Below are positions 1 through 64,000 of a stretch of 64,000 bases of DNA, one piece after another. Numbering within the stretch: position 1 is the first letter of the stretch; every line of letters starts with the position of its first letter. This DNA comes from Psychroserpens damuponensis. GTDB taxonomy: Bacteria > Bacteroidota > Bacteroidia > Flavobacteriales > Flavobacteriaceae. A model generated the notes under the pieces. The model was not told the origin of the DNA. It ran no database searches and saw nothing but the letters and a program-made list of their open reading frames with translations. The DNA is taken from NCBI RefSeq assembly GCF_000826655.1, contig NZ_JXJO01000024.1, positions 248,001 through 312,000 of the forward strand, read 5' to 3'. The position numbers and the translations under genes are program-made.

Positions 1-2
1 TT

Positions 3-977
3 TTTATTTTAGTTGATACTAATACACATGAGTATTGTTTAGCAAAATTCATGGCACAATTAGAAACTAAACTAACTATAGAAGTTATAGAAATTGAAGC
101 TGGAGAACATCATAAAACCATAGATACTTGTGTAGGTGTTTGGCAAACACTATCAGATCTAGGTGCAGATCGTAAAAGTCTCATGCTCAATCTTGGTGGT
201 GGAGTGGTTACAGATCTTGGAGGCTTTGTGGCTTGTACCTTCAAAAGAGGTATCAAATATATTAATATCCCAACCTCATTATTAGCCATGGTTGATGCTT
301 CTGTTGGTGGTAAAACTGGTGTAGACCTTGGTGCTCTTAAAAACCAAGTTGGTGTTATAAGCTCTGGAGATATGGTGATTATAGACACCTCCTACTTAGA
401 TACGCTTCCTCAAAATCAAATGAAATCTGGTTTAGCCGAAATGTTAAAACACGGTCTCATCGTCGATAAAACCTATTTTGATAAGCTTACAGATTTATCA
501 AAACTCACGCTTAATGATTTAGACCAACTAATTCATGACTCTGTAGAAATTAAAAAAACCATAGTTACCAAAGATCCCTTAGAACTAAACGAACGCAAGC
601 ACCTTAATTTTGGTCATACTTTAGGTCATGCCATCGAATCTTATTTTTTGAGCCATCCTGAAAAAGATGAATTATTGCATGGCGAAGCTATTGCTATTGG
701 TATGATTCTAGAATCTTTTGTTTCTGCGGAAATTTTAAAACTCCCAAAACCCGACTTAGACTACATTACTAAAGCTTTAAACAACATATACAAACCTATA
801 ATGATAGAGCCTTCAGATTATGACACTATTATTGATCTTTTAAAATACGATAAGAAAAACGAACATGGTAATATTAATTTTGTGTTGTTAGATGCCATCG
901 GATTACCTAAAATAGACTGTTTGGTTGACAATGATTTAATAATTAAAAGTTTTGAGTATTATAGAGATTCGTTTTAA
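3..977 (+). CDS. aroB: 3-dehydroquinate synthase, 5' partial
   Basis: Second step of the shikimate pathway: converts DAHP to 3-dehydroquinate, using NAD and a divalent metal in the cytoplasm. The reading frame is open from base 3 and runs through the first ATG at 51; the residues before that ATG (FILVDTNTHEYCLAKF) fit the N-terminal part of the family, so the gene is cut by the window edge and does not start at 51. The nucleotide-binding stretch GGGVVTDLGGFVA, the PTSLLAMVDASVGGKTGVD block and the metal-binding HGEAIAIGM and FGHTLGHAIE motifs are all present. Another shikimate gene, aroC, lies about 30 kb away on the other strand. No partner gene is visible in this window. Confidence 0.95.
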   Translation, partial: FILVDTNTHEYCLAKFMAQLETKLTIEVIEIEAGEHHKTIDTCVGVWQTLSDLGADRKSLMLNLGGGVVTDLGGFVACTFKRGIKYINIPTSLLAMVDASVGGKTGVDLGALKNQVGVISSGDMVIIDTSYLDTLPQNQMKSGLAEMLKHGLIVDKTYFDKLTDLSKLTLNDLDQLIHDSVEIKKTIVTKDPLELNERKHLNFGHTLGHAIESYFLSHPEKDELLHGEAIAIGMILESFVSAEILKLPKPDLDYITKALNNIYKPIMIEPSDYDTIIDLLKYDKKNEHGNINFVLLDAIGLPKIDCLVDNDLIIKSFEYYRDSF

Positions 978-1159
978 GGCTTCAAGGAGTTCTTAATTTC
1001 TAATGCTTTCTTAGAATATAGCATGCGTTCTAGTGGTCTCTTTGTGTTAAATATAAAAATCTATAAGTAAATTATAGCCTATCATTTAAACTGAAACTAA
1101 AATGATACGCCTTGAGCGTATTACCTTATAAAACTAATACTATTTAAAACGTTTAAAAT

Positions 1160-1543
1160 ATGGCTACATTTACATTTGACCATTTAGCACTATCAGTTAA
1201 AGATGTTAACGAATCTGTTGCATTTTATCAGAACGTTTTACAACTAAAAGAAATTAAAAATACCGCCTCTTCCTCTAAAACCAGATGGTTGTCCTTAAAC
1301 GAGAATAAACAACTTCATTTAATTCCGCGTCCAGATGCAGAAATAAAAACAAATAAAGCTGTACATTTTGCTTTAGCAACAACTAATATTCAGGCATTTA
1401 TTAAACACTTAAAGCATTTAAATATTGAATATAGTGATTGGCGAGATACACCAAACAAAAACTATGTAAGAGACGACGGTATTTTACAAGTTTATTTTCA
1501 AGACCCAAATGGGTATTGGATTGAGGTTAATAATTTATCTTAA
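1160..1543 (+). CDS. VOC family (glyoxalase/dioxygenase-fold) protein
   Basis: A 127-residue single-domain vicinal-oxygen-chelate protein. It opens with the typical FTFDHLALSVKDVNESVAFY strand-helix start (metal-ligand His near residue 8) and ends with DPNGYWIEVNN, where the Glu near residue 122 is the usual metal ligand; a second His sits in the middle (AVHFALATTNI). Such proteins include lactoylglutathione lyases, fosfomycin and bleomycin resistance proteins and dioxygenases; the sequence does not say which. It stands alone between aroB and an oppositely oriented orphan gene, so the context gives no hint of substrate. Confidence 0.85.
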   Translation: MATFTFDHLALSVKDVNESVAFYQNVLQLKEIKNTASSSKTRWLSLNENKQLHLIPRPDAEIKTNKAVHFALATTNIQAFIKHLKHLNIEYSDWRDTPNKNYVRDDGILQVYFQDPNGYWIEVNNLS

Positions 1544-1585
1544 ATAGCCGTAAACAATAACTAGTATGACAATACATTAAAAACC

Positions 1586-2578
1586 TCAAGGAAGATGCTT
1601 TTTAATAAATTTAATGATATCATTTATAACTTCATCAATTAACTCTTGCTCTACACTAAAAGGTTGACCGTTTGCATATCTTGCCGGTTTTGAATTCCCA
1701 TCAGGACTACAATGATCAACATCAATTGATCTTCGCCATACATCTGCATGATTAATCCATTCTGACCTATCTACTTTACTTGGTGCATCAAACCATACAT
1801 TCCAAGCTAAAATATTCCCTTTTTGCAACATATTACCCGAAGCTATATTAAAAGCTTTCATTACCAAGTTATTAAACTCGGCTACAATTGGATGATCTGC
1901 AACATCAATATCTCCAATTTCAACCTCTACATTCGCATGGTTCCAAGCTTCGGGATGCAATGTAAAATGCGGTAATTCACTGTTCATAAATAAACCATCT
2001 CTTATATTAATGATCGTTGTTTTTTCTGCATCAGTTCTAAACGTGTTTAGGGTTATTGCCTTGTCTTTTTCTGAAGGAAAACCAAAACCTATATAATTTA
2101 AATCAAATAAAGCCCATAATATTTGGCCTAATGAAGATTGATGCGCACTTGGGCTAAACCATATTTTTGGTTTAACCACCATATCTACTGCCATTGATTT
2201 ATTAGTTTCATCTACCCATCCACCTTGTTTTGTAACTGTAACTTCAACATTCATTGTACCAAAACCTGGCAAATAAACGCCTTGCTGCGGACAAATAACA
2301 GACCAAGACTGCCCTGTATTATCATAACCAATACGTGAAATATCTGGTGCAAACATTTGAAAACAACGTTTTGGATCTTTTTTTCCTTTTCGAGTTTCCC
2401 AAGTAAACTCTGGCCATAAAACACGCTGTTGTCGTGTGAGTTTACCAATGTTATCTAAATTTTGTGTTAAGCCTATTCCCTTTAAGTCAGGATCTGGATA
2501 TTTTGCTTTTGGATGTTTGTTTAAAAAACCACCTTTCCAACCTTTTGCAGGAATGTGATTTGGCTTTAGTTTTTTCAT
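1586..2578 (-). CDS. hypothetical protein, unrecognised
   Basis: A 330-residue protein I cannot assign. There is no signal peptide and no membrane segment. It is rich in Trp, Asn, Asp and Pro, starts basic (MKKLKPNHIPAKGWKGGF) and contains tryptophan-bearing blocks (VLWPEFTWETRKGKKD, QSWSVICPQQGVYLPGFGTM, NILAWNVWFDAPSKVDRSEW) and a late HADVWRRSIDVDHCSPDGN segment with His/Asp/Cys that could bind metal. The C-terminal about 30 residues look helical and amphipathic. It is monocistronic, facing the VOC gene, with about 230 bases of AT-rich DNA before the divergent topB. Its composition differs from the housekeeping neighbours, so acquisition is possible but not shown. Confidence 0.75.
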   Translation of the reverse strand: MKKLKPNHIPAKGWKGGFLNKHPKAKYPDPDLKGIGLTQNLDNIGKLTRQQRVLWPEFTWETRKGKKDPKRCFQMFAPDISRIGYDNTGQSWSVICPQQGVYLPGFGTMNVEVTVTKQGGWVDETNKSMAVDMVVKPKIWFSPSAHQSSLGQILWALFDLNYIGFGFPSEKDKAITLNTFRTDAEKTTIINIRDGLFMNSELPHFTLHPEAWNHANVEVEIGDIDVADHPIVAEFNNLVMKAFNIASGNMLQKGNILAWNVWFDAPSKVDRSEWINHADVWRRSIDVDHCSPDGNSKPARYANGQPFSVEQELIDEVINDIIKFIKKHLP

Positions 2579-2791
2579 GAAGTTCGGTTTAGAAATTAAA
2601 TCTTATCAAAACTAAGTGCTATAGTTAGTATTTTTAAACGCAATATTCTGTAATTAAAAAAACAGGTGTATTTACTCAACTCAATATTTTAGTCTAGAGA
2701 TATTTAATAATGAATGATTTTATAGTTAATAACTCTCTGTAATTCCTTTGCAAAAAACAGCTACAATTCACTAATTTGCGTCTCTGTTAAT

Positions 2792-2800
2792 TTTCCGAAG
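2792..2800 (+). repeat. first copy of dispersed word TTTCCGAAG
   Basis: Representative copy of a short dispersed word. I read TTCCGAAG or its complement at 31 sites starting at 2792, 4649, 4835, 7801, 9475, 11573, 16291, 19225, 20078, 21752, 25468, 28878, 29199, 29287, 30770, 33228, 33792, 35103, 36671, 36929, 38566, 39462, 40945, 46102, 46166, 48280, 53955, 53980, 55863, 57761 and 62415. Copies are on both strands, in different codon frames and in intergenic DNA. Function unknown; see findings. Confidence 0.85.
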
Positions 2801-2811
2801 AAAAAAATATT

Positions 2812-5136
2812 TTGAAAGTCTGTATAGCCGAAAAACCTAGTGTAGCACGAGAAATCGCGCAAGTTCTTGGTGCCAAAACAAAACGTGATGGCTATTTTGA
2901 AGGCAATGGTTATGCTGTAACTTATACGTTTGGTCATCTCTGTACATTAATGGAACCAAACGATTATAAACCGTATTGGAAAAGTTGGGATCTTAACAAC
3001 TTACCTATGTTACCCGAAAAGTTTAAAACCAAGGTGACTAACAACTCCGGAATTAAAAAACAGTTCAATATTGTAAAATCTTTGTTTGACAAAGCAGACG
3101 TTGTTATCAACTGTGGTGATGCTGGTACAGAAGGAGAACTCATACAGCGTTGGGTTTTAGATCAAGCCAATTATAAAGGAGAAGTACAACGTTTATGGAT
3201 TTCTTCATTAACCACTGAAGCGATTAAGGAAGGTTTTCAAAACCTAAAAGATTCTAAAGATTATGACAACCTTTATTACGCAGGATTTTCTCGTGCTATT
3301 GGAGATTGGTTATTAGGTATGAACGCAACACGTTTATATACTGTAAAACATGGTGGCTACAAACAAGTTTTATCTGTTGGTCGTGTGCAAACACCAACAT
3401 TGGCAATGGTTGTAAACCGTTTTAAAGATATTGAAAATTTTAAGCCTCAGCCATATTGGGAATTACAAACGATGTATCGAGACACCTTATTTGCGTATGA
3501 AGAAGGACGTTTTCTAAAAATGGAAGACGGTGAAATTCTGGCAAAAAAGGTTAAAGAAGACGATTTTGAAATCGTATCTACAGCAAAAAAGAAAGGAAAA
3601 GAATACGCACCAAAACTCTTTGATCTTACAGGTTTACAAGTGTATTGCAATACAAAATTTGGCTTTTCGGCAGATGAAACCTTAAAAATTGTTCAAAAAT
3701 TGTATGAGCAAAAAGCAGTCACTTACCCAAGAGTTGACACCACGTTTTTACCAAATGATGTTTACCCTAAAGTGCATGGTATTCTTGCTAAACTTACTAA
3801 GTACAAAGAATTAACACAACCACTTTTAGGCAAAAAAATAAAAAAATCGGCAAAAGTTTTTAATGATAAAAAAGTAACCGATCACCATGCCATAATCCCA
3901 ACTGGTATTGAAATTAATTTACAATACAACCAGCAACAAGTTTATGATATTATTGTAAAACGATTTATCGCTGTATTCTATCCAGAATGTGAAGTTTCTA
4001 ATACGACAGTAATTGGAAAAGCTGCAGACGTTAATTTTAAAACCACTGGTAAAGAGATTTTAAAAGACGGTTGGAAAGTTGTTTTTAAATTCGGAAAATC
4101 GCCATCTTCAAACACATCTGATAAAGACACGTTACCAACTTTTAACAAAGGTGAAAAAGGACCTCACGAACCTTCGTTTTTAGAGAAGCAAACCAAACCA
4201 CCAAATCAATATACGGAAGCCTCTCTCCTACGCGCTATGGAAACGGCAGGTAAGCAAGTTGATGATGACGAACTTCGTGATTTAATGAAAGAAAACGGGA
4301 TTGGTAGACCATCAACACGTGCTAATATTATTGAGACCTTATTTAAACGTCAATACATAAAACGTAATAAAAAACAATTGCTCCCAACCGTTACAGGTAT
4401 TGCGCTAATTGACACTATACAGAACGAATTATTAAAATCTGCTGAGCTCACAGGACTTTGGGAAAAACAACTTAAAGACATTGAAAAGGGTGATTATAGT
4501 GCAAGTCTTTTCATTAAAAACATGAAAATAATGGTTGATGAGTTGGTTTACGAAGTTCGTAGCGAAACTAAACGCGCCAATATCTCTCAAGCCACTGTTG
4601 TTAAGCAACGACAAGCCAAAACGAAAACAAAAAAAGCAGCTGGTATTACTTCGGAAATGTGCCCAAAATGCAAAAAAGGGTCTATTTTAAAAGGAAAATC
4701 GGCATATGGTTGTTCTGCCTTTAAATCTGGATGTGATTTTGTGATGTCATTTGAAAACTACGGAAAGAAAATTTCTGAAAAGCAATTTATCAGAATATTA
4801 AAAAAAGGGTCTACTGTAAATTTAAAAGGATTTACTTCGGAAACTGGAACAACCGAAGGTTTATTGCGTTTTGATGATAGCTTTAAATTGGTTTTAGAAG
4901 CAAAAAAAGGAACAACTAAAATTTCCGCAGTACCAAAAACAGAGCAAAAAACTGATACGCTTATATGTCCGAAATGTCATCAAGGTCAGATTATGAAAGG
5001 TAAAACGGCTTATGGCTGTAGTGCTTATAAAACGGGATGTGATTTTAAAATGTCTTTTGATGCTATTCGTGAGCAAGCTAAAGACAGAACTCTTACTAAA
5101 GAGTTAGTCTATTCTATTTTACAAAATAGTATCTAG
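2812..5136 (+). CDS. topB: DNA topoisomerase III (type IA)
   Basis: Single-strand passage topoisomerase that decatenates DNA. The 774-residue protein begins MKVCIAEKPSVAREIAQVLG, the TOPRIM start of TopB, from a TTG codon; no ATG fits. It has the TOPRIM Asp cluster (INCGDAGTEGELIQRW), the LSVGRVQTPTLAMVV block and the active-site region YPRVDTTFL with the catalytic Tyr around residue 304. The C-terminal third carries two similar zinc-ribbon repeats, CPKCKKGSILKGKSAYGCSA and CPKCHQGQIMKGKTAYGCSA, each with a following GCDF. Two copies of the CTTCGGAAA word lie inside the gene, and another lies just upstream of the start. The stop codon is TAG. Confidence 0.95.
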   Translation: MKVCIAEKPSVAREIAQVLGAKTKRDGYFEGNGYAVTYTFGHLCTLMEPNDYKPYWKSWDLNNLPMLPEKFKTKVTNNSGIKKQFNIVKSLFDKADVVINCGDAGTEGELIQRWVLDQANYKGEVQRLWISSLTTEAIKEGFQNLKDSKDYDNLYYAGFSRAIGDWLLGMNATRLYTVKHGGYKQVLSVGRVQTPTLAMVVNRFKDIENFKPQPYWELQTMYRDTLFAYEEGRFLKMEDGEILAKKVKEDDFEIVSTAKKKGKEYAPKLFDLTGLQVYCNTKFGFSADETLKIVQKLYEQKAVTYPRVDTTFLPNDVYPKVHGILAKLTKYKELTQPLLGKKIKKSAKVFNDKKVTDHHAIIPTGIEINLQYNQQQVYDIIVKRFIAVFYPECEVSNTTVIGKAADVNFKTTGKEILKDGWKVVFKFGKSPSSNTSDKDTLPTFNKGEKGPHEPSFLEKQTKPPNQYTEASLLRAMETAGKQVDDDELRDLMKENGIGRPSTRANIIETLFKRQYIKRNKKQLLPTVTGIALIDTIQNELLKSAELTGLWEKQLKDIEKGDYSASLFIKNMKIMVDELVYEVRSETKRANISQATVVKQRQAKTKTKKAAGITSEMCPKCKKGSILKGKSAYGCSAFKSGCDFVMSFENYGKKISEKQFIRILKKGSTVNLKGFTSETGTTEGLLRFDDSFKLVLEAKKGTTKISAVPKTEQKTDTLICPKCHQGQIMKGKTAYGCSAYKTGCDFKMSFDAIREQAKDRTLTKELVYSILQNSI

Positions 5137-5197
5137 CCTGCTAAATTTTTGAAACCTTATCGGTTTGTAGATAAATCTAACGTATTTAATATACATA

Positions 5198-5216
5198 CAA
5201 GGTTTTTAAAACCTTG
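5198..5216. other. small hairpin between topB and pseudouridine synthase
   Basis: CAAGGTTTTTAAAACCTTG is a near-perfect palindrome able to form a stem of eight to nine base pairs. It lacks a clear following T-run, so it is a weak terminator or a 5' leader hairpin for the next gene, which starts 22 bases later. Confidence 0.3.
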
Positions 5217-5238
5217 AAGTTGAAATTCGAGAACACAC

Positions 5239-5808
5239 ATGAACCATCGTCATTTTAAACTCTTTAAACCTTACGGTTATTTAAGTCAGTTTCAAACCAA
5301 CGCTAAACATGAAATTAACAAGAAATTCTTAGGAGAATTACATGATTTTCCTGAAGGCACAATGGCGATTGGGCGATTAGATAAAGACTCTGAAGGCTTA
5401 TTATTGTTAACCACAAATGGAAAAGTGAGTTACGATATTACCAGTTCAAAAACCGATAAAGAATATTATGTGCAGGTTGATGGTGAGATTACTGCAGAAG
5501 CCATTAATATGTTACAAAATGGTGTTACTATTAGCCATAAAAGCGAGACCTACCGTACAAAACTATGTAAAGCTTTCATTTTAGATCACAAACCTAATTT
5601 TCCAGAACGCGCCAAAAAAATACGTGATGAACGTCATGGAAAAACCACTTGGATTTCTCTCACCATTAACGAAGGTAAATTTAGACAAGTACGAAAAATG
5701 ACTGCTGTGGTTGGCTTTCCAACCTTACGATTAGTTAGAGTTCGTGTTGGTACTATTACTTTAAAAGGTTTAGAAATGGGAGCTGTTAAAGAAATTACTA
5801 TTCCTTAA
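5239..5808 (+). CDS. rRNA pseudouridine synthase, RluE/RsuA family
   Basis: Isomerises a specific uridine of rRNA to pseudouridine. The 189-residue protein has no S4 domain and starts directly with the catalytic fold (HFKLFKPYGYLSQF), as in the short RluE type that modifies 23S rRNA. The catalytic Asp lies in the GRLDKDSEGLLLLT motif near residue 50; a typical KxYxVxV strand (KEYYVQVDGE) and a C-terminal GKFRQVRKMTAVVGFPTLRLVR segment follow. Its 3' end overlaps the oppositely oriented small secreted-protein gene by about 11 bases. RluE is the best guess; RsuA/RluB-type specificity cannot be excluded from sequence alone. Confidence 0.9.
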   Translation: MNHRHFKLFKPYGYLSQFQTNAKHEINKKFLGELHDFPEGTMAIGRLDKDSEGLLLLTTNGKVSYDITSSKTDKEYYVQVDGEITAEAINMLQNGVTISHKSETYRTKLCKAFILDHKPNFPERAKKIRDERHGKTTWISLTINEGKFRQVRKMTAVVGFPTLRLVRVRVGTITLKGLEMGAVKEITIP

Positions 5809-6178
5809 GTTTTACAAGAAGCATACTGTCTTGTAATGCATCGTTTATCACTTTTTGACAAACTATCGTGTCGCCATTAATTTTGGTGATTTCTACAATG
5901 TACTTTGTACCAATTAGCGGTTTAAATTTGGCATCACTTACTTTATAATACTCAAATTCATATCTACAATTTGTTAGCCATTTAACGTGACTAGTAGCTT
6001 TAAAAGTTGATGTTTTATAACTGTCTATTTGAGTAGAGTCTGTTCTAATAGTTAGCAAATCAGCATAATCTTTATCTAAATATCTAAACTGTCCTGTTTT
6101 AAATTTAGAGCAATCCAGATGTTGAGCAAAAGATGTTGCTGATGCTAGAATAACTATTAAGAACGATAAAAATTTCAA
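5798..6178 (-). CDS. small secreted hypothetical protein (paralogue of 39614-40000)
   Basis: A 126-residue exported protein with a classical signal peptide (hydrophobic run, cleavage probably after SFAQ near residue 19). The mature part begins CSKFKTGQFRY and contains RTDSTQIDSYK and VKWLTNCRYEFEYY. The same skeleton, C-S-x-FKTG-x-F, then RTD, then a W-x-x-x-C block, occurs in the protein at 39614-40000, so the two are paralogues. The two conserved Cys residues could form a disulphide. It lies 9 bases downstream of the cold-shock gene on the same strand and overlaps the end of the convergent pseudouridine synthase. Function unknown. Confidence 0.8.
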   Translation of the reverse strand: MKFLSFLIVILASATSFAQHLDCSKFKTGQFRYLDKDYADLLTIRTDSTQIDSYKTSTFKATSHVKWLTNCRYEFEYYKVSDAKFKPLIGTKYIVEITKINGDTIVCQKVINDALQDSMLLVKLKE

Positions 6179-6187
6179 TGCGATGAA

Positions 6188-6646
6188 TTAGATCACTTTG
6201 ACACGAACCGCATTCATACCACGATTTCCTTTTTCTAATTCAAACTGCACTTTGTCATTTTCGTTAATTTCGTCAATAAGTCCACTAACGTGACAGAAGT
6301 ATTTCTCTTGGTCTTCGGTATCAATTATAAAACCAAAACCTTTAGAGTGATCAAAGAAAGATACTTTTCCTTTTCTAATTGGATCGTATTCTTCTTCTTC
6401 AATATCTTCTTTTTTAGGCACACCTAGAACGATGTTTTTTGCCTTAACTTTTACTTTATCTGCTGGATCTGGAGGTGTATCTGTAAGATTACCAAATTGA
6501 TCTACGTAAGCAAATGGGATGCTTTCTGCTCCATTTTCTTCTTTTTCGAGCTTACGAGCTTCCATTTTTTTGCGTTTGTCTTCACGCTTTTTTAAACGTT
6601 TCTTTTCTTTTTCACTTTTACTAAATGTCTGTTGCGACTTTGCCAT
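6188..6646 (-). CDS. cold-shock domain protein with basic N-terminal extension
   Basis: The C-terminal about 70 residues form a CspA-like OB fold that binds single-stranded RNA or DNA; the RNP1-like motif is KGFGFI and RNP2 is KYFCHVS, followed by a KVQFELEKGNRGMNAVRV strand. Ahead of it is a highly charged Lys/Arg/Glu segment of about 80 residues (KSEKEKKRLKKREDKRKK), probably helical or disordered, which canonical 70-residue Csp proteins lack. Cold-shock proteins act as RNA chaperones. A well-spaced promoter (TATCTTTG with an upstream TTTTTG) precedes the gene, and the small secreted gene is likely co-transcribed behind it. Confidence 0.92.
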   Translation of the reverse strand: MAKSQQTFSKSEKEKKRLKKREDKRKKMEARKLEKEENGAESIPFAYVDQFGNLTDTPPDPADKVKVKAKNIVLGVPKKEDIEEEEYDPIRKGKVSFFDHSKGFGFIIDTEDQEKYFCHVSGLIDEINENDKVQFELEKGNRGMNAVRVKVI

Positions 6647-6698
6647 TCTTTATTTCCTCTTGGTTTTAATTATATAACCCTTCTCTGGTCACTTACAT

Positions 6699-6706
6699 CA
6701 AAGATA
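6699..6706 (-). promoter_or_regulatory. Bacteroidota-type promoter for the cold-shock gene
   Basis: On the minus strand, TATCTTTG matches the TAnnTTTG -7 box and is preceded at about 20 bases by TTTTTG, a good -33 element. The start codon at 6646 is about 50 bases downstream. Confidence 0.65.
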
Positions 6707-6771
6707 CGCTATATCTATGACTTTATCAAAAACGTTAAGAAATATAGTTAACAAACGTTAAAAAATCAAAA

Positions 6772-6786
6772 AGTAATAGTATTACT
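6772..6786. promoter_or_regulatory. palindromic operator candidate for the TetR regulator
   Basis: AGTAATAGTATTACT is a perfect 7+1+7 inverted repeat. It ends two bases before a TATATTTG -7 box at 6789-6796 and 28 bases before the TetR start. Position and symmetry fit autoregulation by the encoded repressor, which is inference. Confidence 0.5.
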
Positions 6787-6788
6787 AT

Positions 6789-6796
6789 TATATTTG
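6789..6796 (+). promoter_or_regulatory. -7 box of the TetR-ABC-HlyD-TolC operon
   Basis: TATATTTG matches TAnnTTTG exactly and lies 19 bases before the TetR ATG. No strong -33 box is visible at the usual distance; the palindrome at 6772-6786 occupies the spacer. Confidence 0.55.
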
Positions 6797-6814
6797 CAAG
6801 TAAAATAAAATATT

Positions 6815-7492
6815 ATGAAATCTTTACTATCAAATTTAAAAATTGACATCAATGACAAGATCTACATGAAAGATCCTGAATCTTCTAAATTGGGTAAACG
6901 AATAATTGAGCATAGTATAAAATTAATTGATGATATTGGTTTTGAGAGCTTTACCTTTAAAAAGCTTGGTGTCATTATTGGATCTAATGAAAGTTCTATC
7001 TATAGATACTTTGATAGTAAACACAAGTTATTACTTTATTTAACATCTTGGTATTGGGCTTGGCTAGAATATCAACTTGTTTTTTCAATTTCTAACATAA
7101 AAAGTCCTCATGAAAAATTAGAGAAAGCTATTGTTATTTTAACACGGTCTGTTCAAGCTGATTCTACATTTTCACACATCGATGAAGTTGTTTTAAGTCG
7201 AGTTGTTATAAATGAATATTCAAAATCTTACTTAACTAAAGAAGTTGACTTAGATAATAAAGAAGGCTATTTTGCTATTTACAAGCGTTTAATTATACGT
7301 TTACGTGATATTATAGTTGAGGTTAATTCTAATTATAAATTCCCTCATAGTTTGGCAAGTACAGTAATAGATGGTGCTTTACATCAACATTTTCTTAAAG
7401 ATCATTTTAAGGCTATAACCGATTGTAATGACACAATTCAACCTTCCGATTATTTTACACATTTAGTATCTAATACCTTAAAAAGTAACTGA
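6815..7492 (+). CDS. TetR/AcrR family transcriptional regulator
   Basis: A 225-residue repressor-like protein. The DNA-binding helix-turn-helix spans about residues 27-72: KRIIEHSIKLIDDIGFESFTF then LGVIIGSNESSIYRYFDSKHKLL, the recognition-helix signature of TetR proteins. The remainder is an all-helical, weakly conserved ligand domain. Its stop codon overlaps the start of the ABC transporter gene, so it is the first gene of a four-gene export operon and probably controls it through the palindrome just upstream. The ligand is unknown. The start at 6815 leaves an N-terminal extension of about 25 residues before the first helix. Confidence 0.88.
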   Translation: MKSLLSNLKIDINDKIYMKDPESSKLGKRIIEHSIKLIDDIGFESFTFKKLGVIIGSNESSIYRYFDSKHKLLLYLTSWYWAWLEYQLVFSISNIKSPHEKLEKAIVILTRSVQADSTFSHIDEVVLSRVVINEYSKSYLTKEVDLDNKEGYFAIYKRLIIRLRDIIVEVNSNYKFPHSLASTVIDGALHQHFLKDHFKAITDCNDTIQPSDYFTHLVSNTLKSN

Positions 7493-9156
7493 TGACAAAG
7501 ACTATTTTAACCTCTTGGCAACGCTTAATTGGATTATTAAAATTAGACAAAAAAGACATAAAACAAGTGTTCTATTATGCCATATTTGCAGGACTTGTTA
7601 ATCTTTCACTTCCTCTGGGAATTCAAGCTATTATTAATCTACTACAAGGTGCACAAATTAGTAGTTCATGGATTGTACTCGTAATATTAGTTACTTTAGG
7701 TGTGGCTTTTGCAGGTTTATTACAACTTATGCAAATGCGAATAATAGAGAATATACAACAGAAAATTTTCACTCGTTCTTCTTTTGAGTTTACATATCGA
7801 TTTCCGAAGATAAAAATGAGCGAGCTACGCAATTATTATCCTCCAGAATTAGCAAATCGCTTCTTTGACACTCTAAATGTTCAAAAAGGGTTGTCTAAGA
7901 TTTTAATTGACTTTCCTGCTGCCTTATTACAGATTATTTTTGGGTTAGTACTCCTCTCATTCTATCATCCTTTCTTTATCATTTATGGAATGTTGCTTAT
8001 TGTAATGATATATATTGTTTTCAAATTCTCGGCTCAACGAGGCTTAGATACTAGCTTAGAAGAATCAAAACAGAAATACAAAGTTGCGCACTGGATACAA
8101 GAAATTGCACGCTCTGTTTTAAGTTTTAAATTATCTGGTAAAACAAGTTTAGCGTTAGACAAAAATGATGAGCTTGTATCTAATTACTTAGACGCCAGAG
8201 AGAATCATTTTAAAATTCTAATTCAGCAGTTTATAAAGCTCATAAGTTTTAAGGTTTTAGTAACCGCTGGTTTATTAGTTATTGGTGGGATATTAGTACT
8301 TAATCAAGAAATGAACATAGGCCAATTTGTTGCAGCAGAGATTATTATTTTATTAGTTATAAACTCTGTGGAGAAGTTAATTTTAGGGCTAGAATCTTTT
8401 TATGACGTGCTTACTTCAATTGAAAAGCTAGGTCAAGTTGTTGACAAAGAATTAGAACCTCAAGATGGCGCTAATATCAGTAACACGAAATCCTTTTCAT
8501 TAGAACTAGACAATCTAAGCTACATCGTACCTGATATGATAAAACCAATCATTGAAAATATCTCCTTTACTATAAACTCTAAGGATCGTATCATGATTTA
8601 TGGTTCACATGGCTCTGGCAAGACAACACTTTTAAAACTGATAGCGGGAATTATTCAACCTACATCTGGTGTTTTATATGTTAATGATATTGCAATGCAA
8701 GGAATTAAACCCAATAATTATAGAGGTCATGTTGGACAATCTCTACCTGAAGAATCTCCTTTTGAAGGCACAATAAGGGATAATTTAACCTTTGGAGACC
8801 CTAATATTAGTAATAATGAAATCGATGATGTTTTGAAGCACACTAAGTTAATCGCTTTTGTTAAATCTCAACCTCAAGGTTTAAATACAATCCTTTATCC
8901 TGAAGGTCAAAGACTCTCATCAACTATAGCTAAAAAGATTGTTTTAGCAAGAAGTATACTTAAAAACCCAAAATTATTAATTCTAAAAGATCCTTTAGAG
9001 CAATTTGACAGAGAGGAGGCCGAGAGCATTATGAATTATTTGACAGATTCAAATAAAACATGGGCATTAGTTGTAGTTAGTTACAATCTAGAATGGATGA
9101 AAAAATGCTCTAGAGTCATCAATATAGAACAAGGTAAAATAATAGCAAACAATTAA
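7492..9156 (+). CDS. ABC exporter (membrane plus NBD fusion) with degenerate ATPase
   Basis: A 554-residue half-transporter of the HlyB/MsbA type with no C39 peptidase domain. Residues 25-310 hold the transmembrane helices; the nucleotide-binding domain follows. Walker A is intact (GSHGSGKTT, K377) and a Q-loop Gln is present (VGQSLPEESPF). The signature that should read LSGGQ is LSSTI (475-479), the Walker B Asp is Lys499, the catalytic Glu is Asp500 (LLILKDP) and the switch His is Tyr531 (VVVSYNLEW). It should bind nucleotide but hydrolyse it poorly, if at all. It overlaps the TetR stop and is followed after 4 bases by the HlyD-type adaptor, so it forms a tripartite exporter with the next two genes. 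No cargo gene is obvious. Confidence 0.9.
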   Translation: MTKTILTSWQRLIGLLKLDKKDIKQVFYYAIFAGLVNLSLPLGIQAIINLLQGAQISSSWIVLVILVTLGVAFAGLLQLMQMRIIENIQQKIFTRSSFEFTYRFPKIKMSELRNYYPPELANRFFDTLNVQKGLSKILIDFPAALLQIIFGLVLLSFYHPFFIIYGMLLIVMIYIVFKFSAQRGLDTSLEESKQKYKVAHWIQEIARSVLSFKLSGKTSLALDKNDELVSNYLDARENHFKILIQQFIKLISFKVLVTAGLLVIGGILVLNQEMNIGQFVAAEIIILLVINSVEKLILGLESFYDVLTSIEKLGQVVDKELEPQDGANISNTKSFSLELDNLSYIVPDMIKPIIENISFTINSKDRIMIYGSHGSGKTTLLKLIAGIIQPTSGVLYVNDIAMQGIKPNNYRGHVGQSLPEESPFEGTIRDNLTFGDPNISNNEIDDVLKHTKLIAFVKSQPQGLNTILYPEGQRLSSTIAKKIVLARSILKNPKLLILKDPLEQFDREEAESIMNYLTDSNKTWALVVVSYNLEWMKKCSRVINIEQGKIIANN

Positions 9157-9160
9157 GATT

Positions 9161-10516
9161 ATGCTAAACATCTCTAACAACAAATTGAATAAAACGGTAG
9201 ATTTATCTAAATATAAATCTGTTCAAAAAGTATTTCATAAAACACATTTTAAACATTTTAACCGTTTTCTACAAGCCTTTGCTATTTTAATAGTTATCAT
9301 TATGTTTTTACCTTGGACTCAAAATATTAATAGTCGAGGTAGTGTTACAACATTAACACCAGATCAACGACCACAAACAATACAATCTGTTATACCTGGA
9401 CGTATAGAGAAATGGTTTGTAAGAGAAGGTGATTTTGTAAAGCAAGGTGATACAATATTGTTCATTTCCGAAGTAAAAAACGAGTATTTTGATCCTAATC
9501 TAGTGAATAGAACTGGAAAACAAATTAAGGCTAAAGAGGCCTCTGTAGTGTCTTATGAATCAAAAATCAAAGCATTGAATTCTCAAATTACTGCTTTAAA
9601 TAGAGAGCGAGTTTTAAAATTAGAACAGGCTCAGAATACATTGTTACAATCTAAATTGAAAGTAAAAAGTGACAGTATTGACCTAGAAGCGGTAAAAACC
9701 AATTTAGAGATTGCTAAGCGACAAATTGGAGCTACAGAAAAATTATATAAAGAAGGCTTAAAATCATTAACACAATTAGAAGAAAAACAGTCTAAATTTC
9801 AAGAATCACAATCGAAATTAATTTCGCAAGAGAACAAATTTCTTGCTTCCAAAAATAATGTTATTAATGCCATGGTAGAAATCAATCGTGTGCAGGCAGA
9901 ATATACAGATAAAATTTCTAAGGCTAAGAGTGATAAATTCACAGCAGAATCAAACGGTTTTGATGCTGAAGCACAAGTTACAAAATTAGAAAGCGACTAT
10001 ACTAGCTACGAAATGCGTAATAACATGTACTACATTAAAGCTCCACAAAACGGCTATATTAATAAAGCAATAAAAGGTGGTATTGGTGAGACCTTTAAAG
10101 AAGGAGAACGTTTAGTTGGTATCATGCCGTCTAATTACGACTTAGCGGTTGAGACATTTATAAACCCTATAGATTTACCTCTTATTCATCTTAATGAGAA
10201 GGTGCGAGTACAGTTTGATGGCTGGCCTGCTGTAATTTTTAGCGGATGGCCTAATGTATCTTATGGAACCTATGGTGCAAAAGTGGTTGCTATAGAAAAT
10301 TTTATAAGTGATAACGGAAAATTTAGAATTTTATTAGCTCCAGATGAAACTGACCACCAATGGCCAGAAGCAATTAGAGTTGGTTCGGGAGCCAAAACAA
10401 TAGCACTACTTGAAGACGTCCCTATTTGGTTTGAGATCTGGAGAAAACTTAATGGTTTTCCTCCAAATTATTATCAGCCTAAAACTGCCAAAACAACTAA
10501 TTCAAATTATAAGTAA
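9161..10516 (+). CDS. HlyD-family periplasmic adaptor (membrane fusion protein)
   Basis: Links the inner-membrane exporter to the outer-membrane channel. One N-terminal membrane helix lies near residues 40-60 (FAILIVIIMFLPW). A first lipoyl half-motif follows (IPGRIEKWFVREGDFVKQGD, about residues 83-102), then a long coiled coil (about 120-280, rich in Lys, Glu and Gln), then the second half-lipoyl region (YIKAPQNGYINKAIKGGIGE) and a beta-barrel part. At 451 residues it is of normal HlyD size. Its stop overlaps the start of the TolC-family gene. Confidence 0.92.
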   Translation: MLNISNNKLNKTVDLSKYKSVQKVFHKTHFKHFNRFLQAFAILIVIIMFLPWTQNINSRGSVTTLTPDQRPQTIQSVIPGRIEKWFVREGDFVKQGDTILFISEVKNEYFDPNLVNRTGKQIKAKEASVVSYESKIKALNSQITALNRERVLKLEQAQNTLLQSKLKVKSDSIDLEAVKTNLEIAKRQIGATEKLYKEGLKSLTQLEEKQSKFQESQSKLISQENKFLASKNNVINAMVEINRVQAEYTDKISKAKSDKFTAESNGFDAEAQVTKLESDYTSYEMRNNMYYIKAPQNGYINKAIKGGIGETFKEGERLVGIMPSNYDLAVETFINPIDLPLIHLNEKVRVQFDGWPAVIFSGWPNVSYGTYGAKVVAIENFISDNGKFRILLAPDETDHQWPEAIRVGSGAKTIALLEDVPIWFEIWRKLNGFPPNYYQPKTAKTTNSNYK

Positions 10517-11916
10517 TGAGATATTTACAACTAATCGTCTTTTTATTAACGTCAACAATTTTTGCCCAAACTAAAAATTCAATAACGTTGAGTTTTAGTG
10601 AGTATTTAGGCTATGTAAAAAAATATCATCCTATTGCAAAACAAGCAGAATTAACATTACAAATTGGTCAAGCTCATTTGATGAAAGCTCGTGGTGCTTT
10701 TGATCCCAAAATTGAAATTGATAATACTCGTAAAACGTTTAAAAATATTGAGTATTATGATCAGTTAAATGCAACTTTTAAAATTCCAACATGGTATGGT
10801 ATTGAGCTGAAAGCTAATTTTGAAGACAATGATGGCACGTATTTAAATCCAGAATTAAATGTACCAGAAAACGGATTATATAGTGCTGGGATTTCAGCGT
10901 CTTTAGGTCAAGGCTTATTCATAAACCAACGCATGGCAGATTTAAAAAAAGCGAAATTATTTAAAGAACAAAGTGTTGCCGATCGAGATATATTAATTAA
11001 CCAAATACTTTACAAAGCCTCACTTTCCTACTTTAATTGGTTAAAATCTTACAATGAAACAAAAATCTATGAACAATTTTTAGAGAATTCAAAAATTAGA
11101 TTTCAAGGTATAAAACGTCGTGTAGAAAATGGAGACAAAGCACCTATAGATTCTATTGAAGCATCTATTACTATCAAAAACAGAAAATTAGGCTTAGAAC
11201 AAGCTAAAGTTAAATTAACAAAAGCTGTATTAGAATTATCTACATTTTTATGGCTTAATAACAACCTACCAATAGAACTACAATCTCATGTAATTCCCGA
11301 TGCTTTTATTGACGACACTATTGATGATGTTTTAGAGATTTCGGGAGTGTCTCTTGGTAATTTTAGTTTAGAAAATCATCCTAAATTACAATCACTTAAT
11401 TATAAATCCCTAAGCTTAGAAGTTGATAAAAAATTAAAAGCTAATAAATTATTACCTCAAATTGATGTACAATACAACTTTTTAACGCAAGATCCCGATT
11501 TAGCTAGATCTTTTAACACAAGTCAATATAAAGGCGGATTTAAAATTGCGTTTCCTATTTTTCTTCGGAAAGAACGTGCCGATTTAAAACTTTCAAAGTT
11601 TAAACTTCAAGATACCAGATTTGAAATTAGTAGTGCCAAAATTACAATTCAAAACAAGATATTAGCACTTAACAAAGAGCTAGAATCATTTAAAACACAA
11701 AACATACTGATTGAAAATATTGTTACTGATTATACAAAAATGTTGCATGCAGAAGAACGTAAATTGAGTTTTGGTGAGAGTTCTTTGTTTTTAATTAACT
11801 CACGAGAAAAAAGTTTAATTGATTCAAAATTGAAAGCAATTGAAATCCAAAATAAATACTTAGTAGCAAAAGCACAATTGTTTAATAGCCTATCTCAAGA
11901 CTTAAAAAAATTATAG
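10516..11916 (+). CDS. TolC-family outer-membrane channel protein
   Basis: A 466-residue outer-membrane efflux protein with a Sec signal peptide (MRYLQLIVFLLTSTIFAQ). The mature part has two long helical TolC repeats; FSEYLGYVKKYHPIAKQAELT and EEKRLSFGE-like stretches (AEERKLSFGESSLFLINSRE near residues 412-431) are characteristic. It is the last gene of the TetR-ABC-HlyD-TolC operon and is translationally coupled to the adaptor by a stop-start overlap. The gene downstream converges on it, so transcription should end near 11920. Confidence 0.92.
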   Translation: MRYLQLIVFLLTSTIFAQTKNSITLSFSEYLGYVKKYHPIAKQAELTLQIGQAHLMKARGAFDPKIEIDNTRKTFKNIEYYDQLNATFKIPTWYGIELKANFEDNDGTYLNPELNVPENGLYSAGISASLGQGLFINQRMADLKKAKLFKEQSVADRDILINQILYKASLSYFNWLKSYNETKIYEQFLENSKIRFQGIKRRVENGDKAPIDSIEASITIKNRKLGLEQAKVKLTKAVLELSTFLWLNNNLPIELQSHVIPDAFIDDTIDDVLEISGVSLGNFSLENHPKLQSLNYKSLSLEVDKKLKANKLLPQIDVQYNFLTQDPDLARSFNTSQYKGGFKIAFPIFLRKERADLKLSKFKLQDTRFEISSAKITIQNKILALNKELESFKTQNILIENIVTDYTKMLHAEERKLSFGESSLFLINSREKSLIDSKLKAIEIQNKYLVAKAQLFNSLSQDLKKL

Positions 11917-11921
11917 CACAA

Positions 11922-12638
11922 TTAGTTCCGTTTAGGTTCTTTTTCTGTTATAGGATTAGCATCTTTAAGCACAATTACCGTGGCTTTAACACCTGTGAGG
12001 AGATTCCATTTTTTTGAAGATACTAGGTTTCCATTGTCATCATAAACAATAAACTCGGCTGTATTTGGACCTGAGTCGCCTTGGTTAAGAGCGATAAATT
12101 CTATTTTGTTACTACCAACATTTAAATCTACATTAAATCCTTTATAACCACCTGTTAATAATAATCTAGGCACGATAATATCATCATTAACTTTGACCTG
12201 AACTACATCTCCATCTGGAAATTCGTGATCACGACAAACAATTCTAACAAAAGCACCATTACTTTTAATTTCGCCCAAAAAGACATCTGCCATAGTCTCA
12301 ATTTTGAGCCCTTGCTCTACTGCGACTTTATTAAATTTAGCTTCAAACAAATCTCCTGGATTTTTTAATCCGTTGTCATGAATCATAGAAAATTCTTTCT
12401 TTGGTTTAGTAATGGATTCTTTACTTACTTTAGGAACGCTTATACCAGAAATATTCTTTTTGGTTTTAGTAATGCTTAGTTTAGAATTTGGTTTTATATC
12501 TAACTTCACAGAAGCCGTATCCTTCTTTTTAGTTTCTTTAGCAGGAATTTTTATTGATTTTTTCTCATTAGTATCTGGTTGCGCAAAAACTTGTAAGGCA
12601 AAAAGAGAAAAAAATAATAAAATGATGTGTTTTTTCAT
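11922..12638 (-). CDS. secreted hypothetical protein
   Basis: An exported protein of about 238 residues. The signal peptide is MKKHIILLFFSLFALQVFAQ; I prefer the ATG at 12638, two codons inside the longest frame. The next about 60 residues are a Lys/Ser/Thr-rich linker of low complexity, after which a compact beta-rich domain starts (GDLFEAKFNKVAVEQGLKIE) and carries FVRIVCRDHEFPDGDVVQVKV and VNDDIIVPRLLLTGGYKGFNVDL. Strand spacing suggests an immunoglobulin-like or C2-like sandwich, but I do not recognise a family. It converges on the export operon and is not part of it, so it is unlikely to be the exporter's cargo partner. Confidence 0.75.
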   Translation of the reverse strand: MKKHIILLFFSLFALQVFAQPDTNEKKSIKIPAKETKKKDTASVKLDIKPNSKLSITKTKKNISGISVPKVSKESITKPKKEFSMIHDNGLKNPGDLFEAKFNKVAVEQGLKIETMADVFLGEIKSNGAFVRIVCRDHEFPDGDVVQVKVNDDIIVPRLLLTGGYKGFNVDLNVGSNKIEFIALNQGDSGPNTAEFIVYDDNGNLVSSKKWNLLTGVKATVIVLKDANPITEKEPKRN

Positions 12639-12748
12639 CAACATTAGAGTTTGACATCAGGCATTCAAAAACTATACCTAATACCATATAATCTCAAAAA
12701 TAAGGCGTAAAAAGGGTATTTATTTAAATATTACGTTAAAATTTTGGA

Positions 12749-14263
12749 CTAAAACTTGCCATTAAAGCTCAATCGAAGTTTACGCGTATACTCTTCTAAT
12801 AACCATTCTTTATAATTTTTTGTACTATTCATAATACAATAACAATACTGTTTAATGCGGTAACAAATATCATCATGTAATAATTTAGACAGTTCTCTAG
12901 CCTCAAAAACATCTTCACTATTTGCAATTACCAATTTAGAATGTTGTGCTATACTGTTTTCAATTGCTTGCATTGATTTATGACCAGCTCGAGTGACTTT
13001 TTTGTATTCTTCTTTTATGTCAAAATCATCGTTAGGATTTTTCTTAAAACGTTTTTTAAGCGACTCTGGCATGGCATATACAAATTCACGCTCAATATCT
13101 TCATCGTTACGTAAATTTTCTAAATAAAAGTCTGGGTTTTTAAAAATATGTTGCCAATCTACGGGTTGACTCCAAGGTCCAAATCTAATAGCATTGTTAC
13201 CTAAATCAATAACTTTAAACGTCGTTTTATCACCTTTTATTCTAGACCCTCTTCCAATCATTTGAAAGTACAAGGTAAGTGATCGCGTTGCTCTATTTAA
13301 TATGATGGATTCTACCGAAGGTTCATCAAAACCTGTTGTTAATATACTAACAGAAGACAAGATACCATTAGGCGTATTTTTAAACCACTTTAAAATATCT
13401 TTACGCTCTTGTTTACTACAGGTATTATCCAAATGACGCACATCATAACCAGCGCGTTTAAAGGTATAATAAACCTCCTTTGACGTATTTATACCATTAT
13501 TAAAAATAAGTGTTTTTTTACCTTTACTAAGTTCTTCATATGCAAATAACAACTTGCCTTGCATTGCTGTATTACTATATAAAGCTTCAGATGATTTCAC
13601 GGTATAGTCACCGTTAATACCAATTTTTAATGTATTTAACTCGACATCATAGTTGTAAATTTCCGCAGCTGCTAAAAAACCATTTTTTATTAACGTAGAA
13701 ATATTATCACCAACAATTAGCTCTTTATAATTGTCTTTCATTGGGAGTTTAATATTACTACTTAAAGGTGTAGCTGTTACTCCAAGAATAAAGCAATTTT
13801 CAAAAAAACCAAATAATTTTCTAAACGAATTATAATGGGCTTCATCAATAATAACTAAGCCAATATCCTCTAAATTTAACTTGCCATCATTAAGCCTGTT
13901 ATTAAGCGTCTCGACCATAGCAACAAAACATTCGTATTGATCCTGATCTGGTAACTCTTTAACTTTACTGTTAATAATTTTATTATGAACACCAAAATTA
14001 TGCAATACTTTAGAGGTTTGCTTACACAATTCAATACGATGTGTTAGTATGACAACTTTCTTTTTATGCTTATTTATATATCGTCTTACAATTTCAGAAA
14101 AAATAACTGTTTTACCACCTCCTGTAGGCAGTTGGTACAATAGATTGTAGTTATTTGGAGCCGCATCAAACACTTCAAAAATGCGCTTTAAATCGGCAAT
14201 TTGATAGTCATATAGACGCTTTTTCGTTCCTTTATTTGATAAGGCTTGTAAGGTTTCGGACAT
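12749..14263 (-). CDS. SF2 DEAD/DEAH-box helicase, RadD-like
   Basis: A 504-residue ATP-dependent nucleic-acid translocase. Motif Q/I: LYDYQIADL and QLPTGGGKT (Walker A near residues 44-52); motif II is DEAH (VIIDEAH, about 139); motif III is VTATP; motifs V and VI are ILTTGFDEPSVESIIL and QMIGRGSR. This arrangement matches RadD/SSL2-type repair helicases rather than RecQ or RecG. The last about 120 residues are a family-specific helical tail. No restriction-modification or defence partner is adjacent, so a housekeeping repair role is more likely than defence. It is transcribed away from the peptide locus that follows. Confidence 0.88.
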   Translation of the reverse strand: MSETLQALSNKGTKKRLYDYQIADLKRIFEVFDAAPNNYNLLYQLPTGGGKTVIFSEIVRRYINKHKKKVVILTHRIELCKQTSKVLHNFGVHNKIINSKVKELPDQDQYECFVAMVETLNNRLNDGKLNLEDIGLVIIDEAHYNSFRKLFGFFENCFILGVTATPLSSNIKLPMKDNYKELIVGDNISTLIKNGFLAAAEIYNYDVELNTLKIGINGDYTVKSSEALYSNTAMQGKLLFAYEELSKGKKTLIFNNGINTSKEVYYTFKRAGYDVRHLDNTCSKQERKDILKWFKNTPNGILSSVSILTTGFDEPSVESIILNRATRSLTLYFQMIGRGSRIKGDKTTFKVIDLGNNAIRFGPWSQPVDWQHIFKNPDFYLENLRNDEDIEREFVYAMPESLKKRFKKNPNDDFDIKEEYKKVTRAGHKSMQAIENSIAQHSKLVIANSEDVFEARELSKLLHDDICYRIKQYCYCIMNSTKNYKEWLLEEYTRKLRLSFNGKF

Positions 14264-14494
14264 ATAAATTAATAGCTTCTGAAAAAAAAATTCTCACAAA
14301 ATTAACGCTTTACAAAGGTTAATTGAGCATATTGTTGACAACAATTGAAAAGTAATTCCCTCTTTTTTGTGTTAAAATTTGTTAAAAAACTACTTTGTTA
14401 TGCATAGTACTGTAACAAAACTATTCATCTGTCGTCTTTTAAGTATAACATTAAACAAACCAGCTGAATATAATTCAGTATTAAATCAATTATT
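14264..14494. other. intergenic region upstream of the peptide locus
   Basis: AT-rich DNA between the divergent helicase and the first 28-codon peptide. It contains TTTGTTAAAAAACTACTTTG near 14387-14406, which looks like a loosely spaced promoter, and the hairpin at 14464-14478. No open frame of interest was seen. Confidence 0.4.
14464..14478 (+). promoter_or_regulatory. hairpin in front of peptide gene 1
   Basis: CTGAAT-ATA-ATTCAG is a perfect 6-bp stem ending 16 bases before the first peptide start. A hairpin of the same type (CTGAA/TTCAG core) sits 17 bases before peptide 2 at 14637-14651, so it belongs to the duplicated module. Confidence 0.55.
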
Positions 14495-14581
14495 ATGAGA
14501 ACTTTAAACAATAATCAATTATCGAGTACAGGAACTGAAACACGAATGTATACATGGAACCAAAAAAGACGTTATAGGTAA
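14495..14581 (+). CDS. 28-residue Arg-rich peptide, copy 1
   Basis: A short frame, ATG to TAA. The peptide starts MRTLNNNQLSSTGTETR and ends TWNQKRRYR; predicted net charge is about +5, with no hydrophobic segment. The second copy at 14669 encodes a peptide identical at 22 of 28 positions. Of the codons that differ, about 8 are synonymous and the 6 amino-acid changes are mild (N/S, L/I, S/T, G/S, M/I, Y/F). That pattern is what selection on a translated product leaves. Each copy has its own upstream hairpin. Function unknown; a regulatory leader, ribosome-acting peptide or small RNA-binding protein are options. Confidence 0.7.
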   Translation: MRTLNNNQLSSTGTETRMYTWNQKRRYR

Positions 14582-14586
14582 AAACC

Positions 14587-14636
<50 letters not shown>

Positions 14637-14651
14637 GCTGAACTTTTCAGC
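14637..14651 (+). promoter_or_regulatory. hairpin in front of peptide gene 2
   Basis: GCTGAA-CTT-TTCAGC is a perfect 6-bp stem followed by ATAAAAAAA, 17 bases before the second peptide start. It mirrors the hairpin before copy 1 in sequence and spacing. The A-rich follow-on argues against a plus-strand terminator. Confidence 0.55.
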
Positions 14652-14668
14652 ATAAAAAAATCAAAATC

Positions 14669-14755
14669 ATGAGAACATTAAATAGCAATCAAATTACAAG
14701 TACATCAACAGAAACTAGAATTTTTACGTGGAACCAAAAAAGACGATATAGATAA
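14669..14755 (+). CDS. 28-residue Arg-rich peptide, copy 2
   Basis: Second copy of the duplicated peptide gene, ATG to TAA. It starts MRTLNSNQITSTSTETR and ends TWNQKRRYR; the last nine residues are identical to copy 1 although three of those codons differ synonymously. Same length, same upstream hairpin, same strand. The equal length of both copies and the invariant basic C-terminus suggest that the tail is the functional part. It is followed after about 35 bases by a third short frame and then by a strong terminator at 14925, so the locus is probably one transcript of about 450 bases. Confidence 0.7.
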   Translation: MRTLNSNQITSTSTETRIFTWNQKRRYR

Positions 14756-14789
14756 TATATCAAAACATCAATCAAAAAATCAATCTGCC

Positions 14790-14858
14790 ATGAAAGCATT
14801 ATCAAGAATTATTAATACATCACACACAACAAACGACGATTTAGAAACGTTACGTTAG
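14790..14858 (+). CDS. possible third short peptide, 22 residues
   Basis: A 22-codon frame, ATG to TAG, lies in line with the two 28-codon copies. It starts MKALSRIINTSH and ends DDLETLR. It shares only the M-(K/R)-x-L start with them and has a different tail, so evidence for translation is much weaker. Remnants of the TCAA repeat occur just upstream. It could equally be untranslated. Confidence 0.3.
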   Translation: MKALSRIINTSHTTNDDLETLR

Positions 14859-14924
14859 TGTTATAATTAAATTTTCATCAATCTACGAGATCTGTAATTA
14901 GTTCAGATTCAAAATCTAATCGAG

Positions 14925-14959
14925 AAAGACCAGTATACAATTTGTATTCTGGTCTTTTT
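14925..14959 (+). terminator. rho-independent terminator of the peptide locus
   Basis: AAAGACCAGTATACA pairs with TGTATTCTGGTCTTT (one mismatch in 15) around a 3-base loop, and T residues follow. It would end a transcript carrying the peptide genes before exbD. Confidence 0.8.
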
Positions 14960-15080
14960 GCATTAACATAATTTTATGGTATCGTTTTTGTGACTTCCCT
15001 CCTATTATTAATCATCTTTTATACAAACAACCTAGAAATTACTTCTGGTTTTAGTTTGTAAGATTTAAACACTCACTATT

Positions 15081-15647
15081 ATGAAAAGTACAAGACGACA
15101 TTACCCAGAAGTCAATGCAGGATCTATGGCAGATATTGCATTTTTACTCCTTATTTTTTTCTTAGTTACTGCTGTTATTCCTAAAGACAAAGGCATTAAT
15201 AGGAAGTTACCAGCTCCTTGTCCAGAAAACGTAAATTGCAACGATGGTCACGTGAACATGCGCAATATACTAGTTATAAAAGTTAATGCTAGTAACGAAT
15301 TACTCGTTGATAATGAACTCATTTCTATAAACGAGCTTAAAACGATTACAAAAACATTTTTAAATAATAATGGTGATAGTTCTTGCGATTATTGTGATGG
15401 TTTAAACGATATTTCTTCATCAGACAATCCCCAAAAAGCAATTGTATCTTTAGCCAACGACACCTTGACGTCTTACGAATTTTATATTAAAGTACAGGAT
15501 GAAATTACAAAAGCATATTATGAATTAAGACGTGATTATGCTAAAAATAAATGGAATAAACCAACCAATGAACTCTCTATAAAAGAACTTCAAGAAGTTA
15601 AAAAAGCGTATCCTTTTAAATTATCTGAAGCAGAGATTAAGCATTAG
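15081..15647 (+). CDS. ExbD/TolR family biopolymer transport protein
   Basis: Component of the proton-driven ExbB-ExbD (or MotAB-like) energiser of the cell envelope. The N-terminus is cytoplasmic (MKSTRRHYPEVNAGSMADIA) and one membrane helix follows, FLLLIFFLVTAVIP; the Asp in SMADIAFLLL is the conserved proton-carrying residue. The periplasmic part (about 140 residues) has the usual LPAPCPENVNC and NILVIKVNASNELLVD segments of the flavobacterial branch. ExbD normally sits beside ExbB and a second ExbD; here it is alone, about 120 bases after the peptide-locus terminator and facing a convergent lipoprotein gene. The stop is TAG. Confidence 0.88.
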   Translation: MKSTRRHYPEVNAGSMADIAFLLLIFFLVTAVIPKDKGINRKLPAPCPENVNCNDGHVNMRNILVIKVNASNELLVDNELISINELKTITKTFLNNNGDSSCDYCDGLNDISSSDNPQKAIVSLANDTLTSYEFYIKVQDEITKAYYELRRDYAKNKWNKPTNELSIKELQEVKKAYPFKLSEAEIKH

Positions 15648-15659
15648 GCAATACTGTTA

Positions 15660-16079
15660 TTAATATATAATAATTGAGTCTTTAATAGTCTCAATTCTAT
15701 AACTGATGTTAACCTTGCGTCTACCCCATTTTTTCGCAGCTTTAACATCAGTTCCCATATAAAGGTCTATTTTGTTTTTAAATCGACGATTCATTTTATC
15801 CTTGACCAAATAAGTGCCTTCCAAACCTTCAACTTTCACTAAAGTATTGTGTCCCAAACCACTTTCAAGCAAATCTCTAGAGACTGCAATATATTTTAGT
15901 CCAGGTTTTAAACTATCGCCAAATGCTGTAATATGCGGATTAGAATTTGTTTGATACATTAAAGAATTATAAGCTGTAGCAGTAACCTCAATCGTTTTCC
16001 ATTGGTAGTTATTTGTTTCTTCCTCTTTACAACTTAGTAAGAGTAAAATAACTAAAAGAACAACCAGTTTTAAGTTCAC
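15660..16079 (-). CDS. 3D-domain lipoprotein
   Basis: A 139-residue lipoprotein: the signal is MNLKLVVLLVILLLLSC with the lipobox Cys at 17. The rest is a double-psi beta-barrel 3D domain: VTATAYNS near the start, then ITAFGDSLKPGLKYIAVSRD, VEGLEGTYLVKDKM and the Asp-bearing end KIDLYMGTDVKAAKKWGRRKV. The three Asp-containing segments give the domain its name. Related domains occur in lytic transglycosylases (MltA) and Rpf-like cell-wall enzymes, so a peptidoglycan role is plausible but not proven. It is followed upstream by two small membrane-protein genes on the same strand. Confidence 0.85.
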   Translation of the reverse strand: MNLKLVVLLVILLLLSCKEEETNNYQWKTIEVTATAYNSLMYQTNSNPHITAFGDSLKPGLKYIAVSRDLLESGLGHNTLVKVEGLEGTYLVKDKMNRRFKNKIDLYMGTDVKAAKKWGRRKVNISYRIETIKDSIIIY

Positions 16080-16090
16080 AATTGGTACAT

Positions 16091-16405
16091 TTAAAAAAGT
16101 TTAGAAAGATCTATAATACTCGCTGCAAAAATTGAAATAATTAATAAAATTAAAATAGAATTCACCAACAACCCAATTATTTTTTTTACTGAAATAGGCT
16201 CTTTCAACCCTTTCATACTATAAAAAAAGCCAGTAATTCCTGCAATAAGAACTACAGCTATAGAAAAACTACTTGCGTAAGTGTATGTTTCTTCGGAAAT
16301 TCTATTACTCGCGGCCAGAAACTGAAAAAGAACAAATATCAAAAAACAAACAATCGAGATGATTGCGAACTGAAAGGCTTTATTAGTGTTTTTGCTTAAG
16401 TTCAT
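16091..16405 (-). CDS. small membrane protein, three predicted helices
   Basis: A 104-residue hydrophobic protein with a short polar N-terminus (MNLSKNTNKAFQ) and three likely membrane segments, at about residues 12-32 (FAIISIVCFLIFVLFQFLAA), 45-65 (FSIAVVLIAGITGFFYSM) and 76-98 (IIGLLVNSILILLIISIFAA). I do not recognise a family. It sits 11 bases upstream of the 3D-domain lipoprotein in the same direction and is probably co-transcribed with it. Confidence 0.7.
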   Translation of the reverse strand: MNLSKNTNKAFQFAIISIVCFLIFVLFQFLAASNRISEETYTYASSFSIAVVLIAGITGFFYSMKGLKEPISVKKIIGLLVNSILILLIISIFAASIIDLSKLF

Positions 16406-16469
16406 TTTATAAATTAAAAAGAGTAATTATACCTTTTATTTAGCTATTCAATTGTCGTTTTTATTTATA

Positions 16470-16796
16470 TTAAAACCCAAATCTATAACGATAAACATTA
16501 GATCCAATAACCATAAAAATCAATGTAATCGGAATATTAATTAGAACAAATAATATCACTTTTCCAAAAACAAGTCTTAAGTTTTTTCTCTAAATCCCTA
16601 AATAAATGAGTTGCACTAACATGATACTATTTATAAAACTCGCTAATAAAAAAAACAAGACACCTATTAAGGCCAAACTTTCCAAACTGAACAATAAAAA
16701 TCCTAAAAAAATGAGCGTACCAATTATAAAAGACCCAATTGCAATTTTTTTAGCATATGCAATACTAGCTCTTTCATATACGCTCAGTCTTTTCAA
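16470..16796 (-). pseudogene. small membrane protein interrupted by in-frame TAG
   Basis: The frame starting at 16796 (MKRLSVYERASIAYAKKIA) encodes 68 residues with two membrane helices and stops at a TAG (16590-16592). The same frame continues without another stop for 39 more codons to a TAA at 16470: RKNLRLVFGKVILFVLINIP then ITLIFMVIGSNVYRYRFGF, which reads as a third membrane segment and a basic tail. The uninterrupted protein would be about 107 residues, close in size and style to its neighbour at 16091. A nonsense mutation is the simplest explanation; a genuinely short protein with chance downstream hydrophobicity, or a sequencing error, are alternatives. Confidence 0.6.
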
Positions 16797-16821
16797 GATA
16801 TAAACGAATTTCTTTTTTATT

Positions 16822-18822
16822 TCAATAATTCAACAACGCAACTAAAGCTTCTTCAAACCTACCTTTTGCCATATACTGCTCTTCCAACTGCCCAATAAAA
16901 GGAATAGGCGTTTCCATACTTGCCACACGCTTTACTGGTGCATCTAATTGCTCAAAACAGTTTTCCATTATTAGAGAAGAAATATCACTTGCAATACCTC
17001 CAAAAAGAGAGTCTTCTTGTAAAATAATAGCTCTACCTGTTTTTTTAACAGAAGCATAAATAGCCTCTGTATCTATAGGTTGTAAACTTCTTAAATCTAT
17101 AAGGTCTGCATTAATATTTGGATTCTTTTCTAAAGTTTCTAAAGCCCAATGCACGCCTGCTCCATAAGTTATAATCGTCACATCAGTTCCTTCTTTAAGC
17201 AAAGCTGCTTTACCTAAAGGAATTGTAAAATAATTAACTGGTACCTCTTGACGAATACTTCTATACAAGGCCTTGTGCTCAAAAAACAAGACTGGATTAG
17301 GCTCTTCAATTGCTGTAGCCAATAAGCCTTTTGCATCATAAGGGAACGCTGGATACACCACTTTTAAACCTGGAGTTTTTGTAAACCAAGCTTCATTGGT
17401 TTGCGAGTGAAAAGGTCCTGCAGCAACACCTCCTCCACAAGGCATTCTAATAACAACATCTGCTTGTTGACTCCAACGATAATGTGATTTAGCTAAATAA
17501 TTTACAATTGGATTAAATCCAGAGGTCGCAAAATCTGCAAATTGCATCTCCATAACTGCTTTCATCCCAGCGATTGATAATCCCATAGCTGCTTCTACAA
17601 TTGCCGATTCACAAATTGGCGTGTTCCGTACACGTTCTTTTCCAAACGCGTCTACAAAACCTTCAGTGATTTTAAAAACACCTCCATACTCAGCAACATC
17701 TTGTCCCATAATGACCAAATCATTATGTTTTTCCATAGATTGCTTAAGACCTTGAGAAATGGCATCTATAAACCTTAACTCTTCAGTTTTGGCGCTTGGA
17801 GTTGACTCTTTATATTGAAAATCGCTATATATATCATTTAATTCTGTTTCTACATTTGGTACAATAGCATCTTCATTATAAGCTAATTGTAGATGTTCAT
17901 TAATTTCGTTAAGAATAGTTTCTCTAAAAGTTGTGTCGTCTTTTTCAGTTAACAAACCAAGCTCCATTAAATAGGCTCTAAAATTATCTACAGGATCTTT
18001 TTTAGCCCAATCATTCATGAGTTTTTTAGGAACATACTTTGTTCCGCTCGCTTCTTCATGACCACGCATTCTAAAAGTTTTAAACTCTATTAAAATCGGT
18101 CGCGGACGTTTACGAACGCTATCTGCCAATTTTTTAATTTTAGCATAGACTTCTAGTATATTATTTCCGTCGAGAATAAAAGATTCCATACCGTACCCTT
18201 TACCTCTATCGGCTATATCTTTACAGTTATATTGTTCACTTGTTGGCGTTGAGAGTCCGTAACCATTATTTTCAACACAAAACAAAACAGGTAATTGCCA
18301 CACAGATGCGACATTCAACGCTTCATGAAAATCACCTTCACTTGTTCCACCTTCTCCTGTAAAAACGGCTGTTACTTGTTGTTTGTTTTTTAATACACTT
18401 GCTAAAGCAATACCGTCGGCGACACCTAATTGTGGTCCCAAATGCGAAATCATACCCACTAAATTAAACTCTTGAGTTCCAAAATGGAATGAGCGATCTC
18501 TACCTTTTGTAAATCCATTAGCTTTACCTTGCCATTGGCTAAATAATCGATATAACGGGATTTCTCGTGTTGTAAAAACCCCTAAGTTTCTATGCATTGG
18601 CAGGATATATTCCTCCTTATCTAATGCCATAGTCACTCCTACAGAAATCGCTTCTTGACCAATACCAGAAAACCATTTTGAAATTTTACCTTGACGTAAT
18701 AAGATGAGCATTTTCTCTTCTATCATACGAGGTTTGAGCATATTTTTATAAAGACTTAAAAGTGTTTTGTCGTCTAGATTTTTCTTATTGTAGGCTATTA
18801 GACTTTTGGTTGAGGTCAACAT
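16822..18822 (-). CDS. branched-chain 2-oxoacid dehydrogenase E1, alpha-beta fusion
   Basis: ThDP-dependent decarboxylase that starts the oxidation of branched-chain 2-oxoacids and loads the acyl group on E2 lipoate. Both E1 subunits are in one 666-residue chain: alpha about residues 20-330 (ThDP motif GEGGTSEGDFHEALN through VENNGYGLS; RMRGHEEASGTKY phosphorylation-loop-like segment) and beta about 345-666 (DVAEYGGVFKITEGF, EAAMGLSIAGMKAVMEMQFA, C-terminal ILQEDSLFGG). The fused form is common in Bacteroidota. In this phylum it feeds branched-chain fatty-acid synthesis. It is monocistronic, with a TACATTTG box at 18848. A pyruvate or acetoin E1 is less likely. Confidence 0.88.
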   Translation of the reverse strand: MLTSTKSLIAYNKKNLDDKTLLSLYKNMLKPRMIEEKMLILLRQGKISKWFSGIGQEAISVGVTMALDKEEYILPMHRNLGVFTTREIPLYRLFSQWQGKANGFTKGRDRSFHFGTQEFNLVGMISHLGPQLGVADGIALASVLKNKQQVTAVFTGEGGTSEGDFHEALNVASVWQLPVLFCVENNGYGLSTPTSEQYNCKDIADRGKGYGMESFILDGNNILEVYAKIKKLADSVRKRPRPILIEFKTFRMRGHEEASGTKYVPKKLMNDWAKKDPVDNFRAYLMELGLLTEKDDTTFRETILNEINEHLQLAYNEDAIVPNVETELNDIYSDFQYKESTPSAKTEELRFIDAISQGLKQSMEKHNDLVIMGQDVAEYGGVFKITEGFVDAFGKERVRNTPICESAIVEAAMGLSIAGMKAVMEMQFADFATSGFNPIVNYLAKSHYRWSQQADVVIRMPCGGGVAAGPFHSQTNEAWFTKTPGLKVVYPAFPYDAKGLLATAIEEPNPVLFFEHKALYRSIRQEVPVNYFTIPLGKAALLKEGTDVTIITYGAGVHWALETLEKNPNINADLIDLRSLQPIDTEAIYASVKKTGRAIILQEDSLFGGIASDISSLIMENCFEQLDAPVKRVASMETPIPFIGQLEEQYMAKGRFEEALVALLNY

Positions 18823-18847
18823 TATTTGAAATATTTTATTAGTAAAT

Positions 18848-18855
18848 CAAATGTA
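18848..18855 (-). promoter_or_regulatory. -7 box for the E1 fusion gene
   Basis: TACATTTG on the minus strand matches TAnnTTTG and lies 26 bases before the start codon. The -33 region is not a clear match. Confidence 0.5.
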
Positions 18856-18936
18856 AATAAAAATTGACTTTTATACGGACTAACTCTGTTCTTTTTTAAG
18901 TGTAAGTGAAATATGTGATTTTAGGACAATTTTCGC

Positions 18937-18944
18937 TATTTTTG
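18937..18944 (+). promoter_or_regulatory. -7 box for the 2OG-Fe(II) oxygenase gene
   Basis: TATTTTTG matches TAnnTTTG and ends 33 bases before the ATG at 18977. The -33 element is weak. Confidence 0.5.
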
Positions 18945-18976
18945 TTATCTTGACATTAAATTAAATCCAAGATACA

Positions 18977-19924
18977 ATGAATAGAATACCAAGTGTGAAT
19001 CTTCAAGATTTTCTCTCTGAAGACGCAAATAGAAAGCAAAAATTTATTGATGAAATTGGCAAAGCCTATGAAGAAATAGGTTTTGTAGCCTTAAAAGGAC
19101 ATTTTTTAAACGACCAATTGGTTGACAACTTATATGATGAAGTAAAGAACTTTTTTGATTTACCAGTAGAAACGAAACGCAGTTATGAAATTGAAGGTAT
19201 TGGTGGCCAACGTGGTTATATTTCCTTCGGAAAAGAAAGTGCAAAAGGTAAAAAGGAAGGCGATTTAAAAGAGTTTTGGCATTTTGGACAATATGTTGAA
19301 GATGATCCTGAACGCGCTAAAGAATACCCTGAAAATGTCACAGTTAACGAACTTGAAAACTTCAATAAAACAGGTAAAGAAACCTATCAAATGTTAGAAA
19401 AAACGGCTAAATATGTATTACGTGCTTTAGCCTTATATCTAGATTTAGAAGAGACTTATTTTGATAATTATATCCATAATGGAAATTCAATATTAAGACC
19501 TATTCATTACCCTCCTATTCTTGAAGAACCTGAAAATGCAGTGCGTGCTGCTGCTCATGGCGATATCAATTTAATTACCTTATTAATGGGAGCTCAAGGA
19601 CGAGGACTTCAAGTACAAAATCATAAGGGTGAATGGATTGATGCTATGGCAGAGCCTGACGAATTAATGATTAATGTTGGTGATATGTTATCGAGACATA
19701 CCAACAATAAATTAAAATCTACGATTCACAGAGTTGTAAATCCGCCACGAGAACTTTGGGGAACGTCGCGCTACTCTATTCCATTTTTTATGCATCCAAT
19801 TAGTGAAATGAAATTAGATGTATTAGAAAGTTGTATTGATGAAGACAATCCTAAGCAGTTTGACGATATCACAGCTGGTGAGTTTTTAAATGAACGCTTA
19901 ATAGAACTTGGACTTAAGAAATAA
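18977..19924 (+). CDS. isopenicillin N synthase-family 2OG-Fe(II) oxygenase
   Basis: A 315-residue non-haem iron oxygenase of the plant-type DIOX/IPNS family. The N-terminal helical domain includes IPSVNLQDFLSEDANRKQKF and EEIGFVALKGHF; the double-stranded beta helix follows. Iron ligands are HxD in AAHGDINLITLLMGA (near residue 193) and the distal His in KLKSTIHRVVNPP (near 250); the co-substrate Arg is in TSRYSIPFF. The substrate is unknown; members of this group act on small metabolites or amino acids. About 100 bases holding a heptanucleotide repeat separate it from the eIF1-like gene. Confidence 0.88.
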   Translation: MNRIPSVNLQDFLSEDANRKQKFIDEIGKAYEEIGFVALKGHFLNDQLVDNLYDEVKNFFDLPVETKRSYEIEGIGGQRGYISFGKESAKGKKEGDLKEFWHFGQYVEDDPERAKEYPENVTVNELENFNKTGKETYQMLEKTAKYVLRALALYLDLEETYFDNYIHNGNSILRPIHYPPILEEPENAVRAAAHGDINLITLLMGAQGRGLQVQNHKGEWIDAMAEPDELMINVGDMLSRHTNNKLKSTIHRVVNPPRELWGTSRYSIPFFMHPISEMKLDVLESCIDEDNPKQFDDITAGEFLNERLIELGLKK

Positions 19925-19976
19925 GTATGCAGTGATTAGTATGTAGTTATACTCTAACGCACTACTGCAAACTGAA

Positions 19977-20011
19977 AACTGAGAACTGAGAACTGAGAAC
20001 TGAGAACTGAA
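19977..20011 (+). repeat. AACTGAG heptanucleotide tandem repeat
   Basis: Four perfect AACTGAG units followed by one AACTGAA, with a degenerate copy just before at 19969. It lies between the oxygenase stop and the eIF1-like start, 12 bases before the latter, in a place where slippage could alter the leader. Confidence 0.9.
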
Positions 20012-20022
20012 GACTAAAATCA

Positions 20023-20355
20023 ATGGATTTACAAGACCAACTAAAAAACCTCTTTCCTGATCATGTGGAAGAAGAAGTTTCCGAAGAAAAAACGTCTAAA
20101 GACAAAGATCTTTGGTTACAAGATGACCCTATAATTTGTAAATACGAGAAACGAAAAGGGAAACCAATTACCATATTAGAAGGCTATACAGGTGCTACAG
20201 ATGATTTTAAAAAGTTAGCCAAAGAATTAAAACAAAAACTAAGCGTTGGTGGAAGTTTTAAAGATGATAAAATTATCATTCAAGGTGATTATAGAGATAA
20301 GATCATGACCATCTTAAAAGCGAAAGGTTTTAACGTAAAACGTGTTGGTGGATGA
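20023..20355 (+). CDS. translation initiation factor, eIF1/SUI1 (YciH) family
   Basis: A 110-residue homologue of eukaryotic eIF1 and E. coli YciH. A charged N-terminal tail of about 40 residues precedes the SUI1 domain (KRKGKPITILEGYTGATDDF, then ELKQKLSVGGSFKDDKIIIQ, ending GFNVKRVGG); VGGSFKD corresponds to the conserved loop that reaches the P site. Bacterial members are thought to influence start-site fidelity but are not essential. Its stop overlaps the ATG of the DUF1835 gene (ATGA arrangement), so the two are translationally coupled. Confidence 0.9.
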   Translation: MDLQDQLKNLFPDHVEEEVSEEKTSKDKDLWLQDDPIICKYEKRKGKPITILEGYTGATDDFKKLAKELKQKLSVGGSFKDDKIIIQGDYRDKIMTILKAKGFNVKRVGG

Positions 20356-21299
20356 GTAGCACAACGTTGCATATTACAAACGGAAATGCTTTAACAGATT
20401 ATCTTTTAGAACTAGAGATTGTCACAAAAGCTAACGTGATTTCATGGCAGGAAACACTTTGTGTTGGACCTACAGTAGAGCTTGTAGCTTCAAAAGAGTT
20501 TATAAAAGCTAGAAAATCTTTCTTTAAGTCGTTTTATGATATCAATTTAAGTAAAAAACAAATAACTAGTGAGCTAAAAAAATTAGACGATATCGCTAGT
20601 TTTACTGAGATTGTTTTATGGTTTGAATATGATTTATTTTGCCATATTAATATGGTGGCAGTTATTAGTTTATTAGAGCAAAAAGGGATTTATTTACCCA
20701 TATATCTTGTTTGTAGTGGTCGTGTTGAAGGTGAAAAAGAATTAAAAGCACTTGGGCAATTAAACCCAAAGCAACTACAAGCACATTATGATGAACGTGT
20801 TAAACTCAATGTTGACGATATTGCTTTAGCAACAAAGGTTTGGAAAATTTACTGCGGAAATGATCATAATTTACTTAAACCATTAATTACAAGACCATCG
20901 TCATTTAAATATATGAGTAATTGCTTAAAAGCGCATATTAAACGTTTTCCTGATGTACGAAGTGGTATTAGCACCTTAGAATACAATATTCTAACACTTG
21001 TAAAAGAAAATAAAATAACCTCTAGACATCATTTAGTAGGTTACACACTGCACTACCAAGGCTATTATGGTTATGGAGATTTACAATTAGCACGTGTAAT
21101 AGATGTATTAGCACTCTTTTTTACTGAAACTGAAAACAGCTTAATTTTGAATAGAAAAGGACATTTAGCTCTAGAACACCAACATAATTATCAAGTAGAA
21201 ATGAATAACACCATGTATTATGGAGGAGTACGTGCTCTAGATTTCAAATTTGATAAACAACAAAATAAACTTATAAAAACAGTATTAAATGCCAATTAA
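20352..21299 (+). CDS. DUF1835 domain protein
   Basis: A 315-residue protein of the DUF1835 family. The N-terminal domain starts HITNGNALTDYLLEL and contains VISWQETLCVGP and the long EIVLWFEYDLFCHINMVAVI block; the C-terminal part (LARVIDVLALFFTETENS) matches the accompanying C-terminal region of the family. No enzymatic function is established. It overlaps the preceding eIF1-like gene by 4 bases and the following nucleoside phosphorylase by 11, so all three form one operon. Confidence 0.85.
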   Translation: MSSTTLHITNGNALTDYLLELEIVTKANVISWQETLCVGPTVELVASKEFIKARKSFFKSFYDINLSKKQITSELKKLDDIASFTEIVLWFEYDLFCHINMVAVISLLEQKGIYLPIYLVCSGRVEGEKELKALGQLNPKQLQAHYDERVKLNVDDIALATKVWKIYCGNDHNLLKPLITRPSSFKYMSNCLKAHIKRFPDVRSGISTLEYNILTLVKENKITSRHHLVGYTLHYQGYYGYGDLQLARVIDVLALFFTETENSLILNRKGHLALEHQHNYQVEMNNTMYYGGVRALDFKFDKQQNKLIKTVLNAN

Positions 21300-22158
21300 A
21301 GCATCTGAATTAATATTAAATCCTGATGGCAGTGTATATCACTTAAATCTTCGCCCAGAACATTTGGCGTCAACAATTATAACGGTTGGTGATCCTGATC
21401 GTGTATCTAGTGTCACAAAGCATTTTGATTCGGTTGAATTTAAAACGCACAAGCGTGAGTTTCATACACAAACTGGCACTTACAAAGGAAAAAAAATAAC
21501 GGTAATTTCAACAGGTATTGGTACAGATAATATTGATATTGTTTTTAACGAATTGGACGCATTAGTCAATATTGATTTAGAAAAGCGAGAAATAAAACCT
21601 GACCTAACATCCTTAGACATTATAAGGATTGGAACATCTGGCTCAATCCAAAAAGAGATACCTATTAATTCATTTTTAATAAGCGAATATGCTGCTGGTT
21701 TTGATAGTTTACTTCATTTTTATGACAGCGAGCATGTGCAGTATTTTAAAATTTCCGAAGCATTAAAAACGCAAACTCATTGGTTTGACAAAAAATCTGA
21801 CCCTTATGTTGTAAAATGTAGTGATCGCTTACTAGAAAAACTCACTAGTGATAAAACCGTTACAGGCTTTACTGCTACTAATGTTGGGTTTTATGGTCCG
21901 CAAGGTCGCATATTGAGATTACCAATACAAGATAACGACTTAAATGACAAACTGGCTAATTTTGATTTTGACGGCAAATCTATTACCAACCTAGAAATGG
22001 AAACTGCAGGAATTTATGGGATTTCTAATTTATTAGGCCATAATGCGCTTTCTATGAATGCTATTATTGCAAATAGAGCAACAGGTGAATTTAGCGAAAC
22101 ACCAAAAGAGCTTGTTAACGAACTGATTAAATACACGTTAGACAAAATAATAGAATAA
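21289..22158 (+). CDS. nucleoside phosphorylase (uridine phosphorylase-like)
   Basis: Phosphorolysis of nucleosides to base and ribose 1-phosphate. The 289-residue protein shows the PNP/UDP fold: TIITVGDPDRVSSVTKHFDS near residue 25 (phosphate-binding GDP/R), VISTGIGTDNIDIVFNELDA, RIGTSGSIQKEIPINSFLIS and the catalytic TNLEMETAGIYGIS segment around residue 240, with the MET motif that binds ribose. Uridine phosphorylase is the nearest class; a purine-specific enzyme is possible. It overlaps the DUF1835 gene and is followed after 23 bases by the solute-binding-like gene. Confidence 0.88.
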   Translation: MPIKASELILNPDGSVYHLNLRPEHLASTIITVGDPDRVSSVTKHFDSVEFKTHKREFHTQTGTYKGKKITVISTGIGTDNIDIVFNELDALVNIDLEKREIKPDLTSLDIIRIGTSGSIQKEIPINSFLISEYAAGFDSLLHFYDSEHVQYFKISEALKTQTHWFDKKSDPYVVKCSDRLLEKLTSDKTVTGFTATNVGFYGPQGRILRLPIQDNDLNDKLANFDFDGKSITNLEMETAGIYGISNLLGHNALSMNAIIANRATGEFSETPKELVNELIKYTLDKIIE

Positions 22159-22181
22159 GATTAATTATTTAAATAAATACA

Positions 22182-23039
22182 TTGAAAAAAATAAACATAG
22201 GAGGCGTTCCTGAACATTTTAATCTTGCCTGGTATCTCACCCTTAAAAATGGTGAATATAAAGATGAAGGTATAAACCTACGTTGGAAAGATTATTTTGG
22301 AGGTACTGGTGCCATGAATAAAGCCTTGCGTGAAGGCGAGATTGATATGGCTGTAATACTTACAGAAGGCGTTATAAAAGATATAATTGATGGCAACCCT
22401 AGTAAAATTGTACAAACATTTGTACAATCTCCTTTAATTTGGGGAATTCATGTGGCTCATGATTCAAATTTTAAAACTATCGACGATTTAAAAGGAACGC
22501 GAGCAGCAATAAGCCGATATGGCTCTGGATCTCATTTAATGGCTTATATCAATGCCGAAAATCATAAATGGAATTTAGAAAAAGATTTAAATTTTGAGGT
22601 CATTAAAAATTTAGATGGTGCAGTTGAAGGCTTAACAAATGGTGATGCTGATTATTTTATGTGGGAAAAGTTTACAACAAAACCTATTGTAGACAATGGC
22701 GTGTTTAGAAGGATTGATAACTGCCCAACGCCATGGCCTTGTTTTGTTATTGCAGTGAGAGAAGATTTTTTAGAGTCTAATTTACAAGACGTCAAAACCA
22801 TTTTAAATATTATTAATAATACTACAGAAGAGTTTAAAGACATCCCAAGTATTGATAAAACTATTGCTAATAGGTACGATCAACAATTAGAAGATGTACA
22901 AGAATGGCTATCACTCACAGAATGGTCTCAAGAGGTTATCGATGAAACTACAATTGATTTGATACAGGATAAGTTGTTAAACTTAGATATTATTCCTAAA
23001 AAAGTTGATTATTATAGTTTAGTTAAAAAATTATTCTAA
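22182..23039 (+). CDS. periplasmic-binding-fold protein (NMT1/SsuA-like), no signal peptide
   Basis: A 285-residue type-2 periplasmic-binding fold. It starts from TTG: MKKINIGGVPEHFNLAWYLT, where GGVPEHF is the ligand-pocket strand, and continues with YKDEGINLRWKDYFGGTGAM, EGEIDMAVILTEG, DLKGTRAAISRYGSGSHLMA and GDADYFMWEKF. Such proteins bind thiamine precursors, sulfonates or nitrate when exported; this one lacks a signal peptide and an ABC partner, so it probably acts in the cytoplasm as a binding protein or enzyme. It closes the eIF1-DUF1835-phosphorylase run. Confidence 0.8.
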   Translation: MKKINIGGVPEHFNLAWYLTLKNGEYKDEGINLRWKDYFGGTGAMNKALREGEIDMAVILTEGVIKDIIDGNPSKIVQTFVQSPLIWGIHVAHDSNFKTIDDLKGTRAAISRYGSGSHLMAYINAENHKWNLEKDLNFEVIKNLDGAVEGLTNGDADYFMWEKFTTKPIVDNGVFRRIDNCPTPWPCFVIAVREDFLESNLQDVKTILNIINNTTEEFKDIPSIDKTIANRYDQQLEDVQEWLSLTEWSQEVIDETTIDLIQDKLLNLDIIPKKVDYYSLVKKLF

Positions 23040-23207
23040 TGTTGGTAGGAAAAAATAGATGATACTTGTTTTATTATTAAAGGTTATAATCTTAGAGAAA
23101 TAGGTAGTTTTACCTGTTTTTATTTTATAACTTTCTATTTATCAAAATTTTACTTATTTTAGCATAACCGAAACTTTTGATTATCTTAACTAATAATTTA
23201 TTTTTAT

Positions 23208-23393
23208 ATGATAATAACAATTACTCTAGCACTTTCATTTTTAGTTGCATTAAACTTTTTGTTATTGATTTTTAGCTGTAACAAGACCACAAAAAGAGTT
23301 TCAAAAGAACAGCCTCTTGTTATAAAATCCGTGTCACCTAAAATTAGAACAGAAAAGCTTACGGTTAGTCATTTAGCTCCAACAGGGAGTTAA
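23208..23393 (+). CDS. small membrane-anchored protein, 61 residues
   Basis: An N-terminal membrane helix (ITITLALSFLVALNFLLLIF) is followed by SCNKTTKRVSKEQPLVIKSV and a polar tail ending HLAPTGS. A single helix with a short cytoplasmic tail fits; a lipoprotein is unlikely because the helix is not a signal with a proper lipobox start. The frame ends 4 bases before the convergent ung gene ends. Function unknown; the organised hydrophobic-then-basic pattern supports a real gene. Confidence 0.65.
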   Translation: MIITITLALSFLVALNFLLLIFSCNKTTKRVSKEQPLVIKSVSPKIRTEKLTVSHLAPTGS

Positions 23394-23396
23394 TTA

Positions 23397-24062
23397 TCAC
23401 CATTTAATCTCTTTTTTATTATTTGAATTTAAGATTTTATTGGTTTTACTAAAATGCTTGTTACCAAACCAATACCCTCTATTTGCGCTCAATGGTGATG
23501 GATGACCTGAGGTTAAAACATTATGTTTAGTAGTATCAATTAATTTTATTTTCTTTTTTGCATAACCTCCCCAAAGTAAAAAAACAACGCCTTCTTTTTC
23601 ATTGCTAATTGTTTTAATCACGTTATCAGTAAATTTTTCCCATCCTTTATTTTGATGGCTACCAGCCTCACGAGCCCTTACAGTCAATGTTGCATTTAAT
23701 AATAAAACACCTTCTTTTGCTAAATGTTCTAAATTGCCAGATACAGGATATGGCATACCAAGATCACTTTCTATTTCTTTAAAAATATTTCTAAGCGATG
23801 GTGGATGAGCAACATCATCACCAACCGAAAAACATAAACCGTTGGCTTGATGCACTCCATGATAAGGATCTTGCCCAATTATAACCACTTTAACACTATC
23901 AAAATGACAAAGATTGAACGCAGAAAAAATGTTTTGTTTTGGAGGATAACATTCAAAACGGCTATATTCTTTTGATATATAATCACTTAATTCCACAAAA
24001 TAAGAGGCTTCAAACTCATCTTGTAATTTTTCTTTCCAGCTTTGATGTATTGAAATTTCCAT
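23397..24062 (-). CDS. ung: uracil-DNA glycosylase
   Basis: Removes uracil from DNA to start base-excision repair. All family-1 motifs are present in the 221-residue protein: the water-activating GQDPYHG (catalytic Asp65), LLLNATLTVR, the FLLWGGYAKKK strand and the HPSPLSA minor-groove loop whose His is essential. Length is normal. It is monocistronic, with TAATTTTG at 24086 as a likely -7 box, and converges on the 61-residue membrane protein. Confidence 0.97.
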   Translation of the reverse strand: MEISIHQSWKEKLQDEFEASYFVELSDYISKEYSRFECYPPKQNIFSAFNLCHFDSVKVVIIGQDPYHGVHQANGLCFSVGDDVAHPPSLRNIFKEIESDLGMPYPVSGNLEHLAKEGVLLLNATLTVRAREAGSHQNKGWEKFTDNVIKTISNEKEGVVFLLWGGYAKKKIKLIDTTKHNVLTSGHPSPLSANRGYWFGNKHFSKTNKILNSNNKKEIKW

Positions 24063-24085
24063 ATTATTTATTAGTTATGCTTCGT

Positions 24086-24093
24086 CAAAATTA
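24086..24093 (-). promoter_or_regulatory. -7 box for ung
   Basis: TAATTTTG on the minus strand matches TAnnTTTG and lies about 24 bases before the ung start. The -33 element is not clear. Confidence 0.45.
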
Positions 24094-24204
24094 TACAATA
24101 TACCCTAAATATGTAATAGCATTCAAAATATAATTCTACCTACAACAAGTTAAACTACTCAACAACAGTACACTAAAACATTTTAATACTACATCATTAA
24201 TAAG

Positions 24205-24212
24205 TACATTTG
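24205..24212 (+). promoter_or_regulatory. -7 box for mutS2
   Basis: TACATTTG matches TAnnTTTG and ends 28 bases before the mutS2 ATG at 24241. Confidence 0.5.
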
Positions 24213-24240
24213 TAATTCTTCAATTAGAGACTAACTATTA

Positions 24241-26409
24241 ATGATTAATATTCACGACAAGACTTTACAAGACGTAGAATTTTACACTGTATTACAACAA
24301 GTGTCAGAACTTTGTATTACCGATTTAGGCCGTATTGAATCCTTAAACATAAAACCTTTTACTACAAGAGAGAACGTCATTAAATCACTAGATTTTACAA
24401 ATGAATATATCTCTTCGTTTTATAATGATAATAGAATCCCAAATCACGGATTCGAGCCTATCACAAAAGAGATCAAGCTGTTAAAAATTGAAAACTCTTA
24501 TTTAGACACCAAAAGCTTTAAAAAAATCGCCTCCATTACACTCACTATAAGTGAGATTCTTAAGTTTTTAAAGAAATTTGAAGAGTATTACCCAACCTTG
24601 TTCCAGATATCTACAAAGTTAGAGGTTGTATCTCATATTATTACAGAAATAGATACCATAATAGATCGATTTGGAGATGTAAAAGACAATGCTACAAATA
24701 CATTGTATCAATTACGTCAATCTATTAACACTGTGCGTGGTAAAATTAATGTAAGTTTTACTGCCGCTCTCACTCAATATCATAATTTAGAATATCTAGA
24801 TGATATTAGAGAATCTGTGGTTGAAAACAAACGCGTTTTAGCTGTTAAAGCGATGTACCGACGCAAAGTTAAAGGAAGTATTATGGGCGGAAGCAGAACG
24901 GGAAGCATCGTTTATATCCAGCCAGAACAAACGTTTCAATATGCTCGCGAACTCAACAATTTAGAGTTTGATGAAAGTGAAGAAGTCGATAAAATTCTTA
25001 GAAACTTAACCGAATATATTCGTCCGTATGTTTCTCTTTTTCAACGCTATCAATCATTCTTAGTTAAACTAGATGTGATTTATGCAAAAGCTAAACACGC
25101 ACAATCTATTAATGGTATTCTTCCAATACTTAACGACGAGAAAATATATAACGCAAAAGACGCCTACCATCCTTTACTTTATATATCTAATAAAGCCGAA
25201 GGCAAAAAAACCCATCCTCAATCCATTGTTTTACATCCAGAGAACCGCATTATCGTTATTTCTGGACCTAACGCTGGCGGAAAAAGCATCACGCTTAAAA
25301 CCATAGGTTTAATGCAAGTTATGTTGCAAAGCGGCTTATTAATTCCGGTGCACGAAAAAAGCAACATATGCCTTTTTGACCGTATTATTAGTGACATTGG
25401 AGACAATCAATCTATAGAAAATCACCTAAGTACGTATAGCTACCGATTAAAACAAATGAACTTTTTTCTTCGGAAATGTAACAAAAACACCTTATTTCTT
25501 ATCGATGAATTTGGAACTGGATCTGATCCAGAACTTGGAGGCGCTTTGGCTGAAACATTTTTAGAAGAATTTTATCATCGTGAAGCCTACGGAATAATTA
25601 CAACTCACTACTCTAACCTAAAAGTGTTAGCAAACGAATTACCATTTATGCAAAATGCAAACATGATGTTTGATGAAAAGAGTTTAGAGCCTATGTTTAA
25701 ATTGGTTTTAGGCCAAGCTGGTAGTTCATTTACGTTTGAAGTTGCACAAAAAAACGGCATTCCTTATAGCCTTATTAATCGTGCAAAAAAGAAAATTGAG
25801 CGTGGTAAAGTAAGATTTGATGCCACTATAGCAAAACTCCAAAAAGAACGTAGTAAACTAGAAAAAACAGAACGCTCCCTAAAAGAAAATGAGAAGAAAA
25901 AGCAATCTGAAGCAGATAAATTAGAGGAAGTTAATGCTAAGGTTCAAAAAAAATTAGAGAATTTTCAAGAATTATATGATTCTAATCAGCGTTTAATTTA
26001 TTTAGGCCAAAAGGTTAACGACATTTCAGAGAAGTACTTTGAAGACAAAAAAAAGCGAGAGTTAATGGCAGAGCTATTTAAATTAGTTCAAATAGAAAAC
26101 TCTAAACGCAAGAAAATTTCCGCTAAACAAAAAAGAGCAGTAAAGCATAAAGAAAAGCAGATTAAACAAGAAGCTGAGAAAAAGGTTGACATGATTCGTA
26201 AAAAGAAAAAAGCTGCCAAAATAAAAGCAAAACCTGTAGAAAAACCAAAACCTATACTTAGGTTAGGAGATCGTGTTAGAATGCACGACGGTCGTGCAGT
26301 TGGCACGATTGATAAAATAGAAAAAAATAAAGCTGTTGTGAATTATGGTATTTTTACAACCAATGTTAGTTTAGAACAATTAGAATTGGTTGAGGCTGTA
26401 AAACAATAA
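24241..26409 (+). CDS. mutS2: MutS2-type ATPase lacking an Smr domain
   Basis: A 722-residue MutS-family protein. It lacks the mismatch-recognition domain and starts with the core helical domain. The ATPase carries Walker A GPNAGGKS (residues 342-349), the LSTYSYRLKQM signature region, Walker B LFLIDEFGTGSDPELGGA and the ITTHYSNLK switch. A long Lys/Glu-rich coiled coil (about 515-660) follows and the protein ends with a KOW/SH3-like RLGDRVRMHDGRAVG segment. The C-terminal Smr nuclease of canonical MutS2 is absent, so suppression of recombination or ribosome rescue by splitting, rather than nicking, would be the testable role. Confidence 0.9.
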   Translation: MINIHDKTLQDVEFYTVLQQVSELCITDLGRIESLNIKPFTTRENVIKSLDFTNEYISSFYNDNRIPNHGFEPITKEIKLLKIENSYLDTKSFKKIASITLTISEILKFLKKFEEYYPTLFQISTKLEVVSHIITEIDTIIDRFGDVKDNATNTLYQLRQSINTVRGKINVSFTAALTQYHNLEYLDDIRESVVENKRVLAVKAMYRRKVKGSIMGGSRTGSIVYIQPEQTFQYARELNNLEFDESEEVDKILRNLTEYIRPYVSLFQRYQSFLVKLDVIYAKAKHAQSINGILPILNDEKIYNAKDAYHPLLYISNKAEGKKTHPQSIVLHPENRIIVISGPNAGGKSITLKTIGLMQVMLQSGLLIPVHEKSNICLFDRIISDIGDNQSIENHLSTYSYRLKQMNFFLRKCNKNTLFLIDEFGTGSDPELGGALAETFLEEFYHREAYGIITTHYSNLKVLANELPFMQNANMMFDEKSLEPMFKLVLGQAGSSFTFEVAQKNGIPYSLINRAKKKIERGKVRFDATIAKLQKERSKLEKTERSLKENEKKKQSEADKLEEVNAKVQKKLENFQELYDSNQRLIYLGQKVNDISEKYFEDKKKRELMAELFKLVQIENSKRKKISAKQKRAVKHKEKQIKQEAEKKVDMIRKKKKAAKIKAKPVEKPKPILRLGDRVRMHDGRAVGTIDKIEKNKAVVNYGIFTTNVSLEQLELVEAVKQ

Positions 26410-26505
26410 GCTTTAATTTATATAAACAATGATGATTATTACTTTTTCTAAAATCTAGCCTCACCTCTTTTAACACTTTTTAAAAAAAACTAATCATACT
26501 TAGTT

Positions 26506-26513
26506 TATCTTTG
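26506..26513 (+). promoter_or_regulatory. -7 box directly in front of a GTG start
   Basis: TATCTTTG matches TAnnTTTG and ends 4 bases before the GTG at 26518. A start of transcription at the usual distance would fall on or next to the GTG, implying a leaderless mRNA. Confidence 0.5.
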
Positions 26514-26517
26514 TAAT

Positions 26518-26940
26518 GTGATAAAATCTTTACCTAAAAATAAGCAATTAATACTTTTTGATGGTGTTTGCAATCTTTGCAACTCTAGTGTGTTGTACGT
26601 TATAAAACGTGATAAAAAGAACAAATTTTTGTTTGCGCCTTTGCAAAGCAACATTGGAAATGATATTATCAAAAAGTTTAGTATAGATACCACAAAAACA
26701 GATTCTATTTTATTATATAACCCAATAAAAGAGACACTCACCTATAAATCTACTGCAGCCTTATTAATTACAAAACACTTAGGGTTTCCTACTAACCTAC
26801 TTGCAGTTTTTTTAATTACACCCGCTTTTATTAGAAATTGGGTTTACAACTTTATTGCTAAAAATCGCTATAAATGGTATGGTAAAAAAGAGTCCTGTAT
26901 GATACCAACTCCTGAATTGAAGTCTAAATTTATTGCATAA
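26518..26940 (+). CDS. DCC-family thiol-disulfide oxidoreductase (DUF393)
   Basis: A 140-residue thioredoxin-like protein named for its DxxCxxC motif, seen here as LFDGVCNLCNSSVLYVIKRD near residue 15. The rest has LLYNPIKETLTYKSTAALLI and the C-terminal NRYKWYGKKESCMIP. Redox substrates are unknown. The start is the GTG at 26518: an ATG two bases earlier is out of frame and stops at once, and any later start would cut into the motif. A matching -7 box ends 4 bases upstream, so the mRNA is probably leaderless. A hairpin overlaps the stop. Confidence 0.88.
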   Translation: MIKSLPKNKQLILFDGVCNLCNSSVLYVIKRDKKNKFLFAPLQSNIGNDIIKKFSIDTTKTDSILLYNPIKETLTYKSTAALLITKHLGFPTNLLAVFLITPAFIRNWVYNFIAKNRYKWYGKKESCMIPTPELKSKFIA

Positions 26941-26944
26941 AAAA

Positions 26945-26967
26945 AGTCCTTTCGGGAAAAAAGGACT
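26945..26967 (-). terminator. hairpin with T-run on the minus strand
   Basis: AGTCCTTT and AAAGGACT form an 8-bp stem around a short loop. Read on the minus strand it is followed by TTTTTTT, so it can stop transcription coming from the CPBP gene; on the plus strand it also sits right after the DCC stop. Confidence 0.65.
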
Positions 26968-27258
26968 CTAATAATTAACAACTAATTAAAACTAAATTTA
27001 ACTTTTAAATAATTTTTTAATCAAGAGGGATTATCTAACGATATATTGATTAATAGCACATTATTTATACTGTAAATTTACTGCATATGTTTAGTGTAGA
27101 ATAAAAACATCGTTATAAACCAAATAAAAAAGTTTAAGATACCAGATGTGCAAAAAACATCTATAAAATACACGAATACAACTCATTAGTAGCACTTACG
27201 ACTCTATAAATTATTATTATTTTAATTTTTGATAGAACTTTAAAGATTGAGATTCTCA
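26968..27258. other. AT-rich spacer without recognised features
   Basis: About 290 bases between the terminator and the end of the CPBP gene. I see no open frame of note, no tRNA-like fold and no repeat. Confidence 0.5.
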
Positions 27259-28224
27259 TTAATAAATGCCTGGCGCGTACTTACCAACCATGTACATGGC
27301 TATTAACACAAAGCAGTTATTTACAGCATGAAATACAATACCTGTAAGCAAACCATTGGTGCGTTTCACCGCATAGCCTGTGATTAAACCAAATACAAAA
27401 TAAAATATAAAAAGTTCAAAATTAAAATGAACAACCGCAAATAGTACTGCTTGAACAACATTAGCCCACTTAAAACCAATATGTTTTTCTGTAGAAGACA
27501 AAATGATTCCACGAAACATAATTTCTTCATAAAAAGGCACTATAACAGCAATTATCAAAAAAGAAACACCAAAGCCGTACTCAAAAAGCAACGCTTTTAT
27601 CTCTTCACGTATACTTAATGATTGAATAAACATAGAGGCTTCATCAATATCTATGAATATGCGAAGGACTTTTAAAATTATGACATTCACGATTAAAAAC
27701 AATATGCTACATCCAATAATTTGCATATACCTTATATTGGATTGAAACACAAATTTCAAGCGTTTCTTGTTCAAGAAGAAAAGTGTTAATATTAAAACAA
27801 TAACAGAATAAGCAATAAGCGTATTTGCGGTAAAGAGTTGTGTTTCTAATAATTCATCATCCACATAAGAATAGACAATATCAAAATAATAATTCATATA
27901 ATCTTGATAATAGAAAATAACCATAAGCAGCATTTGAGCCATCAAATATGCAAAGCAGATTAACCAAAAATGCTTAAGAGTCCAATTTACCGGAATTCTT
28001 TTCTCTAACGCTATTGGCTTTATTTTAAACAATTTGTTAGCACTATATATTGGTAACACCTAAGCATCATAATCCTCTATGATTGAATTGAATCTAACAT
28101 CTTTAGAGTTTACTAAAGTCTCAACAAAAAGTTTGTAACTATCTTCTTGATTTACTTTTATTTCTTGAGCGTTACTTAACGTAGTAATTACAAAAACAAA
28201 AACACTAAAAATGCTTCTTATCAT
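27259..28224 (-). pseudogene. CPBP intramembrane protease gene, split by in-frame TAG (probable internal deletion)
   Basis: Two parts lie in one frame. The first (28224 to a TAG at 28060) encodes 54 residues: a signal peptide (MIRSIFSVFVFVITTLSNAQ) and a short mature stretch ending IIEDYDA. The next codon after the TAG is GTG, and from 28059 the frame encodes 266 residues: VLPIYSANKLFK, several membrane helices and the full CPBP catalytic set (EEIMFRG, the FAVVHFN His and FHAVNN). From memory, long flavobacterial relatives have a signal peptide, a long helical region and then an xLPIY-type junction into the membrane domain, so this looks like a large internal deletion that made the TAG. The catalytic half could still be translated from GTG. 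Confidence 0.6.
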
Positions 28225-28255
28225 AATTTAAATTTATGTGTATTTAGCACAAGTA

Positions 28256-28585
28256 TTATGTCAATATCTTCTTTAAACTATTATACATGGCATGTTCCAT
28301 TTGATCCATTTTACCATCTGCAAAGGCCATCAATTTAATATCTGCGAATAACGCATCAGGATTATTTTTATAAAACTGAGATGCATTGACAGCTTCAACT
28401 ATTTTAGTAATACTTTGATAATCATTATCTGCATCAAATTCATTTTTAATATGAATATATGTGTCTAAATCTACGCGAGATAAAATATACTCATGCTCTC
28501 GCTTTGTTTCTTTTAAATCTGAATGTGCCACATACAATAAAATATATGCTACCAATTCTTGTTTACTCCAATTTGTGTGTTCCAT
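28256..28585 (-). CDS. TerB-like small helical protein
   Basis: I chose the ATG at 28585, which gives MEHTNWSKQELVAYILLY and starts right after the stop of the sulfurtransferase gene; a longer frame begins at 28618 inside that gene. The 109 residues are all-helical, with acidic C-terminal LMAFADGKMDQMEHAMYNSLKKI resembling the second half of the TerB fold, and VAHSDLKETKREHEYIL resembling the first. TerB-like proteins are linked to tellurite resistance or membrane-associated chaperone roles. Probably co-transcribed with the sulfurtransferase. Family assignment is tentative. Confidence 0.7.
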   Translation of the reverse strand: MEHTNWSKQELVAYILLYVAHSDLKETKREHEYILSRVDLDTYIHIKNEFDADNDYQSITKIVEAVNASQFYKNNPDALFADIKLMAFADGKMDQMEHAMYNSLKKILT

Positions 28586-28587
28586 AA

Positions 28588-29412
28588 TTATTGAATTAAA
28601 GTTCCGTATTCTGTCCATGAACCATCATAAACAGCAATTTGTTGATAACCTAAAATACATGCAGCTAAAGCTAAAATACAAGCTGTAATGCCAGATCCAC
28701 AAGAGAAAACCAACCTCCTTTCTTCTATGTTAAATGTATCAAAAATTACTTTTAGCTCATCTTTAGGCTTCAAACAGCCGTCGTTAAGCAACACATTGTA
28801 TGGCAGGTTTTGAGAATTTGGAATTGTCCCACTTCGCAATCCTACTCTAGGCTCTTTAGCTTTTCCTTTAAATCTTTCTTCGGAACGTGCATCTAAAATC
28901 AAACCTATTTTATCAGTTGATATTTCAGAAATACCTTTGAAAAAAATCATATTTTTTGCATTATATGTTGCAGAAAAGTTACCCGTTTTCCAGTGTTTAG
29001 ATTCTAAAAAATTTACGGTTTCGTAATTTTGCTGTTTCCATTGTGGAAGTCCGCCATCTAATACAGCTACATTTTCAAAACCAAAGGTTTTAAATAACCA
29101 CCACACTCTAGCGCTAGAATAAATACCTTTGTTATCATACACGACTATTATAGAATCTTGATGAATACCTAGTGCTCTTGCTTCATGTTGAAATTGTGCT
29201 TCGGAAGACACTGTTGTTGGAAACTCTGCTTCTATATCACTAAACTTTCCTTTTAGATCAAAATACCTCGTTTTAGGAATCCATTCTTCCGAAGTAAAAG
29301 TCCCTACATCATTTACTTTTTTAATAGTTGCATCTAAAACGATTAGATTGTCATTATTTATATGCTGATGAAGCCAACTAACACTAACAGTTTGAGATGT
29401 ATCATTACGCAT
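28588..29412 (-). CDS. sseA: 3-mercaptopyruvate/thiosulfate sulfurtransferase
   Basis: Two-domain rhodanese of 274 residues that moves sulfane sulfur to an acceptor. The first domain (about 1-130) is the inactive one, with VSWLHQHINNDNLIVLDATI and VWWLFKTFGFENVAVLDGG; the second (about 150-274) holds the catalytic Cys238 in SCGSGITA, the loop type of mercaptopyruvate sulfurtransferases (CG[S]GxT). RSGTIPNSQNLPYN is the linker typical of SseA. It lies 6 bases from the downstream end of the symporter gene, so the symporter, this gene and the TerB-like gene may share a transcript. Confidence 0.9.
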   Translation of the reverse strand: MRNDTSQTVSVSWLHQHINNDNLIVLDATIKKVNDVGTFTSEEWIPKTRYFDLKGKFSDIEAEFPTTVSSEAQFQHEARALGIHQDSIIVVYDNKGIYSSARVWWLFKTFGFENVAVLDGGLPQWKQQNYETVNFLESKHWKTGNFSATYNAKNMIFFKGISEISTDKIGLILDARSEERFKGKAKEPRVGLRSGTIPNSQNLPYNVLLNDGCLKPKDELKVIFDTFNIEERRLVFSCGSGITACILALAACILGYQQIAVYDGSWTEYGTLIQ

Positions 29413-29418
29413 TTTAAT

Positions 29419-30744
29419 TTATTTTACAGCGTCATAATTATCATCCCAATCCTTAGGTTTAGGATCATGTAGTTTACCTACAGATTTAGCAACTATCATA
29501 GACACTGTTGCATCACCAGTTACATTTACAACTGTTCTACACATATCTAAAGGTCTATCTACCGCAAAAATTAAAGCTAAACCAATTGGTAATAATTCTG
29601 GCGGTAACCCTACAGATTCTAAAACAATTACAAGCATCACCATTCCTGCTCCAGGAACAGCAGCACTACCAATAGACGCTAATAAAGCGGTTAAAACAAT
29701 TGTAATTTGATCTGCGAAAGTTAAGTCTAAACCAAGTGCTTGGAAAATAAATACCGCAGCCACGGCTTGATACAAACTTGTACCATCCATATTTATGGTG
29801 GCGCCAACAGGAAGCACAAAACTAGACACCTCTTTATCTACTCCAATATGCTCTTCTACTCGCTCCATTGTTACAGGAAGTGTTGCAGCACTTGAACTCG
29901 TAGAAAATGCTAAAAGTTGTGCAGGACTAATTTCTTTTAAAAACCAAAATGGATTTTTCTTAGTAACTGTCCCAACAAGAACACTATAAAAAACAATCAT
30001 TAATGCTAAACCAAAAACTACGACACCTGCATACTTTAGCAAGGCATATAAAATATCTGGATCATCTGAAGATACAACAACATTTGCTAATAAAGCAAAC
30101 ACTGCAACAGGAGCAGATAACATGATTAAATCTACCATTTTTAGCACCACATCGTTTAAAGAATCAAATAATTTCTTTAACGGTTCTGCTGACTTTTCTC
30201 CTATTAAAAGCATTGAAATCCCCAAAAAGATAGCAAAGAAAATCACTTGAAGCATTAGCTTGTTATTGCTTAATGCATTAAACGCATTATCAGGAACCAT
30301 ATCTTCTAAAAACTGTAAAGGACCAGAATCCTTCTGTTTTGAAGCTTCAGCTATTTTTGCTTTTACACTACTATTTTCAGAATAAGTTTCAGTAAGTTTC
30401 GCTATAGTTTCATCAGAAACACCATCTCCTGGTTGCATAATATTAACTAGCGCTAAACCAATAGAAATTGCAATTACAGTTGTTAAAATATAGATTCCTA
30501 TAGTTTTTAAACCAATATTTTTAAACTTAGAAATATCTTTTAAATCTGAAATCCCTTTAATTAAAGAGGCTAAGATTAATGGAATAGCAATAAGTTTCAA
30601 TAATTTTACAAAAATAGAACCTATAGGCTTGATCCAATCTTCGGTAAAAGCTCGTCCGCCATCAATTTGTAGCATTATAAAACCAAATACTAAACCGAGT
30701 AGCATTCCTATTAAAATTTTCCAGTGTAATGCTAGTTTTTTCAT
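29419..30744 (-). CDS. dicarboxylate/amino acid:cation symporter (DAACS)
   Basis: A 441-residue secondary transporter for C4-dicarboxylates or acidic amino acids driven by H+ or Na+. It shows the family's re-entrant serine-rich loop STSSSAATLPVTM (near residue 280), the NMDGTSLYQAVAAVFIFQAL helix and the second loop AVPGAGMVMLVIVLESVGLP, followed by VDRPLDMCRTVVNVTGDA, which holds the substrate-binding Asp and Arg. Roughly eight membrane helices can be drawn. GltP and DctA are the nearest E. coli types; the substrate is not decided by sequence. A copy of TTTCCGAAG lies in the 5' spacer at 30770. Confidence 0.9.
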   Translation of the reverse strand: MKKLALHWKILIGMLLGLVFGFIMLQIDGGRAFTEDWIKPIGSIFVKLLKLIAIPLILASLIKGISDLKDISKFKNIGLKTIGIYILTTVIAISIGLALVNIMQPGDGVSDETIAKLTETYSENSSVKAKIAEASKQKDSGPLQFLEDMVPDNAFNALSNNKLMLQVIFFAIFLGISMLLIGEKSAEPLKKLFDSLNDVVLKMVDLIMLSAPVAVFALLANVVVSSDDPDILYALLKYAGVVVFGLALMIVFYSVLVGTVTKKNPFWFLKEISPAQLLAFSTSSSAATLPVTMERVEEHIGVDKEVSSFVLPVGATINMDGTSLYQAVAAVFIFQALGLDLTFADQITIVLTALLASIGSAAVPGAGMVMLVIVLESVGLPPELLPIGLALIFAVDRPLDMCRTVVNVTGDATVSMIVAKSVGKLHDPKPKDWDDNYDAVK

Positions 30745-30798
30745 AAGCTCTTTTAGTGTTATAGGGACATTTCCGAAGAAATATAAATTATTTAAGTA

Positions 30799-31860
30799 TT
30801 AGTTATACATTTTATTTAGCAAATAGAAATCAGCTATGACTAAAGCTGCCATAGCCTCTACAATTGGTATTGCACGAGGCACAACACATGGATCGTGACG
30901 ACCTTTACCTTGCATTTCAACAATTTCTCCTGCACTATTAAGCGCATCTTGTTTTTGTATTACGGTTGCCACAGGTTTAAAAGCAACTCTAAAGTAAATG
31001 TCCATGCCATTACTTATACCTCCTTGAATTCCTCCAGAAAGATTTGATTTTGTAGTACCATCCTCGTTGAATAAGTCATTATGCTCTGTACCTTTCATTT
31101 TTGCGCCACAAAAGCCACTGCCATATTCAAACCCTTTTACGGCATTTATAGAAAGCATCGCTTTACCTAACTCGGCATGGAGTTTATCAAAAACAGGCTC
31201 TCCTAAACCAATAGGGACATTCTGTAATACACATGTTACTGTACCACCAATAGTATTCCCTTCTTTTTTAATGTCTTTTATTTTGGCAATCATCTGTTCT
31301 GCAACATCTTGATCTGGACAACGCACAGCATTACTTTCAATTTTAGAAAAATCTAAATCTTGGTATGGTTTTTCTAAAAACAAATCACCTACAGATGATG
31401 TGTATGCATTAATTTTAATAGAACTTAAAAACTGTTTAGCAATTGCTCCTGCCACAACTCGACTAGCGGTTTCACGCGCAGAACTTCGACCTCCTCCTCT
31501 ATAATCTCGTACACCATATTTTTTTTCATAGGTATAATCGGCATGACTAGGTCTATAAACATCTTTAATATGGGAGTAATCATTAGATTTTTGATTGGTA
31601 TTTTTAATGACGAATCCTATTGGAGTTCCAGTGGTTTTACCCTCAAAAATTCCTGATAGAAACTCAACAGTATCAGGTTCTTTACGTTGGGTAACAATTT
31701 TAGACTGTCCAGGTTTTCGTCTATTCATCTCATTCTCAATGGCATCAAAATCTAATTGTATTCCTGGAGGACAACCATCAATAATACCACCAATTGCTAC
31801 TCCATGAGACTCTCCAAAAGTGGTGAGTTTAAATATGTTTCCGAAAGAATTTCCTGCCAT
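30799..31860 (-). CDS. aroC: chorismate synthase
   Basis: Last step of the shikimate pathway: EPSP to chorismate with reduced FMN. The 353-residue protein begins [20 protein letters not shown], the AroC signature, then has [18 protein letters not shown], the [20 protein letters not shown] active-site block, GCPPGI at the substrate His region and a C-terminal [20 protein letters not shown]. Complete and of normal length. It is about 30 kb from aroB, so the shikimate genes are dispersed. It is separated from the symporter by 54 bases and may be the upstream gene of that transcript. Confidence 0.97.
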
Positions 31861-32049
31861 AAATTAAGATTTTACGCTAATGTACTTGTAAAAATAGAGA
31901 AACAAAAACAGAATCCCATAAAGCAGCGCAAATCTGTAGTAAAAACAACATAACAATTGCTTAACAATTTACTCATTGTTTGTTAATTACAATTTTTACG
32001 CAGTTTAAAAACATATTAATTTCTTTGTAATGTTAATAGCAAAAAGTTC

Positions 32050-32937
32050 ATGAAAACAAAACGCAAAGTAGAAGTCGTCGTAATTTCTGATGTTCATTTG
32101 GGAACTTACGGTTGCCATGCTAAACAATTATTAACATACCTGAGTAGTATTTCTCCAAAAAAACTAATCTTAAATGGAGATATCATTGATATTTGGCAAT
32201 TTAAAAAACGTTATTTCCCAAAATCACATTTAAGAGTCATCAAAAAAATTATGGATATGGCTTCTGAAGGTGTTGAAATAATTTACATTACAGGCAACCA
32301 CGACGAGATGCTTCGAAAATTTAGCGATACCACTATTGGAAACCTATCTATAGTTGACAAAGTTGTTTTAGATCTTGACGATAAAAGTGCTTGGATTTTT
32401 CATGGAGATGTCTTTGACGTCGCTATTCAAAACGCCAAATGGCTTGCAAAATTGGGCGGTTACGGTTACGACCTTCTTATTGTTTTAAATCAACTTACCA
32501 ATTGGTGCTTAGACAAAATGGGGAAAGAGAAATATTCGCTTTCTAAAAAAATAAAAAATAGCGTAAAAGGAGCTGTAAAATACATTAATGATTTTGAAAA
32601 AGTAGCTACCGATTTAGCGATTGAAAAGGGCTATGACTATGTGATTTGCGGTCATATACATCAACCAAAAATAGTTAAAGTAGAGAATAAACACGGCAAC
32701 ACAACATATTTAAACTCTGGCGATTGGATAGAGAATTTTACAGCTCTAGAATATCAATTTAAGCGTTGGAAACTTTATAATTACAACACTGATAAATTGC
32801 GCGCTTTTTATGCCGATCAAGACATAAAAGACATGGAAGTAAAAGATCTAATCGCAGCAATTACAGTTTTAGACCCAAAGACTAAAAAAAACAAACCCTC
32901 AAAGAAGAGCTCGTCTAAGAATCGTGATAGGATGTAG
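32050..32937 (+). CDS. UDP-2,3-diacylglucosamine pyrophosphatase-like metallophosphoesterase
   Basis: A 295-residue calcineurin-like phosphoesterase. Metal motifs in order: VVISDVHLG (D, H near residue 13), LILNGDIIDIW (D), YITGNHDEML (N, H, D), FHGDVFDV (H, D) and ICGHIHQP (GHxH). Relatives include LpxH, which cleaves UDP-2,3-diacylglucosamine in lipid A synthesis; this size and sequence match the larger flavobacterial LpxH-like group. The last 13 codons (38 bases) overlap the end of the convergent FAD oxidoreductase. The stop is TAG. Lipid A role is an inference from family. Confidence 0.85.
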   Translation: MKTKRKVEVVVISDVHLGTYGCHAKQLLTYLSSISPKKLILNGDIIDIWQFKKRYFPKSHLRVIKKIMDMASEGVEIIYITGNHDEMLRKFSDTTIGNLSIVDKVVLDLDDKSAWIFHGDVFDVAIQNAKWLAKLGGYGYDLLIVLNQLTNWCLDKMGKEKYSLSKKIKNSVKGAVKYINDFEKVATDLAIEKGYDYVICGHIHQPKIVKVENKHGNTTYLNSGDWIENFTALEYQFKRWKLYNYNTDKLRAFYADQDIKDMEVKDLIAAITVLDPKTKKNKPSKKSSSKNRDRM

Positions 32938-35841
32938 AGCCTCACGCTCAGTACCATCCTTGATTTGATGCCTACAACTTGTTCCATTAGCTGAAATTTG
33001 AACATCAACACCTGCATTTCTAATAGCAGGAAACAAGGTCTGCTCTCCTATTTGCATACTCACGTCGTAATGTTCTTTTTCATAGCCAAAACTCCCAGCC
33101 ATACCACAACATCCACTCGAAATGATAGACACCCTATAATTTACTGGTAGATTCAAAACTGCAAAACTAGACGACTGATTCAACATTGCTTTTTGATGAC
33201 AATGTCCATGAAATTTAATGTTTTTTTCTTCGGAAGAAAACTGAGAAGACCTAATATTACCTAGCTCTATCTCCTTTTGAATGAACTCCTCTATCAAGTA
33301 GGTATGCTTGGCAATATGCTTTGCGGAAGACTTATCATCTGCTAACCTCAAATACTCATCTTTAAACGTCAATATAGCCGAAGGCTCAATCCCTATTAGT
33401 GGTGTATTCTCAGAAACCAAATCTTTAAATATAGCCACATTTTGATTTGCCAAAAGCTTAGCCTGTTTTAGTAACCCTTTTGATAAAAATGAGCGCCCAG
33501 ACTCTTTGTGATTTATAAATTTCACATTATAATTTAAAGCCTTTAAAAGTGCAATAGCATCTAATCCAATTGCCGTGTCTAAATGATTTGTAAATTCATC
33601 ATTAAACACATAAACATCCTTAACAAAAACAGACGTATAATTTTTATTTTTAATGTTTTGAACTTCTTTACTTAAACTTTTACTTGAAATTAAAGGCAAG
33701 CTTCTTTTTATAGCAATCCCGAAGGTTTTTTTCAATAATAACGACGATAATGTATTAGAAAACATAAAATTTGTGAGTCCAGGAAACACACTTCCGAAGT
33801 CATTAAAACGATTATTATAAGCAAACAATTTTGTTCTCCAACTCACACCATTCTCCTTTTGATATTGATATTGAAATTCAGCTTTTAAACTCGCCACATC
33901 AACACTACTTGGACATTCACTTGCACACGCTTTACAACTCAAACATAAATCAAAAACCTGTTTTAATTCCTTGCTATCAAACTTATTCATTTTCTGAGAG
34001 CTTGTCAGCACTTCTCTCAACGCATTGGCCCTCGCTCTCGTTGTGTCTTTCTCGTTTTTTGTTGCTCGATAACTAGGACACATCGTACCACCAAACTCTG
34101 GAAGTTTTCTACAATCTCCAGAACCGTTACATTTTTCAGCTTCCCTCAAAATACCATGAGAAGACGAAAAATCTAAAACAGTCTCCACCTCAGGTTCCGC
34201 CCTACCAGGTTGATAGCGCAAAGATTGATCCATAGGGTACGCATCCACAATTTTTCCTGGATTAAAAATGTTTTGCGGATCAAAAGCAGACTTAATACGC
34301 TTTAATATCTCATAATTCTCATCCCCAATCATCAATGGAATAAATTCTGCACGCACAATACCATCACCATGCTCGCCACTCATTGAGCCTCGATAACGTT
34401 TTACAAGATGAGCTGTATCTGTTGTGATTTTTCTAAACAACACTACATCGCTTTTCTTTTTTAAATTCAAAATGGGACGTAAATGCAACTCTCCTGCTCC
34501 AGCATGTGCATAATACACAGGCTTTTGACCATAACCTTTCATTAATTGCGAAAAATCTTTAATGTAGCCGGACAAGTCTTCAAGCGCCACAGCAGTATCT
34601 TCAATACAAGCAGCTGTTTTTTCATCACCAATCATATTCCCTAACAAACCCAATCCTGCTTTACGCAACTCATTAGCTTTATTAATATCATTAGCCTTGA
34701 GCAAAGGATTAGCAAAACTCAATCCTGAATTCTCAAGAGCATTAACCAATTCTCGAGTTTTTAAGTCTAGAGTATTAAAATCATCATCTCTAAGCTCACA
34801 GATTAAAATCGCTTCAGGATCACCCTCAATAAACACCCTATTTTCCTGTTGTGTTTTGTTATACTTAGTAAGATCTAAAATAGTCTTATCCATCATTTCA
34901 CAAGTATAAAGCTGGTGCTCCATCACAATGGTCACTGCATTCATACAGTCTTCAATCGTTTTAAAATGTGCAGCAACCATAACACTGTTTTTAGGCGGCA
35001 GCTTATCTAATTTTAACGTGATTTGAGTTGTAAATGCCAACGTACCTTCACTTCCTGACAATAGTTTACATAAATTAAACGACACACCCTCTTCCTCTTT
35101 ACCTTCGGAAATATCTGAAAACACTGTTGTTTTTATCAATTCATCTATAGCGTAACCCGTATTTCTGCGATGAATTTCTGGTTTTGGAAAATTAGATACG
35201 ATTTGATCTCGCACCTCTTTAGACGATAATTGCGAGGTAATTGCCCTATATATATCACCTTCTAAATTGTTTAGCTTAGGTTTTAATTCAAATTCTGCCG
35301 AAGACAATGCTTTAAAAATCACCTCACTTTCATCACTTAAAACCGTATGCAACTCCAACACTTTATCACGAGTAACACCGTATTTTATTGAAGTTGTACC
35401 AGATGAATTATTCCCAACCATACCTCCAATCATACACCTATTGGATGTTGATGTATTGGGCCCAAAAAACAAACCGAAAGGTTTTAAATAATTATTGAGC
35501 TCATCTCTTACAACACCTGGTTGCACTGTGACAGTTTGTAACGCTTCGTTAATATCTAAAATTTTTGTAAAATATTTAGACACATCTACAACAATCCCCT
35601 TTCCTACGCATTGTCCTGCTAATGAAGTTCCTGCTGCTCTAGGAATTAATGACGTATTATGTTGTTTTGCAAAACGAATTAACACCTTAATATCATTACG
35701 GTTTTTTGGAAGCGCAACAGCCAAAGGCAACATTCTATATACCGAAGCATCTGTTGCATAGAGCGTTCGTATCAAATCATCAAAATGTAATTCACCTTCT
35801 AATTGAGAGGCTAATATTTTAAATTCTGAATTACTAATCAT
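32899..35841 (-). CDS. FAD-linked oxidase with Fe-S and Cys-rich (CCG) domains
   Basis: A 980-residue fusion of a GlcD-type FAD dehydrogenase with a GlcF-like half. Residues about 20-470 bind FAD (SLIPRAAGTSLAGQC, GPNTSTSNRCMIGGMVGNNS) and carry the substrate domain (YYAHAGAGELHLRPILNL and GSMSGEHGDGIVRAEFIP). A 4Fe-4S pair follows (CLSCKACASECPSS; an earlier CNGSGDCRKL with TMCPSY), and the last about 250 residues contain the Cys-rich motifs (FHGHCHQKAML and SSGCCGMAGSFGYEKEH). It should oxidise a 2-hydroxyacid, most likely D-lactate or glycolate, and pass electrons to the chain. Its 3' end overlaps the LpxH-like gene by 39 bases. Confidence 0.92.
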   Translation of the reverse strand: MISNSEFKILASQLEGELHFDDLIRTLYATDASVYRMLPLAVALPKNRNDIKVLIRFAKQHNTSLIPRAAGTSLAGQCVGKGIVVDVSKYFTKILDINEALQTVTVQPGVVRDELNNYLKPFGLFFGPNTSTSNRCMIGGMVGNNSSGTTSIKYGVTRDKVLELHTVLSDESEVIFKALSSAEFELKPKLNNLEGDIYRAITSQLSSKEVRDQIVSNFPKPEIHRRNTGYAIDELIKTTVFSDISEGKEEEGVSFNLCKLLSGSEGTLAFTTQITLKLDKLPPKNSVMVAAHFKTIEDCMNAVTIVMEHQLYTCEMMDKTILDLTKYNKTQQENRVFIEGDPEAILICELRDDDFNTLDLKTRELVNALENSGLSFANPLLKANDINKANELRKAGLGLLGNMIGDEKTAACIEDTAVALEDLSGYIKDFSQLMKGYGQKPVYYAHAGAGELHLRPILNLKKKSDVVLFRKITTDTAHLVKRYRGSMSGEHGDGIVRAEFIPLMIGDENYEILKRIKSAFDPQNIFNPGKIVDAYPMDQSLRYQPGRAEPEVETVLDFSSSHGILREAEKCNGSGDCRKLPEFGGTMCPSYRATKNEKDTTRARANALREVLTSSQKMNKFDSKELKQVFDLCLSCKACASECPSSVDVASLKAEFQYQYQKENGVSWRTKLFAYNNRFNDFGSVFPGLTNFMFSNTLSSLLLKKTFGIAIKRSLPLISSKSLSKEVQNIKNKNYTSVFVKDVYVFNDEFTNHLDTAIGLDAIALLKALNYNVKFINHKESGRSFLSKGLLKQAKLLANQNVAIFKDLVSENTPLIGIEPSAILTFKDEYLRLADDKSSAKHIAKHTYLIEEFIQKEIELGNIRSSQFSSEEKNIKFHGHCHQKAMLNQSSSFAVLNLPVNYRVSIISSGCCGMAGSFGYEKEHYDVSMQIGEQTLFPAIRNAGVDVQISANGTSCRHQIKDGTEREALHPITILRRALL

Positions 35842-35901
35842 AAGACCAAATGTATATCGATAAAGCTAAAAATAAATCTAATAAAACAACAGTTTTGACG
35901 T

Positions 35902-35909
35902 TATATTTG
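35902..35909 (+). promoter_or_regulatory. -7 box for the beta-barrel protein
   Basis: TATATTTG matches TAnnTTTG and lies 83 bases before the ATG at 35992, giving a leader of about 75 bases. Confidence 0.45.
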
Positions 35910-35991
35910 CTAAGTTATTCTCAAAGTGTAACATATGACTTTTTTGCAAGTCATATTATTAGTTAATCTATAAAACAAACAATTAAATTTT

Positions 35992-36474
35992 ATGAAAAAA
36001 TTATTTTTAGTAGCAATAGCCCTTATTGGCTTTGCAATAGTAAACGCTCAAGACATCTCAGAAAACGCAATTGGCTTAAGATTAGGTGATAGCGATGGTT
36101 TTGGAGCTGAAGTTTCATACCAAAGAGCTCTTGGTGACAATAATCGTGTTGAAATTGATTTAGGCCTTAGAAGCGGAAATGGATATGATGGATTCAAACT
36201 TGCAGGTATCTACCAATGGGTCTGGCAACTTGATGGCGCCTTTAACTGGTATGCTGGTGCAGGTGGCGGATTAGGCTCTTATAGTTTTGACAATGTCCCT
36301 AGTGGTGTTGACGATAGTGAAACTTTTTTCTTTGTAGCTGGTGATATAGGAATTGAATACAACTTTGACTTCCCGCTTCAACTATCACTTGACGCGAGAC
36401 CAGAGTTAGGATTTGGAGACTATAGAGATGACCTAGATTTTGATATCGCTTTAGGTGTTAGATATAGATTCTAA
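35992..36474 (+). CDS. small outer-membrane beta-barrel protein
   Basis: A 160-residue exported protein: signal peptide KKLFLVAIALIGFAIVNAQ, then alternating hydrophobic and polar residues typical of transmembrane strands (GFGAEVSYQRAL, NRVEIDLGLRSG, FNWYAGAGGGLGSYSF, DIALGVRYRF). It ends in Phe, the usual last residue of outer-membrane barrels. About eight strands can be drawn, so it is OmpA-barrel or OmpX-like in size. Function unknown. A bidirectional terminator lies 28 bases after the stop. Confidence 0.8.
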   Translation: MKKLFLVAIALIGFAIVNAQDISENAIGLRLGDSDGFGAEVSYQRALGDNNRVEIDLGLRSGNGYDGFKLAGIYQWVWQLDGAFNWYAGAGGGLGSYSFDNVPSGVDDSETFFFVAGDIGIEYNFDFPLQLSLDARPELGFGDYRDDLDFDIALGVRYRF

Positions 36475-36501
36475 TACAATTAAGCATTTTTACAGCATAC
36501 A

Positions 36502-36534
36502 AAAACAGCCATTTCATTTTGAAATGGCTGTTTT
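36502..36534. terminator. bidirectional terminator
   Basis: AAACAGCCATTTC and GAAATGGCTGTTT form a 13-bp perfect stem around ATTTT, with A-run before and T-run after. It serves the barrel gene on the plus strand and the DinB gene on the minus strand. Confidence 0.88.
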
Positions 36535-36554
36535 ACAATTAACCCTACTTCTAT

Positions 36555-37070
36555 TTATAAATAGCGTTCTTTTATAATTTCACAATGATGATTTTCATGA
36601 CCAATTAGAATAAAAGCCACTGCACGAGGCGATAAATTACTATTACTCGCAATACCAATGCGCTGTAACATTTCCGAAGAAAAACTTTCAAACAGAATTA
36701 TACTCGCTAGTCTTACCGCCTTATATTCATTAATCAAACTAATCATTGAACGATTGTTCGCCTCACAACTTACCACATACTCATCTTGATCATACCCTGG
36801 AAACAATGTTTTATCTGCCCTTGCAATACACAAGGCTCGATAAGCAAAAATACGCTCTGTATCAATAATATGCTGAACAACCTCTTTAATTGTCCATTTA
36901 CCATCAGCATAACGATATTCTAATTTTTCTTCGGAAATAGACTCTAAAAACGCAATTGTAGCATCTCCATTAACCCTTAATCCTTCTAAAATTGTAACTT
37001 CTCCCGCTTTTTGAATGTATTGCTGATAATAAGGATTATACTCAGCAACAGTTAGATCATCTTTAGTCAT
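36555..37070 (-). CDS. DinB-family protein
   Basis: A 171-residue four-helix protein of the DinB/YfiT superfamily. The three metal His are in the expected helices: VVQHIIDTERIF (His near residue 67) and GHENHHCEIIKERYL at the C-terminus. Family members bind a divalent metal and include thiol-dependent S-transferases; the substrate is unknown. EKLEYRYADGKWTIKEVV is the classical DinB second-helix opening. Two copies of the TTTCCGAAG word lie inside the gene. Confidence 0.88.
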   Translation of the reverse strand: MTKDDLTVAEYNPYYQQYIQKAGEVTILEGLRVNGDATIAFLESISEEKLEYRYADGKWTIKEVVQHIIDTERIFAYRALCIARADKTLFPGYDQDEYVVSCEANNRSMISLINEYKAVRLASIILFESFSSEMLQRIGIASNSNLSPRAVAFILIGHENHHCEIIKERYL

Positions 37071-37103
37071 TATGAAAATATTTTAAGTTTAAAAATTAAA
37101 AAA

Positions 37104-37129
37104 CCCTTCACTACAACTGTAATGAAGGG
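37104..37129 (-). terminator. terminator of the Lrp-family gene
   Basis: On the minus strand the stem CCCTTCA..TACA/TGTA..TGAAGGG, with one mismatch, is followed by TTTTTTAATTTTT. It lies 25 bases past the end of the Lrp-family gene. Confidence 0.75.
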
Positions 37130-37153
37130 CTAAATTGTAATTACAAGTTAACA

Positions 37154-37633
37154 TTATAACTCGTTAAAAATCGTATGCATTAAACGCTTCTTATCGTTGA
37201 TACTTTCCTCTAAACTAATCATAGTTTCAGTTCTATAAATACCTTCAATATCATCTAACATAAAAATAATATCTTTTGCATGAGATGTGTTTTTAGCTCT
37301 CACTTTACAGAAAATATTAAACTTTCCAGTTGTAATATGAGCAACCGTTACATAAGGAATCTCATGTATGCGCTCTAAAACAAATTTTGTTTGGGACGTA
37401 TTATTCAAGAACACACCAACGTATGCAATGAAAGAATAACCAAGCTTTAGATAATCTAAGGTCAAAGAAGACCCTCTAATGATTCCTGCTTCCTCCATTT
37501 TTTTCACTCTAACATGAACTGTTCCTGCAGAAATCACTAATTTTTTTGCGATATCAGTAAAAGGAATTCTTGTATTATCAATCAACATATCTAGTATTTG
37601 ATGATCAATTTCGTCTAATTTGAATTTTGCCAT
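37154..37633 (-). CDS. Lrp/AsnC-family transcriptional regulator
   Basis: A 159-residue regulator with an N-terminal winged helix-turn-helix (LDEIDHQILDMLIDNTRIPF, then ISAGTVHVRVKKMEEAGIIRG) and a C-terminal RAM (ACT-like) ligand domain from about residue 70 (YIAYVGVFLNNTSQTKFVLE, HITTGKFNIFCKVRAK). These proteins sense amino acids, usually leucine or another branched-chain or aromatic residue, as multimers. TATTTTTG at 37660 is a likely -7 box. The target genes are not obvious here. Confidence 0.93.
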   Translation of the reverse strand: MAKFKLDEIDHQILDMLIDNTRIPFTDIAKKLVISAGTVHVRVKKMEEAGIIRGSSLTLDYLKLGYSFIAYVGVFLNNTSQTKFVLERIHEIPYVTVAHITTGKFNIFCKVRAKNTSHAKDIIFMLDDIEGIYRTETMISLEESINDKKRLMHTIFNEL

Positions 37634-37659
37634 TATTTTAGTATTCTTTGAATTTTAAG

Positions 37660-37667
37660 CAAAAATA
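37660..37667 (-). promoter_or_regulatory. -7 box for the Lrp-family gene
   Basis: TATTTTTG on the minus strand matches TAnnTTTG and lies 27 bases before the start at 37633. A TTTTTTG element upstream is spaced about 25 bases, longer than usual. Confidence 0.45.
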
Positions 37668-37708
37668 ACGCATTTTCTTTAAAGATATCTCACAAAAAAT
37701 TGATTATT

Positions 37709-38839
37709 TTACACTTTAAGCGACAATTTCTCTTTATTGATTATCACGAAATCGATTTCGAGGCCTTCTTGTAAAGCCATAGAGTTTTCTCCAAAGACCT
37801 CACAACCATTAGCATCTCTCTCGCAATGAGCAAAATAATGACTCATGTCAGAAATTTTTTCAATTTTTGGCACAAACACAAGATCACTTCCCTCTAACCT
37901 CTCTACATACTGAATAGCAATATCGCGATGACTTGTGTTTCTAATGATAATATCATAAAACAATTTATCATTTTGAGGAATTTCCAAATACGACTGATAA
38001 TCACTCCCAACAACAGCTCTAGACGCGATATAATCTAACGACACCAATAAAGACTGAAATATAAACGCTCGAGTGTGCTCCCTATGATAATCGTTCACAT
38101 AATGACCAGCTTCAAATAAAATTGTTGGAACATTTTCCGCCTGAAATGTATCTCCTACACAATTAATATTAAAACCATCATCATAAATCCCAACTTGACC
38201 TGGTATTTGCAACTGCAAACTTGAATTCATAACCGAAATTACCTCCATTGCAATTTTCCTGGTAGAAGTTATCGTTCTATCCTCATCTTGAGCAGGTGCT
38301 AAAAAGGATATTGTAGCAGGCTTATCTACTTTACCAGCACTAAATATAGTACGCTGACCATGCAGGTTATAACAAAAGTCTGGCTTCAAATCGTTAAACA
38401 CATTACGCAACACACGACTTTCAGGCTGAGTCATCTTTTGAGCATCTCTATTTAAATCTACTTTATTTGCATTCAAACGTGTGTATAATTTTGCTCCATC
38501 AGGATTTAGAATCGGTATAACAGTAACCGTACACGCTTTTAGAATTGCTTTTGTGATTTCATTTTCTTCGGAAAATAGATTTAATAAATCAAAAACAGCT
38601 TTTGTAGTTGTACTTTCATTACCATGCATTTGAGACCACATCAATATTTTTTTACCTCCAGAACCAAATGTAACCGTATGAATGGGCACACCATTTACAG
38701 ATTTACCCACTTGCTTAATTTGCATTTTATCCTTCAATTTTTCTAAAAGAGGGTCAATGTTTTTAGCATGAATATATCGCCCAAAAAGAGAGGTTTCTTT
38801 ATAAGTTTTAAAAAGCAATTTCAATGTTTCTATCTGCAT
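37709..38839 (-). CDS. M14-family zinc carboxypeptidase
   Basis: I use the ATG at 38839 (MQIETLKLLF); a longer frame to 38923 would run through the promoter and operator. The 376-residue protein carries the M14 zinc site: the WSQMHGNESTTTKAVFDLL His and Glu near residue 80, then the third ligand His in FCYNLHGQRTIFS, and Glu in FEAGHYVNDYHREH as the likely catalytic base. NPDGAKLYTRLNANKVDLNRD is the substrate-Arg segment. It has no signal peptide, so it acts on cytoplasmic peptides or cell-wall fragments. It faces an XRE regulator and shares operator motifs with it. Confidence 0.85.
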   Translation of the reverse strand: MQIETLKLLFKTYKETSLFGRYIHAKNIDPLLEKLKDKMQIKQVGKSVNGVPIHTVTFGSGGKKILMWSQMHGNESTTTKAVFDLLNLFSEENEITKAILKACTVTVIPILNPDGAKLYTRLNANKVDLNRDAQKMTQPESRVLRNVFNDLKPDFCYNLHGQRTIFSAGKVDKPATISFLAPAQDEDRTITSTRKIAMEVISVMNSSLQLQIPGQVGIYDDGFNINCVGDTFQAENVPTILFEAGHYVNDYHREHTRAFIFQSLLVSLDYIASRAVVGSDYQSYLEIPQNDKLFYDIIIRNTSHRDIAIQYVERLEGSDLVFVPKIEKISDMSHYFAHCERDANGCEVFGENSMALQEGLEIDFVIINKEKLSLKV

Positions 38840-38858
38840 TTTGATGTTGTATGAATCA

Positions 38859-38866
38859 CAAAGGTA
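38859..38866 (-). promoter_or_regulatory. -7 box for the M14 peptidase gene
   Basis: TACCTTTG on the minus strand matches TAnnTTTG and lies 19 bases before the ATG at 38839. It overlaps a GTTTAC half-site of the operator motif. Confidence 0.55.
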
Positions 38867-38878
38867 AACAATTGATTT

Positions 38879-38892
38879 TTTACAATTGTAAA
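38879..38892. promoter_or_regulatory. operator candidate 1, TTTAC-N4-GTAAA
   Basis: TTTACAATTGTAAA is a perfect 14-base palindrome over the -33 region of the peptidase promoter. A second TTTAC-N4-GTAAA lies 27 bases away. Confidence 0.6.
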
Positions 38893-38905
38893 CATGTGTT
38901 TTCTG

Positions 38906-38919
38906 TTTACGATTGTAAA
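38906..38919. promoter_or_regulatory. operator candidate 2, TTTAC-N4-GTAAA
   Basis: TTTACGATTGTAAA repeats the operator pattern. Its centre is 27 bases from that of site 1. Further half-sites (GTAAAC) flank at about 38863 and 38931. Confidence 0.6.
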
Positions 38920-39102
38920 TCATACACTTTTGTAAACAAAAAGAGAGCGCAATTTATCATCGCATTGAAAATAATTCAATAAAAACATAATTTTACATTT
39001 AAAATCTTTATTTTCAGTAGTTTAATGCAATTTATATAAAGTTAAAATACAATACTTTACTAACTTTAAAAATTATATTTAGCTATTACAAAGTAATATG
39101 TT

Positions 39103-39110
39103 TACTTTTG
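39103..39110 (+). promoter_or_regulatory. -7 box for the XRE regulator
   Basis: TACTTTTG matches TAnnTTTG and lies 33 bases before the preferred ATG at 39143. It overlaps an 18-base palindrome. Confidence 0.55.
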
Positions 39111-39123
39111 TAACGTTACAAAA
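39106..39123. promoter_or_regulatory. 18-base palindrome over the XRE promoter
   Basis: TTTTGTAACGTTACAAAA is a perfect inverted repeat spanning the end of the -7 box and the expected transcription start. TATTAC-AAA-GTAATA at 39084-39098 is a second symmetric element, and TTTAC-AATG-ATAAA (39137-39150) lies over the start codon. Confidence 0.6.
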
Positions 39124-39142
39124 CCAAACTGTATCGTTTACA

Positions 39143-39541
39143 ATGATAAACAACGAAGAATTTACTAAACGCCTTCAAAAAGTGATAGATTTTTACGGAG
39201 AGTCTGCATCGTCTTTTGCCGAAAAAATAGGTGTTCAGCGCTCTAGTATTTCACACATTTTATCAGGTAGAAATAAGCCAAGTTTGGATTTTGTTTTAAA
39301 GGTACTTTCCTCCTTTCCTGAAGTAGAATTATATTGGCTAATGAATGGTAAAGGAATTTTTCCTGCTCAAAAAAAACAGGATGAAAATATTCCTATTTCG
39401 AAAGCACCAAAAAATGTAAGCGCTAATCCTGAATCAAATTCTCAAACTTTGAGCGCTTCCATTTCCGAAGATAAAACAATTGAACGCATCGTTATTTTTT
39501 ATAAAGATGGTACATTCAAAAATTTTGAGCATTCTTCATAA
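39143..39541 (+). CDS. XRE-family helix-turn-helix regulator
   Basis: The chosen start (MINNEEFTKRLQKVI) places the promoter and palindrome upstream; a frame from 39098 would run through them. The N-terminal helix-turn-helix is compact: ESASSFAEKIGVQRSSISHI then LSGRNKPSLDFVLKVLSSFP. The tail of about 60 residues is polar, with a dimer-like C-terminal TIERIVIFYKDGTFKNFE that is typical of a Bacteroidota group. Near-matches of the TTTAC-N4-GTAAA motif lie at both the divergent peptidase promoter and this start codon, so it probably represses both genes. Binding is inference. Confidence 0.85.
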   Translation: MINNEEFTKRLQKVIDFYGESASSFAEKIGVQRSSISHILSGRNKPSLDFVLKVLSSFPEVELYWLMNGKGIFPAQKKQDENIPISKAPKNVSANPESNSQTLSASISEDKTIERIVIFYKDGTFKNFEHSS

Positions 39542-39591
39542 TCGATGAAAATTTATAAATGGGCTACTTACAATAATCAGGATCTGTTTTG

Positions 39592-39599
39592 TAATTTTG
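39592..39599 (+). promoter_or_regulatory. -7 box for the small lipoprotein gene
   Basis: TAATTTTG matches TAnnTTTG and ends 14 bases before the ATG at 39614. Confidence 0.45.
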
Positions 39600-39613
39600 T
39601 ATAAAATAGCAAA

Positions 39614-40000
39614 ATGCAAAAAATACGCCTTCTCCTTTTACAACTATTATGTTTTAGTTGCTACCAAACTGAAAGACAATGTTCCGATTTTAAAACTGGC
39701 ACCTTTGAGTTCACCTATACTATTGATGGTATAGACAAAACTGGAACGTTTGTACGCACAGATACTTTAAATATCGATTATTTTGAAAACAAAATAGATT
39801 CGGCCTCTATACGATGGATTAATGACTGTGAGTTTATCCAGAAGAAAATCAATCCGAAAAATAGGTCTGAAGAAAAGGCCATTCATTTTAAAATCCTCTC
39901 TACTACCAAGGACACCTACACTTTTGAATATCAATTAGCAGTAAAAGATGCCTTTAAAAAGAAACGAGTTGAAAAAGGCACTGCAAAAAAAATAGAATAA
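39614..40000 (+). CDS. small exported protein, paralogue of 5798-6178
   Basis: A 128-residue protein with a hydrophobic start (MQKIRLLLLQLLCFSC) that looks like a lipoprotein signal with Cys16 in the lipobox. The mature part carries CSDFKTGTFEF, RTDTLNIDYFENKI and IRWINDCEF, the same skeleton as the protein at 5798-6178. It ends rich in Lys and Glu. It is separated by one base from the TerC start, so it is in the same transcript. Function unknown. The two copies differ in export mode: signal peptidase I there, lipobox here. Confidence 0.75.
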   Translation: MQKIRLLLLQLLCFSCYQTERQCSDFKTGTFEFTYTIDGIDKTGTFVRTDTLNIDYFENKIDSASIRWINDCEFIQKKINPKNRSEEKAIHFKILSTTKDTYTFEYQLAVKDAFKKKRVEKGTAKKIE

Positions 40001-40001
40001 C

Positions 40002-40799
40002 ATGCTAGATTTTTTACTCACCAGTGATGCAATAATGGCATTAATCACTTTGACATTCTTAGAAATAATTCTCGGGATTGATAACATTGTTTTTATTTCT
40101 ATCGCAGCCAATAAATTACCCGAACATCAGCGCAACAAAGCCACCAACATTGGGCTATTATTAGCCATGGTGCAACGTATTATATTATTGTTTTTTGTGT
40201 CGTTTCTTGTAGGTTTATCAGAGCCTTTTTATAATCTCGAAACCAATTGGATTCAACTCCACATAAGCTGGCAAGCCATTATATTATTTGCTGGAGGATT
40301 GTTTTTAATTTACAAAAGCACCTCTGAAATTAGAGAAAAAGTAACGCATCCTGAGCATGATGAAGATGAGATTAAAGGCAAAAAGATTAAATCACTCTCA
40401 AATGCAATTGTTCAAATTATGATTATTGATTTTATATTTTCTATAGACTCTATACTCACAGCTGTAGGAATGACAAATGGTCTACACCCTAACCATAACT
40501 ACACCCTAGTTTTAATGATAATTGCAGTTATAATTTCAATAGCAATCATGATTGGGTTTGCAAATCCTATTAGAAAATTTATCAATGCCAACCCAAGTGT
40601 TCAAATGTTAGGTTTAGCCTTTTTAATTTTAATTGGGTTTATGTTAATCACTGAAGCCGCTCACCTATCACACACTGAGTTTTTTGGTAACAAAGTTGGA
40701 GAGATACCAAAGGGCTACTTATATTTTGCCATTGCATTCTCTTTGTTTATAGAAATGCTGAATTATAAAATTAATAAGAACAGTAAGAAAAAATCATAA
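40002..40799 (+). CDS. TerC-family integral membrane protein
   Basis: A 265-residue polytopic protein with about seven membrane helices and the conserved acidic metal-site residues in LEIILGIDNIVFISIAAN (residues about 21-38) and FIFSIDSILTAVGMT. TerC/Alx/YkoY proteins export manganese or are linked to tellurite resistance and membrane-protein metalation. AARNKLPEHQRNKATNIGLL-like charge clusters (ANKLPEHQRNKATNIG) after the first helix are typical. It follows the small lipoprotein by one base. A terminator lies 24 bases after the stop. Confidence 0.9.
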   Translation: MLDFLLTSDAIMALITLTFLEIILGIDNIVFISIAANKLPEHQRNKATNIGLLLAMVQRIILLFFVSFLVGLSEPFYNLETNWIQLHISWQAIILFAGGLFLIYKSTSEIREKVTHPEHDEDEIKGKKIKSLSNAIVQIMIIDFIFSIDSILTAVGMTNGLHPNHNYTLVLMIIAVIISIAIMIGFANPIRKFINANPSVQMLGLAFLILIGFMLITEAAHLSHTEFFGNKVGEIPKGYLYFAIAFSLFIEMLNYKINKNSKKKS

Positions 40800-40822
40800 C
40801 TAAGGAGTTAAGTATAAAACAA

Positions 40823-40856
40823 AAAAAAGCTCGATAGTTAGATATCGAGCTTTTTT
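40823..40856. terminator. bidirectional terminator between terC and parC
   Basis: AAAAAAGCTCGATA and TATCGAGCTTTTTT form a perfect 14-bp stem around a 6-base loop, usable from both strands. Confidence 0.9.
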
Positions 40857-40873
40857 TATATGTCATTTTATTT

Positions 40874-43540
40874 TTAAAATAAACTAGCTTGTCCTTTTTC
40901 ATCAACATCTAGATCATCATCTTTTGATGTTGTCTCTGTTTTTTCTTCGGAAATTGAATTACTCACAGTATCGTCGTTAGATTTTTCGACCGTTTCATCA
41001 ACAACCTCGATCTCTGCTGCAGGAACACTCTCTGGCGCTTCATAAGGCAAAGGTTCTAGCAAACTCACTTGATTGATTTTCTCCTTAGTTAATTGATTAC
41101 CTAATGCCGTGAGACCTTTGATAGAAATGAATTCTTCTAGATTTACGGTTTCATTTTCTTTACGATCTTTACCGCGTTCCTTTTTAAACTCAATCTCTGC
41201 CATGGGTTTCCAATCGGTAGATACAATTTCTAATTGAGAATCTGGATGCTCAGAAATAAAAGTCTCTTCTCGGCCTTCATTTTCTATCAAGAAGCGCTTA
41301 ACGTAATACATTTCTTTTTCACCATTATAATAAATAACAGAAATTGGTTTTTTCGGTATCCATTTTTCTAGCACAATCATATCGTCATCAAAATGCGTAC
41401 TTAACTCAGGTAAAATGGTTTTTATAGTCCCAGATTGTGTGATAATTAATAAATGATCTTCTCCTCTAAATTCACCTATTAGATCTCCTCGTTCATCAAC
41501 ATTAAGACGTTGTACAGTATCATCAAACCAAATTTTTCGTGGTTTTAATGTAGACACACCTTTTTCTTTGAGTTCTATTTTCTTAACAGGATGCTTTGTC
41601 ACTCTATTACCTTTAGAAGCTCGACCTTTAATCAAGACCTCAGCGAAATCTAAATCCCATTTTAATTTTTTAATACTACCTACTTGTCTTAAAAAGATAG
41701 TAATCACTTCAGCTTCACCATTTGGATTCGCAGAGAAATACCACAACTTAGAACTTTTTGTGCCATTGGTTAAATCGTACTCTTTATCTCTAGTCATTGA
41801 AGTAACGGCAAAACGCTTAACATAAGTTGCGCCTTTTGCTCCATCACGATAAATCATATTGTAGATAGTACGCTTATCTTTCTTTTTAAAGACAGCCACA
41901 TGAATAATATCCTTACCAATGAAAGTTTTGCTATCAACCTTGGTTACCATCATTTTACCATCATTGGTAAATACAATAATATCATCAATATCACTACAGT
42001 CACACACATATTCATCTCTACGCAAAGAGGTTCCAATAAAGCCTTCGGCTCTATTGACATATAATTTTGTATTTCTAATAATTACTTTTGCAGCATCAAC
42101 ATCTTCAAAAGCTCTTAATTCTGTTTTACGCTCACGTCCTTCTCCATAATCTTTTTTAAGTCGAACAAAATAAGCAATAGCATAATCGATAAGGTTTGCT
42201 AAATGATGCTTAACCTCAGCAATTTGATCTTCTAAAGCATCAATTTTTTGTTGTGCTTTATCAATATCAAATTTTGAAATACGTTTTATTCTTATTTCTG
42301 TTAAACGTGTAATATCTTCAACGGTAATTTTACGTTTTAAATGTTTAATATGTGGCTGCAATCCTTTATCAATCGCATTGATAACGCCATCCCAAGTTTC
42401 TTCTTCTTCAATATCTCTATAGATTCTGTTTTCAATAAATATACGTTCTAATGAAGCAAAATGCCACTGCTCTTCAAACTCACCAAGCTTAATTTCTAGT
42501 TCACTTTTAAGCAATTCAACTGTAAGCTCTGTTGAGCGCTTCAACATTTCAGTCACACCAATAAACAAAGGTTTGTTATCTTCAATTACACAACCTAAGG
42601 GTGATATTGAAGATTCGCAATTGGTAAATGCATATAAGGCATCTATAGTTTTGTCTGGAGAAATTCCGCTAGGCAAATGAATTAGGATTTCAACATTTGC
42701 TGCAGTATTATCTTCTATTTTCTTAATCTTAATTTTTCCTTTATCATTCGCTTTTAAAATAGAATCAATTAAGGAAGATGTATTTGTTGCAAAAGGAATT
42801 TCGGTAATTACAAGTGTATTTTTATCTAATTGAGAGATTTTTGCACGCACTCTTACTTTTCCGCCTCTAAGTCCGTCGTTATAATTAGAAATATCTGCAA
42901 TACCTGCAGTTGGAAAATCTGGATATAATGTAAATCGTTTGCCTTGTAAATGTTTTACTGAAGCATCTATCAGTTCAATAAAATTATGAGGCAATATTTT
43001 TGTCGACAAACCTACTGCGATCCCTTCACCACCTTGAGCAAGTAACAAAGGGAACATCACAGGAAGATTCACTGGTTCTTTACGACGACCATCATAACTA
43101 GCTTGCCACTCTGTGATTTTAGGATTATAAACCACATCTAAACCAAATTTAGAAATTCGAGCTTCAATATAACGTGCCGCAGCTGCTCGATCACCTGTAA
43201 GTATATTTCCCCAGTTTCCTTGTGTATCAATCAATAAATCTTTTTGACCAATTTGAACCATTGCATCTGCGATACTTGCATCTCCATGAGGATGGTACTG
43301 CATAGTATGACCAACAATATTGGCTACCTTATTATAACGACCATCATCTAAATCTTTCATAGAATGCATAATTCGTCTTTGTACAGGCTTAAAACCATCT
43401 TCAATAGCTGGTACAGCACGTTCAAGAATTACGTAGGAAGCATAATCAAGAAACCAATCTTTAAACATCCCTGTAACTCTAGTAATGCTCTCTTGTGGTT
43501 CGTCTTGACTGTCTAGTATATCGTTAGTATCTTCACTCAT
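40874..43540 (-). CDS. parC: DNA topoisomerase IV subunit A
   Basis: Cleavage subunit of the decatenase that separates daughter chromosomes. The 888-residue protein has the winged-helix active site GDRAAAARYIEARISKFG with catalytic Tyr124, HPHGDASIADAMVQIGQ and the GyrA-like tower and coiled coil, then a C-terminal beta-pinwheel (about 500-800) without a GyrA-box. The last about 60 residues are acidic (Glu/Asp/Ser). It starts 4 bases after the PH-like membrane gene, which separates it from parE; the three run together. One TTTCCGAAG word lies near the 3' end. Confidence 0.95.
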   Translation of the reverse strand: MSEDTNDILDSQDEPQESITRVTGMFKDWFLDYASYVILERAVPAIEDGFKPVQRRIMHSMKDLDDGRYNKVANIVGHTMQYHPHGDASIADAMVQIGQKDLLIDTQGNWGNILTGDRAAAARYIEARISKFGLDVVYNPKITEWQASYDGRRKEPVNLPVMFPLLLAQGGEGIAVGLSTKILPHNFIELIDASVKHLQGKRFTLYPDFPTAGIADISNYNDGLRGGKVRVRAKISQLDKNTLVITEIPFATNTSSLIDSILKANDKGKIKIKKIEDNTAANVEILIHLPSGISPDKTIDALYAFTNCESSISPLGCVIEDNKPLFIGVTEMLKRSTELTVELLKSELEIKLGEFEEQWHFASLERIFIENRIYRDIEEEETWDGVINAIDKGLQPHIKHLKRKITVEDITRLTEIRIKRISKFDIDKAQQKIDALEDQIAEVKHHLANLIDYAIAYFVRLKKDYGEGRERKTELRAFEDVDAAKVIIRNTKLYVNRAEGFIGTSLRRDEYVCDCSDIDDIIVFTNDGKMMVTKVDSKTFIGKDIIHVAVFKKKDKRTIYNMIYRDGAKGATYVKRFAVTSMTRDKEYDLTNGTKSSKLWYFSANPNGEAEVITIFLRQVGSIKKLKWDLDFAEVLIKGRASKGNRVTKHPVKKIELKEKGVSTLKPRKIWFDDTVQRLNVDERGDLIGEFRGEDHLLIITQSGTIKTILPELSTHFDDDMIVLEKWIPKKPISVIYYNGEKEMYYVKRFLIENEGREETFISEHPDSQLEIVSTDWKPMAEIEFKKERGKDRKENETVNLEEFISIKGLTALGNQLTKEKINQVSLLEPLPYEAPESVPAAEIEVVDETVEKSNDDTVSNSISEEKTETTSKDDDLDVDEKGQASLF

Positions 43541-43544
43541 TAAT

Positions 43545-44024
43545 TTATTGGGAATTTTTATTTTTCTTAATCATTTTACTTAATGATTGCCTAATATATC
43601 GTCTCTTTTTTCTCGGTACTAAGGTGACATTAAAAGTGGTTTGCTTTTTTCTACCACGACTATCATTTGTATGTAAAGTTAAAGTTTTATATACTATAAA
43701 ATTCTGGAATTTATAAGCAGACAAATCTTTCTTTTCAAATTCTAAAACGCGCTCTCTATAATTAAAATTATCAGACAACAGTAAACCTTTATTGGTAACC
43801 ACAACTTTTAGTCCGTCGCTATCATATTCAAAATATTTTGAAATAAAGTGCACTAAAAAAAAGAGAGCCGCAAAACCAAAAGTAATCGCTAATAAAACAA
43901 TGGTTGGATTAGAACCTTTATCTGAAAACATTTTAAAAACCGTAGCAAAAACAATGGCCAAAACTATCAATATAAAATATACTGAAATAATAGTATTTTT
44001 TACTTTAGAATTGTTGGTTCTCAT
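43545..44024 (-). CDS. two-helix membrane protein with PH-like domain
   Basis: A 159-residue protein with two N-terminal membrane helices (about residues 12-34, IISVYFILIVLAIVFATVF, and 42-62, IVLLAITFGFAALFFLVHF) followed by a basic cytoplasmic domain that reads as a beta-rich PH/YdbS-like fold (GLKVVVTNKGLLLSDNFNYR, LHTNDSRGRKKQTTFNVTL) and a very basic tail RKKRRYIRQSLSKMIKKNKN. It lies between parE and parC with 3- and 4-base gaps, so it is part of the topoisomerase IV operon. A link between DNA decatenation and the membrane is conceivable, but nothing proves it. Confidence 0.75.
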   Translation of the reverse strand: MRTNNSKVKNTIISVYFILIVLAIVFATVFKMFSDKGSNPTIVLLAITFGFAALFFLVHFISKYFEYDSDGLKVVVTNKGLLLSDNFNYRERVLEFEKKDLSAYKFQNFIVYKTLTLHTNDSRGRKKQTTFNVTLVPRKKRRYIRQSLSKMIKKNKNSQ

Positions 44025-44027
44025 GAA

Positions 44028-45881
44028 TTAGTCTTCTATAATATCTAACTCTACTTTTAAATTATCAATAATAAATTCTTGACGTGTTGGTGTATTTTTT
44101 CCCATATAAAAAGACAACAATTCTTCTATAGACATGTCTTTATCAAGCATTACAGGATCTAACCGTATATCATCACCAATAAAATGCACAAACTCATCTG
44201 GCGAAATTTCACCAAGACCTTTAAATCGGGTGATTTCTGGTTTTGGCTTTAATTGCTCTATCGCTTCGCGTCTTTCATCTTCAGAATAACAATAAATCGT
44301 CTTCTTTTTATTACGCACTCTAAACAAAGGTGTTTGTAAAATATACAAATGCCCTTCTTTTATGACTTCAGGAAAAAACTGAAGAAAAAACGTAATTAAC
44401 AACAATCTAATGTGCATACCATCAACATCGGCATCGGTTGCTATCACAACGTTGTTATAGCGCAAATCTTCTAACGACTCTTCAATATTTAAAGCCGCCT
44501 GTAACAGGTTAAACTCTTCGTTTTCGTACACAATTTTCTTACTTAAACCGTAGCAATTTAAAGGCTTTCCTTTTAAACTAAACACTGCCTGAGTATTTAC
44601 ATCACGAGATTTAGTAATACTACCCGAAGCTGAATCTCCCTCAGTAATAAATAACGTAGTTTCTAGATTTCGCTCGTTTTTGGTATCTCCAAAATGTACT
44701 CTACAGTCTCTTAATTTCTTATTGTGAAGATTTGCTTTCTTAGCTCTATCTTTTGCAAGTTTTCTAATTCCTGATAGCTCTTTTCGCTCACGTTCTGCTT
44801 GTAATATTTTACGCTGTATTTTCTCTGCAGCTTCAGGATTTTTATGTAAATAATTATCGAGATAACGTTTTAAAAAATCATTAATATAAGTTCTTACGGT
44901 GGGTAAATCGCCACCCATATCTGTAGATCCTAATTTGGTTTTGGTCTGACTTTCAAATACAGGCTCCATAACTTTGATAGAAATTGCTGATACAACAGAT
45001 TTTCTAATATCTGACGCTTCGTAGTTTTTTCCGTAGAAATCACGAAGTGTACGAACAAGTGCTTCTCTATATGCTGCTAAATGTGTACCACCTTGCGTAG
45101 TGTTTTGTCCATTAACAAAACTGTGATATTCTTCACTATATTGAGTTCTACTATGGGTTAAAGCCACTTCAATATCTTCACCTTTTAAATGCACGATATC
45201 ATAAAGTCGATCTGTTTCAGGGATATTATCAGATAGTAAATCTTTTAAGCCGTTTTCACTATGATACTTTTCGCCATTAAAAACAATGGTTAATCCTGGA
45301 TTTAAATACACATAGTACTTGAGCATTTTAGAGACATACTCATTACGATACTTATAATTTTTAAAAATCGTTTCATCTGGTATAAAAGAGACTTTTGTTC
45401 CCTTACGCCTTGAAGTATCTTCTAGTAATTCTTGATTGGTTAATGTACCTTGCTCAAATTCGGCCGAAGCAGATTTTCCATCTCTCGTAGATTCTACTCT
45501 AAAATAATTTGACAACGCATTTACTGCTTTGGTACCAACACCGTTTAATCCTACCGATTTTTTAAACGCACGAGAGTCGTATTTTCCACCAGTATTCATT
45601 TTAGAAACTACGTCAACGACTTTTCCTAAGGGAATTCCACGTCCATAATCTCTAACAATGACTTTATTTCCTTGAATTGAAATTTCTATCGTCTTTCCTG
45701 CTCCCATGACATATTCGTCAATAGAATTATCAAGCACCTCTTTTACTAAAATATAAATACCATCATCTGGAGAAGACCCATCACCCAACTTACCAATATA
45801 CATTCCTGGTCGCATTCTAATATGCTCTTTCCAATCGAGCGAGCGTATATTATCTTCGGTATATTTGGTTTCTTGAGACAT
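44028..45881 (-). CDS. parE: DNA topoisomerase IV subunit B
   Basis: ATPase subunit of topoisomerase IV. The 617-residue protein opens with the GHKL ATPase ([40 protein letters not shown] with the ATP-binding Glu/Asn, [33 protein letters not shown]) and ends with the TOPRIM domain ([19 protein letters not shown] and [17 protein letters not shown]). Length is right for ParE rather than GyrB, which usually carries an insert. It is the first gene of the parE-membrane protein-parC run. Confidence 0.95.
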
Positions 45882-45998
45882 AAGTGGGCGAAAAATTAAG
45901 ATAGAACGCTAATATAACACAACGCTATAAAAAATGAAATAGTGATGTCACAAAGTAATTAACAATACAAGCACAATCTTGTTGAGAACCTAAATATG

Positions 45999-46466
45999 TT
46001 AGCTATTTTTAGCTAATTCTTCCGCTTTTTGCTTCAAAAACGTATTTCTGGTCGTTAGCAAATTGGCCATGTAACGTTTTAAAAATAATGTATTGGCTAA
46101 TTTTCCGAAGATACCAAAAGGCGACTCAAACTTAAATGTATCCATCATTAAGGTGCTATTTTTTTCTTCGGAAATGAACACATGTTCATGGCTAAAGCAT
46201 TTAAAGGCACCTTTTACCTGTTCGTCTACAAAACGATGCGGACTATCAAACTCCGTGATTTTTGAAGTGAGTTGTTGTTTTACTCCAAAATGCCTAGCTT
46301 CCCAAGTCACCCACTCACCTAACCCAATTAATCCTGAGGTTTTGCCAACAATAGCTTTTTCGTTAGAATGCTCCATAGATGCTTTATGTAAGTCTATATT
46401 GCGAGATACATCAAAACAGGTTTGATTATCTGCTTTGATTTGGGTTTTGATTATAATGGTAGGCAT
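45999..46466 (-). CDS. SRPBCC (START-like) family protein
   Basis: A 155-residue hydrophobic-cavity protein. It starts IIIKTQIKADNQTCFDVSRN, a standard polyketide-cyclase/START beta-alpha opening, and continues with LIGLGEWVTWEARHFGVKQQ, VKGAFKCFSHEHVFI and the C-terminal helix LKRYMANLLTTRNTFLKQ. These proteins bind lipids or other hydrophobic ligands; a cell-division-inhibitor-like subgroup of similar length exists, but I cannot decide the ligand. Two TTTCCGAAG words lie inside. It is monocistronic. Confidence 0.85.
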   Translation of the reverse strand: MPTIIIKTQIKADNQTCFDVSRNIDLHKASMEHSNEKAIVGKTSGLIGLGEWVTWEARHFGVKQQLTSKITEFDSPHRFVDEQVKGAFKCFSHEHVFISEEKNSTLMMDTFKFESPFGIFGKLANTLFLKRYMANLLTTRNTFLKQKAEELAKNS

Positions 46467-46605
46467 TAGGAATTTACAATTGCTATTATGTCATCATATT
46501 CTCTATACCCATTAAGAATAACACAAAAAAGACAAAACAAGGTTGAAGGTATAAAGAACAACTTTATTCTTATGTCAAAAACATATATCAAAAAGAGATG
46601 AAATA

Positions 46606-46797
46606 TTAAATTGTTAAAAAAAAGGTAACACTCACATCAAAAACTGGACTTATTTCAAATACCTTCTGAACAATTTCATGTAATACAAACATAGGTAACA
46701 TTGCAACACATGCAATAAAACCACCTCCAATAAAAGGAAGCTTATTAAGATTATTTAAACCTAGATATTTATTAGATTTAATATGTGCAATTAACAA
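46606..46797 (-). CDS. short hydrophobic protein or gene fragment
   Basis: A 63-codon frame from a TTG (MLIAHIKSNKYLGLNNLNK) with one strong membrane helix (FIGGGFIACVAMLPMFVL) and a C-terminal IVQKVFEISPVFDVSVTFF. The NKYLGLNNLNK start resembles the N-terminus of some CPBP proteases, so it may be a decayed fragment; it begins 9 bases after the ychF stop. Low confidence that it is expressed. Confidence 0.3.
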   Translation of the reverse strand: MLIAHIKSNKYLGLNNLNKLPFIGGGFIACVAMLPMFVLHEIVQKVFEISPVFDVSVTFFLTI

Positions 46798-46805
46798 TCT
46801 TGAAA

Positions 46806-47900
46806 TTACACATTAAACAAGAAATGCATCACATCACCATCTTTAACGACATAATTTTTTCCTTCAACACGCATTTTACCAGCTTCTTTTACTTTGGCTT
46901 CACTACCATAGGCTACATAGTCTTCATAAGCAATCACTTCTGCTCTAATAAAACCTTTTTCAAAATCGGTATGTATAACACCTGCTGCTTGTGGTCCTGT
47001 TGCACCAACATTAACGGTCCAAGCACGAACCTCTTTTACGCCTGCTGTAAAATAGGTTTGCTGATTTAATAACTTATATGCAGAACGTATCAATTTTGCC
47101 GATCCTGGTTCTTCTAACCCAATATCAGCTAAAAACATTTGACGCTCTTCGTAATCATCTAACTCTGTAATATCTGCTTCTGTTCCTACAGCGAGTACTA
47201 AAACTTCGGCATTTTCATCTTTTACGTTTTCACGCACTTGCTCAACATAAGCATTACCATTAACTGCACTGCCTTCATCTACGTTACACACATACATCAC
47301 TGGCTTTGATGTGATTAATTGAGCAGGATTTACAAACTCCTCCATATCTTCTGGACTAAACTCCAATGCTCTAACAGATTTTCCAGCTTCTAAACCTTCT
47401 TTCAGTTTTAATAAAATAGCTTCTTCTTTTTGAGCTTCTTTATTTCCTGTTTTTGCAGCGCGTTTTACTTTATCTAGTTTTTTATCTACAGTCTCTAAAT
47501 CTTTGAGCTGTAATTCCATATCAATAGTTTCCTTATCTCTAATAGGATCTACGTTACCATCAACATGAACAATATTATCATTGTCAAAACAACGCAATAC
47601 ATGAAGAATTGCATCTGTCTCACGAATGTTTCCTAGAAATTGATTTCCTAAACCTTCACCTTTACTCGCTCCTTTTACCAAACCTGCGATATCTACAATT
47701 TCTACAGTTGCAGGCAAAACACGCTCAGGATTAACTAAAGCTTCTAATTTTTGAAGTCTTGGATCTGGTACATTTACTACACCAATATTTGGCTCTATAG
47801 TACAAAAAGGAAAGTTTGCACTTTGCGCCTTTGCATTAGATAAACAGTTAAATAAGGTTGATTTTCCTACGTTTGGTAATCCTACAATTCCAGCTTTCAT
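46806..47900 (-). CDS. ychF: YchF/Obg-family ATPase
   Basis: A 364-residue P-loop ATPase. G1 is GLPNVGKST (residues 6-14), G2 [14 protein letters not shown]3 [16 protein letters not shown] and the altered G4 that favours ATP over [11 protein letters not shown]. The C-terminal TGS domain reads [16 protein letters not shown] and [20 protein letters not shown]. YchF binds ribosomes and is redox- and stress-linked. A TACATTTG box at 47987 and a leader of about 80 bases with two hairpins precede it. Confidence 0.97.
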
Positions 47901-47918
47901 CGAAAAACTTGTTTTTCG

Positions 47919-47936
47919 TTCCCACGAAAGTGGGAA
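47919..47936. promoter_or_regulatory. leader hairpin TTCCCAC-GAAA-GTGGGAA in front of ychF
   Basis: A perfect 7-bp stem with a 4-base loop, 19 bases before the ychF start and inside the leader. Similar palindromes are dispersed in some flavobacterial genomes; only this copy was seen here. Confidence 0.5.
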
Positions 47937-47950
47937 ACTATTATTAATTA

Positions 47951-47970
47951 ATTTCTGTAGTTACAGAAAT
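47951..47970. promoter_or_regulatory. palindrome ATTTCTGTA-GT-TACAGAAAT
   Basis: A 9+2+9 perfect inverted repeat in the ychF leader or just after its expected transcription start. It could be an operator or a leader hairpin. Confidence 0.5.
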
Positions 47971-47986
47971 CTCTTTTTTGCGATTG

Positions 47987-47994
47987 CAAATGTA
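47987..47994 (-). promoter_or_regulatory. -7 box for ychF
   Basis: TACATTTG on the minus strand matches TAnnTTTG. It implies an untranslated leader of about 80 bases. Confidence 0.5.
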
Positions 47995-48185
47995 GTTAAA
48001 TAGAACAAAATAAATATTGATTGTTGATATTTTGAATACTTAATTAAAAATATATCACATACCCTAAGCCAAAAACCTCGTTTACTCACTCAAACTACCC
48101 GTTTACTAATTCTAGTAAGACCGTTGCTAGTTTTTGGTTTTACTACTTTAATTGTTGTAATACCTTTATTCCAAACTCTAAACTC

Positions 48186-49358
48186 ATGATCAAAAAAATC
48201 AGTCTTCTCTTCGTCATCACCTTACTCTTTAACTGTAAAAACGAACCAAATAAAAATGCTGCTAAGATATTAGCAAATGCTTCGGAAATATCTAACTCCA
48301 AAACCATTGAGCCTACAAAAAATACCGAAATCGTATTTTGTCTCGATGCAACAGGTAGTATGAGCGGACTTATAGGTACAGCAAAAGAAAAAATTTGGGA
48401 CATTGTTACAGAATTAGCACAAAGCAATGATGTAGATACGCTAAAAATGGGAATGGTTTTTTATAGAGATCGAAGCGACACGTTTATAACCAAACAAATT
48501 GCCATCACTACAGATTTAGATGAAGTCTATGCAGATTTACTAGAAATGACAGCCGATGGTGGAGGCGACACTCCAGAAAGCGTCAATCAAGCTTTACACG
48601 AATCGATTACTAATATGACATGGTCTACAGACAACCATACATATAGAACCATATTTGTGGTTGGCGATTGTCCGCCACATATGGATTACCAAGATGATGT
48701 TAAATACACAGAGAGTTGCAAACTCGCAGCCGAGAAAGGTATTATTATAAATACCATCAAACTAGGTAAAAGTTGCGAAGAAGCAATCCCACATTTTAGA
48801 GCGATGTCTCAATGTACTAATGGTGAATTTCTAATGCTAGATCAAGATGCCAAAGATTATGTAATCGCAACACCGTTTGATCAAGAAATTAACGAACTCT
48901 CAAAAGAAATTGATAATACGAGAATGTATTATGGCACACATAATGAGCGCGAATATAATTACGAAAAGAAAGATAAATCTATGCAAGCCTATACCGATGG
49001 TTCACCTACTGCAAATAGCAAACGTGCCGAATATAAAAACAGTAAAGTAGGCAAAAAAGGATCGTATGGTACCAATGAAATTATTAATGATTATAACGAC
49101 GGAAAGTTGAAACTAGACGCTATAGCTGATAATAAGTTACCTCAAGAATTACGAGGTTTAAGCACTGCCGAAAAAGAAAGCATTATTAAAGACCTGTCTA
49201 ACAAACGAAAAATGAACGCATCTCAACTACAAGAGTTGTTTAAAAAGAAAAATGCTTATATCAAATCAAAAGAAAGCAAGCAAGCCGATAGCACGTCGTT
49301 TAGTAAAGAAGTGGTGAAAATTTTGAAAGAGCAGTCACATGAGAAAGGTGATGAATAA
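48186..49358 (+). CDS. VWA-domain lipoprotein
   Basis: A 390-residue exported protein; signal MIKKISLLFVITLLFNC with a lipobox Cys at about 17. The von Willebrand factor A domain starts at about residue 48 (IVFCLDATGSMSGLIGTAKE), with the metal-ion-dependent adhesion motif DxTGSMS; the second and third MIDAS positions are at MVFYRDRSDTF and TADGGGDTPESV. The C-terminal third is Lys/Glu/Ser-rich and repetitive in feel (YKNSKVGKKGSYGTNEI, LSTAEKESIIKDLSNKRK). It probably binds a periplasmic or surface protein. No MoxR ATPase is adjacent, so the common MoxR-VWA pairing is absent here. Confidence 0.88.
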   Translation: MIKKISLLFVITLLFNCKNEPNKNAAKILANASEISNSKTIEPTKNTEIVFCLDATGSMSGLIGTAKEKIWDIVTELAQSNDVDTLKMGMVFYRDRSDTFITKQIAITTDLDEVYADLLEMTADGGGDTPESVNQALHESITNMTWSTDNHTYRTIFVVGDCPPHMDYQDDVKYTESCKLAAEKGIIINTIKLGKSCEEAIPHFRAMSQCTNGEFLMLDQDAKDYVIATPFDQEINELSKEIDNTRMYYGTHNEREYNYEKKDKSMQAYTDGSPTANSKRAEYKNSKVGKKGSYGTNEIINDYNDGKLKLDAIADNKLPQELRGLSTAEKESIIKDLSNKRKMNASQLQELFKKKNAYIKSKESKQADSTSFSKEVVKILKEQSHEKGDE

Positions 49359-49402
49359 ATCTAAAATCGTTAATAGGCTTCAACTCCATAATAAGCCACT
49401 AC

Positions 49403-50329
49403 CTAATATAAATTCAAAATGTAAATTAAAGCAAATACTGATATAAAAACCCATAATGCTAAAGCTAAAATAACAGGCTTAATTCCTGTAGATGTCAAGT
49501 CTTTAATTGAAATTGTAGAACCTACAAGAAACAAGGTAACAACTAACAATCGCTTAGAAAGTAAAACAATATAATGTGTTGCTGGTTCAGGCAACACATG
49601 ATAGCTATGTATTATAATTGCGACAATAAATAGGATAATAAAATAAGGAAATTTAATTGTCTCGCCTTTAGTTTTAAAAAGAAACATCGAAAACATTGAC
49701 AACGGAATAATCCATAACGTTCTAGAAAGTTTTACTGTGGTTGCTATTCGTAAAGCTTCATCACCATAACCTAATGCAGCTCCAACTACCGAGCTCGTAT
49801 CATGAATTGCAATAGCACACCACAAACCAAACTGTTCTTGTGTTAAGCTTAACGCATGACCTATTGCCGGAAAAACAAACAAAGCAATAGAATTTAATAA
49901 AAACACAATACCTAAAGCCATACTTATAATCTTACCATTTGCTTTAATCACTGGTGAAATAGCTGCAATTGCACTTCCTCCACAAATTGCGGTTCCAGAA
50001 GTAATTAGATGGCCTAATTTTAAATCGATTTTTAAGAGTTTTGAAAGCAGTAAACCTAAAGATACAGTCAATATAATAGAATAAATGGTTAAGCTCAGTC
50101 CATCTTTACTAGTTTGCAGAGTTTCCTTTATAGACATTCCGAAACCTAGACCTACAACAGCAATTTTTAAAAAATGATGAATTGCTTTATGACTATAGGC
50201 TTTAAAAGGATTATGAACTAAAACGGTAAACATAAAACCAAGCATTAAAGCAACAGGACTATTTATATACCCTAAAAGCGCTAGTATAATTATTATGAAG
50301 TAAATTATTTTTGAGACCACATCTTTCAT
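49403..50329 (-). CDS. YeiH-type (UPF0324) membrane protein, putative sulfate exporter
   Basis: I use the ATG at 50329 (MKDVVSKIIYFIIIILALLG), leaving a 308-residue protein with about ten membrane helices. Conserved segments include KAYSHKAIHHFLKIAVVGLG, GTAICGGSAIAAISPVI and AIAIHDTSSVVGAALGYG, which mark the UPF0324 family. Family members are proposed sulfate or small-anion exporters; direct proof is thin. It is transcribed with the LysR-family gene immediately upstream, from which it is separated by 76 bases that contain a palindrome. Confidence 0.88.
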   Translation of the reverse strand: MKDVVSKIIYFIIIILALLGYINSPVALMLGFMFTVLVHNPFKAYSHKAIHHFLKIAVVGLGFGMSIKETLQTSKDGLSLTIYSIILTVSLGLLLSKLLKIDLKLGHLITSGTAICGGSAIAAISPVIKANGKIISMALGIVFLLNSIALFVFPAIGHALSLTQEQFGLWCAIAIHDTSSVVGAALGYGDEALRIATTVKLSRTLWIIPLSMFSMFLFKTKGETIKFPYFIILFIVAIIIHSYHVLPEPATHYIVLLSKRLLVVTLFLVGSTISIKDLTSTGIKPVILALALWVFISVFALIYILNLY

Positions 50330-50379
50330 ATCACTGTACGTAATTTGACACAAAAGTAGAAGTTAGCAATAACTAATTA

Positions 50380-50391
50380 GCAAATTAATTT
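50380..50391. promoter_or_regulatory. palindrome CAAATTAATTTG between lysR and yeiH-type genes
   Basis: A perfect 12-base palindrome in the 76-base spacer, a plausible LysR-type binding site in front of the transporter gene. Binding is inference. Confidence 0.4.
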
Positions 50392-50405
50392 GTTATATCA
50401 GATAA

Positions 50406-51290
50406 CTAAAAGTTATAGTTATGACGAATAAATTTTTTAAAAAATTCAAAGGTATGAGACGGGTATCCTATTCTATTTACAAAATAAAACCATCTTTCAA
50501 TACTTAAATCTTTAATATCTAACACCTTGAGCTTATTAGCCATCAAATCATCAGAAATAGAATGAATTGAAAGCAGCGCATAATGGTCTGAGTGGTATAA
50601 ATAATTTTTAATCGCTTCTGTACTATTAAAAGACACAACAGTATTGAGATTATTAATATTGTGTTTTGATAAAAAAGCATCTATAATAACTTTTGTTCCT
50701 GAACCTGTTTCTCGTCCCACCATTGAGATGGTTTGTAACGCGTCTATATCAATACTGCCTTTTTGGAAGGTGTTATTATTTATACTCGTTACCAATACAA
50801 TTTCATCCTTAATAAATCGTTCAAATTGTAATTTCGGATTTGAAGTGCTTCCTTCTGTAATTCCAAAATCGATATCTTCATTTAAAATTAAATTTTCAAT
50901 AGTTTCGGTATTATTACTAATGACGTTAAATTTGGTTTGCGGAAAATTCACTCTAAACTTCGCAATAACTTTAGGAATAATATAGTTAGACAGTGTGGTA
51001 CTCACTCCAAAATTGATAAAATCTGGGAAATCGTCTTTTTTATGCAGAAATTTCTCATCCATTACAGCATAAATAGCTAAAATTTTATTGGTATAAATGA
51101 GAAACGACTTTCCTTCTGCTGTCATTTCTATAGCGTTTCTTTTCCTTATAAATAATGTCGTTTTATACGCTTGCTCTAAATTTTTAATAGCTTTTGAAAC
51201 GGCTGGCTGAGACATGTATAATTGTTCTGCAGCTTTTGTAAAACTTAAATGTTTAGCAACAATTTTAAATATATGTAACTTCGTTTTCAT
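50406..51290 (-). CDS. LysR-family transcriptional regulator (YeiE/CysB-like)
   Basis: The ATG at 51290 (MKTKLHIFKIVAKHLSFTKA) gives the standard LysR start and a 294-residue protein; a longer frame to 51416 adds a low-quality N-terminus. The winged helix-turn-helix is HLSFTKAAEQLYMSQPAVSK followed by AIKNLEQAYKTTLFIRKRNA; the effector domain follows (INFGVSTTLSNYIIPKVIAK and ETGSGTKVIIDAFLSKH). Pairing with a YeiH-type gene matches the yeiE-yeiH arrangement. It probably activates the transporter. Confidence 0.9.
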   Translation of the reverse strand: MKTKLHIFKIVAKHLSFTKAAEQLYMSQPAVSKAIKNLEQAYKTTLFIRKRNAIEMTAEGKSFLIYTNKILAIYAVMDEKFLHKKDDFPDFINFGVSTTLSNYIIPKVIAKFRVNFPQTKFNVISNNTETIENLILNEDIDFGITEGSTSNPKLQFERFIKDEIVLVTSINNNTFQKGSIDIDALQTISMVGRETGSGTKVIIDAFLSKHNINNLNTVVSFNSTEAIKNYLYHSDHYALLSIHSISDDLMANKLKVLDIKDLSIERWFYFVNRIGYPSHTFEFFKKFIRHNYNF

Positions 51291-51593
51291 GAGCTTAAGT
51301 ATGATAATATGGAGAAAAGGAGCTCTCTTTAATTTAAATAAGTCTATTAGCGAAGTTAGCCTTTTTATAATAGAATATCGATAGTTATAAGAACCAAACA
51401 AATCATGACAAATCAATACTAAGTTAAAAGCTGTTTTTATAGAAGCTTGCTTACAACATATATAAAACCATTAGCATACTTCCTTCCCTTTTTTTAAAGA
51501 GAAGGTGGATTTGATTTCAGTAAAAACATGAATTTTTAAAATTTCAGTAACAAAACAAAACTCTTAGCGTCTAAAGATTACAAACCATCCAAC
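51291..51593. other. intergenic region upstream of lysR and the CarboxypepD_reg gene
   Basis: About 300 bases between divergent genes. It holds an imperfect hairpin at 51482-51505 (CCTTC/GAAGG arms with inner CTTT/AAAG) and otherwise AT-rich DNA. I see no small frame worth reporting. Confidence 0.4.
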
Positions 51594-53072
51594 ATGAAAT
51601 CATATTTTACTTTAGGAATACTTATATTATTTAGTTGCATTTTAAATGCACAAGAACTCACTGCAAAAATTGTAGATAGTAAAACAAATGAACCTATACC
51701 ATTTGTCGCAGTCCAAACCGCAGAGTTCAAGGGTGTAATTTCTAATGAAGAAGGTGAGTTCATTATTAATTTAGAAGATGTTGATACTAATACTATTGAG
51801 TTCTCATGTTTGGGCTACCAAACGTTGACTATTTCAGTAGAGGATTTAGAGGCTAACAATTTCAAAATACAATTAGAGCCTGCAGTAAATGAACTTAATG
51901 CTATTTACCTTACTAATTCAAAGCCAAACGTAGATTCGATTATTGCTAGAGTGAATAGAAACTTAATCAAAAACTACCAAAATGATGCGTTAAGCTATAA
52001 TTTTTTCTACCGCGAAACGTCTTATACAAATTTTGATAATCTTGATTTAGAGATTAAAAAATCGTCTAAAGTAAAAAAACGTCAATTAGAAGAAGCCAAT
52101 GACAAACTTTCAAAAATGAGTAATGGCATTGTAAATGGTGATTTTGTGTATTTTACAGATTACGCAGGAACATTAAACGCTATGGATGATAGTTTGAAAC
52201 TATATGTGGACAAAGCAACTAAAATTATTAATTCTAATGAAAACGTGTCGTTAGAGGAGATTCAAAAAAATGCGCAATTGACAGTATTGAAATATTTAGA
52301 TACAACTATGACCTACAAATTAAAAACTGGATTGTTTAAAATTGAAGATTCGCTCTCTCTAAATAATGATGACAAAAAAGATAAGAACCTAGACCAATTT
52401 AAAATTAAAGACCTTAAAAAAAGTACGGTTTCAGTACTAGACAAATCAAAAACAGGAACAAACGGAATGCTCCTAGAAGTCTTAAATCAAGATGATTATG
52501 ACTATACTTTAGCCAATGCAAGTATGGTAAATGGTGAAATGGTGTATTTAGTCACATTTAAACCGGATAGATCATCTGCCAATTTTACTGGAAGTTTGTA
52601 TATTTCTGAAGACACCTACGGTGTTTTAAAACTAGACTACAGATTCGCAAAAGGAAAACAAGGCGAAAAGCTAAATTTAAAACTACTCTTTGGAGTGAAG
52701 TATATTGAAAACGTAAGCTCAGGAACCATCATTTACACCATTAACGAGCAAAATTTATATGAACCACGTTATATTAAAAGTGAGTCTGGACAATACTTTT
52801 ACCTCAATAGATCTTTAAAATTTATTGAAAACAGTGAAGATGGGAATAAAACAACATTCGATTGCAAAATTGTTGGAAATAGTATGTCCAGAGTAGAACT
52901 ATTGTTCTCTTCTATTAATTCCTTAAACCGTACAGAATTTGATATTCTTGAGGAAAAAGAAGTCATTGCATACGATGTTTTAAGAAAATATGATGCGAAC
53001 ACATGGAGCGGAAAACAAACCCTTGCTCCTACTACAGAACTTAAAACCTTTGATGGAGACGATAAGCAGTAA
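51594..53072 (+). CDS. CarboxypepD_reg-like exported protein
   Basis: A 492-residue secreted protein: signal KSYFTLGILILFSCILNAQ, then a carboxypeptidase-regulatory-like beta sandwich (AKIVDSKTNEPIPFVAVQTA, EFKGVISNEEGEFIINLEDV, FSCLGYQTLTISVEDL; residues about 22-100). The remainder is a beta-rich domain with ANASMVNGEMVYLVTFKPDR and SGTIIYTINEQNLYEPRYIK; it has the look of DUF5686-type outer-membrane-associated proteins but lacks their barrel. Probably on the cell surface or in the periplasm. No partner SusC/SusD gene is adjacent. Confidence 0.8.
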   Translation: MKSYFTLGILILFSCILNAQELTAKIVDSKTNEPIPFVAVQTAEFKGVISNEEGEFIINLEDVDTNTIEFSCLGYQTLTISVEDLEANNFKIQLEPAVNELNAIYLTNSKPNVDSIIARVNRNLIKNYQNDALSYNFFYRETSYTNFDNLDLEIKKSSKVKKRQLEEANDKLSKMSNGIVNGDFVYFTDYAGTLNAMDDSLKLYVDKATKIINSNENVSLEEIQKNAQLTVLKYLDTTMTYKLKTGLFKIEDSLSLNNDDKKDKNLDQFKIKDLKKSTVSVLDKSKTGTNGMLLEVLNQDDYDYTLANASMVNGEMVYLVTFKPDRSSANFTGSLYISEDTYGVLKLDYRFAKGKQGEKLNLKLLFGVKYIENVSSGTIIYTINEQNLYEPRYIKSESGQYFYLNRSLKFIENSEDGNKTTFDCKIVGNSMSRVELLFSSINSLNRTEFDILEEKEVIAYDVLRKYDANTWSGKQTLAPTTELKTFDGDDKQ

Positions 53073-53155
53073 AGCGCCACAACTAATTATATTAGAATCA
53101 TTTATACTAATAATAAAAACGTGTTATATTAATAAAACAGCATAACTATTAGGCG

Positions 53156-53173
53156 AAAAAAAAAAAAAAAAAA
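53156..53173 (+). repeat. poly-A run, 18 bases
   Basis: Eighteen consecutive A residues, followed by the palindrome GGAACGTTCC (53174-53183) and, 5 bases later, a second run of 12 A (53188-53199). Homopolymers of this length are length-unstable and a known place for sequencing error. Confidence 0.9.
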
Positions 53174-53193
53174 GGAACGTTCCAAGCAAAAAA

Positions 53194-53224
53194 AAAAAAC
53201 CCAAGTACAATGCTTGGGTTTTTT
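53194..53224 (-). terminator. terminator of the ferredoxin gene
   Basis: CCCAAG and CTTGGG stem with a 7-base loop; T-runs lie on both sides depending on strand. On the minus strand it is followed by the A-run complement TTTTTTTTT, 25 bases past the ferredoxin stop. Confidence 0.85.
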
Positions 53225-53248
53225 ATAATATTTAATGTTGCTTAACGA

Positions 53249-53602
53249 TTAATCATCTGGATGCATAAAACGTTGTTTCCCTAGTAAAACCTCTTCAGTC
53301 TCAACATGGTCATCATCTGGCACACAACAATCTACAGGACATACAGCAGCACATTGTGGCTCTTCATGAAACCCTTTACACTCTGTACATTTATCTGGAA
53401 CGATGTAATAAATTTCATCGCTTATTGGCTCTTGAGCATCATCGGCATCTACCGCATTACCGTTTGGTAAAACAACATCACCTTCTAAACTCGTCCCATC
53501 TTTATACCTCCAATCATCAGCACCTTCGTAAATAGCTGTATTTGGGCATTCTGGTTCGCATGCGCCACAGTTAATACATTCGTCTGTTATTATAATTGCC
53601 AT
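53249..53602 (-). CDS. 4Fe-4S dicluster ferredoxin
   Basis: The start at 53602 ([20 protein letters not shown]) gives a 117-residue ferredoxin; a frame to 53695 adds unrelated residues. Two cluster motifs are visible: [12 protein letters not shown] at about residues 9-20 and [13 protein letters not shown] then CPVDCC later, the second with the longer insert seen in bacterial YfhL-like and Bacteroidota ferredoxins. The middle is acidic ([19 protein letters not shown]). A very good promoter (TTTG-N20-TATTTTTG) lies at 53661. It diverges from the broken acyl-CoA reductase gene. Confidence 0.92.
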
Positions 53603-53660
53603 AGTAATATTTATTATTTGTTTGCGTAAATTTGCACCTGTCTTTGCATAGACAAGGATG

Positions 53661-53668
53661 CAAAAATA
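53661..53668 (-). promoter_or_regulatory. promoter of the ferredoxin gene
   Basis: TATTTTTG on the minus strand with TTTG 20 bases upstream, a strong Bacteroidota-type match. The leader is about 55 bases. Confidence 0.65.
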
Positions 53669-53698
53669 AAGCCAAAACATCGTATAACCAAACACAAC

Positions 53699-54590
53699 AT
53701 GGATTTACAACAAAGAATTAACGCATTTGTAAAATTAGGAGACTTTTTAAGTCAATTTTCTTCAAAAGGGTTTGAAAAAAAAGACCATATAGAGCATAAT
53801 GATTTGTTTTTTGACACCTTTAAACATCAAATAAAACTCGCACAAGAGCACAATGGCTGGTTTACACAAGAGAATGTTGTATTTGCTTTACAAGGTTGGG
53901 CTAAACAATTGACAAATAGCAACATTACCAAATGGACCTCAAACTATAATTTCTCTTCGGAAAGTTTAAAAAATAACGTTTTCCGAAGAAAAACTAACCA
54001 ACTTTGATGCAGTTATTGCGACAGGAAGTGATAATACAGCGCGTTATTTTGAATACTATTTTAGAGACAAACCTTCTGTGATTAGAAAAAACAGAAATTC
54101 TGTTGCTATTTTAACTGGTAATGAGACTGAAGAGGAGCTTGTAGCGCTTTCTGAAGATATATTTAGATATTACGGTTTGGGTTGTAGAAACGTATCTAAA
54201 TTATTTGTCCCTAAGGCTTATAATTTTGATGCCTTTTTTAAGGCCATGTATCATTGGAATCCCATCATACACCAATCTAAATACGCCAATAATTACGATT
54301 ATAATAAGGCGGTATATTTAATGAGTTTATTTAAGATGTTAGAAAACGGATTTTTAATGGTTAAAGAAGATGACAGCTTCTCATCTCCTATCGCCACTGT
54401 GTTTTATGAACACTATGAGTCTGAATCACAATTAAAAGCTACTTTAGAAGCAAAAAGTGATGCGATACAATGTGTGGTTTCTAACGGATTTTTAGAGTCC
54501 GAAATTAAATTTGGACACACACAATTGCCAAATTTATGGGATTATGCCGATAATGTTGATACTATTGCGTTTTCGTTGAAAATCTGTTAA
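53699..54590 (+). pseudogene. acyl-CoA reductase (LuxC-like), broken by internal deletion and frameshift
   Basis: The first 102-codon frame (53699-54007) starts [20 protein letters not shown] and ends abruptly after YNFSSESLKNN with a nonsense tail. A second frame, one base off, is open from about 53980 and reads FSEEKLTNFDAVIATGSDNT, RKNRNSVAILTGNETEEELV, FRYYGLGCRNVSKLFVP (catalytic Cys) and LWDYADNVDTIAFSLKIC to the stop at 54590. Compared with family layout as I remember it, roughly 55-65 residues covering the nucleotide-binding GNIP region are missing. Both frames are otherwise well conserved. The break lies inside an inverted pair of the TTCCGAAG word (53955-53963 and 53980-53988). The enzyme is probably dead. 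Confidence 0.8.
53953..53990. repeat. inverted pair of TTCCGAAG words at the gene break
   Basis: TTCGGAAA and TTTCCGAA arms with short flanks form an 11-base inverted repeat around about 16 bases of AT-rich loop, right where the acyl-CoA reductase frame changes. It is the only close inverted pair of the word in the window and could be a deletion hot spot or a structure-forming terminator. Confidence 0.6.
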
Positions 54591-54720
54591 TAAATTATCA
54601 TATTATTAATACATTTTTTTATAGAATTTACCACCTTTGTGAAGAATAGAAACAAAAATAGATTTCTAGTTTCACATAGACATCTTATGCTTGAAGGCTA
54701 GAAATGAAATATAATTTTTC

Positions 54721-55782
54721 ATGAAAAGACATAATTTTAGCGCTGGACCATGCGTTTTACCTGGTAGCGTTCTTCAACAAGCATCTGAAGCCATCATCAA
54801 TTTTGACAACGGTTTATCATTATTAGAAATCTCTCATAGAAGCAAGCCTTTTGTGGATGTAATGGAAAAGGCTAGAGCCTTAGCTTTAGAATTATTAGGT
54901 TTAGAAGGAAAAGGATACAAAGCTTTGTTCTTACAAGGTGGAGCAAGTACTCAATTTTTAATGGTCGCGCTTAACATGTTAGAAAAACGTGCTGGTTATT
55001 TAAATACAGGTACGTGGAGTGATAAAGCCATCAAAGAAGCAAAAATCTATGATGACATATATGAAGTAGCATCGTCTAAAGATGCTAATTATAATTACAT
55101 TCCAAAAGGATATGATATCCCTTCAGATTACGATTATTTTCACTGTACGTCTAACAACACCATTTTTGGTACACAAATGAAAGAATTCCCTAACTCTCCT
55201 ATCCCAATGGTTTGTGATATGAGTAGTGATATTTTTTCTCGTGAGTTAGATTTTTCAAAATTTGACTTAATCTATGCTGGAGCTCAAAAAAATATGGGTC
55301 CTGCAGGTACAACCTTAGTAGTTGTTAAAGAGGATATTTTAGGCAAAGTGTCTCGTAAAATTCCGTCAATGATGGATTATAAAGTTCACATTAGTAAAGG
55401 GAGTATGTTTAATACACCTCCTGTTTTTGCGGTTTACACTTCAATGTTAACATTAGATTGGTTAAAAAACCTTGGAGGAATTTCGGCTATTGAAAAGGAA
55501 AATAACAAGAAAGCTCAATTAATTTATTCTGAGATTGATCTCAACCCCTTATTTAAAGGATTTTCATCAAAATCAGATCGCTCTACAATGAATGCCACCT
55601 TTACATTGACAAATGAAGATTTAAAAGAAACGTTTGAAACCATGGTTAAAGACGCAGGAATTAACGGTTTAAATGGTCACAGAAGTGTTGGAGGTTACAG
55701 AGCATCTATGTACAACGCATTAACTTTAGAAAGCGTTGGCACATTAGTAGATGTAATGAGTGAGTTAGAGCGTAAAGCTTAA
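54721..55782 (+). CDS. serC: phosphoserine aminotransferase
   Basis: PLP enzyme that converts 3-phosphohydroxypyruvate to phosphoserine (and acts in vitamin B6 synthesis). The 353-residue protein begins RHNFSAGPCVLPGSVLQQAS, carries the SHRSKPFVDVMEKARAL substrate segment and the PLP lysine Lys190 in IYAGAQKNMGPAG, and ends with NGHRSVGGYRASMYNALTL and the substrate Arg. Full length. It starts the serC-serA pair. Confidence 0.97.
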   Translation: MKRHNFSAGPCVLPGSVLQQASEAIINFDNGLSLLEISHRSKPFVDVMEKARALALELLGLEGKGYKALFLQGGASTQFLMVALNMLEKRAGYLNTGTWSDKAIKEAKIYDDIYEVASSKDANYNYIPKGYDIPSDYDYFHCTSNNTIFGTQMKEFPNSPIPMVCDMSSDIFSRELDFSKFDLIYAGAQKNMGPAGTTLVVVKEDILGKVSRKIPSMMDYKVHISKGSMFNTPPVFAVYTSMLTLDWLKNLGGISAIEKENNKKAQLIYSEIDLNPLFKGFSSKSDRSTMNATFTLTNEDLKETFETMVKDAGINGLNGHRSVGGYRASMYNALTLESVGTLVDVMSELERKA

Positions 55783-55989
55783 TATGAGCATGTCGCGAAC
55801 ATTATTAGATTAATAAGTGCAGTAAATGCGCGCTCTAATAGTAAACCATAGTATGTTTATGTCTTCGGAAATATAACACAATCACGTTCTTGCCGTTGTA
55901 AGAACATAGTAAATAAGAGTTCCAGTTAAACGGAAACAAAAATTAAACAAGATTCTCATTTTGATGAGAATGAAAAAATCATTTTTTCA

Positions 55990-56940
55990 ATGAAAGTATT
56001 AGCAAACGATGGAGTATCACAAAGTGGAATTAGCGCTTTAGAACAAGCAGGTTTTGAAGTCTCTACAACAACTGTTGCACAAGAGCAATTAGAAAACTAT
56101 ATCAATGAAAATGATATTTCGGTATTATTAGTACGTAGTGCTACAACCGTAAGAAAAAATATTATTGACAACTGCCCTAGCCTAAAAATTATTGGTCGTG
56201 GTGGTGTTGGTATGGACAATATTGATGTTGATTACGCACGCAGTAAAGGTTTAAGTGTTATTAACACACCTGCTGCCTCATCACACTCTGTTGCAGAGTT
56301 GGTATTTGCTCATTTTTATGGATTAGCACGTTTTTTACATAATTCTAATCGTGATATGCCATTAGAAGGTGATGCAAATTTTAAAGGACTTAAAAAAGCT
56401 TATGCCAAAGGTATTGAGCTAAAAGGCAAAACATTAGGTGTTTTAGGTTTTGGACGTATTGGCCAAGCTACAGCTAAAGTTGCCCTTGGTGCAGGAATGA
56501 AAGTGATTGCTTTTGATCCGTTTTTAAGTAAAGCTGATTTAGAACTCGAATTTTTTGATGGTCAAACTGTAAACTTTGAAATCAATACAATTTCTAAAGA
56601 AGACGTTTTAAAACAATCAGACTTTTTAACGCTTCATGTACCAGCTCAAAAATCATATGTGATTGATGAGGCCGATTTTGCACAAATGAAAGATGGTGTG
56701 ATCATAGCAAATGCAGCTCGTGGTGGTGTTGTAAATGAAGTCGCATTAGTAAAAGCCATTGAAAGTGGTAAAGTAGTTGGTGCAGCATTAGATGTTTTTG
56801 AAAAAGAACCAAAACCAGAAATTCAATTATTAATGAACTCTGGATTGTCATTAACACCTCATATTGGAGCTGCAACCAATGAAGCACAAGATAGAATTGG
56901 TCAAGAATTAGCAGCGCAAATTATTAGCATTTTAAAATAA
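55990..56940 (+). CDS. serA: D-3-phosphoglycerate dehydrogenase
   Basis: First step of serine synthesis: 3-phosphoglycerate to 3-phosphohydroxypyruvate with NAD. The 316-residue short form has no ACT or intervening domain. It shows LVRSATTVRKNIIDNCPSLK, the Rossmann motif TLGVLGFGRIGQATAKVALG, ANAARGGVVNEVALVKAI with the catalytic Arg, FEKEPKPEIQLL with the Glu and LTPHIGAATNEAQDRIG with the His. A TTTCCGAAG word lies in the 207-base spacer after serC. Some D-2-hydroxyacid dehydrogenases look similar, but the serC neighbour settles the role. Confidence 0.93.
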   Translation: MKVLANDGVSQSGISALEQAGFEVSTTTVAQEQLENYINENDISVLLVRSATTVRKNIIDNCPSLKIIGRGGVGMDNIDVDYARSKGLSVINTPAASSHSVAELVFAHFYGLARFLHNSNRDMPLEGDANFKGLKKAYAKGIELKGKTLGVLGFGRIGQATAKVALGAGMKVIAFDPFLSKADLELEFFDGQTVNFEINTISKEDVLKQSDFLTLHVPAQKSYVIDEADFAQMKDGVIIANAARGGVVNEVALVKAIESGKVVGAALDVFEKEPKPEIQLLMNSGLSLTPHIGAATNEAQDRIGQELAAQIISILK

Positions 56941-57059
56941 AACTAAAATAATTTGTCACAATATGTGACCTATTACAAAAAAATGAGTCCTAAGTAATGT
57001 TAGGACTTTTTTTTGTAAATTGATAGTCTTATTTATATTAATCTTATTTAAATTAAATT

Positions 57060-57695
57060 ATGTCAGGAATTTTAGACTTATTAAACAGTGACCTTGGTAA
57101 AACAATTATTAGTGGTGTATCTGGATCTGCAGGAACAGATCAAAACAAAACGAGTAGCGTTTTAACTATGGCTTTGCCAGTTTTAATGAAAGCTATGGAA
57201 AGAAATGCTTCTACACCAGAAGGAGCTGAAGGATTAATGAATGCACTTAACAATAAGCATGATGGCAGCATCTTAGATAACCTTGGTGGTTTATTTGGTG
57301 GTGGCGTTGATGACAATGTAAAGCAAGATGGTGATAAGATTTTAAATCACGTTTTAGGTAGTAAAAAACAAGGTGTTGAAAAAATATTAGGTGAAAAATC
57401 TGGTTTAGACATCGGTTCTGTTGCTAACATACTTCAAGTTGCAGCACCAATTTTAATGGGTGTTTTAGGAAAACAAAAAGCTCAAAACAATGTGAGTTCT
57501 TCTGGTGATTTAGGAGGTTTACTTGGTGGACTTCTTGGTGGTAGTGCTGCTCAAGAAGAACAAAGTTTCTTAGAAAAAATATTAGATGCAGATGGTGACG
57601 GAAGCGTTGTTGATGATGTTGCAGGAATGGTATTAGGAAAAGCAGGTAATAATGGTGGTTTAGGAAGTTTACTTGGTGGACTTTTTGAAAAATAA
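57060..57695 (+). CDS. DUF937 domain protein
   Basis: A 211-residue Gly/Leu-rich protein of the DUF937 (YidB-like) family. The first half is helical (LDLLNSDLGKTIISGVSGSA, then SVLTMALPVLMKAMERNAST); the second half has two short Gly-rich repeats, GGLFGGGVDDNV and GGLLGGLLGGSA, and ends GSLLGGLF. Function unknown. It follows serA in the flavobacterial order and is followed by a bidirectional terminator. Confidence 0.85.
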   Translation: MSGILDLLNSDLGKTIISGVSGSAGTDQNKTSSVLTMALPVLMKAMERNASTPEGAEGLMNALNNKHDGSILDNLGGLFGGGVDDNVKQDGDKILNHVLGSKKQGVEKILGEKSGLDIGSVANILQVAAPILMGVLGKQKAQNNVSSSGDLGGLLGGLLGGSAAQEEQSFLEKILDADGDGSVVDDVAGMVLGKAGNNGGLGSLLGGLFEK

Positions 57696-57714
57696 ATTGA
57701 CATATATTTTATAT

Positions 57715-57745
57715 AAAAAAGCCACAGTTTATCTGTGGCTTTTTT
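57715..57745. terminator. terminator after DUF937
   Basis: AAAAAAGCCACAG and CTGTGGCTTTTT form a 12- to 13-bp stem around TTTAT with T-run following, bidirectional in form. Confidence 0.88.
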
Positions 57746-57862
57746 AGTGTCTTTTATTGTCTTCGGAAATTCAAATCGCAAACCGTCAATTATCTCAATA
57801 AAAAAATAGTATCTGTTAGATAAAACGACTTGTCATGCACATTTCAGCTTAAAAAATGACAT

Positions 57863-57890
57863 AAAAAATCCGGTATATACCGGATTTTTT
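57863..57890. terminator. perfect palindromic terminator after rny
   Basis: AAAAAATCCGGTATATACCGGATTTTTT is fully self-complementary (14-bp arms) and lies 31 bases past the rny stop, with T-runs on both strands. Confidence 0.88.
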
Positions 57891-57920
57891 AATAATCTAT
57901 AATTTTATGTACTCCAAAAA

Positions 57921-59498
57921 TTATTTAGCAATATTAACCGCTCTAGTTTCTCTAATAACAGTCACTTTTACTTGTCCTGGATAAGTCATATCTGTTTGGA
58001 TTTTTTGTGAAATCTCAAATGATAAATTAGCAGCTTGTTCATCAGTCACTTTTTCACTTTCAACCATCACACGCAATTCACGTCCTGCTTGAATAGCATA
58101 AGCTTTATTTACACCATTAAACCCAAAGGCAACTTCTTCTAAATCTTTAAGACGTTGAATATAAGAATCTAACACTTGACGCCTTGCTCCTGGTCTAGCA
58201 CCAGAAATGGCATCACAAACCTGAATAATTGGAGATAACAACGTTGTCATTTCAATTTCATCGTGGTGAGCTCCAATAGCGTTACAAACTTCTGGTTTTT
58301 CTCCATGCTTTTCAGCCCATTGCATTCCTAGAATTGCGTGAGGAGTTTCCATATCTGCTTCAGAAGAAGGCACTTTTCCAATATCATGTAAAAGTCCAGC
58401 ACGTTTAGCTAGCTTAGGATTTAAACCTAATTCTGCTGCCATTACACCACATAGTTTAGCAACTTCACGTGAGTGTTGCAGTAAGTTTTGCCCATAAGAC
58501 GAACGGTATTTCATACGTCCAATCATTTTAATTAATTCTGGATGCAACCCATGAATTCCTAAATCGATTACAGTACGTTTACCAACTTCGGCAATTTCTT
58601 GTTCAATTTGCTTTTGAGTTTTCTTTACAACTTCTTCAATACGAGCTGGATGTATTCTTCCATCTGTTACTAATTTGTGTAGCGATAAACGCGCTATTTC
58701 ACGTCTCACAGAATCAAAACACGATAAAATAATCGCTTCTGGAGTATCATCTACAATAATCTCAACACCTGTTGCCGCTTCAATAGCACGAATATTACGA
58801 CCTTCTCGTCCAATAATTCGTCCTTTAACATCATCAGATTCTATGTTAAACACAGACACACAATTATCAATAGCTTCCTCTGTACCAATACGTTGTATTG
58901 TATTTATAATTATTTTTTTAGCATCTTGTTGAGCCGTGAGCTTTGCTTCTTCAATGGTATTTTGAATATAACCCATCGCATCTGTCTTAGCTTCACCTTT
59001 TAATGACTCTACTAATTGAGTTTTAGCGTCTTCTGCTGACAAGCCAGAAATAACTTCAAGTTGTCTAATTTGACTCTTGTGCGCTTTTTCTACTTCTTCT
59101 TTCTTTTTATCTAAGAATTCTAAACGGAAATCATAATCCTTTATCTTATCTTCTAATGACTGATTAGATTTTTTATTTTTGGCTAATTCACTTGACACTT
59201 GAGACTCTTTATCTCTTGTACGTTTTTCAGATTCGGCCATTTTCTTATCGCGAGATAAGATTACTTTTTCGTGTTCTGCTTTTAATTCTAAGAATTTCTC
59301 TTTGGCTTGGAGCATCTTATCTTTTTTGATAGATTCTCCATCGTTTTTAGCTTGTTTTAAAATTGAATTAGCTTCAGTTTGAGCGTTTTTTATAAGCTTT
59401 GACGCATTACTCTTCTCTAATGATTTGGCAATGATAAATCCTATGACTAGGCCTAATACCACACCTCCAACAATCATTAAAATTGTATTCGTATCCAT
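57921..59498 (-). CDS. rny: ribonuclease Y
   Basis: Membrane-anchored endoribonuclease that starts mRNA decay. The 525-residue protein has one N-terminal membrane helix ([20 protein letters not shown]), a coiled coil of about residues 25-190 (Lys/Glu-rich), a KH domain ([20 protein letters not shown]) and the HD catalytic domain ([20 protein letters not shown], then LLHDIGKVP and GAHHDEIEM). Length is normal. A 6S-like RNA and zapA lie on its 5' side in the same direction. Confidence 0.97.
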
Positions 59499-59567
59499 GT
59501 TTAGTTAGTTTTAATTATTGGTAATCTCAATCTTCATATTAATCTCATAACCTATAAGTTATGACAT

Positions 59568-59757
59568 AAAAAAGCCTACACTAGTTCTGGTTTTGTATAA
59601 ACTCCTTAAAAAACAAGTTTAGGGCTAACAAGCTGATCAAAAATCTACCCGAAATACTAAAGCAAGTTTAGTATTGGTAGCACGATTTTACAACTTAAAC
59701 TCACCCTTTTTAAAGAATTGATCGTTGAGTTTATCAAAAAATATCACTAATGTAGGC
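59568..59757 (-). ncRNA. ssrS: 6S-like regulatory RNA (6S-Flavo type)
   Basis: About 185-190 bases between zapA and rny fold, on the minus strand, into one long imperfect hairpin. Closing arms are GCCTACATTAGT and ACTAGTGTAGGC (11 of 12 pair) and the 3' arm is followed by TTTTTT, which fixes the strand. Inside, GATAAACTC pairs with GAGTTTAT, and the apical hairpin is CTACC then AATACTAAA around CTTGC-like loop bases. This is the architecture of 6S RNA, which binds RNA polymerase as a promoter mimic. 6S next to zapA is a known arrangement in several phyla. Confidence 0.7.
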
Positions 59758-59785
59758 AGTAACCTCTTATTTTATTTAAAAGAAC

Positions 59786-60079
59786 TTAAGCATTTAAATG
59801 TTTTTGAAGCAATTGGTCTAAAGCATTAAGCTTTTCTTCAACGTCTTCACTAACACTAGCTTTATCTATTGTTTTCTGTTCTACTTGAGATGCAAATTGT
59901 AACGCACACATAGCTAATACATCTTGTTTATCTCGTACAGAATAACTTTGCTCAAATTGACTAATCATGGCTTCTATCTTTTTAGCTGCTTTACGTAAAC
60001 CTTCTTCTTGACTAGGCGCAATAGTTAAAGGATACACTCTGTTTGCTATAGATAGCTTTATTTTAAGCTGTTCTGCCAT
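59786..60079 (-). CDS. zapA: cell-division protein ZapA
   Basis: A 97-residue coiled-coil protein that bundles FtsZ filaments at midcell. It begins LKIKLSIANRVYPLTIAPSQ, the beta opening of ZapA, and has EEGLRKAAKKIEAMISQF and QDVLAMCALQFASQVEQ before a Leu-rich tail. It lies 15 bases after the ZapB-like gene and 30 bases before the 6S-like RNA, all in one direction. Confidence 0.92.
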   Translation of the reverse strand: MAEQLKIKLSIANRVYPLTIAPSQEEGLRKAAKKIEAMISQFEQSYSVRDKQDVLAMCALQFASQVEQKTIDKASVSEDVEEKLNALDQLLQKHLNA

Positions 60080-60094
60080 TAAAGTTATTTAACA

Positions 60095-60385
60095 TTATTC
60101 AGATAATTGCGCAATACAATGATCAATATCTCTAATTAATGTATTTATTTTGAGCTTTGTTTCTCGATTATTTTCGTCACTGCCCAGTAAAGAATTTGCC
60201 ATTTTAAGAGCCTCATGTTTTTCAACCCAAGTACTTAATTCTTCTTGTTGTTGTATATTTTTTTGTTGCTGAATTGCTAACTCTTGAGAAATCCTTGCGT
60301 TAGTTTGCTTCAAAACCTCTAGTCTATGCAAAACTTTGCTTATTTTATTCTCTAAAGAATCTACAACATCTTCAATTTTACTCAT
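60095..60385 (-). CDS. short coiled-coil protein, ZapB-like
   Basis: A 96-residue protein that is almost one coiled coil (IEDVVDSLENKISKVLHRLE and ELAIQQQKNIQQQEELSTWV), with polar heptads and no other domain. Size, coiled coil and position immediately upstream of zapA suggest a ZapB-like Z-ring partner; sequence similarity to ZapB is low, so this is context-based. A promoter with a good -33 (TTG-N20-TAACTTTG, 60410) drives it and probably zapA. Confidence 0.8.
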   Translation of the reverse strand: MSKIEDVVDSLENKISKVLHRLEVLKQTNARISQELAIQQQKNIQQQEELSTWVEKHEALKMANSLLGSDENNRETKLKINTLIRDIDHCIAQLSE

Positions 60386-60409
60386 TTACAAATTTCAATA
60401 CTGATGTAA

Positions 60410-60417
60410 CAAAGTTA
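60410..60417 (-). promoter_or_regulatory. promoter of the zapB-like/zapA operon
   Basis: TAACTTTG on the minus strand with TTG 20 bases upstream, 25 bases before the start of the coiled-coil gene. Confidence 0.6.
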
Positions 60418-60666
60418 ACATACTAACTGAAAAATAACAATAGTTTTTCTGTTAATTTTAAAAAAGCATTATTTTTTAACGATATATGCTTATAGTAAAC
60501 TAGTTACTATAAAACTTTAGCTCCTTTTTTAAGTTTTTGTTTGTTATTTTTACTTTTTTACTGATATTCACTGCTCAAAATAGAATCTACCTAACATAGA
60601 TTATTTTCTATATTTAAATAAAATTAATATTTTTACGTTACCAATTTAACGTCATCAATACAACTT

Positions 60667-62352
60667 ATGAAATACTTTTTCGCTTTCATTTTTTTCTCTC
60701 AATTTGTCTTTAGTCAATCTCCTTATCCTCAGGACTATTTTAGAAGTCCGTTAGATGTTAAGGTCATATTATCAGGTACATTTGCTGAGCTAAGATCCAA
60801 TCATTTTCATTCAGGTTTAGATATAAAAACACAACAGCGAACTGGCTTAAATGTATATGGTGTTGCTGAAGGTTACGTAAGTAGAATTAAAGTATCTCAT
60901 TATGGTTACGGAAAAGCACTATACATCACACATCCTAACGGTTATGTAAGTGTGTATGCACATTTAAGTAAATTTTCACCACGCATTCAAAAATATATTA
61001 AAACGTGTCAATACGATAAAGAAAGTTACGAAGTAGAAGTATTTCCTTCTCCTGATGAATTGCCAATTTCCGCAGATGAAATCGTAGCATTTTCTGGCAA
61101 TAGCGGAAGCTCTGGAGGACCACATTTACATTTTGAAATACGCGATAATGAAGAACGACCTATCAACCCAATGCTTTTTGGGATTGATGTTGAAGACACC
61201 AAACCACCATTTTTAAGCGCTGTATATGCCTACCCAAAAAACAAAAGAGCACATATAAATCAAAATAAAAAAAGAACAGAACTACGCCTCATCCCAACTA
61301 GTAAAGGAGATTACACTACCGAGCCTATTGAAGCCATTGGCGATATTGGCTTTGGAGTTGTGAGTTATGATCAACAAGATAGAGCTTATAACAAAAATGG
61401 TTTGAGTAATATTCAAAGTTTTTACAATGGCAATAAAACCTTTGAGATGGATTTTAAGCGTTTTAGTTTTGACGAATCCAAACACATCAATCGTTTTATT
61501 GATTACGAAGTATACAAAGAAAAAAAATCTAGAATTCAAAAGCTCTTTGTACAATCTGGCAACACCTTAAGCATGTTAAAAGATGTTGATGCTAATGGTT
61601 ACATAACCGTTGAAGACAGCACAAGTACTGTTTACAAAGTAAGGTTAAGAGATTTTAAAGGAAATGAAGCCTGGCTATCAATTCCGGTAAAAGGAAAACG
61701 CGCTAAAGAAATTCTCGAAGCGCCAGAACTTAAACCAAACACCTATATTATAGCCAATCAGGTTAATGAATTAGATCAAGGTAATGTATCTGTTTATTTT
61801 CCTAAGCAAACATTCTACGAAGATTTTCATATCGATTTTAGCGTAGCAAACGATACGCTTAAACTCCATAAAAACACCATACCATTAATGAAAAGTTACA
61901 CCATAAACTTTGATATTAAAAATTATGTAGAAGACGATAAAGACAAATTATTTATAGCCAGTTTATACGGTTATTACCAAAAACCGAGTTATATAAGCAC
62001 AAAACGTTTAGGAGATAAATTATCTGCTAGAACTAAATATTTAGGCACGTTCACTTTAGCAAGTGACACTGTAAGCCCAACCGTCAAGCCTGTAAATTTT
62101 CAAAACGGCAAATGGTTGAGCAAATTAAGCACTCTAAAAGTAAAAATTGATGACGACTTATCTGGCATAAGTAATTATAGAGCAACCATTAATGGCAAAT
62201 GGATTTTAATGGAGTACGATTATAAAAAAGATACCTTGACTTACGATTTTGATGACAATATAAATACAGAAACCGAAAACAATCTAAAAATAATTGTAAC
62301 CGATAATGTTGGAAATAGTACTACATTTGAATCTACGTTTTTTAGGAAATAA
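60667..62352 (+). CDS. M23-family peptidase with C-terminal beta domains
   Basis: A 561-residue exported protein; signal KYFFAFIFFSQFVFSQ. The LytM-type M23 domain occupies about residues 30-170: HFHSGLDIKTQQRTGLNVYG, then SHYGYGKALYITHPNGYVSV, YAHLSKFSP and the GGPHLHFEIR zinc and catalytic His. The remaining about 390 residues are beta-rich with SGISNYRATINGKWILMEY (an Ig-like repeat shared with cell-surface proteins) and no sorting signal. It probably cuts or only binds peptidoglycan peptides. A TonB-dependent receptor gene follows 15 bases later. Confidence 0.88.
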   Translation: MKYFFAFIFFSQFVFSQSPYPQDYFRSPLDVKVILSGTFAELRSNHFHSGLDIKTQQRTGLNVYGVAEGYVSRIKVSHYGYGKALYITHPNGYVSVYAHLSKFSPRIQKYIKTCQYDKESYEVEVFPSPDELPISADEIVAFSGNSGSSGGPHLHFEIRDNEERPINPMLFGIDVEDTKPPFLSAVYAYPKNKRAHINQNKKRTELRLIPTSKGDYTTEPIEAIGDIGFGVVSYDQQDRAYNKNGLSNIQSFYNGNKTFEMDFKRFSFDESKHINRFIDYEVYKEKKSRIQKLFVQSGNTLSMLKDVDANGYITVEDSTSTVYKVRLRDFKGNEAWLSIPVKGKRAKEILEAPELKPNTYIIANQVNELDQGNVSVYFPKQTFYEDFHIDFSVANDTLKLHKNTIPLMKSYTINFDIKNYVEDDKDKLFIASLYGYYQKPSYISTKRLGDKLSARTKYLGTFTLASDTVSPTVKPVNFQNGKWLSKLSTLKVKIDDDLSGISNYRATINGKWILMEYDYKKDTLTYDFDDNINTETENNLKIIVTDNVGNSTTFESTFFRK

Positions 62353-62367
62353 ATAAAAATCAACCTT

Positions 62368-64000
62368 TTGAAGCTATACATCACACTACTTATTGCCTTT
62401 ATTGGCTTTTCTTACTTCGGAAATTCGCAAACCGCAACCATTAGAGGTGTCATTCTAGATGATGCTAAAATGCCTATTACAGGCGTCAACATTAAAGCTG
62501 GTAGCGATGGAACAACCACTAATGACAACGGATTTTTTATTTTAAAAATCCCAGCCAATACTGATGTCACTATCATTTTTAGTCACCTTTCTCACAAATC
62601 TGTTACGCAAACTTTTAATTTAAAAAGCGGTCAAGAATTAGAGTTCAATCCAGTTATGAAGGTTGATATTGAACAAATAGGCATGGTCGTTATTAATACA
62701 AATACACGCCAAAAAGTAGATGGTGTGGTAACCATCACACCCGAAGTTATTAGAACCGTAAAAGGTGCGCAACCTGGTGTAGAAAACCTATTAAAAACAC
62801 TTCCTGGTGTAAATATCTCGAACGAATTAAGCACGCAATACTCCGTTCGTGGTGGAAATTTTGATGAGAATCTTGTTTATGTTAACGAAATTGAAATTTA
62901 TAGACCATTTTTAATTCGGTCTGGTCAACAAGAAGGTTTAAGCTTTGTGAATACCGATTTGGTACAAAATGTAGATTTCTCTGCTGGAGGATTTCAAGCT
63001 AAATATGGAGATAAACTCTCCTCTGTTCTAGATATCACCTATCGAAATCCTAATAGTTTTGGCATACGTGCAGATGCAAGTTTACTTGGAGGAAGCCTTT
63101 CTGCCGAAGCTGTGAGCAAAGATTCAAAGTTTTCTGGTATTGTTGGATTACGTTATCGTGACAATAGTTTATTAATAAATTCACTAGAAACCGAAACCAA
63201 TGTAAAACCAGTTTTTGCTGATGCTCAAACCTATTTAACGTATAAGTTTAGTGATAAGTTTCATCTTAATTTCCTCGGAAATATCTCACTCAACAAATAT
63301 ACCTTTCAACCAAAAAATCGTCAAACTAATTTTGGAACACTCGATGAGCCTGTAGCGCTTTTGGTATTTTATGACGGACAAGAAAAAGACGAATACTTAA
63401 CTAATTTTGGTGCTTTTAAAGCCAATTATTTCGCAACCGAAGACTTAACACTTAAATTAATAGCTTCTGCTTATCATACTACTGAAGAAGAATACTTTGA
63501 TATTTTGGCACAGTATAGACTAGGTGAAGTTAATAGTAATATTGGAGACGAGAATTTGGGTGAAGTAGAATTTTCTGAAGGTATAGGATCTCAACTCACA
63601 CACGCACGTAATGATTTGGATGCCCTTATTTTTAATGTAGAACATAAAGGTGATTACAAAATAGATGATGAAACAACCTTAGAATGGTCTGTAAAATATA
63701 CGCATGAAGATATACGAGATCGTTTGGTAGAATGGGAAGTTATTGATAGTGCAGGATTCTCAGTAAGACCTCCAATTTATGATTTTCCAAACAATCAACC
63801 TTACGACGCTTTTGAAGGTCCCTTAGTGGCATTTCAAAATGTGAGAGCTACCAATGCTGTTCAAATTGATAGACTTCAAGCCTATGCACAGTGGAGCAAA
63901 CGTACAATGCTTGGTAACAATGAAGTATTTTATAATGCTGGTGTGAGAGTTCATAATTGGACGGTAAATAGCGATATTGCTAACCAAGATGGCGTGTCGT
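62368..64000 (+). CDS. TonB-dependent receptor, 3' partial
   Basis: The frame starts at TTG 62368 (MKLYITLLIAFIGFSYFGNS) and runs off the right edge, so only about 540 residues are visible. A signal peptide is followed by a CarboxypepD_reg domain (ATIRGVILDDAKMPITGVNI) and the receptor plug (VKGAQPGVENLLKTLPGVNI, QYSVRGGNFDENLVYVNEIE, FSAGGFQAKYGDKLSSVLDI), then the start of the barrel. It is not preceded by a TonB box I can see. The M23 gene upstream is in the same orientation. Ligand unknown. It carries the TTTCCGAAG word at 62415. Confidence 0.92.
   Translation, partial: MKLYITLLIAFIGFSYFGNSQTATIRGVILDDAKMPITGVNIKAGSDGTTTNDNGFFILKIPANTDVTIIFSHLSHKSVTQTFNLKSGQELEFNPVMKVDIEQIGMVVINTNTRQKVDGVVTITPEVIRTVKGAQPGVENLLKTLPGVNISNELSTQYSVRGGNFDENLVYVNEIEIYRPFLIRSGQQEGLSFVNTDLVQNVDFSAGGFQAKYGDKLSSVLDITYRNPNSFGIRADASLLGGSLSAEAVSKDSKFSGIVGLRYRDNSLLINSLETETNVKPVFADAQTYLTYKFSDKFHLNFLGNISLNKYTFQPKNRQTNFGTLDEPVALLVFYDGQEKDEYLTNFGAFKANYFATEDLTLKLIASAYHTTEEEYFDILAQYRLGEVNSNIGDENLGEVEFSEGIGSQLTHARNDLDALIFNVEHKGDYKIDDETTLEWSVKYTHEDIRDRLVEWEVIDSAGFSVRPPIYDFPNNQPYDAFEGPLVAFQNVRATNAVQIDRLQAYAQWSKRTMLGNNEVFYNAGVRVHNWTVNSDIANQDGVS

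What the first reader, a model, noticed from the sequence alone, without database searches (positions are those of the whole stretch)
2792..62423. Dispersed word TTCCGAAG, about 31 copies in 64 kb, independent of strand, codon frame and gene
Seen in sequence: TTCCGAAG or CTTCGGAA starts at 2792, 4649, 4835, 7801, 9475, 11573, 16291, 19225, 20078, 21752, 25468, 28878, 29199, 29287, 30770, 33228, 33792, 35103, 36671, 36929, 38566, 39462, 40945, 46102, 46166, 48280, 53955, 53980, 55863, 57761 and 62415. In 26 of these the word is the 9-mer TTTCCGAAG, and the base after it is usually A or T followed by A. It is read as Ser-Glu, Phe-Gly-Lys, Phe-Pro-Lys and Leu-Arg-Lys codons, and some copies are intergenic (2792, 30770, 55863, 57761), so it is a DNA-level signal. 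My rough estimate for chance at about one-third G+C is near 1 copy. Inference: an uptake-signal-like word, recombination (Chi-like) word or chromosome-architecture word. Spacing of about 2 kb is similar to known DNA uptake sequences.
Basis: partly seen in the sequence, partly recalled or inferred. Interest (0 to 1): 0.88.

Follow-up and report, generated by a model that had tools for sequence, protein, structure and literature searches.

The report
DNA-uptake-like watermark words in flavobacteria
This marine bacterium's genome is sprinkled with a short DNA word, about 1,500 times, that looks like the "own DNA" watermark some other bacteria use when they absorb DNA from their surroundings, and members of the same family carry the same word, a different word, or none that stands out.

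Summary
The window holds 31 copies of TTCCGAAG against 1.3 expected, and the 3.95-Mb genome holds 1,520. It is a DNA-level signal: genes hold 160 copies against 9.5 when synonymous codons are shuffled, and density doubles between genes.

The element is asymmetric and longer than 8 bp. One core position is clearly loose (TTTCCG[A>T>C]AG). In intergenic copies T-rich stretches lie upstream and an A-rich tract downstream, recalling the Pasteurellaceae uptake signal. There is no consistent strand polarity, which argues against Chi- and KOPS-like roles.

By my count 27 of 299 family genomes (18 of 236 genera) are strongly enriched. Dokdonia, Nonlabens and a few other family members instead carry 445–933 copies of a palindrome, CTTTCGCGAAAG, and are not enriched for this word.

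Best explanation: an uptake-signal-like word with lineage dialects, spread by biased DNA uptake and recombination. Uptake was not tested. Genes resembling a Riemerella operon essential for transformation are present, but the receptor type does not cleanly track the word, and this genome is itself the counter-example. My searches found no report of such words in Bacteroidota.

The parts
2793..2800 (+). word TTCCGAAG, intergenic
4649..4656 (-). word, in topoisomerase III ORF
4835..4842 (-). word, in topoisomerase III ORF
7802..7809 (+). word, in ABC exporter-like ORF 7492-9156
9466..9473 (+). word (reader gave 9475)
11563..11570 (-). word (reader gave 11573)
16291..16298 (-). word
19225..19232 (-). 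word
20079..20086 (+). word
21753..21760 (+). word
25468..25475 (-). word, in mutS2 ORF
28878..28885 (-). word
29199..29206 (-). word; inverted pair with 29287
29287..29294 (+). word; inverted pair with 29199
30771..30778 (+). word, intergenic
33228..33235 (-). word
33792..33799 (+). word
35103..35110 (-). word
36672..36679 (+). word
36929..36936 (-). word
38566..38573 (-). word
39463..39470 (+). word
40945..40952 (-). word, in gyrA/parC-like ORF
46103..46110 (+). word; pair with 46166
46166..46173 (-). word; pair with 46103
48280..48287 (-). word
53955..53962 (-). word; inverted pair with 53981 (starts 26 bp apart)
53981..53988 (+). word; inverted pair with 53955
55863..55870 (-). word, intergenic
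57761..57768 (-). word, intergenic
62415..62422 (-). word, intergenic
724..731 (-). tolerated variant TTCCGCAG
4758..4765 (-). tolerated variant TTCCGTAG
4923..4930 (+). tolerated variant TTCCGCAG
13661..13668 (+). tolerated variant TTCCGCAG
20852..20859 (-). tolerated variant TTCCGCAG
25587..25594 (-). tolerated variant TTCCGTAG
45029..45036 (+). tolerated variant TTCCGTAG
61068..61075 (+). tolerated variant TTCCGCAG

Best explanation
TTTCCG[A>T>C]AG, with its flanking T-rich and A-rich stretches, is most likely the uptake signal of a natural-transformation system in Flavobacteriaceae. A cell-surface DNA receptor prefers DNA that carries the element. Fragments with it are taken up and recombined more often, so copies accumulate wherever coding constraint allows, with no other job in the chromosome. 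Different lineages hold different dialects: TTTCCGAAG in the Psychroserpens and Aequorivita/Altibacter groups, and CGCTTTCGCGAAAGCG in Dokdonia and Nonlabens. Shown here: the word, its anatomy, its lack of strand bias, its turnover, its dialect distribution, and the presence of genes that resemble transformation genes. Inferred: that a receptor reads it, and that uptake bias maintains it.
For: Abundance: 1,520 copies, 1 per 2.6 kb, 779 forward and 741 reverse. Not codon-driven: 160 against 9.45 in CDS. Intergenic density is 0.80/kb against 0.36/kb in coding (37 and 151 sites). Sharp, directional core with one clearly loose position: A to T 26 against 2.1, A to C 13 against 1.6; the symmetric form TTTCCGAAA is not enriched (5 against 6.6). 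Extended anatomy is strongest where no protein is encoded (42 intergenic sites): T-rich at -16..-14 and -8..-6, A at -2 in 76%, T at -1 in 90%, A-rich from +8 to +16 with 90% A at +10. The core with A at +9 or +10 recurs in 7 of 9 other genomes or groups sampled. Of 17 neighbouring pairs within 100 bp, 10 are '-+' against one quarter expected, p=0.003. None in a 38-kb polysaccharide cluster. Turnover: in 36 comparisons of window words with four relatives, 11 are shared, 25 window-only, 23 relative-only. Dialects: by my count 27 of 299 genomes for the word, 4 of 299 with 445-917 copies of the palindrome, none strongly enriched for both. A gene pair with the domains and order of two R. anatipestifer genes essential for transformation is present (PMC8459023, sections 19-20 read). 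R. columbina prefers its own DNA (PMC7965970, section 16 read).
Against: No uptake or transformation experiment exists for these genera in anything I read, and F. johnsoniae was not transformable under the conditions tried (PMC7965970, passages). ComEC is present but also rings in 10 of 14 control genomes, so it says little. The candidate receptor does not cleanly predict the word: G000, among the most word-rich, has only the receptor type found in wordless Winogradskyella, and the pair test had too few events. DUF5689 is in 271 of 299 genomes whereas strong words are rare. Spacing is random, not more even than random as reported for USS. Close pairs are barely more numerous than chance (17 against 13.1 by Poisson, my sum); only their orientation is skewed. 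There is no bias to gene ends (p=0.30). One-mismatch forms outside the first and the loose position sum to 104 against about 87 (my sum), so there is little halo. Enrichment outside Psychroserpens is more modest: 2.4 to 8.3-fold in 8 of 9 other samples. A perfect palindrome as a dialect is unlike the uptake sequences I know (recall).
Confidence: 0.55

Rival explanations
1. A binding site for a chromosome-organising or nucleoid-associated protein, spread along the chromosome and used in both orientations.
For: Asymmetric core with T/A-rich flanks suits a bending protein. No strand bias; random spacing along two contigs and the window.
Against: Positions turn over between relatives, and 15 genomes sampled at 40-103 kb show no standout word, so a chromosome function would have to be dispensable and its specificity replaced repeatedly. 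I know of no such system with about 1,500 sites (recall).
Confidence: 0.17
2. A HIP1-like word made or kept by a DNA methyltransferase and repair bias.
For: The Dokdonia/Nonlabens form is a perfect palindrome, and alternative HIPs replace one another between cyanobacterial lineages (PMC4390886, abstract read). The two words do not occur together at high number.
Against: The window's word is asymmetric and its symmetric form is not enriched. The extended T/A-rich flanks reach about 16 bp upstream and 9 bp downstream, beyond what a methylation site would need.
Confidence: 0.1
3. A Chi-like recombination hotspot read by AddAB/RecBCD, or a KOPS/AIMS segregation word.
For: 8-9-mer, very over-represented, mostly inside genes.
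Against: Such words are polar to replication (recall). Here there are 92 + and 96 - sites with no consistent bias along segments, the largest imbalances being 2/7, 9/4 and 2/0, and 779/741 genome-wide. Origin and terminus were not mapped. A palindromic counterpart would have no polarity.
Confidence: 0.05
4. By-product of codon or codon-pair usage, or RNA hairpins (cUUCGg tetraloops, terminators).
For: Ser-Glu and Phe-Gly-Lys readings are common.
Against: Within-gene synonymous shuffle gives 9.45 against 160. Denser between genes. In the hairpin orientation the T-run precedes the loop, and 151 of 188 sites lie inside genes.
Confidence: 0.02

Closest known systems
Uptake signal sequence (USS) of Pasteurellaceae
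   Same: 9-bp asymmetric core, AT-rich segment on the 3' side, no orientation bias, some closely spaced oppositely oriented pairs, two subclade types (PMC1626085, passages read). One orientation commoner in genes (PMC2346458, first of three parts read; here 92 against 128, p=0.018).
   Different: Different core, different phylum. Here also T-rich stretches upstream. Spacing random rather than more regular, no bias to gene ends, lower density (1 per 2.6 kb, against about 1 per kb).
DNA uptake sequence (DUS) dialects of Neisseriaceae
   Same: Lineage dialects consistent with phylogeny (PMC3630211, abstract read). Atypical words mark imported elements (PMC7371117, abstract read), as the palindrome islands here may do.
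   Different: Neisserial DUS has no flanking motifs (PMC1626085 passage). Its receptor is ComP (PMC3868556, search listing only), a type IV pilin (recall); no pilin was looked for here. No palindromic dialect is known to me (recall).
HIP1 of cyanobacteria
   Same: High-frequency word, replaced by alternative palindromes in some lineages (PMC4390886, abstract read).
   Different: The window's word is directional with long flanks; a methyltransferase link was not tested.
Riemerella natural transformation system
   Same: A carboxypeptidase-regulatory-domain protein next to a DUF5689 / choice-of-anchor-J protein, as in this genome (PMC8459023 sections 19-20). Self-DNA preference reported for R. 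columbina (PMC7965970 section 16).
   Different: Match is by domains and gene order; no Riemerella sequence was aligned here. The R. columbina paper counted raw k-mers in three species and listed only A/T-rich words, without a Markov model (section 16).

Membership tests
DUS/USS uptake sequences | Hundreds to thousands of copies, far above Markov expectation | tested here: met
   1,520 copies; 188 against 9.45 in 464 kb
DUS/USS uptake sequences | No orientation bias | tested here: met
   92/96 in the sample, 779/741 genome-wide; origin and terminus not mapped
DUS/USS uptake sequences | Tolerated in genes, denser between genes | tested here: met
   0.36 against 0.80 per kb
DUS/USS uptake sequences | Core plus AT-rich flanking segments (USS only) | tested here: met
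DUS/USS uptake sequences | Some closely spaced oppositely oriented pairs | tested here: met
   13 of 17 close pairs are opposite, 10 of them '-+'; the number of close pairs, 17 against 13.1, is hardly raised
DUS/USS uptake sequences | Spacing more regular than random | tested here: not met
   CV 1.00 and 0.96 on two contigs, 0.79 in the window; P=0.57, 0.43, 0.10
DUS/USS uptake sequences | Bias to gene ends (Pasteurellaceae) | tested here: not met
   quintiles 43/47/38/55/37, p=0.30
DUS/USS uptake sequences | Lineage dialects | tested here: met
DUS/USS uptake sequences | Organism is naturally competent and prefers DNA with the word | not testable with these tools
   Only candidate genes found
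DUS/USS uptake sequences | A receptor whose type follows the dialect | tested here: inconclusive
Chi / KOPS / AIMS | Polarity to replication | tested here: not met
   by strand counts and GC skew of contig segments only
HIP1-like palindromes | Palindromic word | tested here: not met
   TTTCCGAAA 5 against 6.6 expected; met only for the Dokdonia/Nonlabens word
HIP1-like palindromes | Cognate methyltransferase | not tested
   no methylome or target data

The most novel reading that the evidence does not exclude
Flavobacteriaceae run an uptake-sequence system of their own, evolved independently of those in Proteobacteria. An outer-membrane plug-domain protein with a surface DUF5689 partner (a SusCD-like pair, not a pilin) reads a watermark word. 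Lineages have switched between an asymmetric dialect (TTTCCGAAG with T/A flanks) and a palindromic one (CGCTTTCGCGAAAGCG), so that the word acts as a barrier to gene flow.
Probability: 0.25. Interest if true: 0.9.

Novelty: new variant of a known kind. Interest (0 to 1): 0.76.

Why it matters
Uptake sequences are, to my knowledge (recall), firmly known only in Pasteurellaceae and Neisseriaceae. A third, independent case in Bacteroidota, with two dialects, would let the old question of why such words accumulate (selfish drive, mate recognition or a chromosome role) be tested by comparison. It would also point to a receptor for the little-understood flavobacterial transformation machinery. The words may serve as markers of imported DNA and as tags that could make marine flavobacteria transformable in the laboratory.

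Tried and rejected
Codon or codon-pair bias: rejected by synonymous shuffle. TTCAGAAA/TTCTGAAA, which looked like a second word in several genomes, is explained by codon use in the own genome (59 against 57); the other genomes were not shuffled. Palindrome or methylation site: the symmetric form is not enriched. Chi/KOPS polarity: none seen. A dispersed word in every genus: not so. Samples of 40-103 kb from Winogradskyella, Hanstruepera, Bizionia, Algibacter, Aurantibacter, Wocania, Kordia, unnamed G059, G143, G154, G044, G265, G153, G115 and the genome of L041 show no word that stands out like the two described; an early hint in L041 (CCCGATAG) faded with more sequence.

Receptor as determinant: the 8-row type A clade has 1 of 8 genomes with a word (G000 itself), the other 23 have 21 (G073 counted in at a ratio of 2.8); but I chose genomes partly by word status, and the independent-pair test had only 2 supported pairs. 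Genus-matched pairs in which one genome lacks DUF5689 (7 pairs; for G249, G251 and G292 the lack is read from their absence's list of matches): the main receptor (over 40% identity) is also missing from all 7 of those genomes, and in one pair (g92) from both. The word/control ratio is higher in the receptor-bearing genome in 5 of the 6 discordant pairs, but only g31 (G030 35/74 without, G256 181/82 with) involves a clearly raised count, and four of these genomes are 84-88% complete. G202 (68% complete) has the word at 415/39 and no main receptor found. Sequence search of the two candidate proteins against solved structures: no hits. Other families of the order: no comparable enrichment in the 53 genomes of other families among 60 searched.

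Literature: searches found no report of such words in Bacteroidota. The library is open-access only, so a work under other terms could be missed. One search listed 10 of 36 papers; none of the ten titles concerns bacterial DNA uptake, and the other 26 were not seen.


Full report
OBSERVATION. TTCCGAAG occurs 31 times in the window (12 +, 19 -) against 1.28 in dinucleotide shuffles. It is the top over-represented word at every length from 6 to 12, itself or an overlapping fragment or extension. In the whole genome (3.95 Mb, 106 contigs) there are 779 forward and 741 reverse copies; the same word read backwards occurs 175 times. In a 464-kb sample (two 200-kb contig pieces plus the window) there are 188 against 9.45 expected. 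The host is a Flavobacteriaceae bacterium close to Arcticiflavibacter and Psychroserpens: best named matches of the gyrase/topoisomerase IV A-like protein are 94% to A. luteus and 90% to P. burtonensis.

NOT A CODON EFFECT. With gene models from a simple ORF caller, genes of a 484-kb sample hold 160 copies against a mean of 9.45 (maximum 14) in 20 shuffles that keep each protein and its codon use; the runners-up are mostly overlapping fragments and the near-variants CTACGGAA and CTGCGGAA. Density is 0.80 per kb between genes and 0.36 in genes. The six coding frames are used unequally: frames that need the Arg codons CGA or CGG are rare (5 and 7 sites), the others hold 15-50.

ANATOMY. All single changes of TTTCCGAAG were counted in 464 kb. 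The first T is soft (16 against 2.4 for A, 22 against 2.1 for C, 5 against 1.2 for G). The seventh base (A) may be T (26 against 2.1) or C (13 against 1.6). Other changes are mostly near expectation, with modest or small-count rises (21 against 8.5 for C to T at the second C; 4 against 0.8 for T to C at the third base; 5 against 1.2 for A to G at the eighth). The symmetric TTTCCGAAA is not enriched. Split by context, 42 intergenic sites (variants included) show T at -16/-15/-14 (55/52/71%) and -8/-7/-6 (57/62/67%), A at -4 and -2 (55/76%), T at -1 (90%), then the core, then A at +8 to +16 (57-90%; A is 42% in the same sites further upstream). The pattern is weaker in 92 same-strand and 129 opposite-strand coding sites, but still there (A at +10: 83% and 71%), so it is not a by-product of Ser-Glu-Glu or Lys codons. 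The core with A at +9 or +10 recurs in seven of the nine other genomes or groups (G063, G254, G241, G078, G012, Altibacter, G076); G076 also shares the upstream T.A.AT (19 sites). G198 had too few sites (11), and the 13 of Aequorivita show no A at +9 or +10.

DISTRIBUTION IN THE GENOME. No segment of the sample (up to 40 kb each) shows an orientation bias that follows GC skew or gene strand; the largest imbalances are 2/7, 9/4 and 2/0. Origin and terminus were not mapped. Spacing is random. Within genes the word is on the coding strand 92 times and on the other 128 (p=0.018), with no bias to gene ends (p=0.30). Seventeen neighbouring pairs lie within 100 bp against about 13 expected; 10 are '-+' (p=0.003), 3 '+-', 4 in the same direction. 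A 38,048-bp stretch of contig C1 has no copy or variant (Poisson 2e-12 at the contig's density, for a gap picked because it was the largest). Its genes include sugar transferase, glycosyltransferases, O-acyltransferases and a DegT aminotransferase (8 of 9 proteins scanned had a hit), that is, a surface-polysaccharide cluster, a kind of locus often exchanged horizontally (general knowledge, not tested here).

TURNOVER. The window was aligned with nine relatives' loci. With the four that share the word and have enough overlap (L009, L010, L013, L012; 77-82% identical) 36 comparisons were possible: 11 shared, 25 window-only, 23 relative-only. The shared fraction was 6 of 10, 1 of 7, 3 of 10 and 1 of 9, against 27, 20, 17 and 19% of all 8-mers being identical. 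The other five gave 0 shared of 10, 7 of these against Winogradskyella, with 4 relative-only. Copies are thus gained and lost while density stays high in the word-bearing group, as expected for drive or for weak selection on density rather than for fixed functional sites.

DISTRIBUTION IN THE FAMILY. Among 299 family genomes (own included), 27 by my count (18 of 236 genera) have at least 150 copies of TTTCCGAAG and at least 3 times the reversed control: G279 1,166/93, G000 1,134/62, G063 1,048/115, G012 921/91, G076 817/58 and others. The control ratio is a rough yardstick: in the own sample the Markov expectation is about half of the control. Against a Markov model, samples of other word-bearing genomes give TTCCGAAG 2.4 to 8.3-fold (own 19.7; G076 84.5 on an expectation of only 0.2). 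A tree of that topoisomerase protein from 79 genomes, chosen partly for being word-rich, places enrichment in all 6 of the Psychroserpens group, which is nested in an otherwise mostly word-poor clade of 39 (Winogradskyella, Bizionia, Algibacter and others; G062 is an exception), in 15 of a 22-row Aequorivita/Altibacter clade, and in a few others; at least 11 changes of state. Nonlabens and Dokdonia carry CTTTCGCGAAAG instead: 581, 627 and 933 copies in three named genomes, and 445-917 in 4 of 299 family genomes, with at most 21 in the remaining 295. Of those four, G010 groups with Nonlabens and G242 is of its genus; G190 and G206 were not placed. All seven have only 2-39 TTTCCGAAG. Among 102 strand-wise TTCGCGAA sites (51 places) from Dokdonia, Nonlabens and G010, 64 extend to CGCTTTCGCGAAAGCG, with T at -7/-6 and -13 and the mirrored A's, about one helical turn from the centre, as are the upstream T's of the window's word. 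The two words resemble each other (TTTC-CGAA-G and TTTCGCGAAAG), which is suggestive only. In 60 genomes of the order, none of the 53 from other families is comparably enriched.

MACHINERY. ComEC is present at G000:C23, but this family also rings in 10 of 14 control genomes. G000:C11 holds a 926-aa protein with a carboxypeptidase-regulatory domain and a weak TonB-plug match (21.4 bits, below Pfam's 23.9), overlapping by 20 bases a 493-aa DUF5689 protein with a choice-of-anchor-J domain and a sub-threshold match to a lipoprotein family. Two R. anatipestifer proteins with these domains, predicted to lie in one operon, are essential for transformation (PMC8459023, abstract and sections 19-20); I infer homology from domains and order. 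DUF5689 is in 271 of 299 family genomes. The tree of the larger protein separates a type held by wordless genomes (Kordia, Wocania, Algibacter, Aurantibacter, Winogradskyella, Hanstruepera, Bizionia) from the rest, and Psychroserpens sides with the rest against its species position. But G000, sister to P. burtonensis in the topoisomerase tree, has a Winogradskyella-like copy (78% identity) and otherwise only a distant paralogue (27-29%). The receptor link is therefore a lead with a counter-example, possibly a recent replacement.

MECHANISM. I judge uptake signal the best reading (0.55). Abundance, strand neutrality, tolerance in genes, the extended A/T-flanked asymmetric element, skewed close pairs, absence from a polysaccharide locus, turnover and dialects fit the descriptions of USS and DUS (PMC1626085 passages; PMC2346458 part 1; PMC3630211 and PMC1939737 abstracts). 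Regular spacing and gene-end bias are not met. Direct proof of uptake is missing. A chromosome-binding protein is the main rival (0.17), then a HIP-like process (0.10).

NOVELTY. Searches of the open-access library for uptake sequences with Bacteroidetes or Flavobacteria, for over-represented palindromes with Dokdonia, and for both words found no prior report. The one paper found that looked (PMC7965970, section 16) listed only A/T-rich k-mers in three other species. I file it as a new variant of a known kind.

Noticed in passing
G101 (= G341 by counts):C1:436589-437533; G078:C1:2829432-2830376; G087:C1:2561728-2562672; G215:C1:1156267-1157211: Pairs of the Dokdonia/Nonlabens palindrome exactly 933 bp apart in four genomes of different genera that hold only 4-7 copies each: probably one shared mobile element carrying the foreign word.
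   Followed up: no
G333:C5:46470-103345; G012:C18:74148-174391; G201:C1:1884127-1916868: Islands of 5-8 palindrome copies in genomes that otherwise hold few of them (G333 and G012 are rich in TTTCCGAAG instead): likely imported DNA.
   Followed up: no
L167:10631-14873 (G000:C11): The window's genome has a Winogradskyella-like candidate transformation receptor (78% identity) although its closest sampled relatives have another type (61-64%): likely horizontal replacement of the operon.
   Followed up: partly
window 59599-59730 (-): 6S-Flavo RNA at the Rfam gathering threshold.
   Followed up: no
window: About 10 overlapping occurrences of GATTGATTGA / TCAATCAATC type short repeats.
   Followed up: no
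G000 sample (C1, C24, C11, window): Palindrome GGCTAGCC 18 (both strands counted) against 2.6 under synonymous shuffling in genes; unexplained.
   Followed up: no
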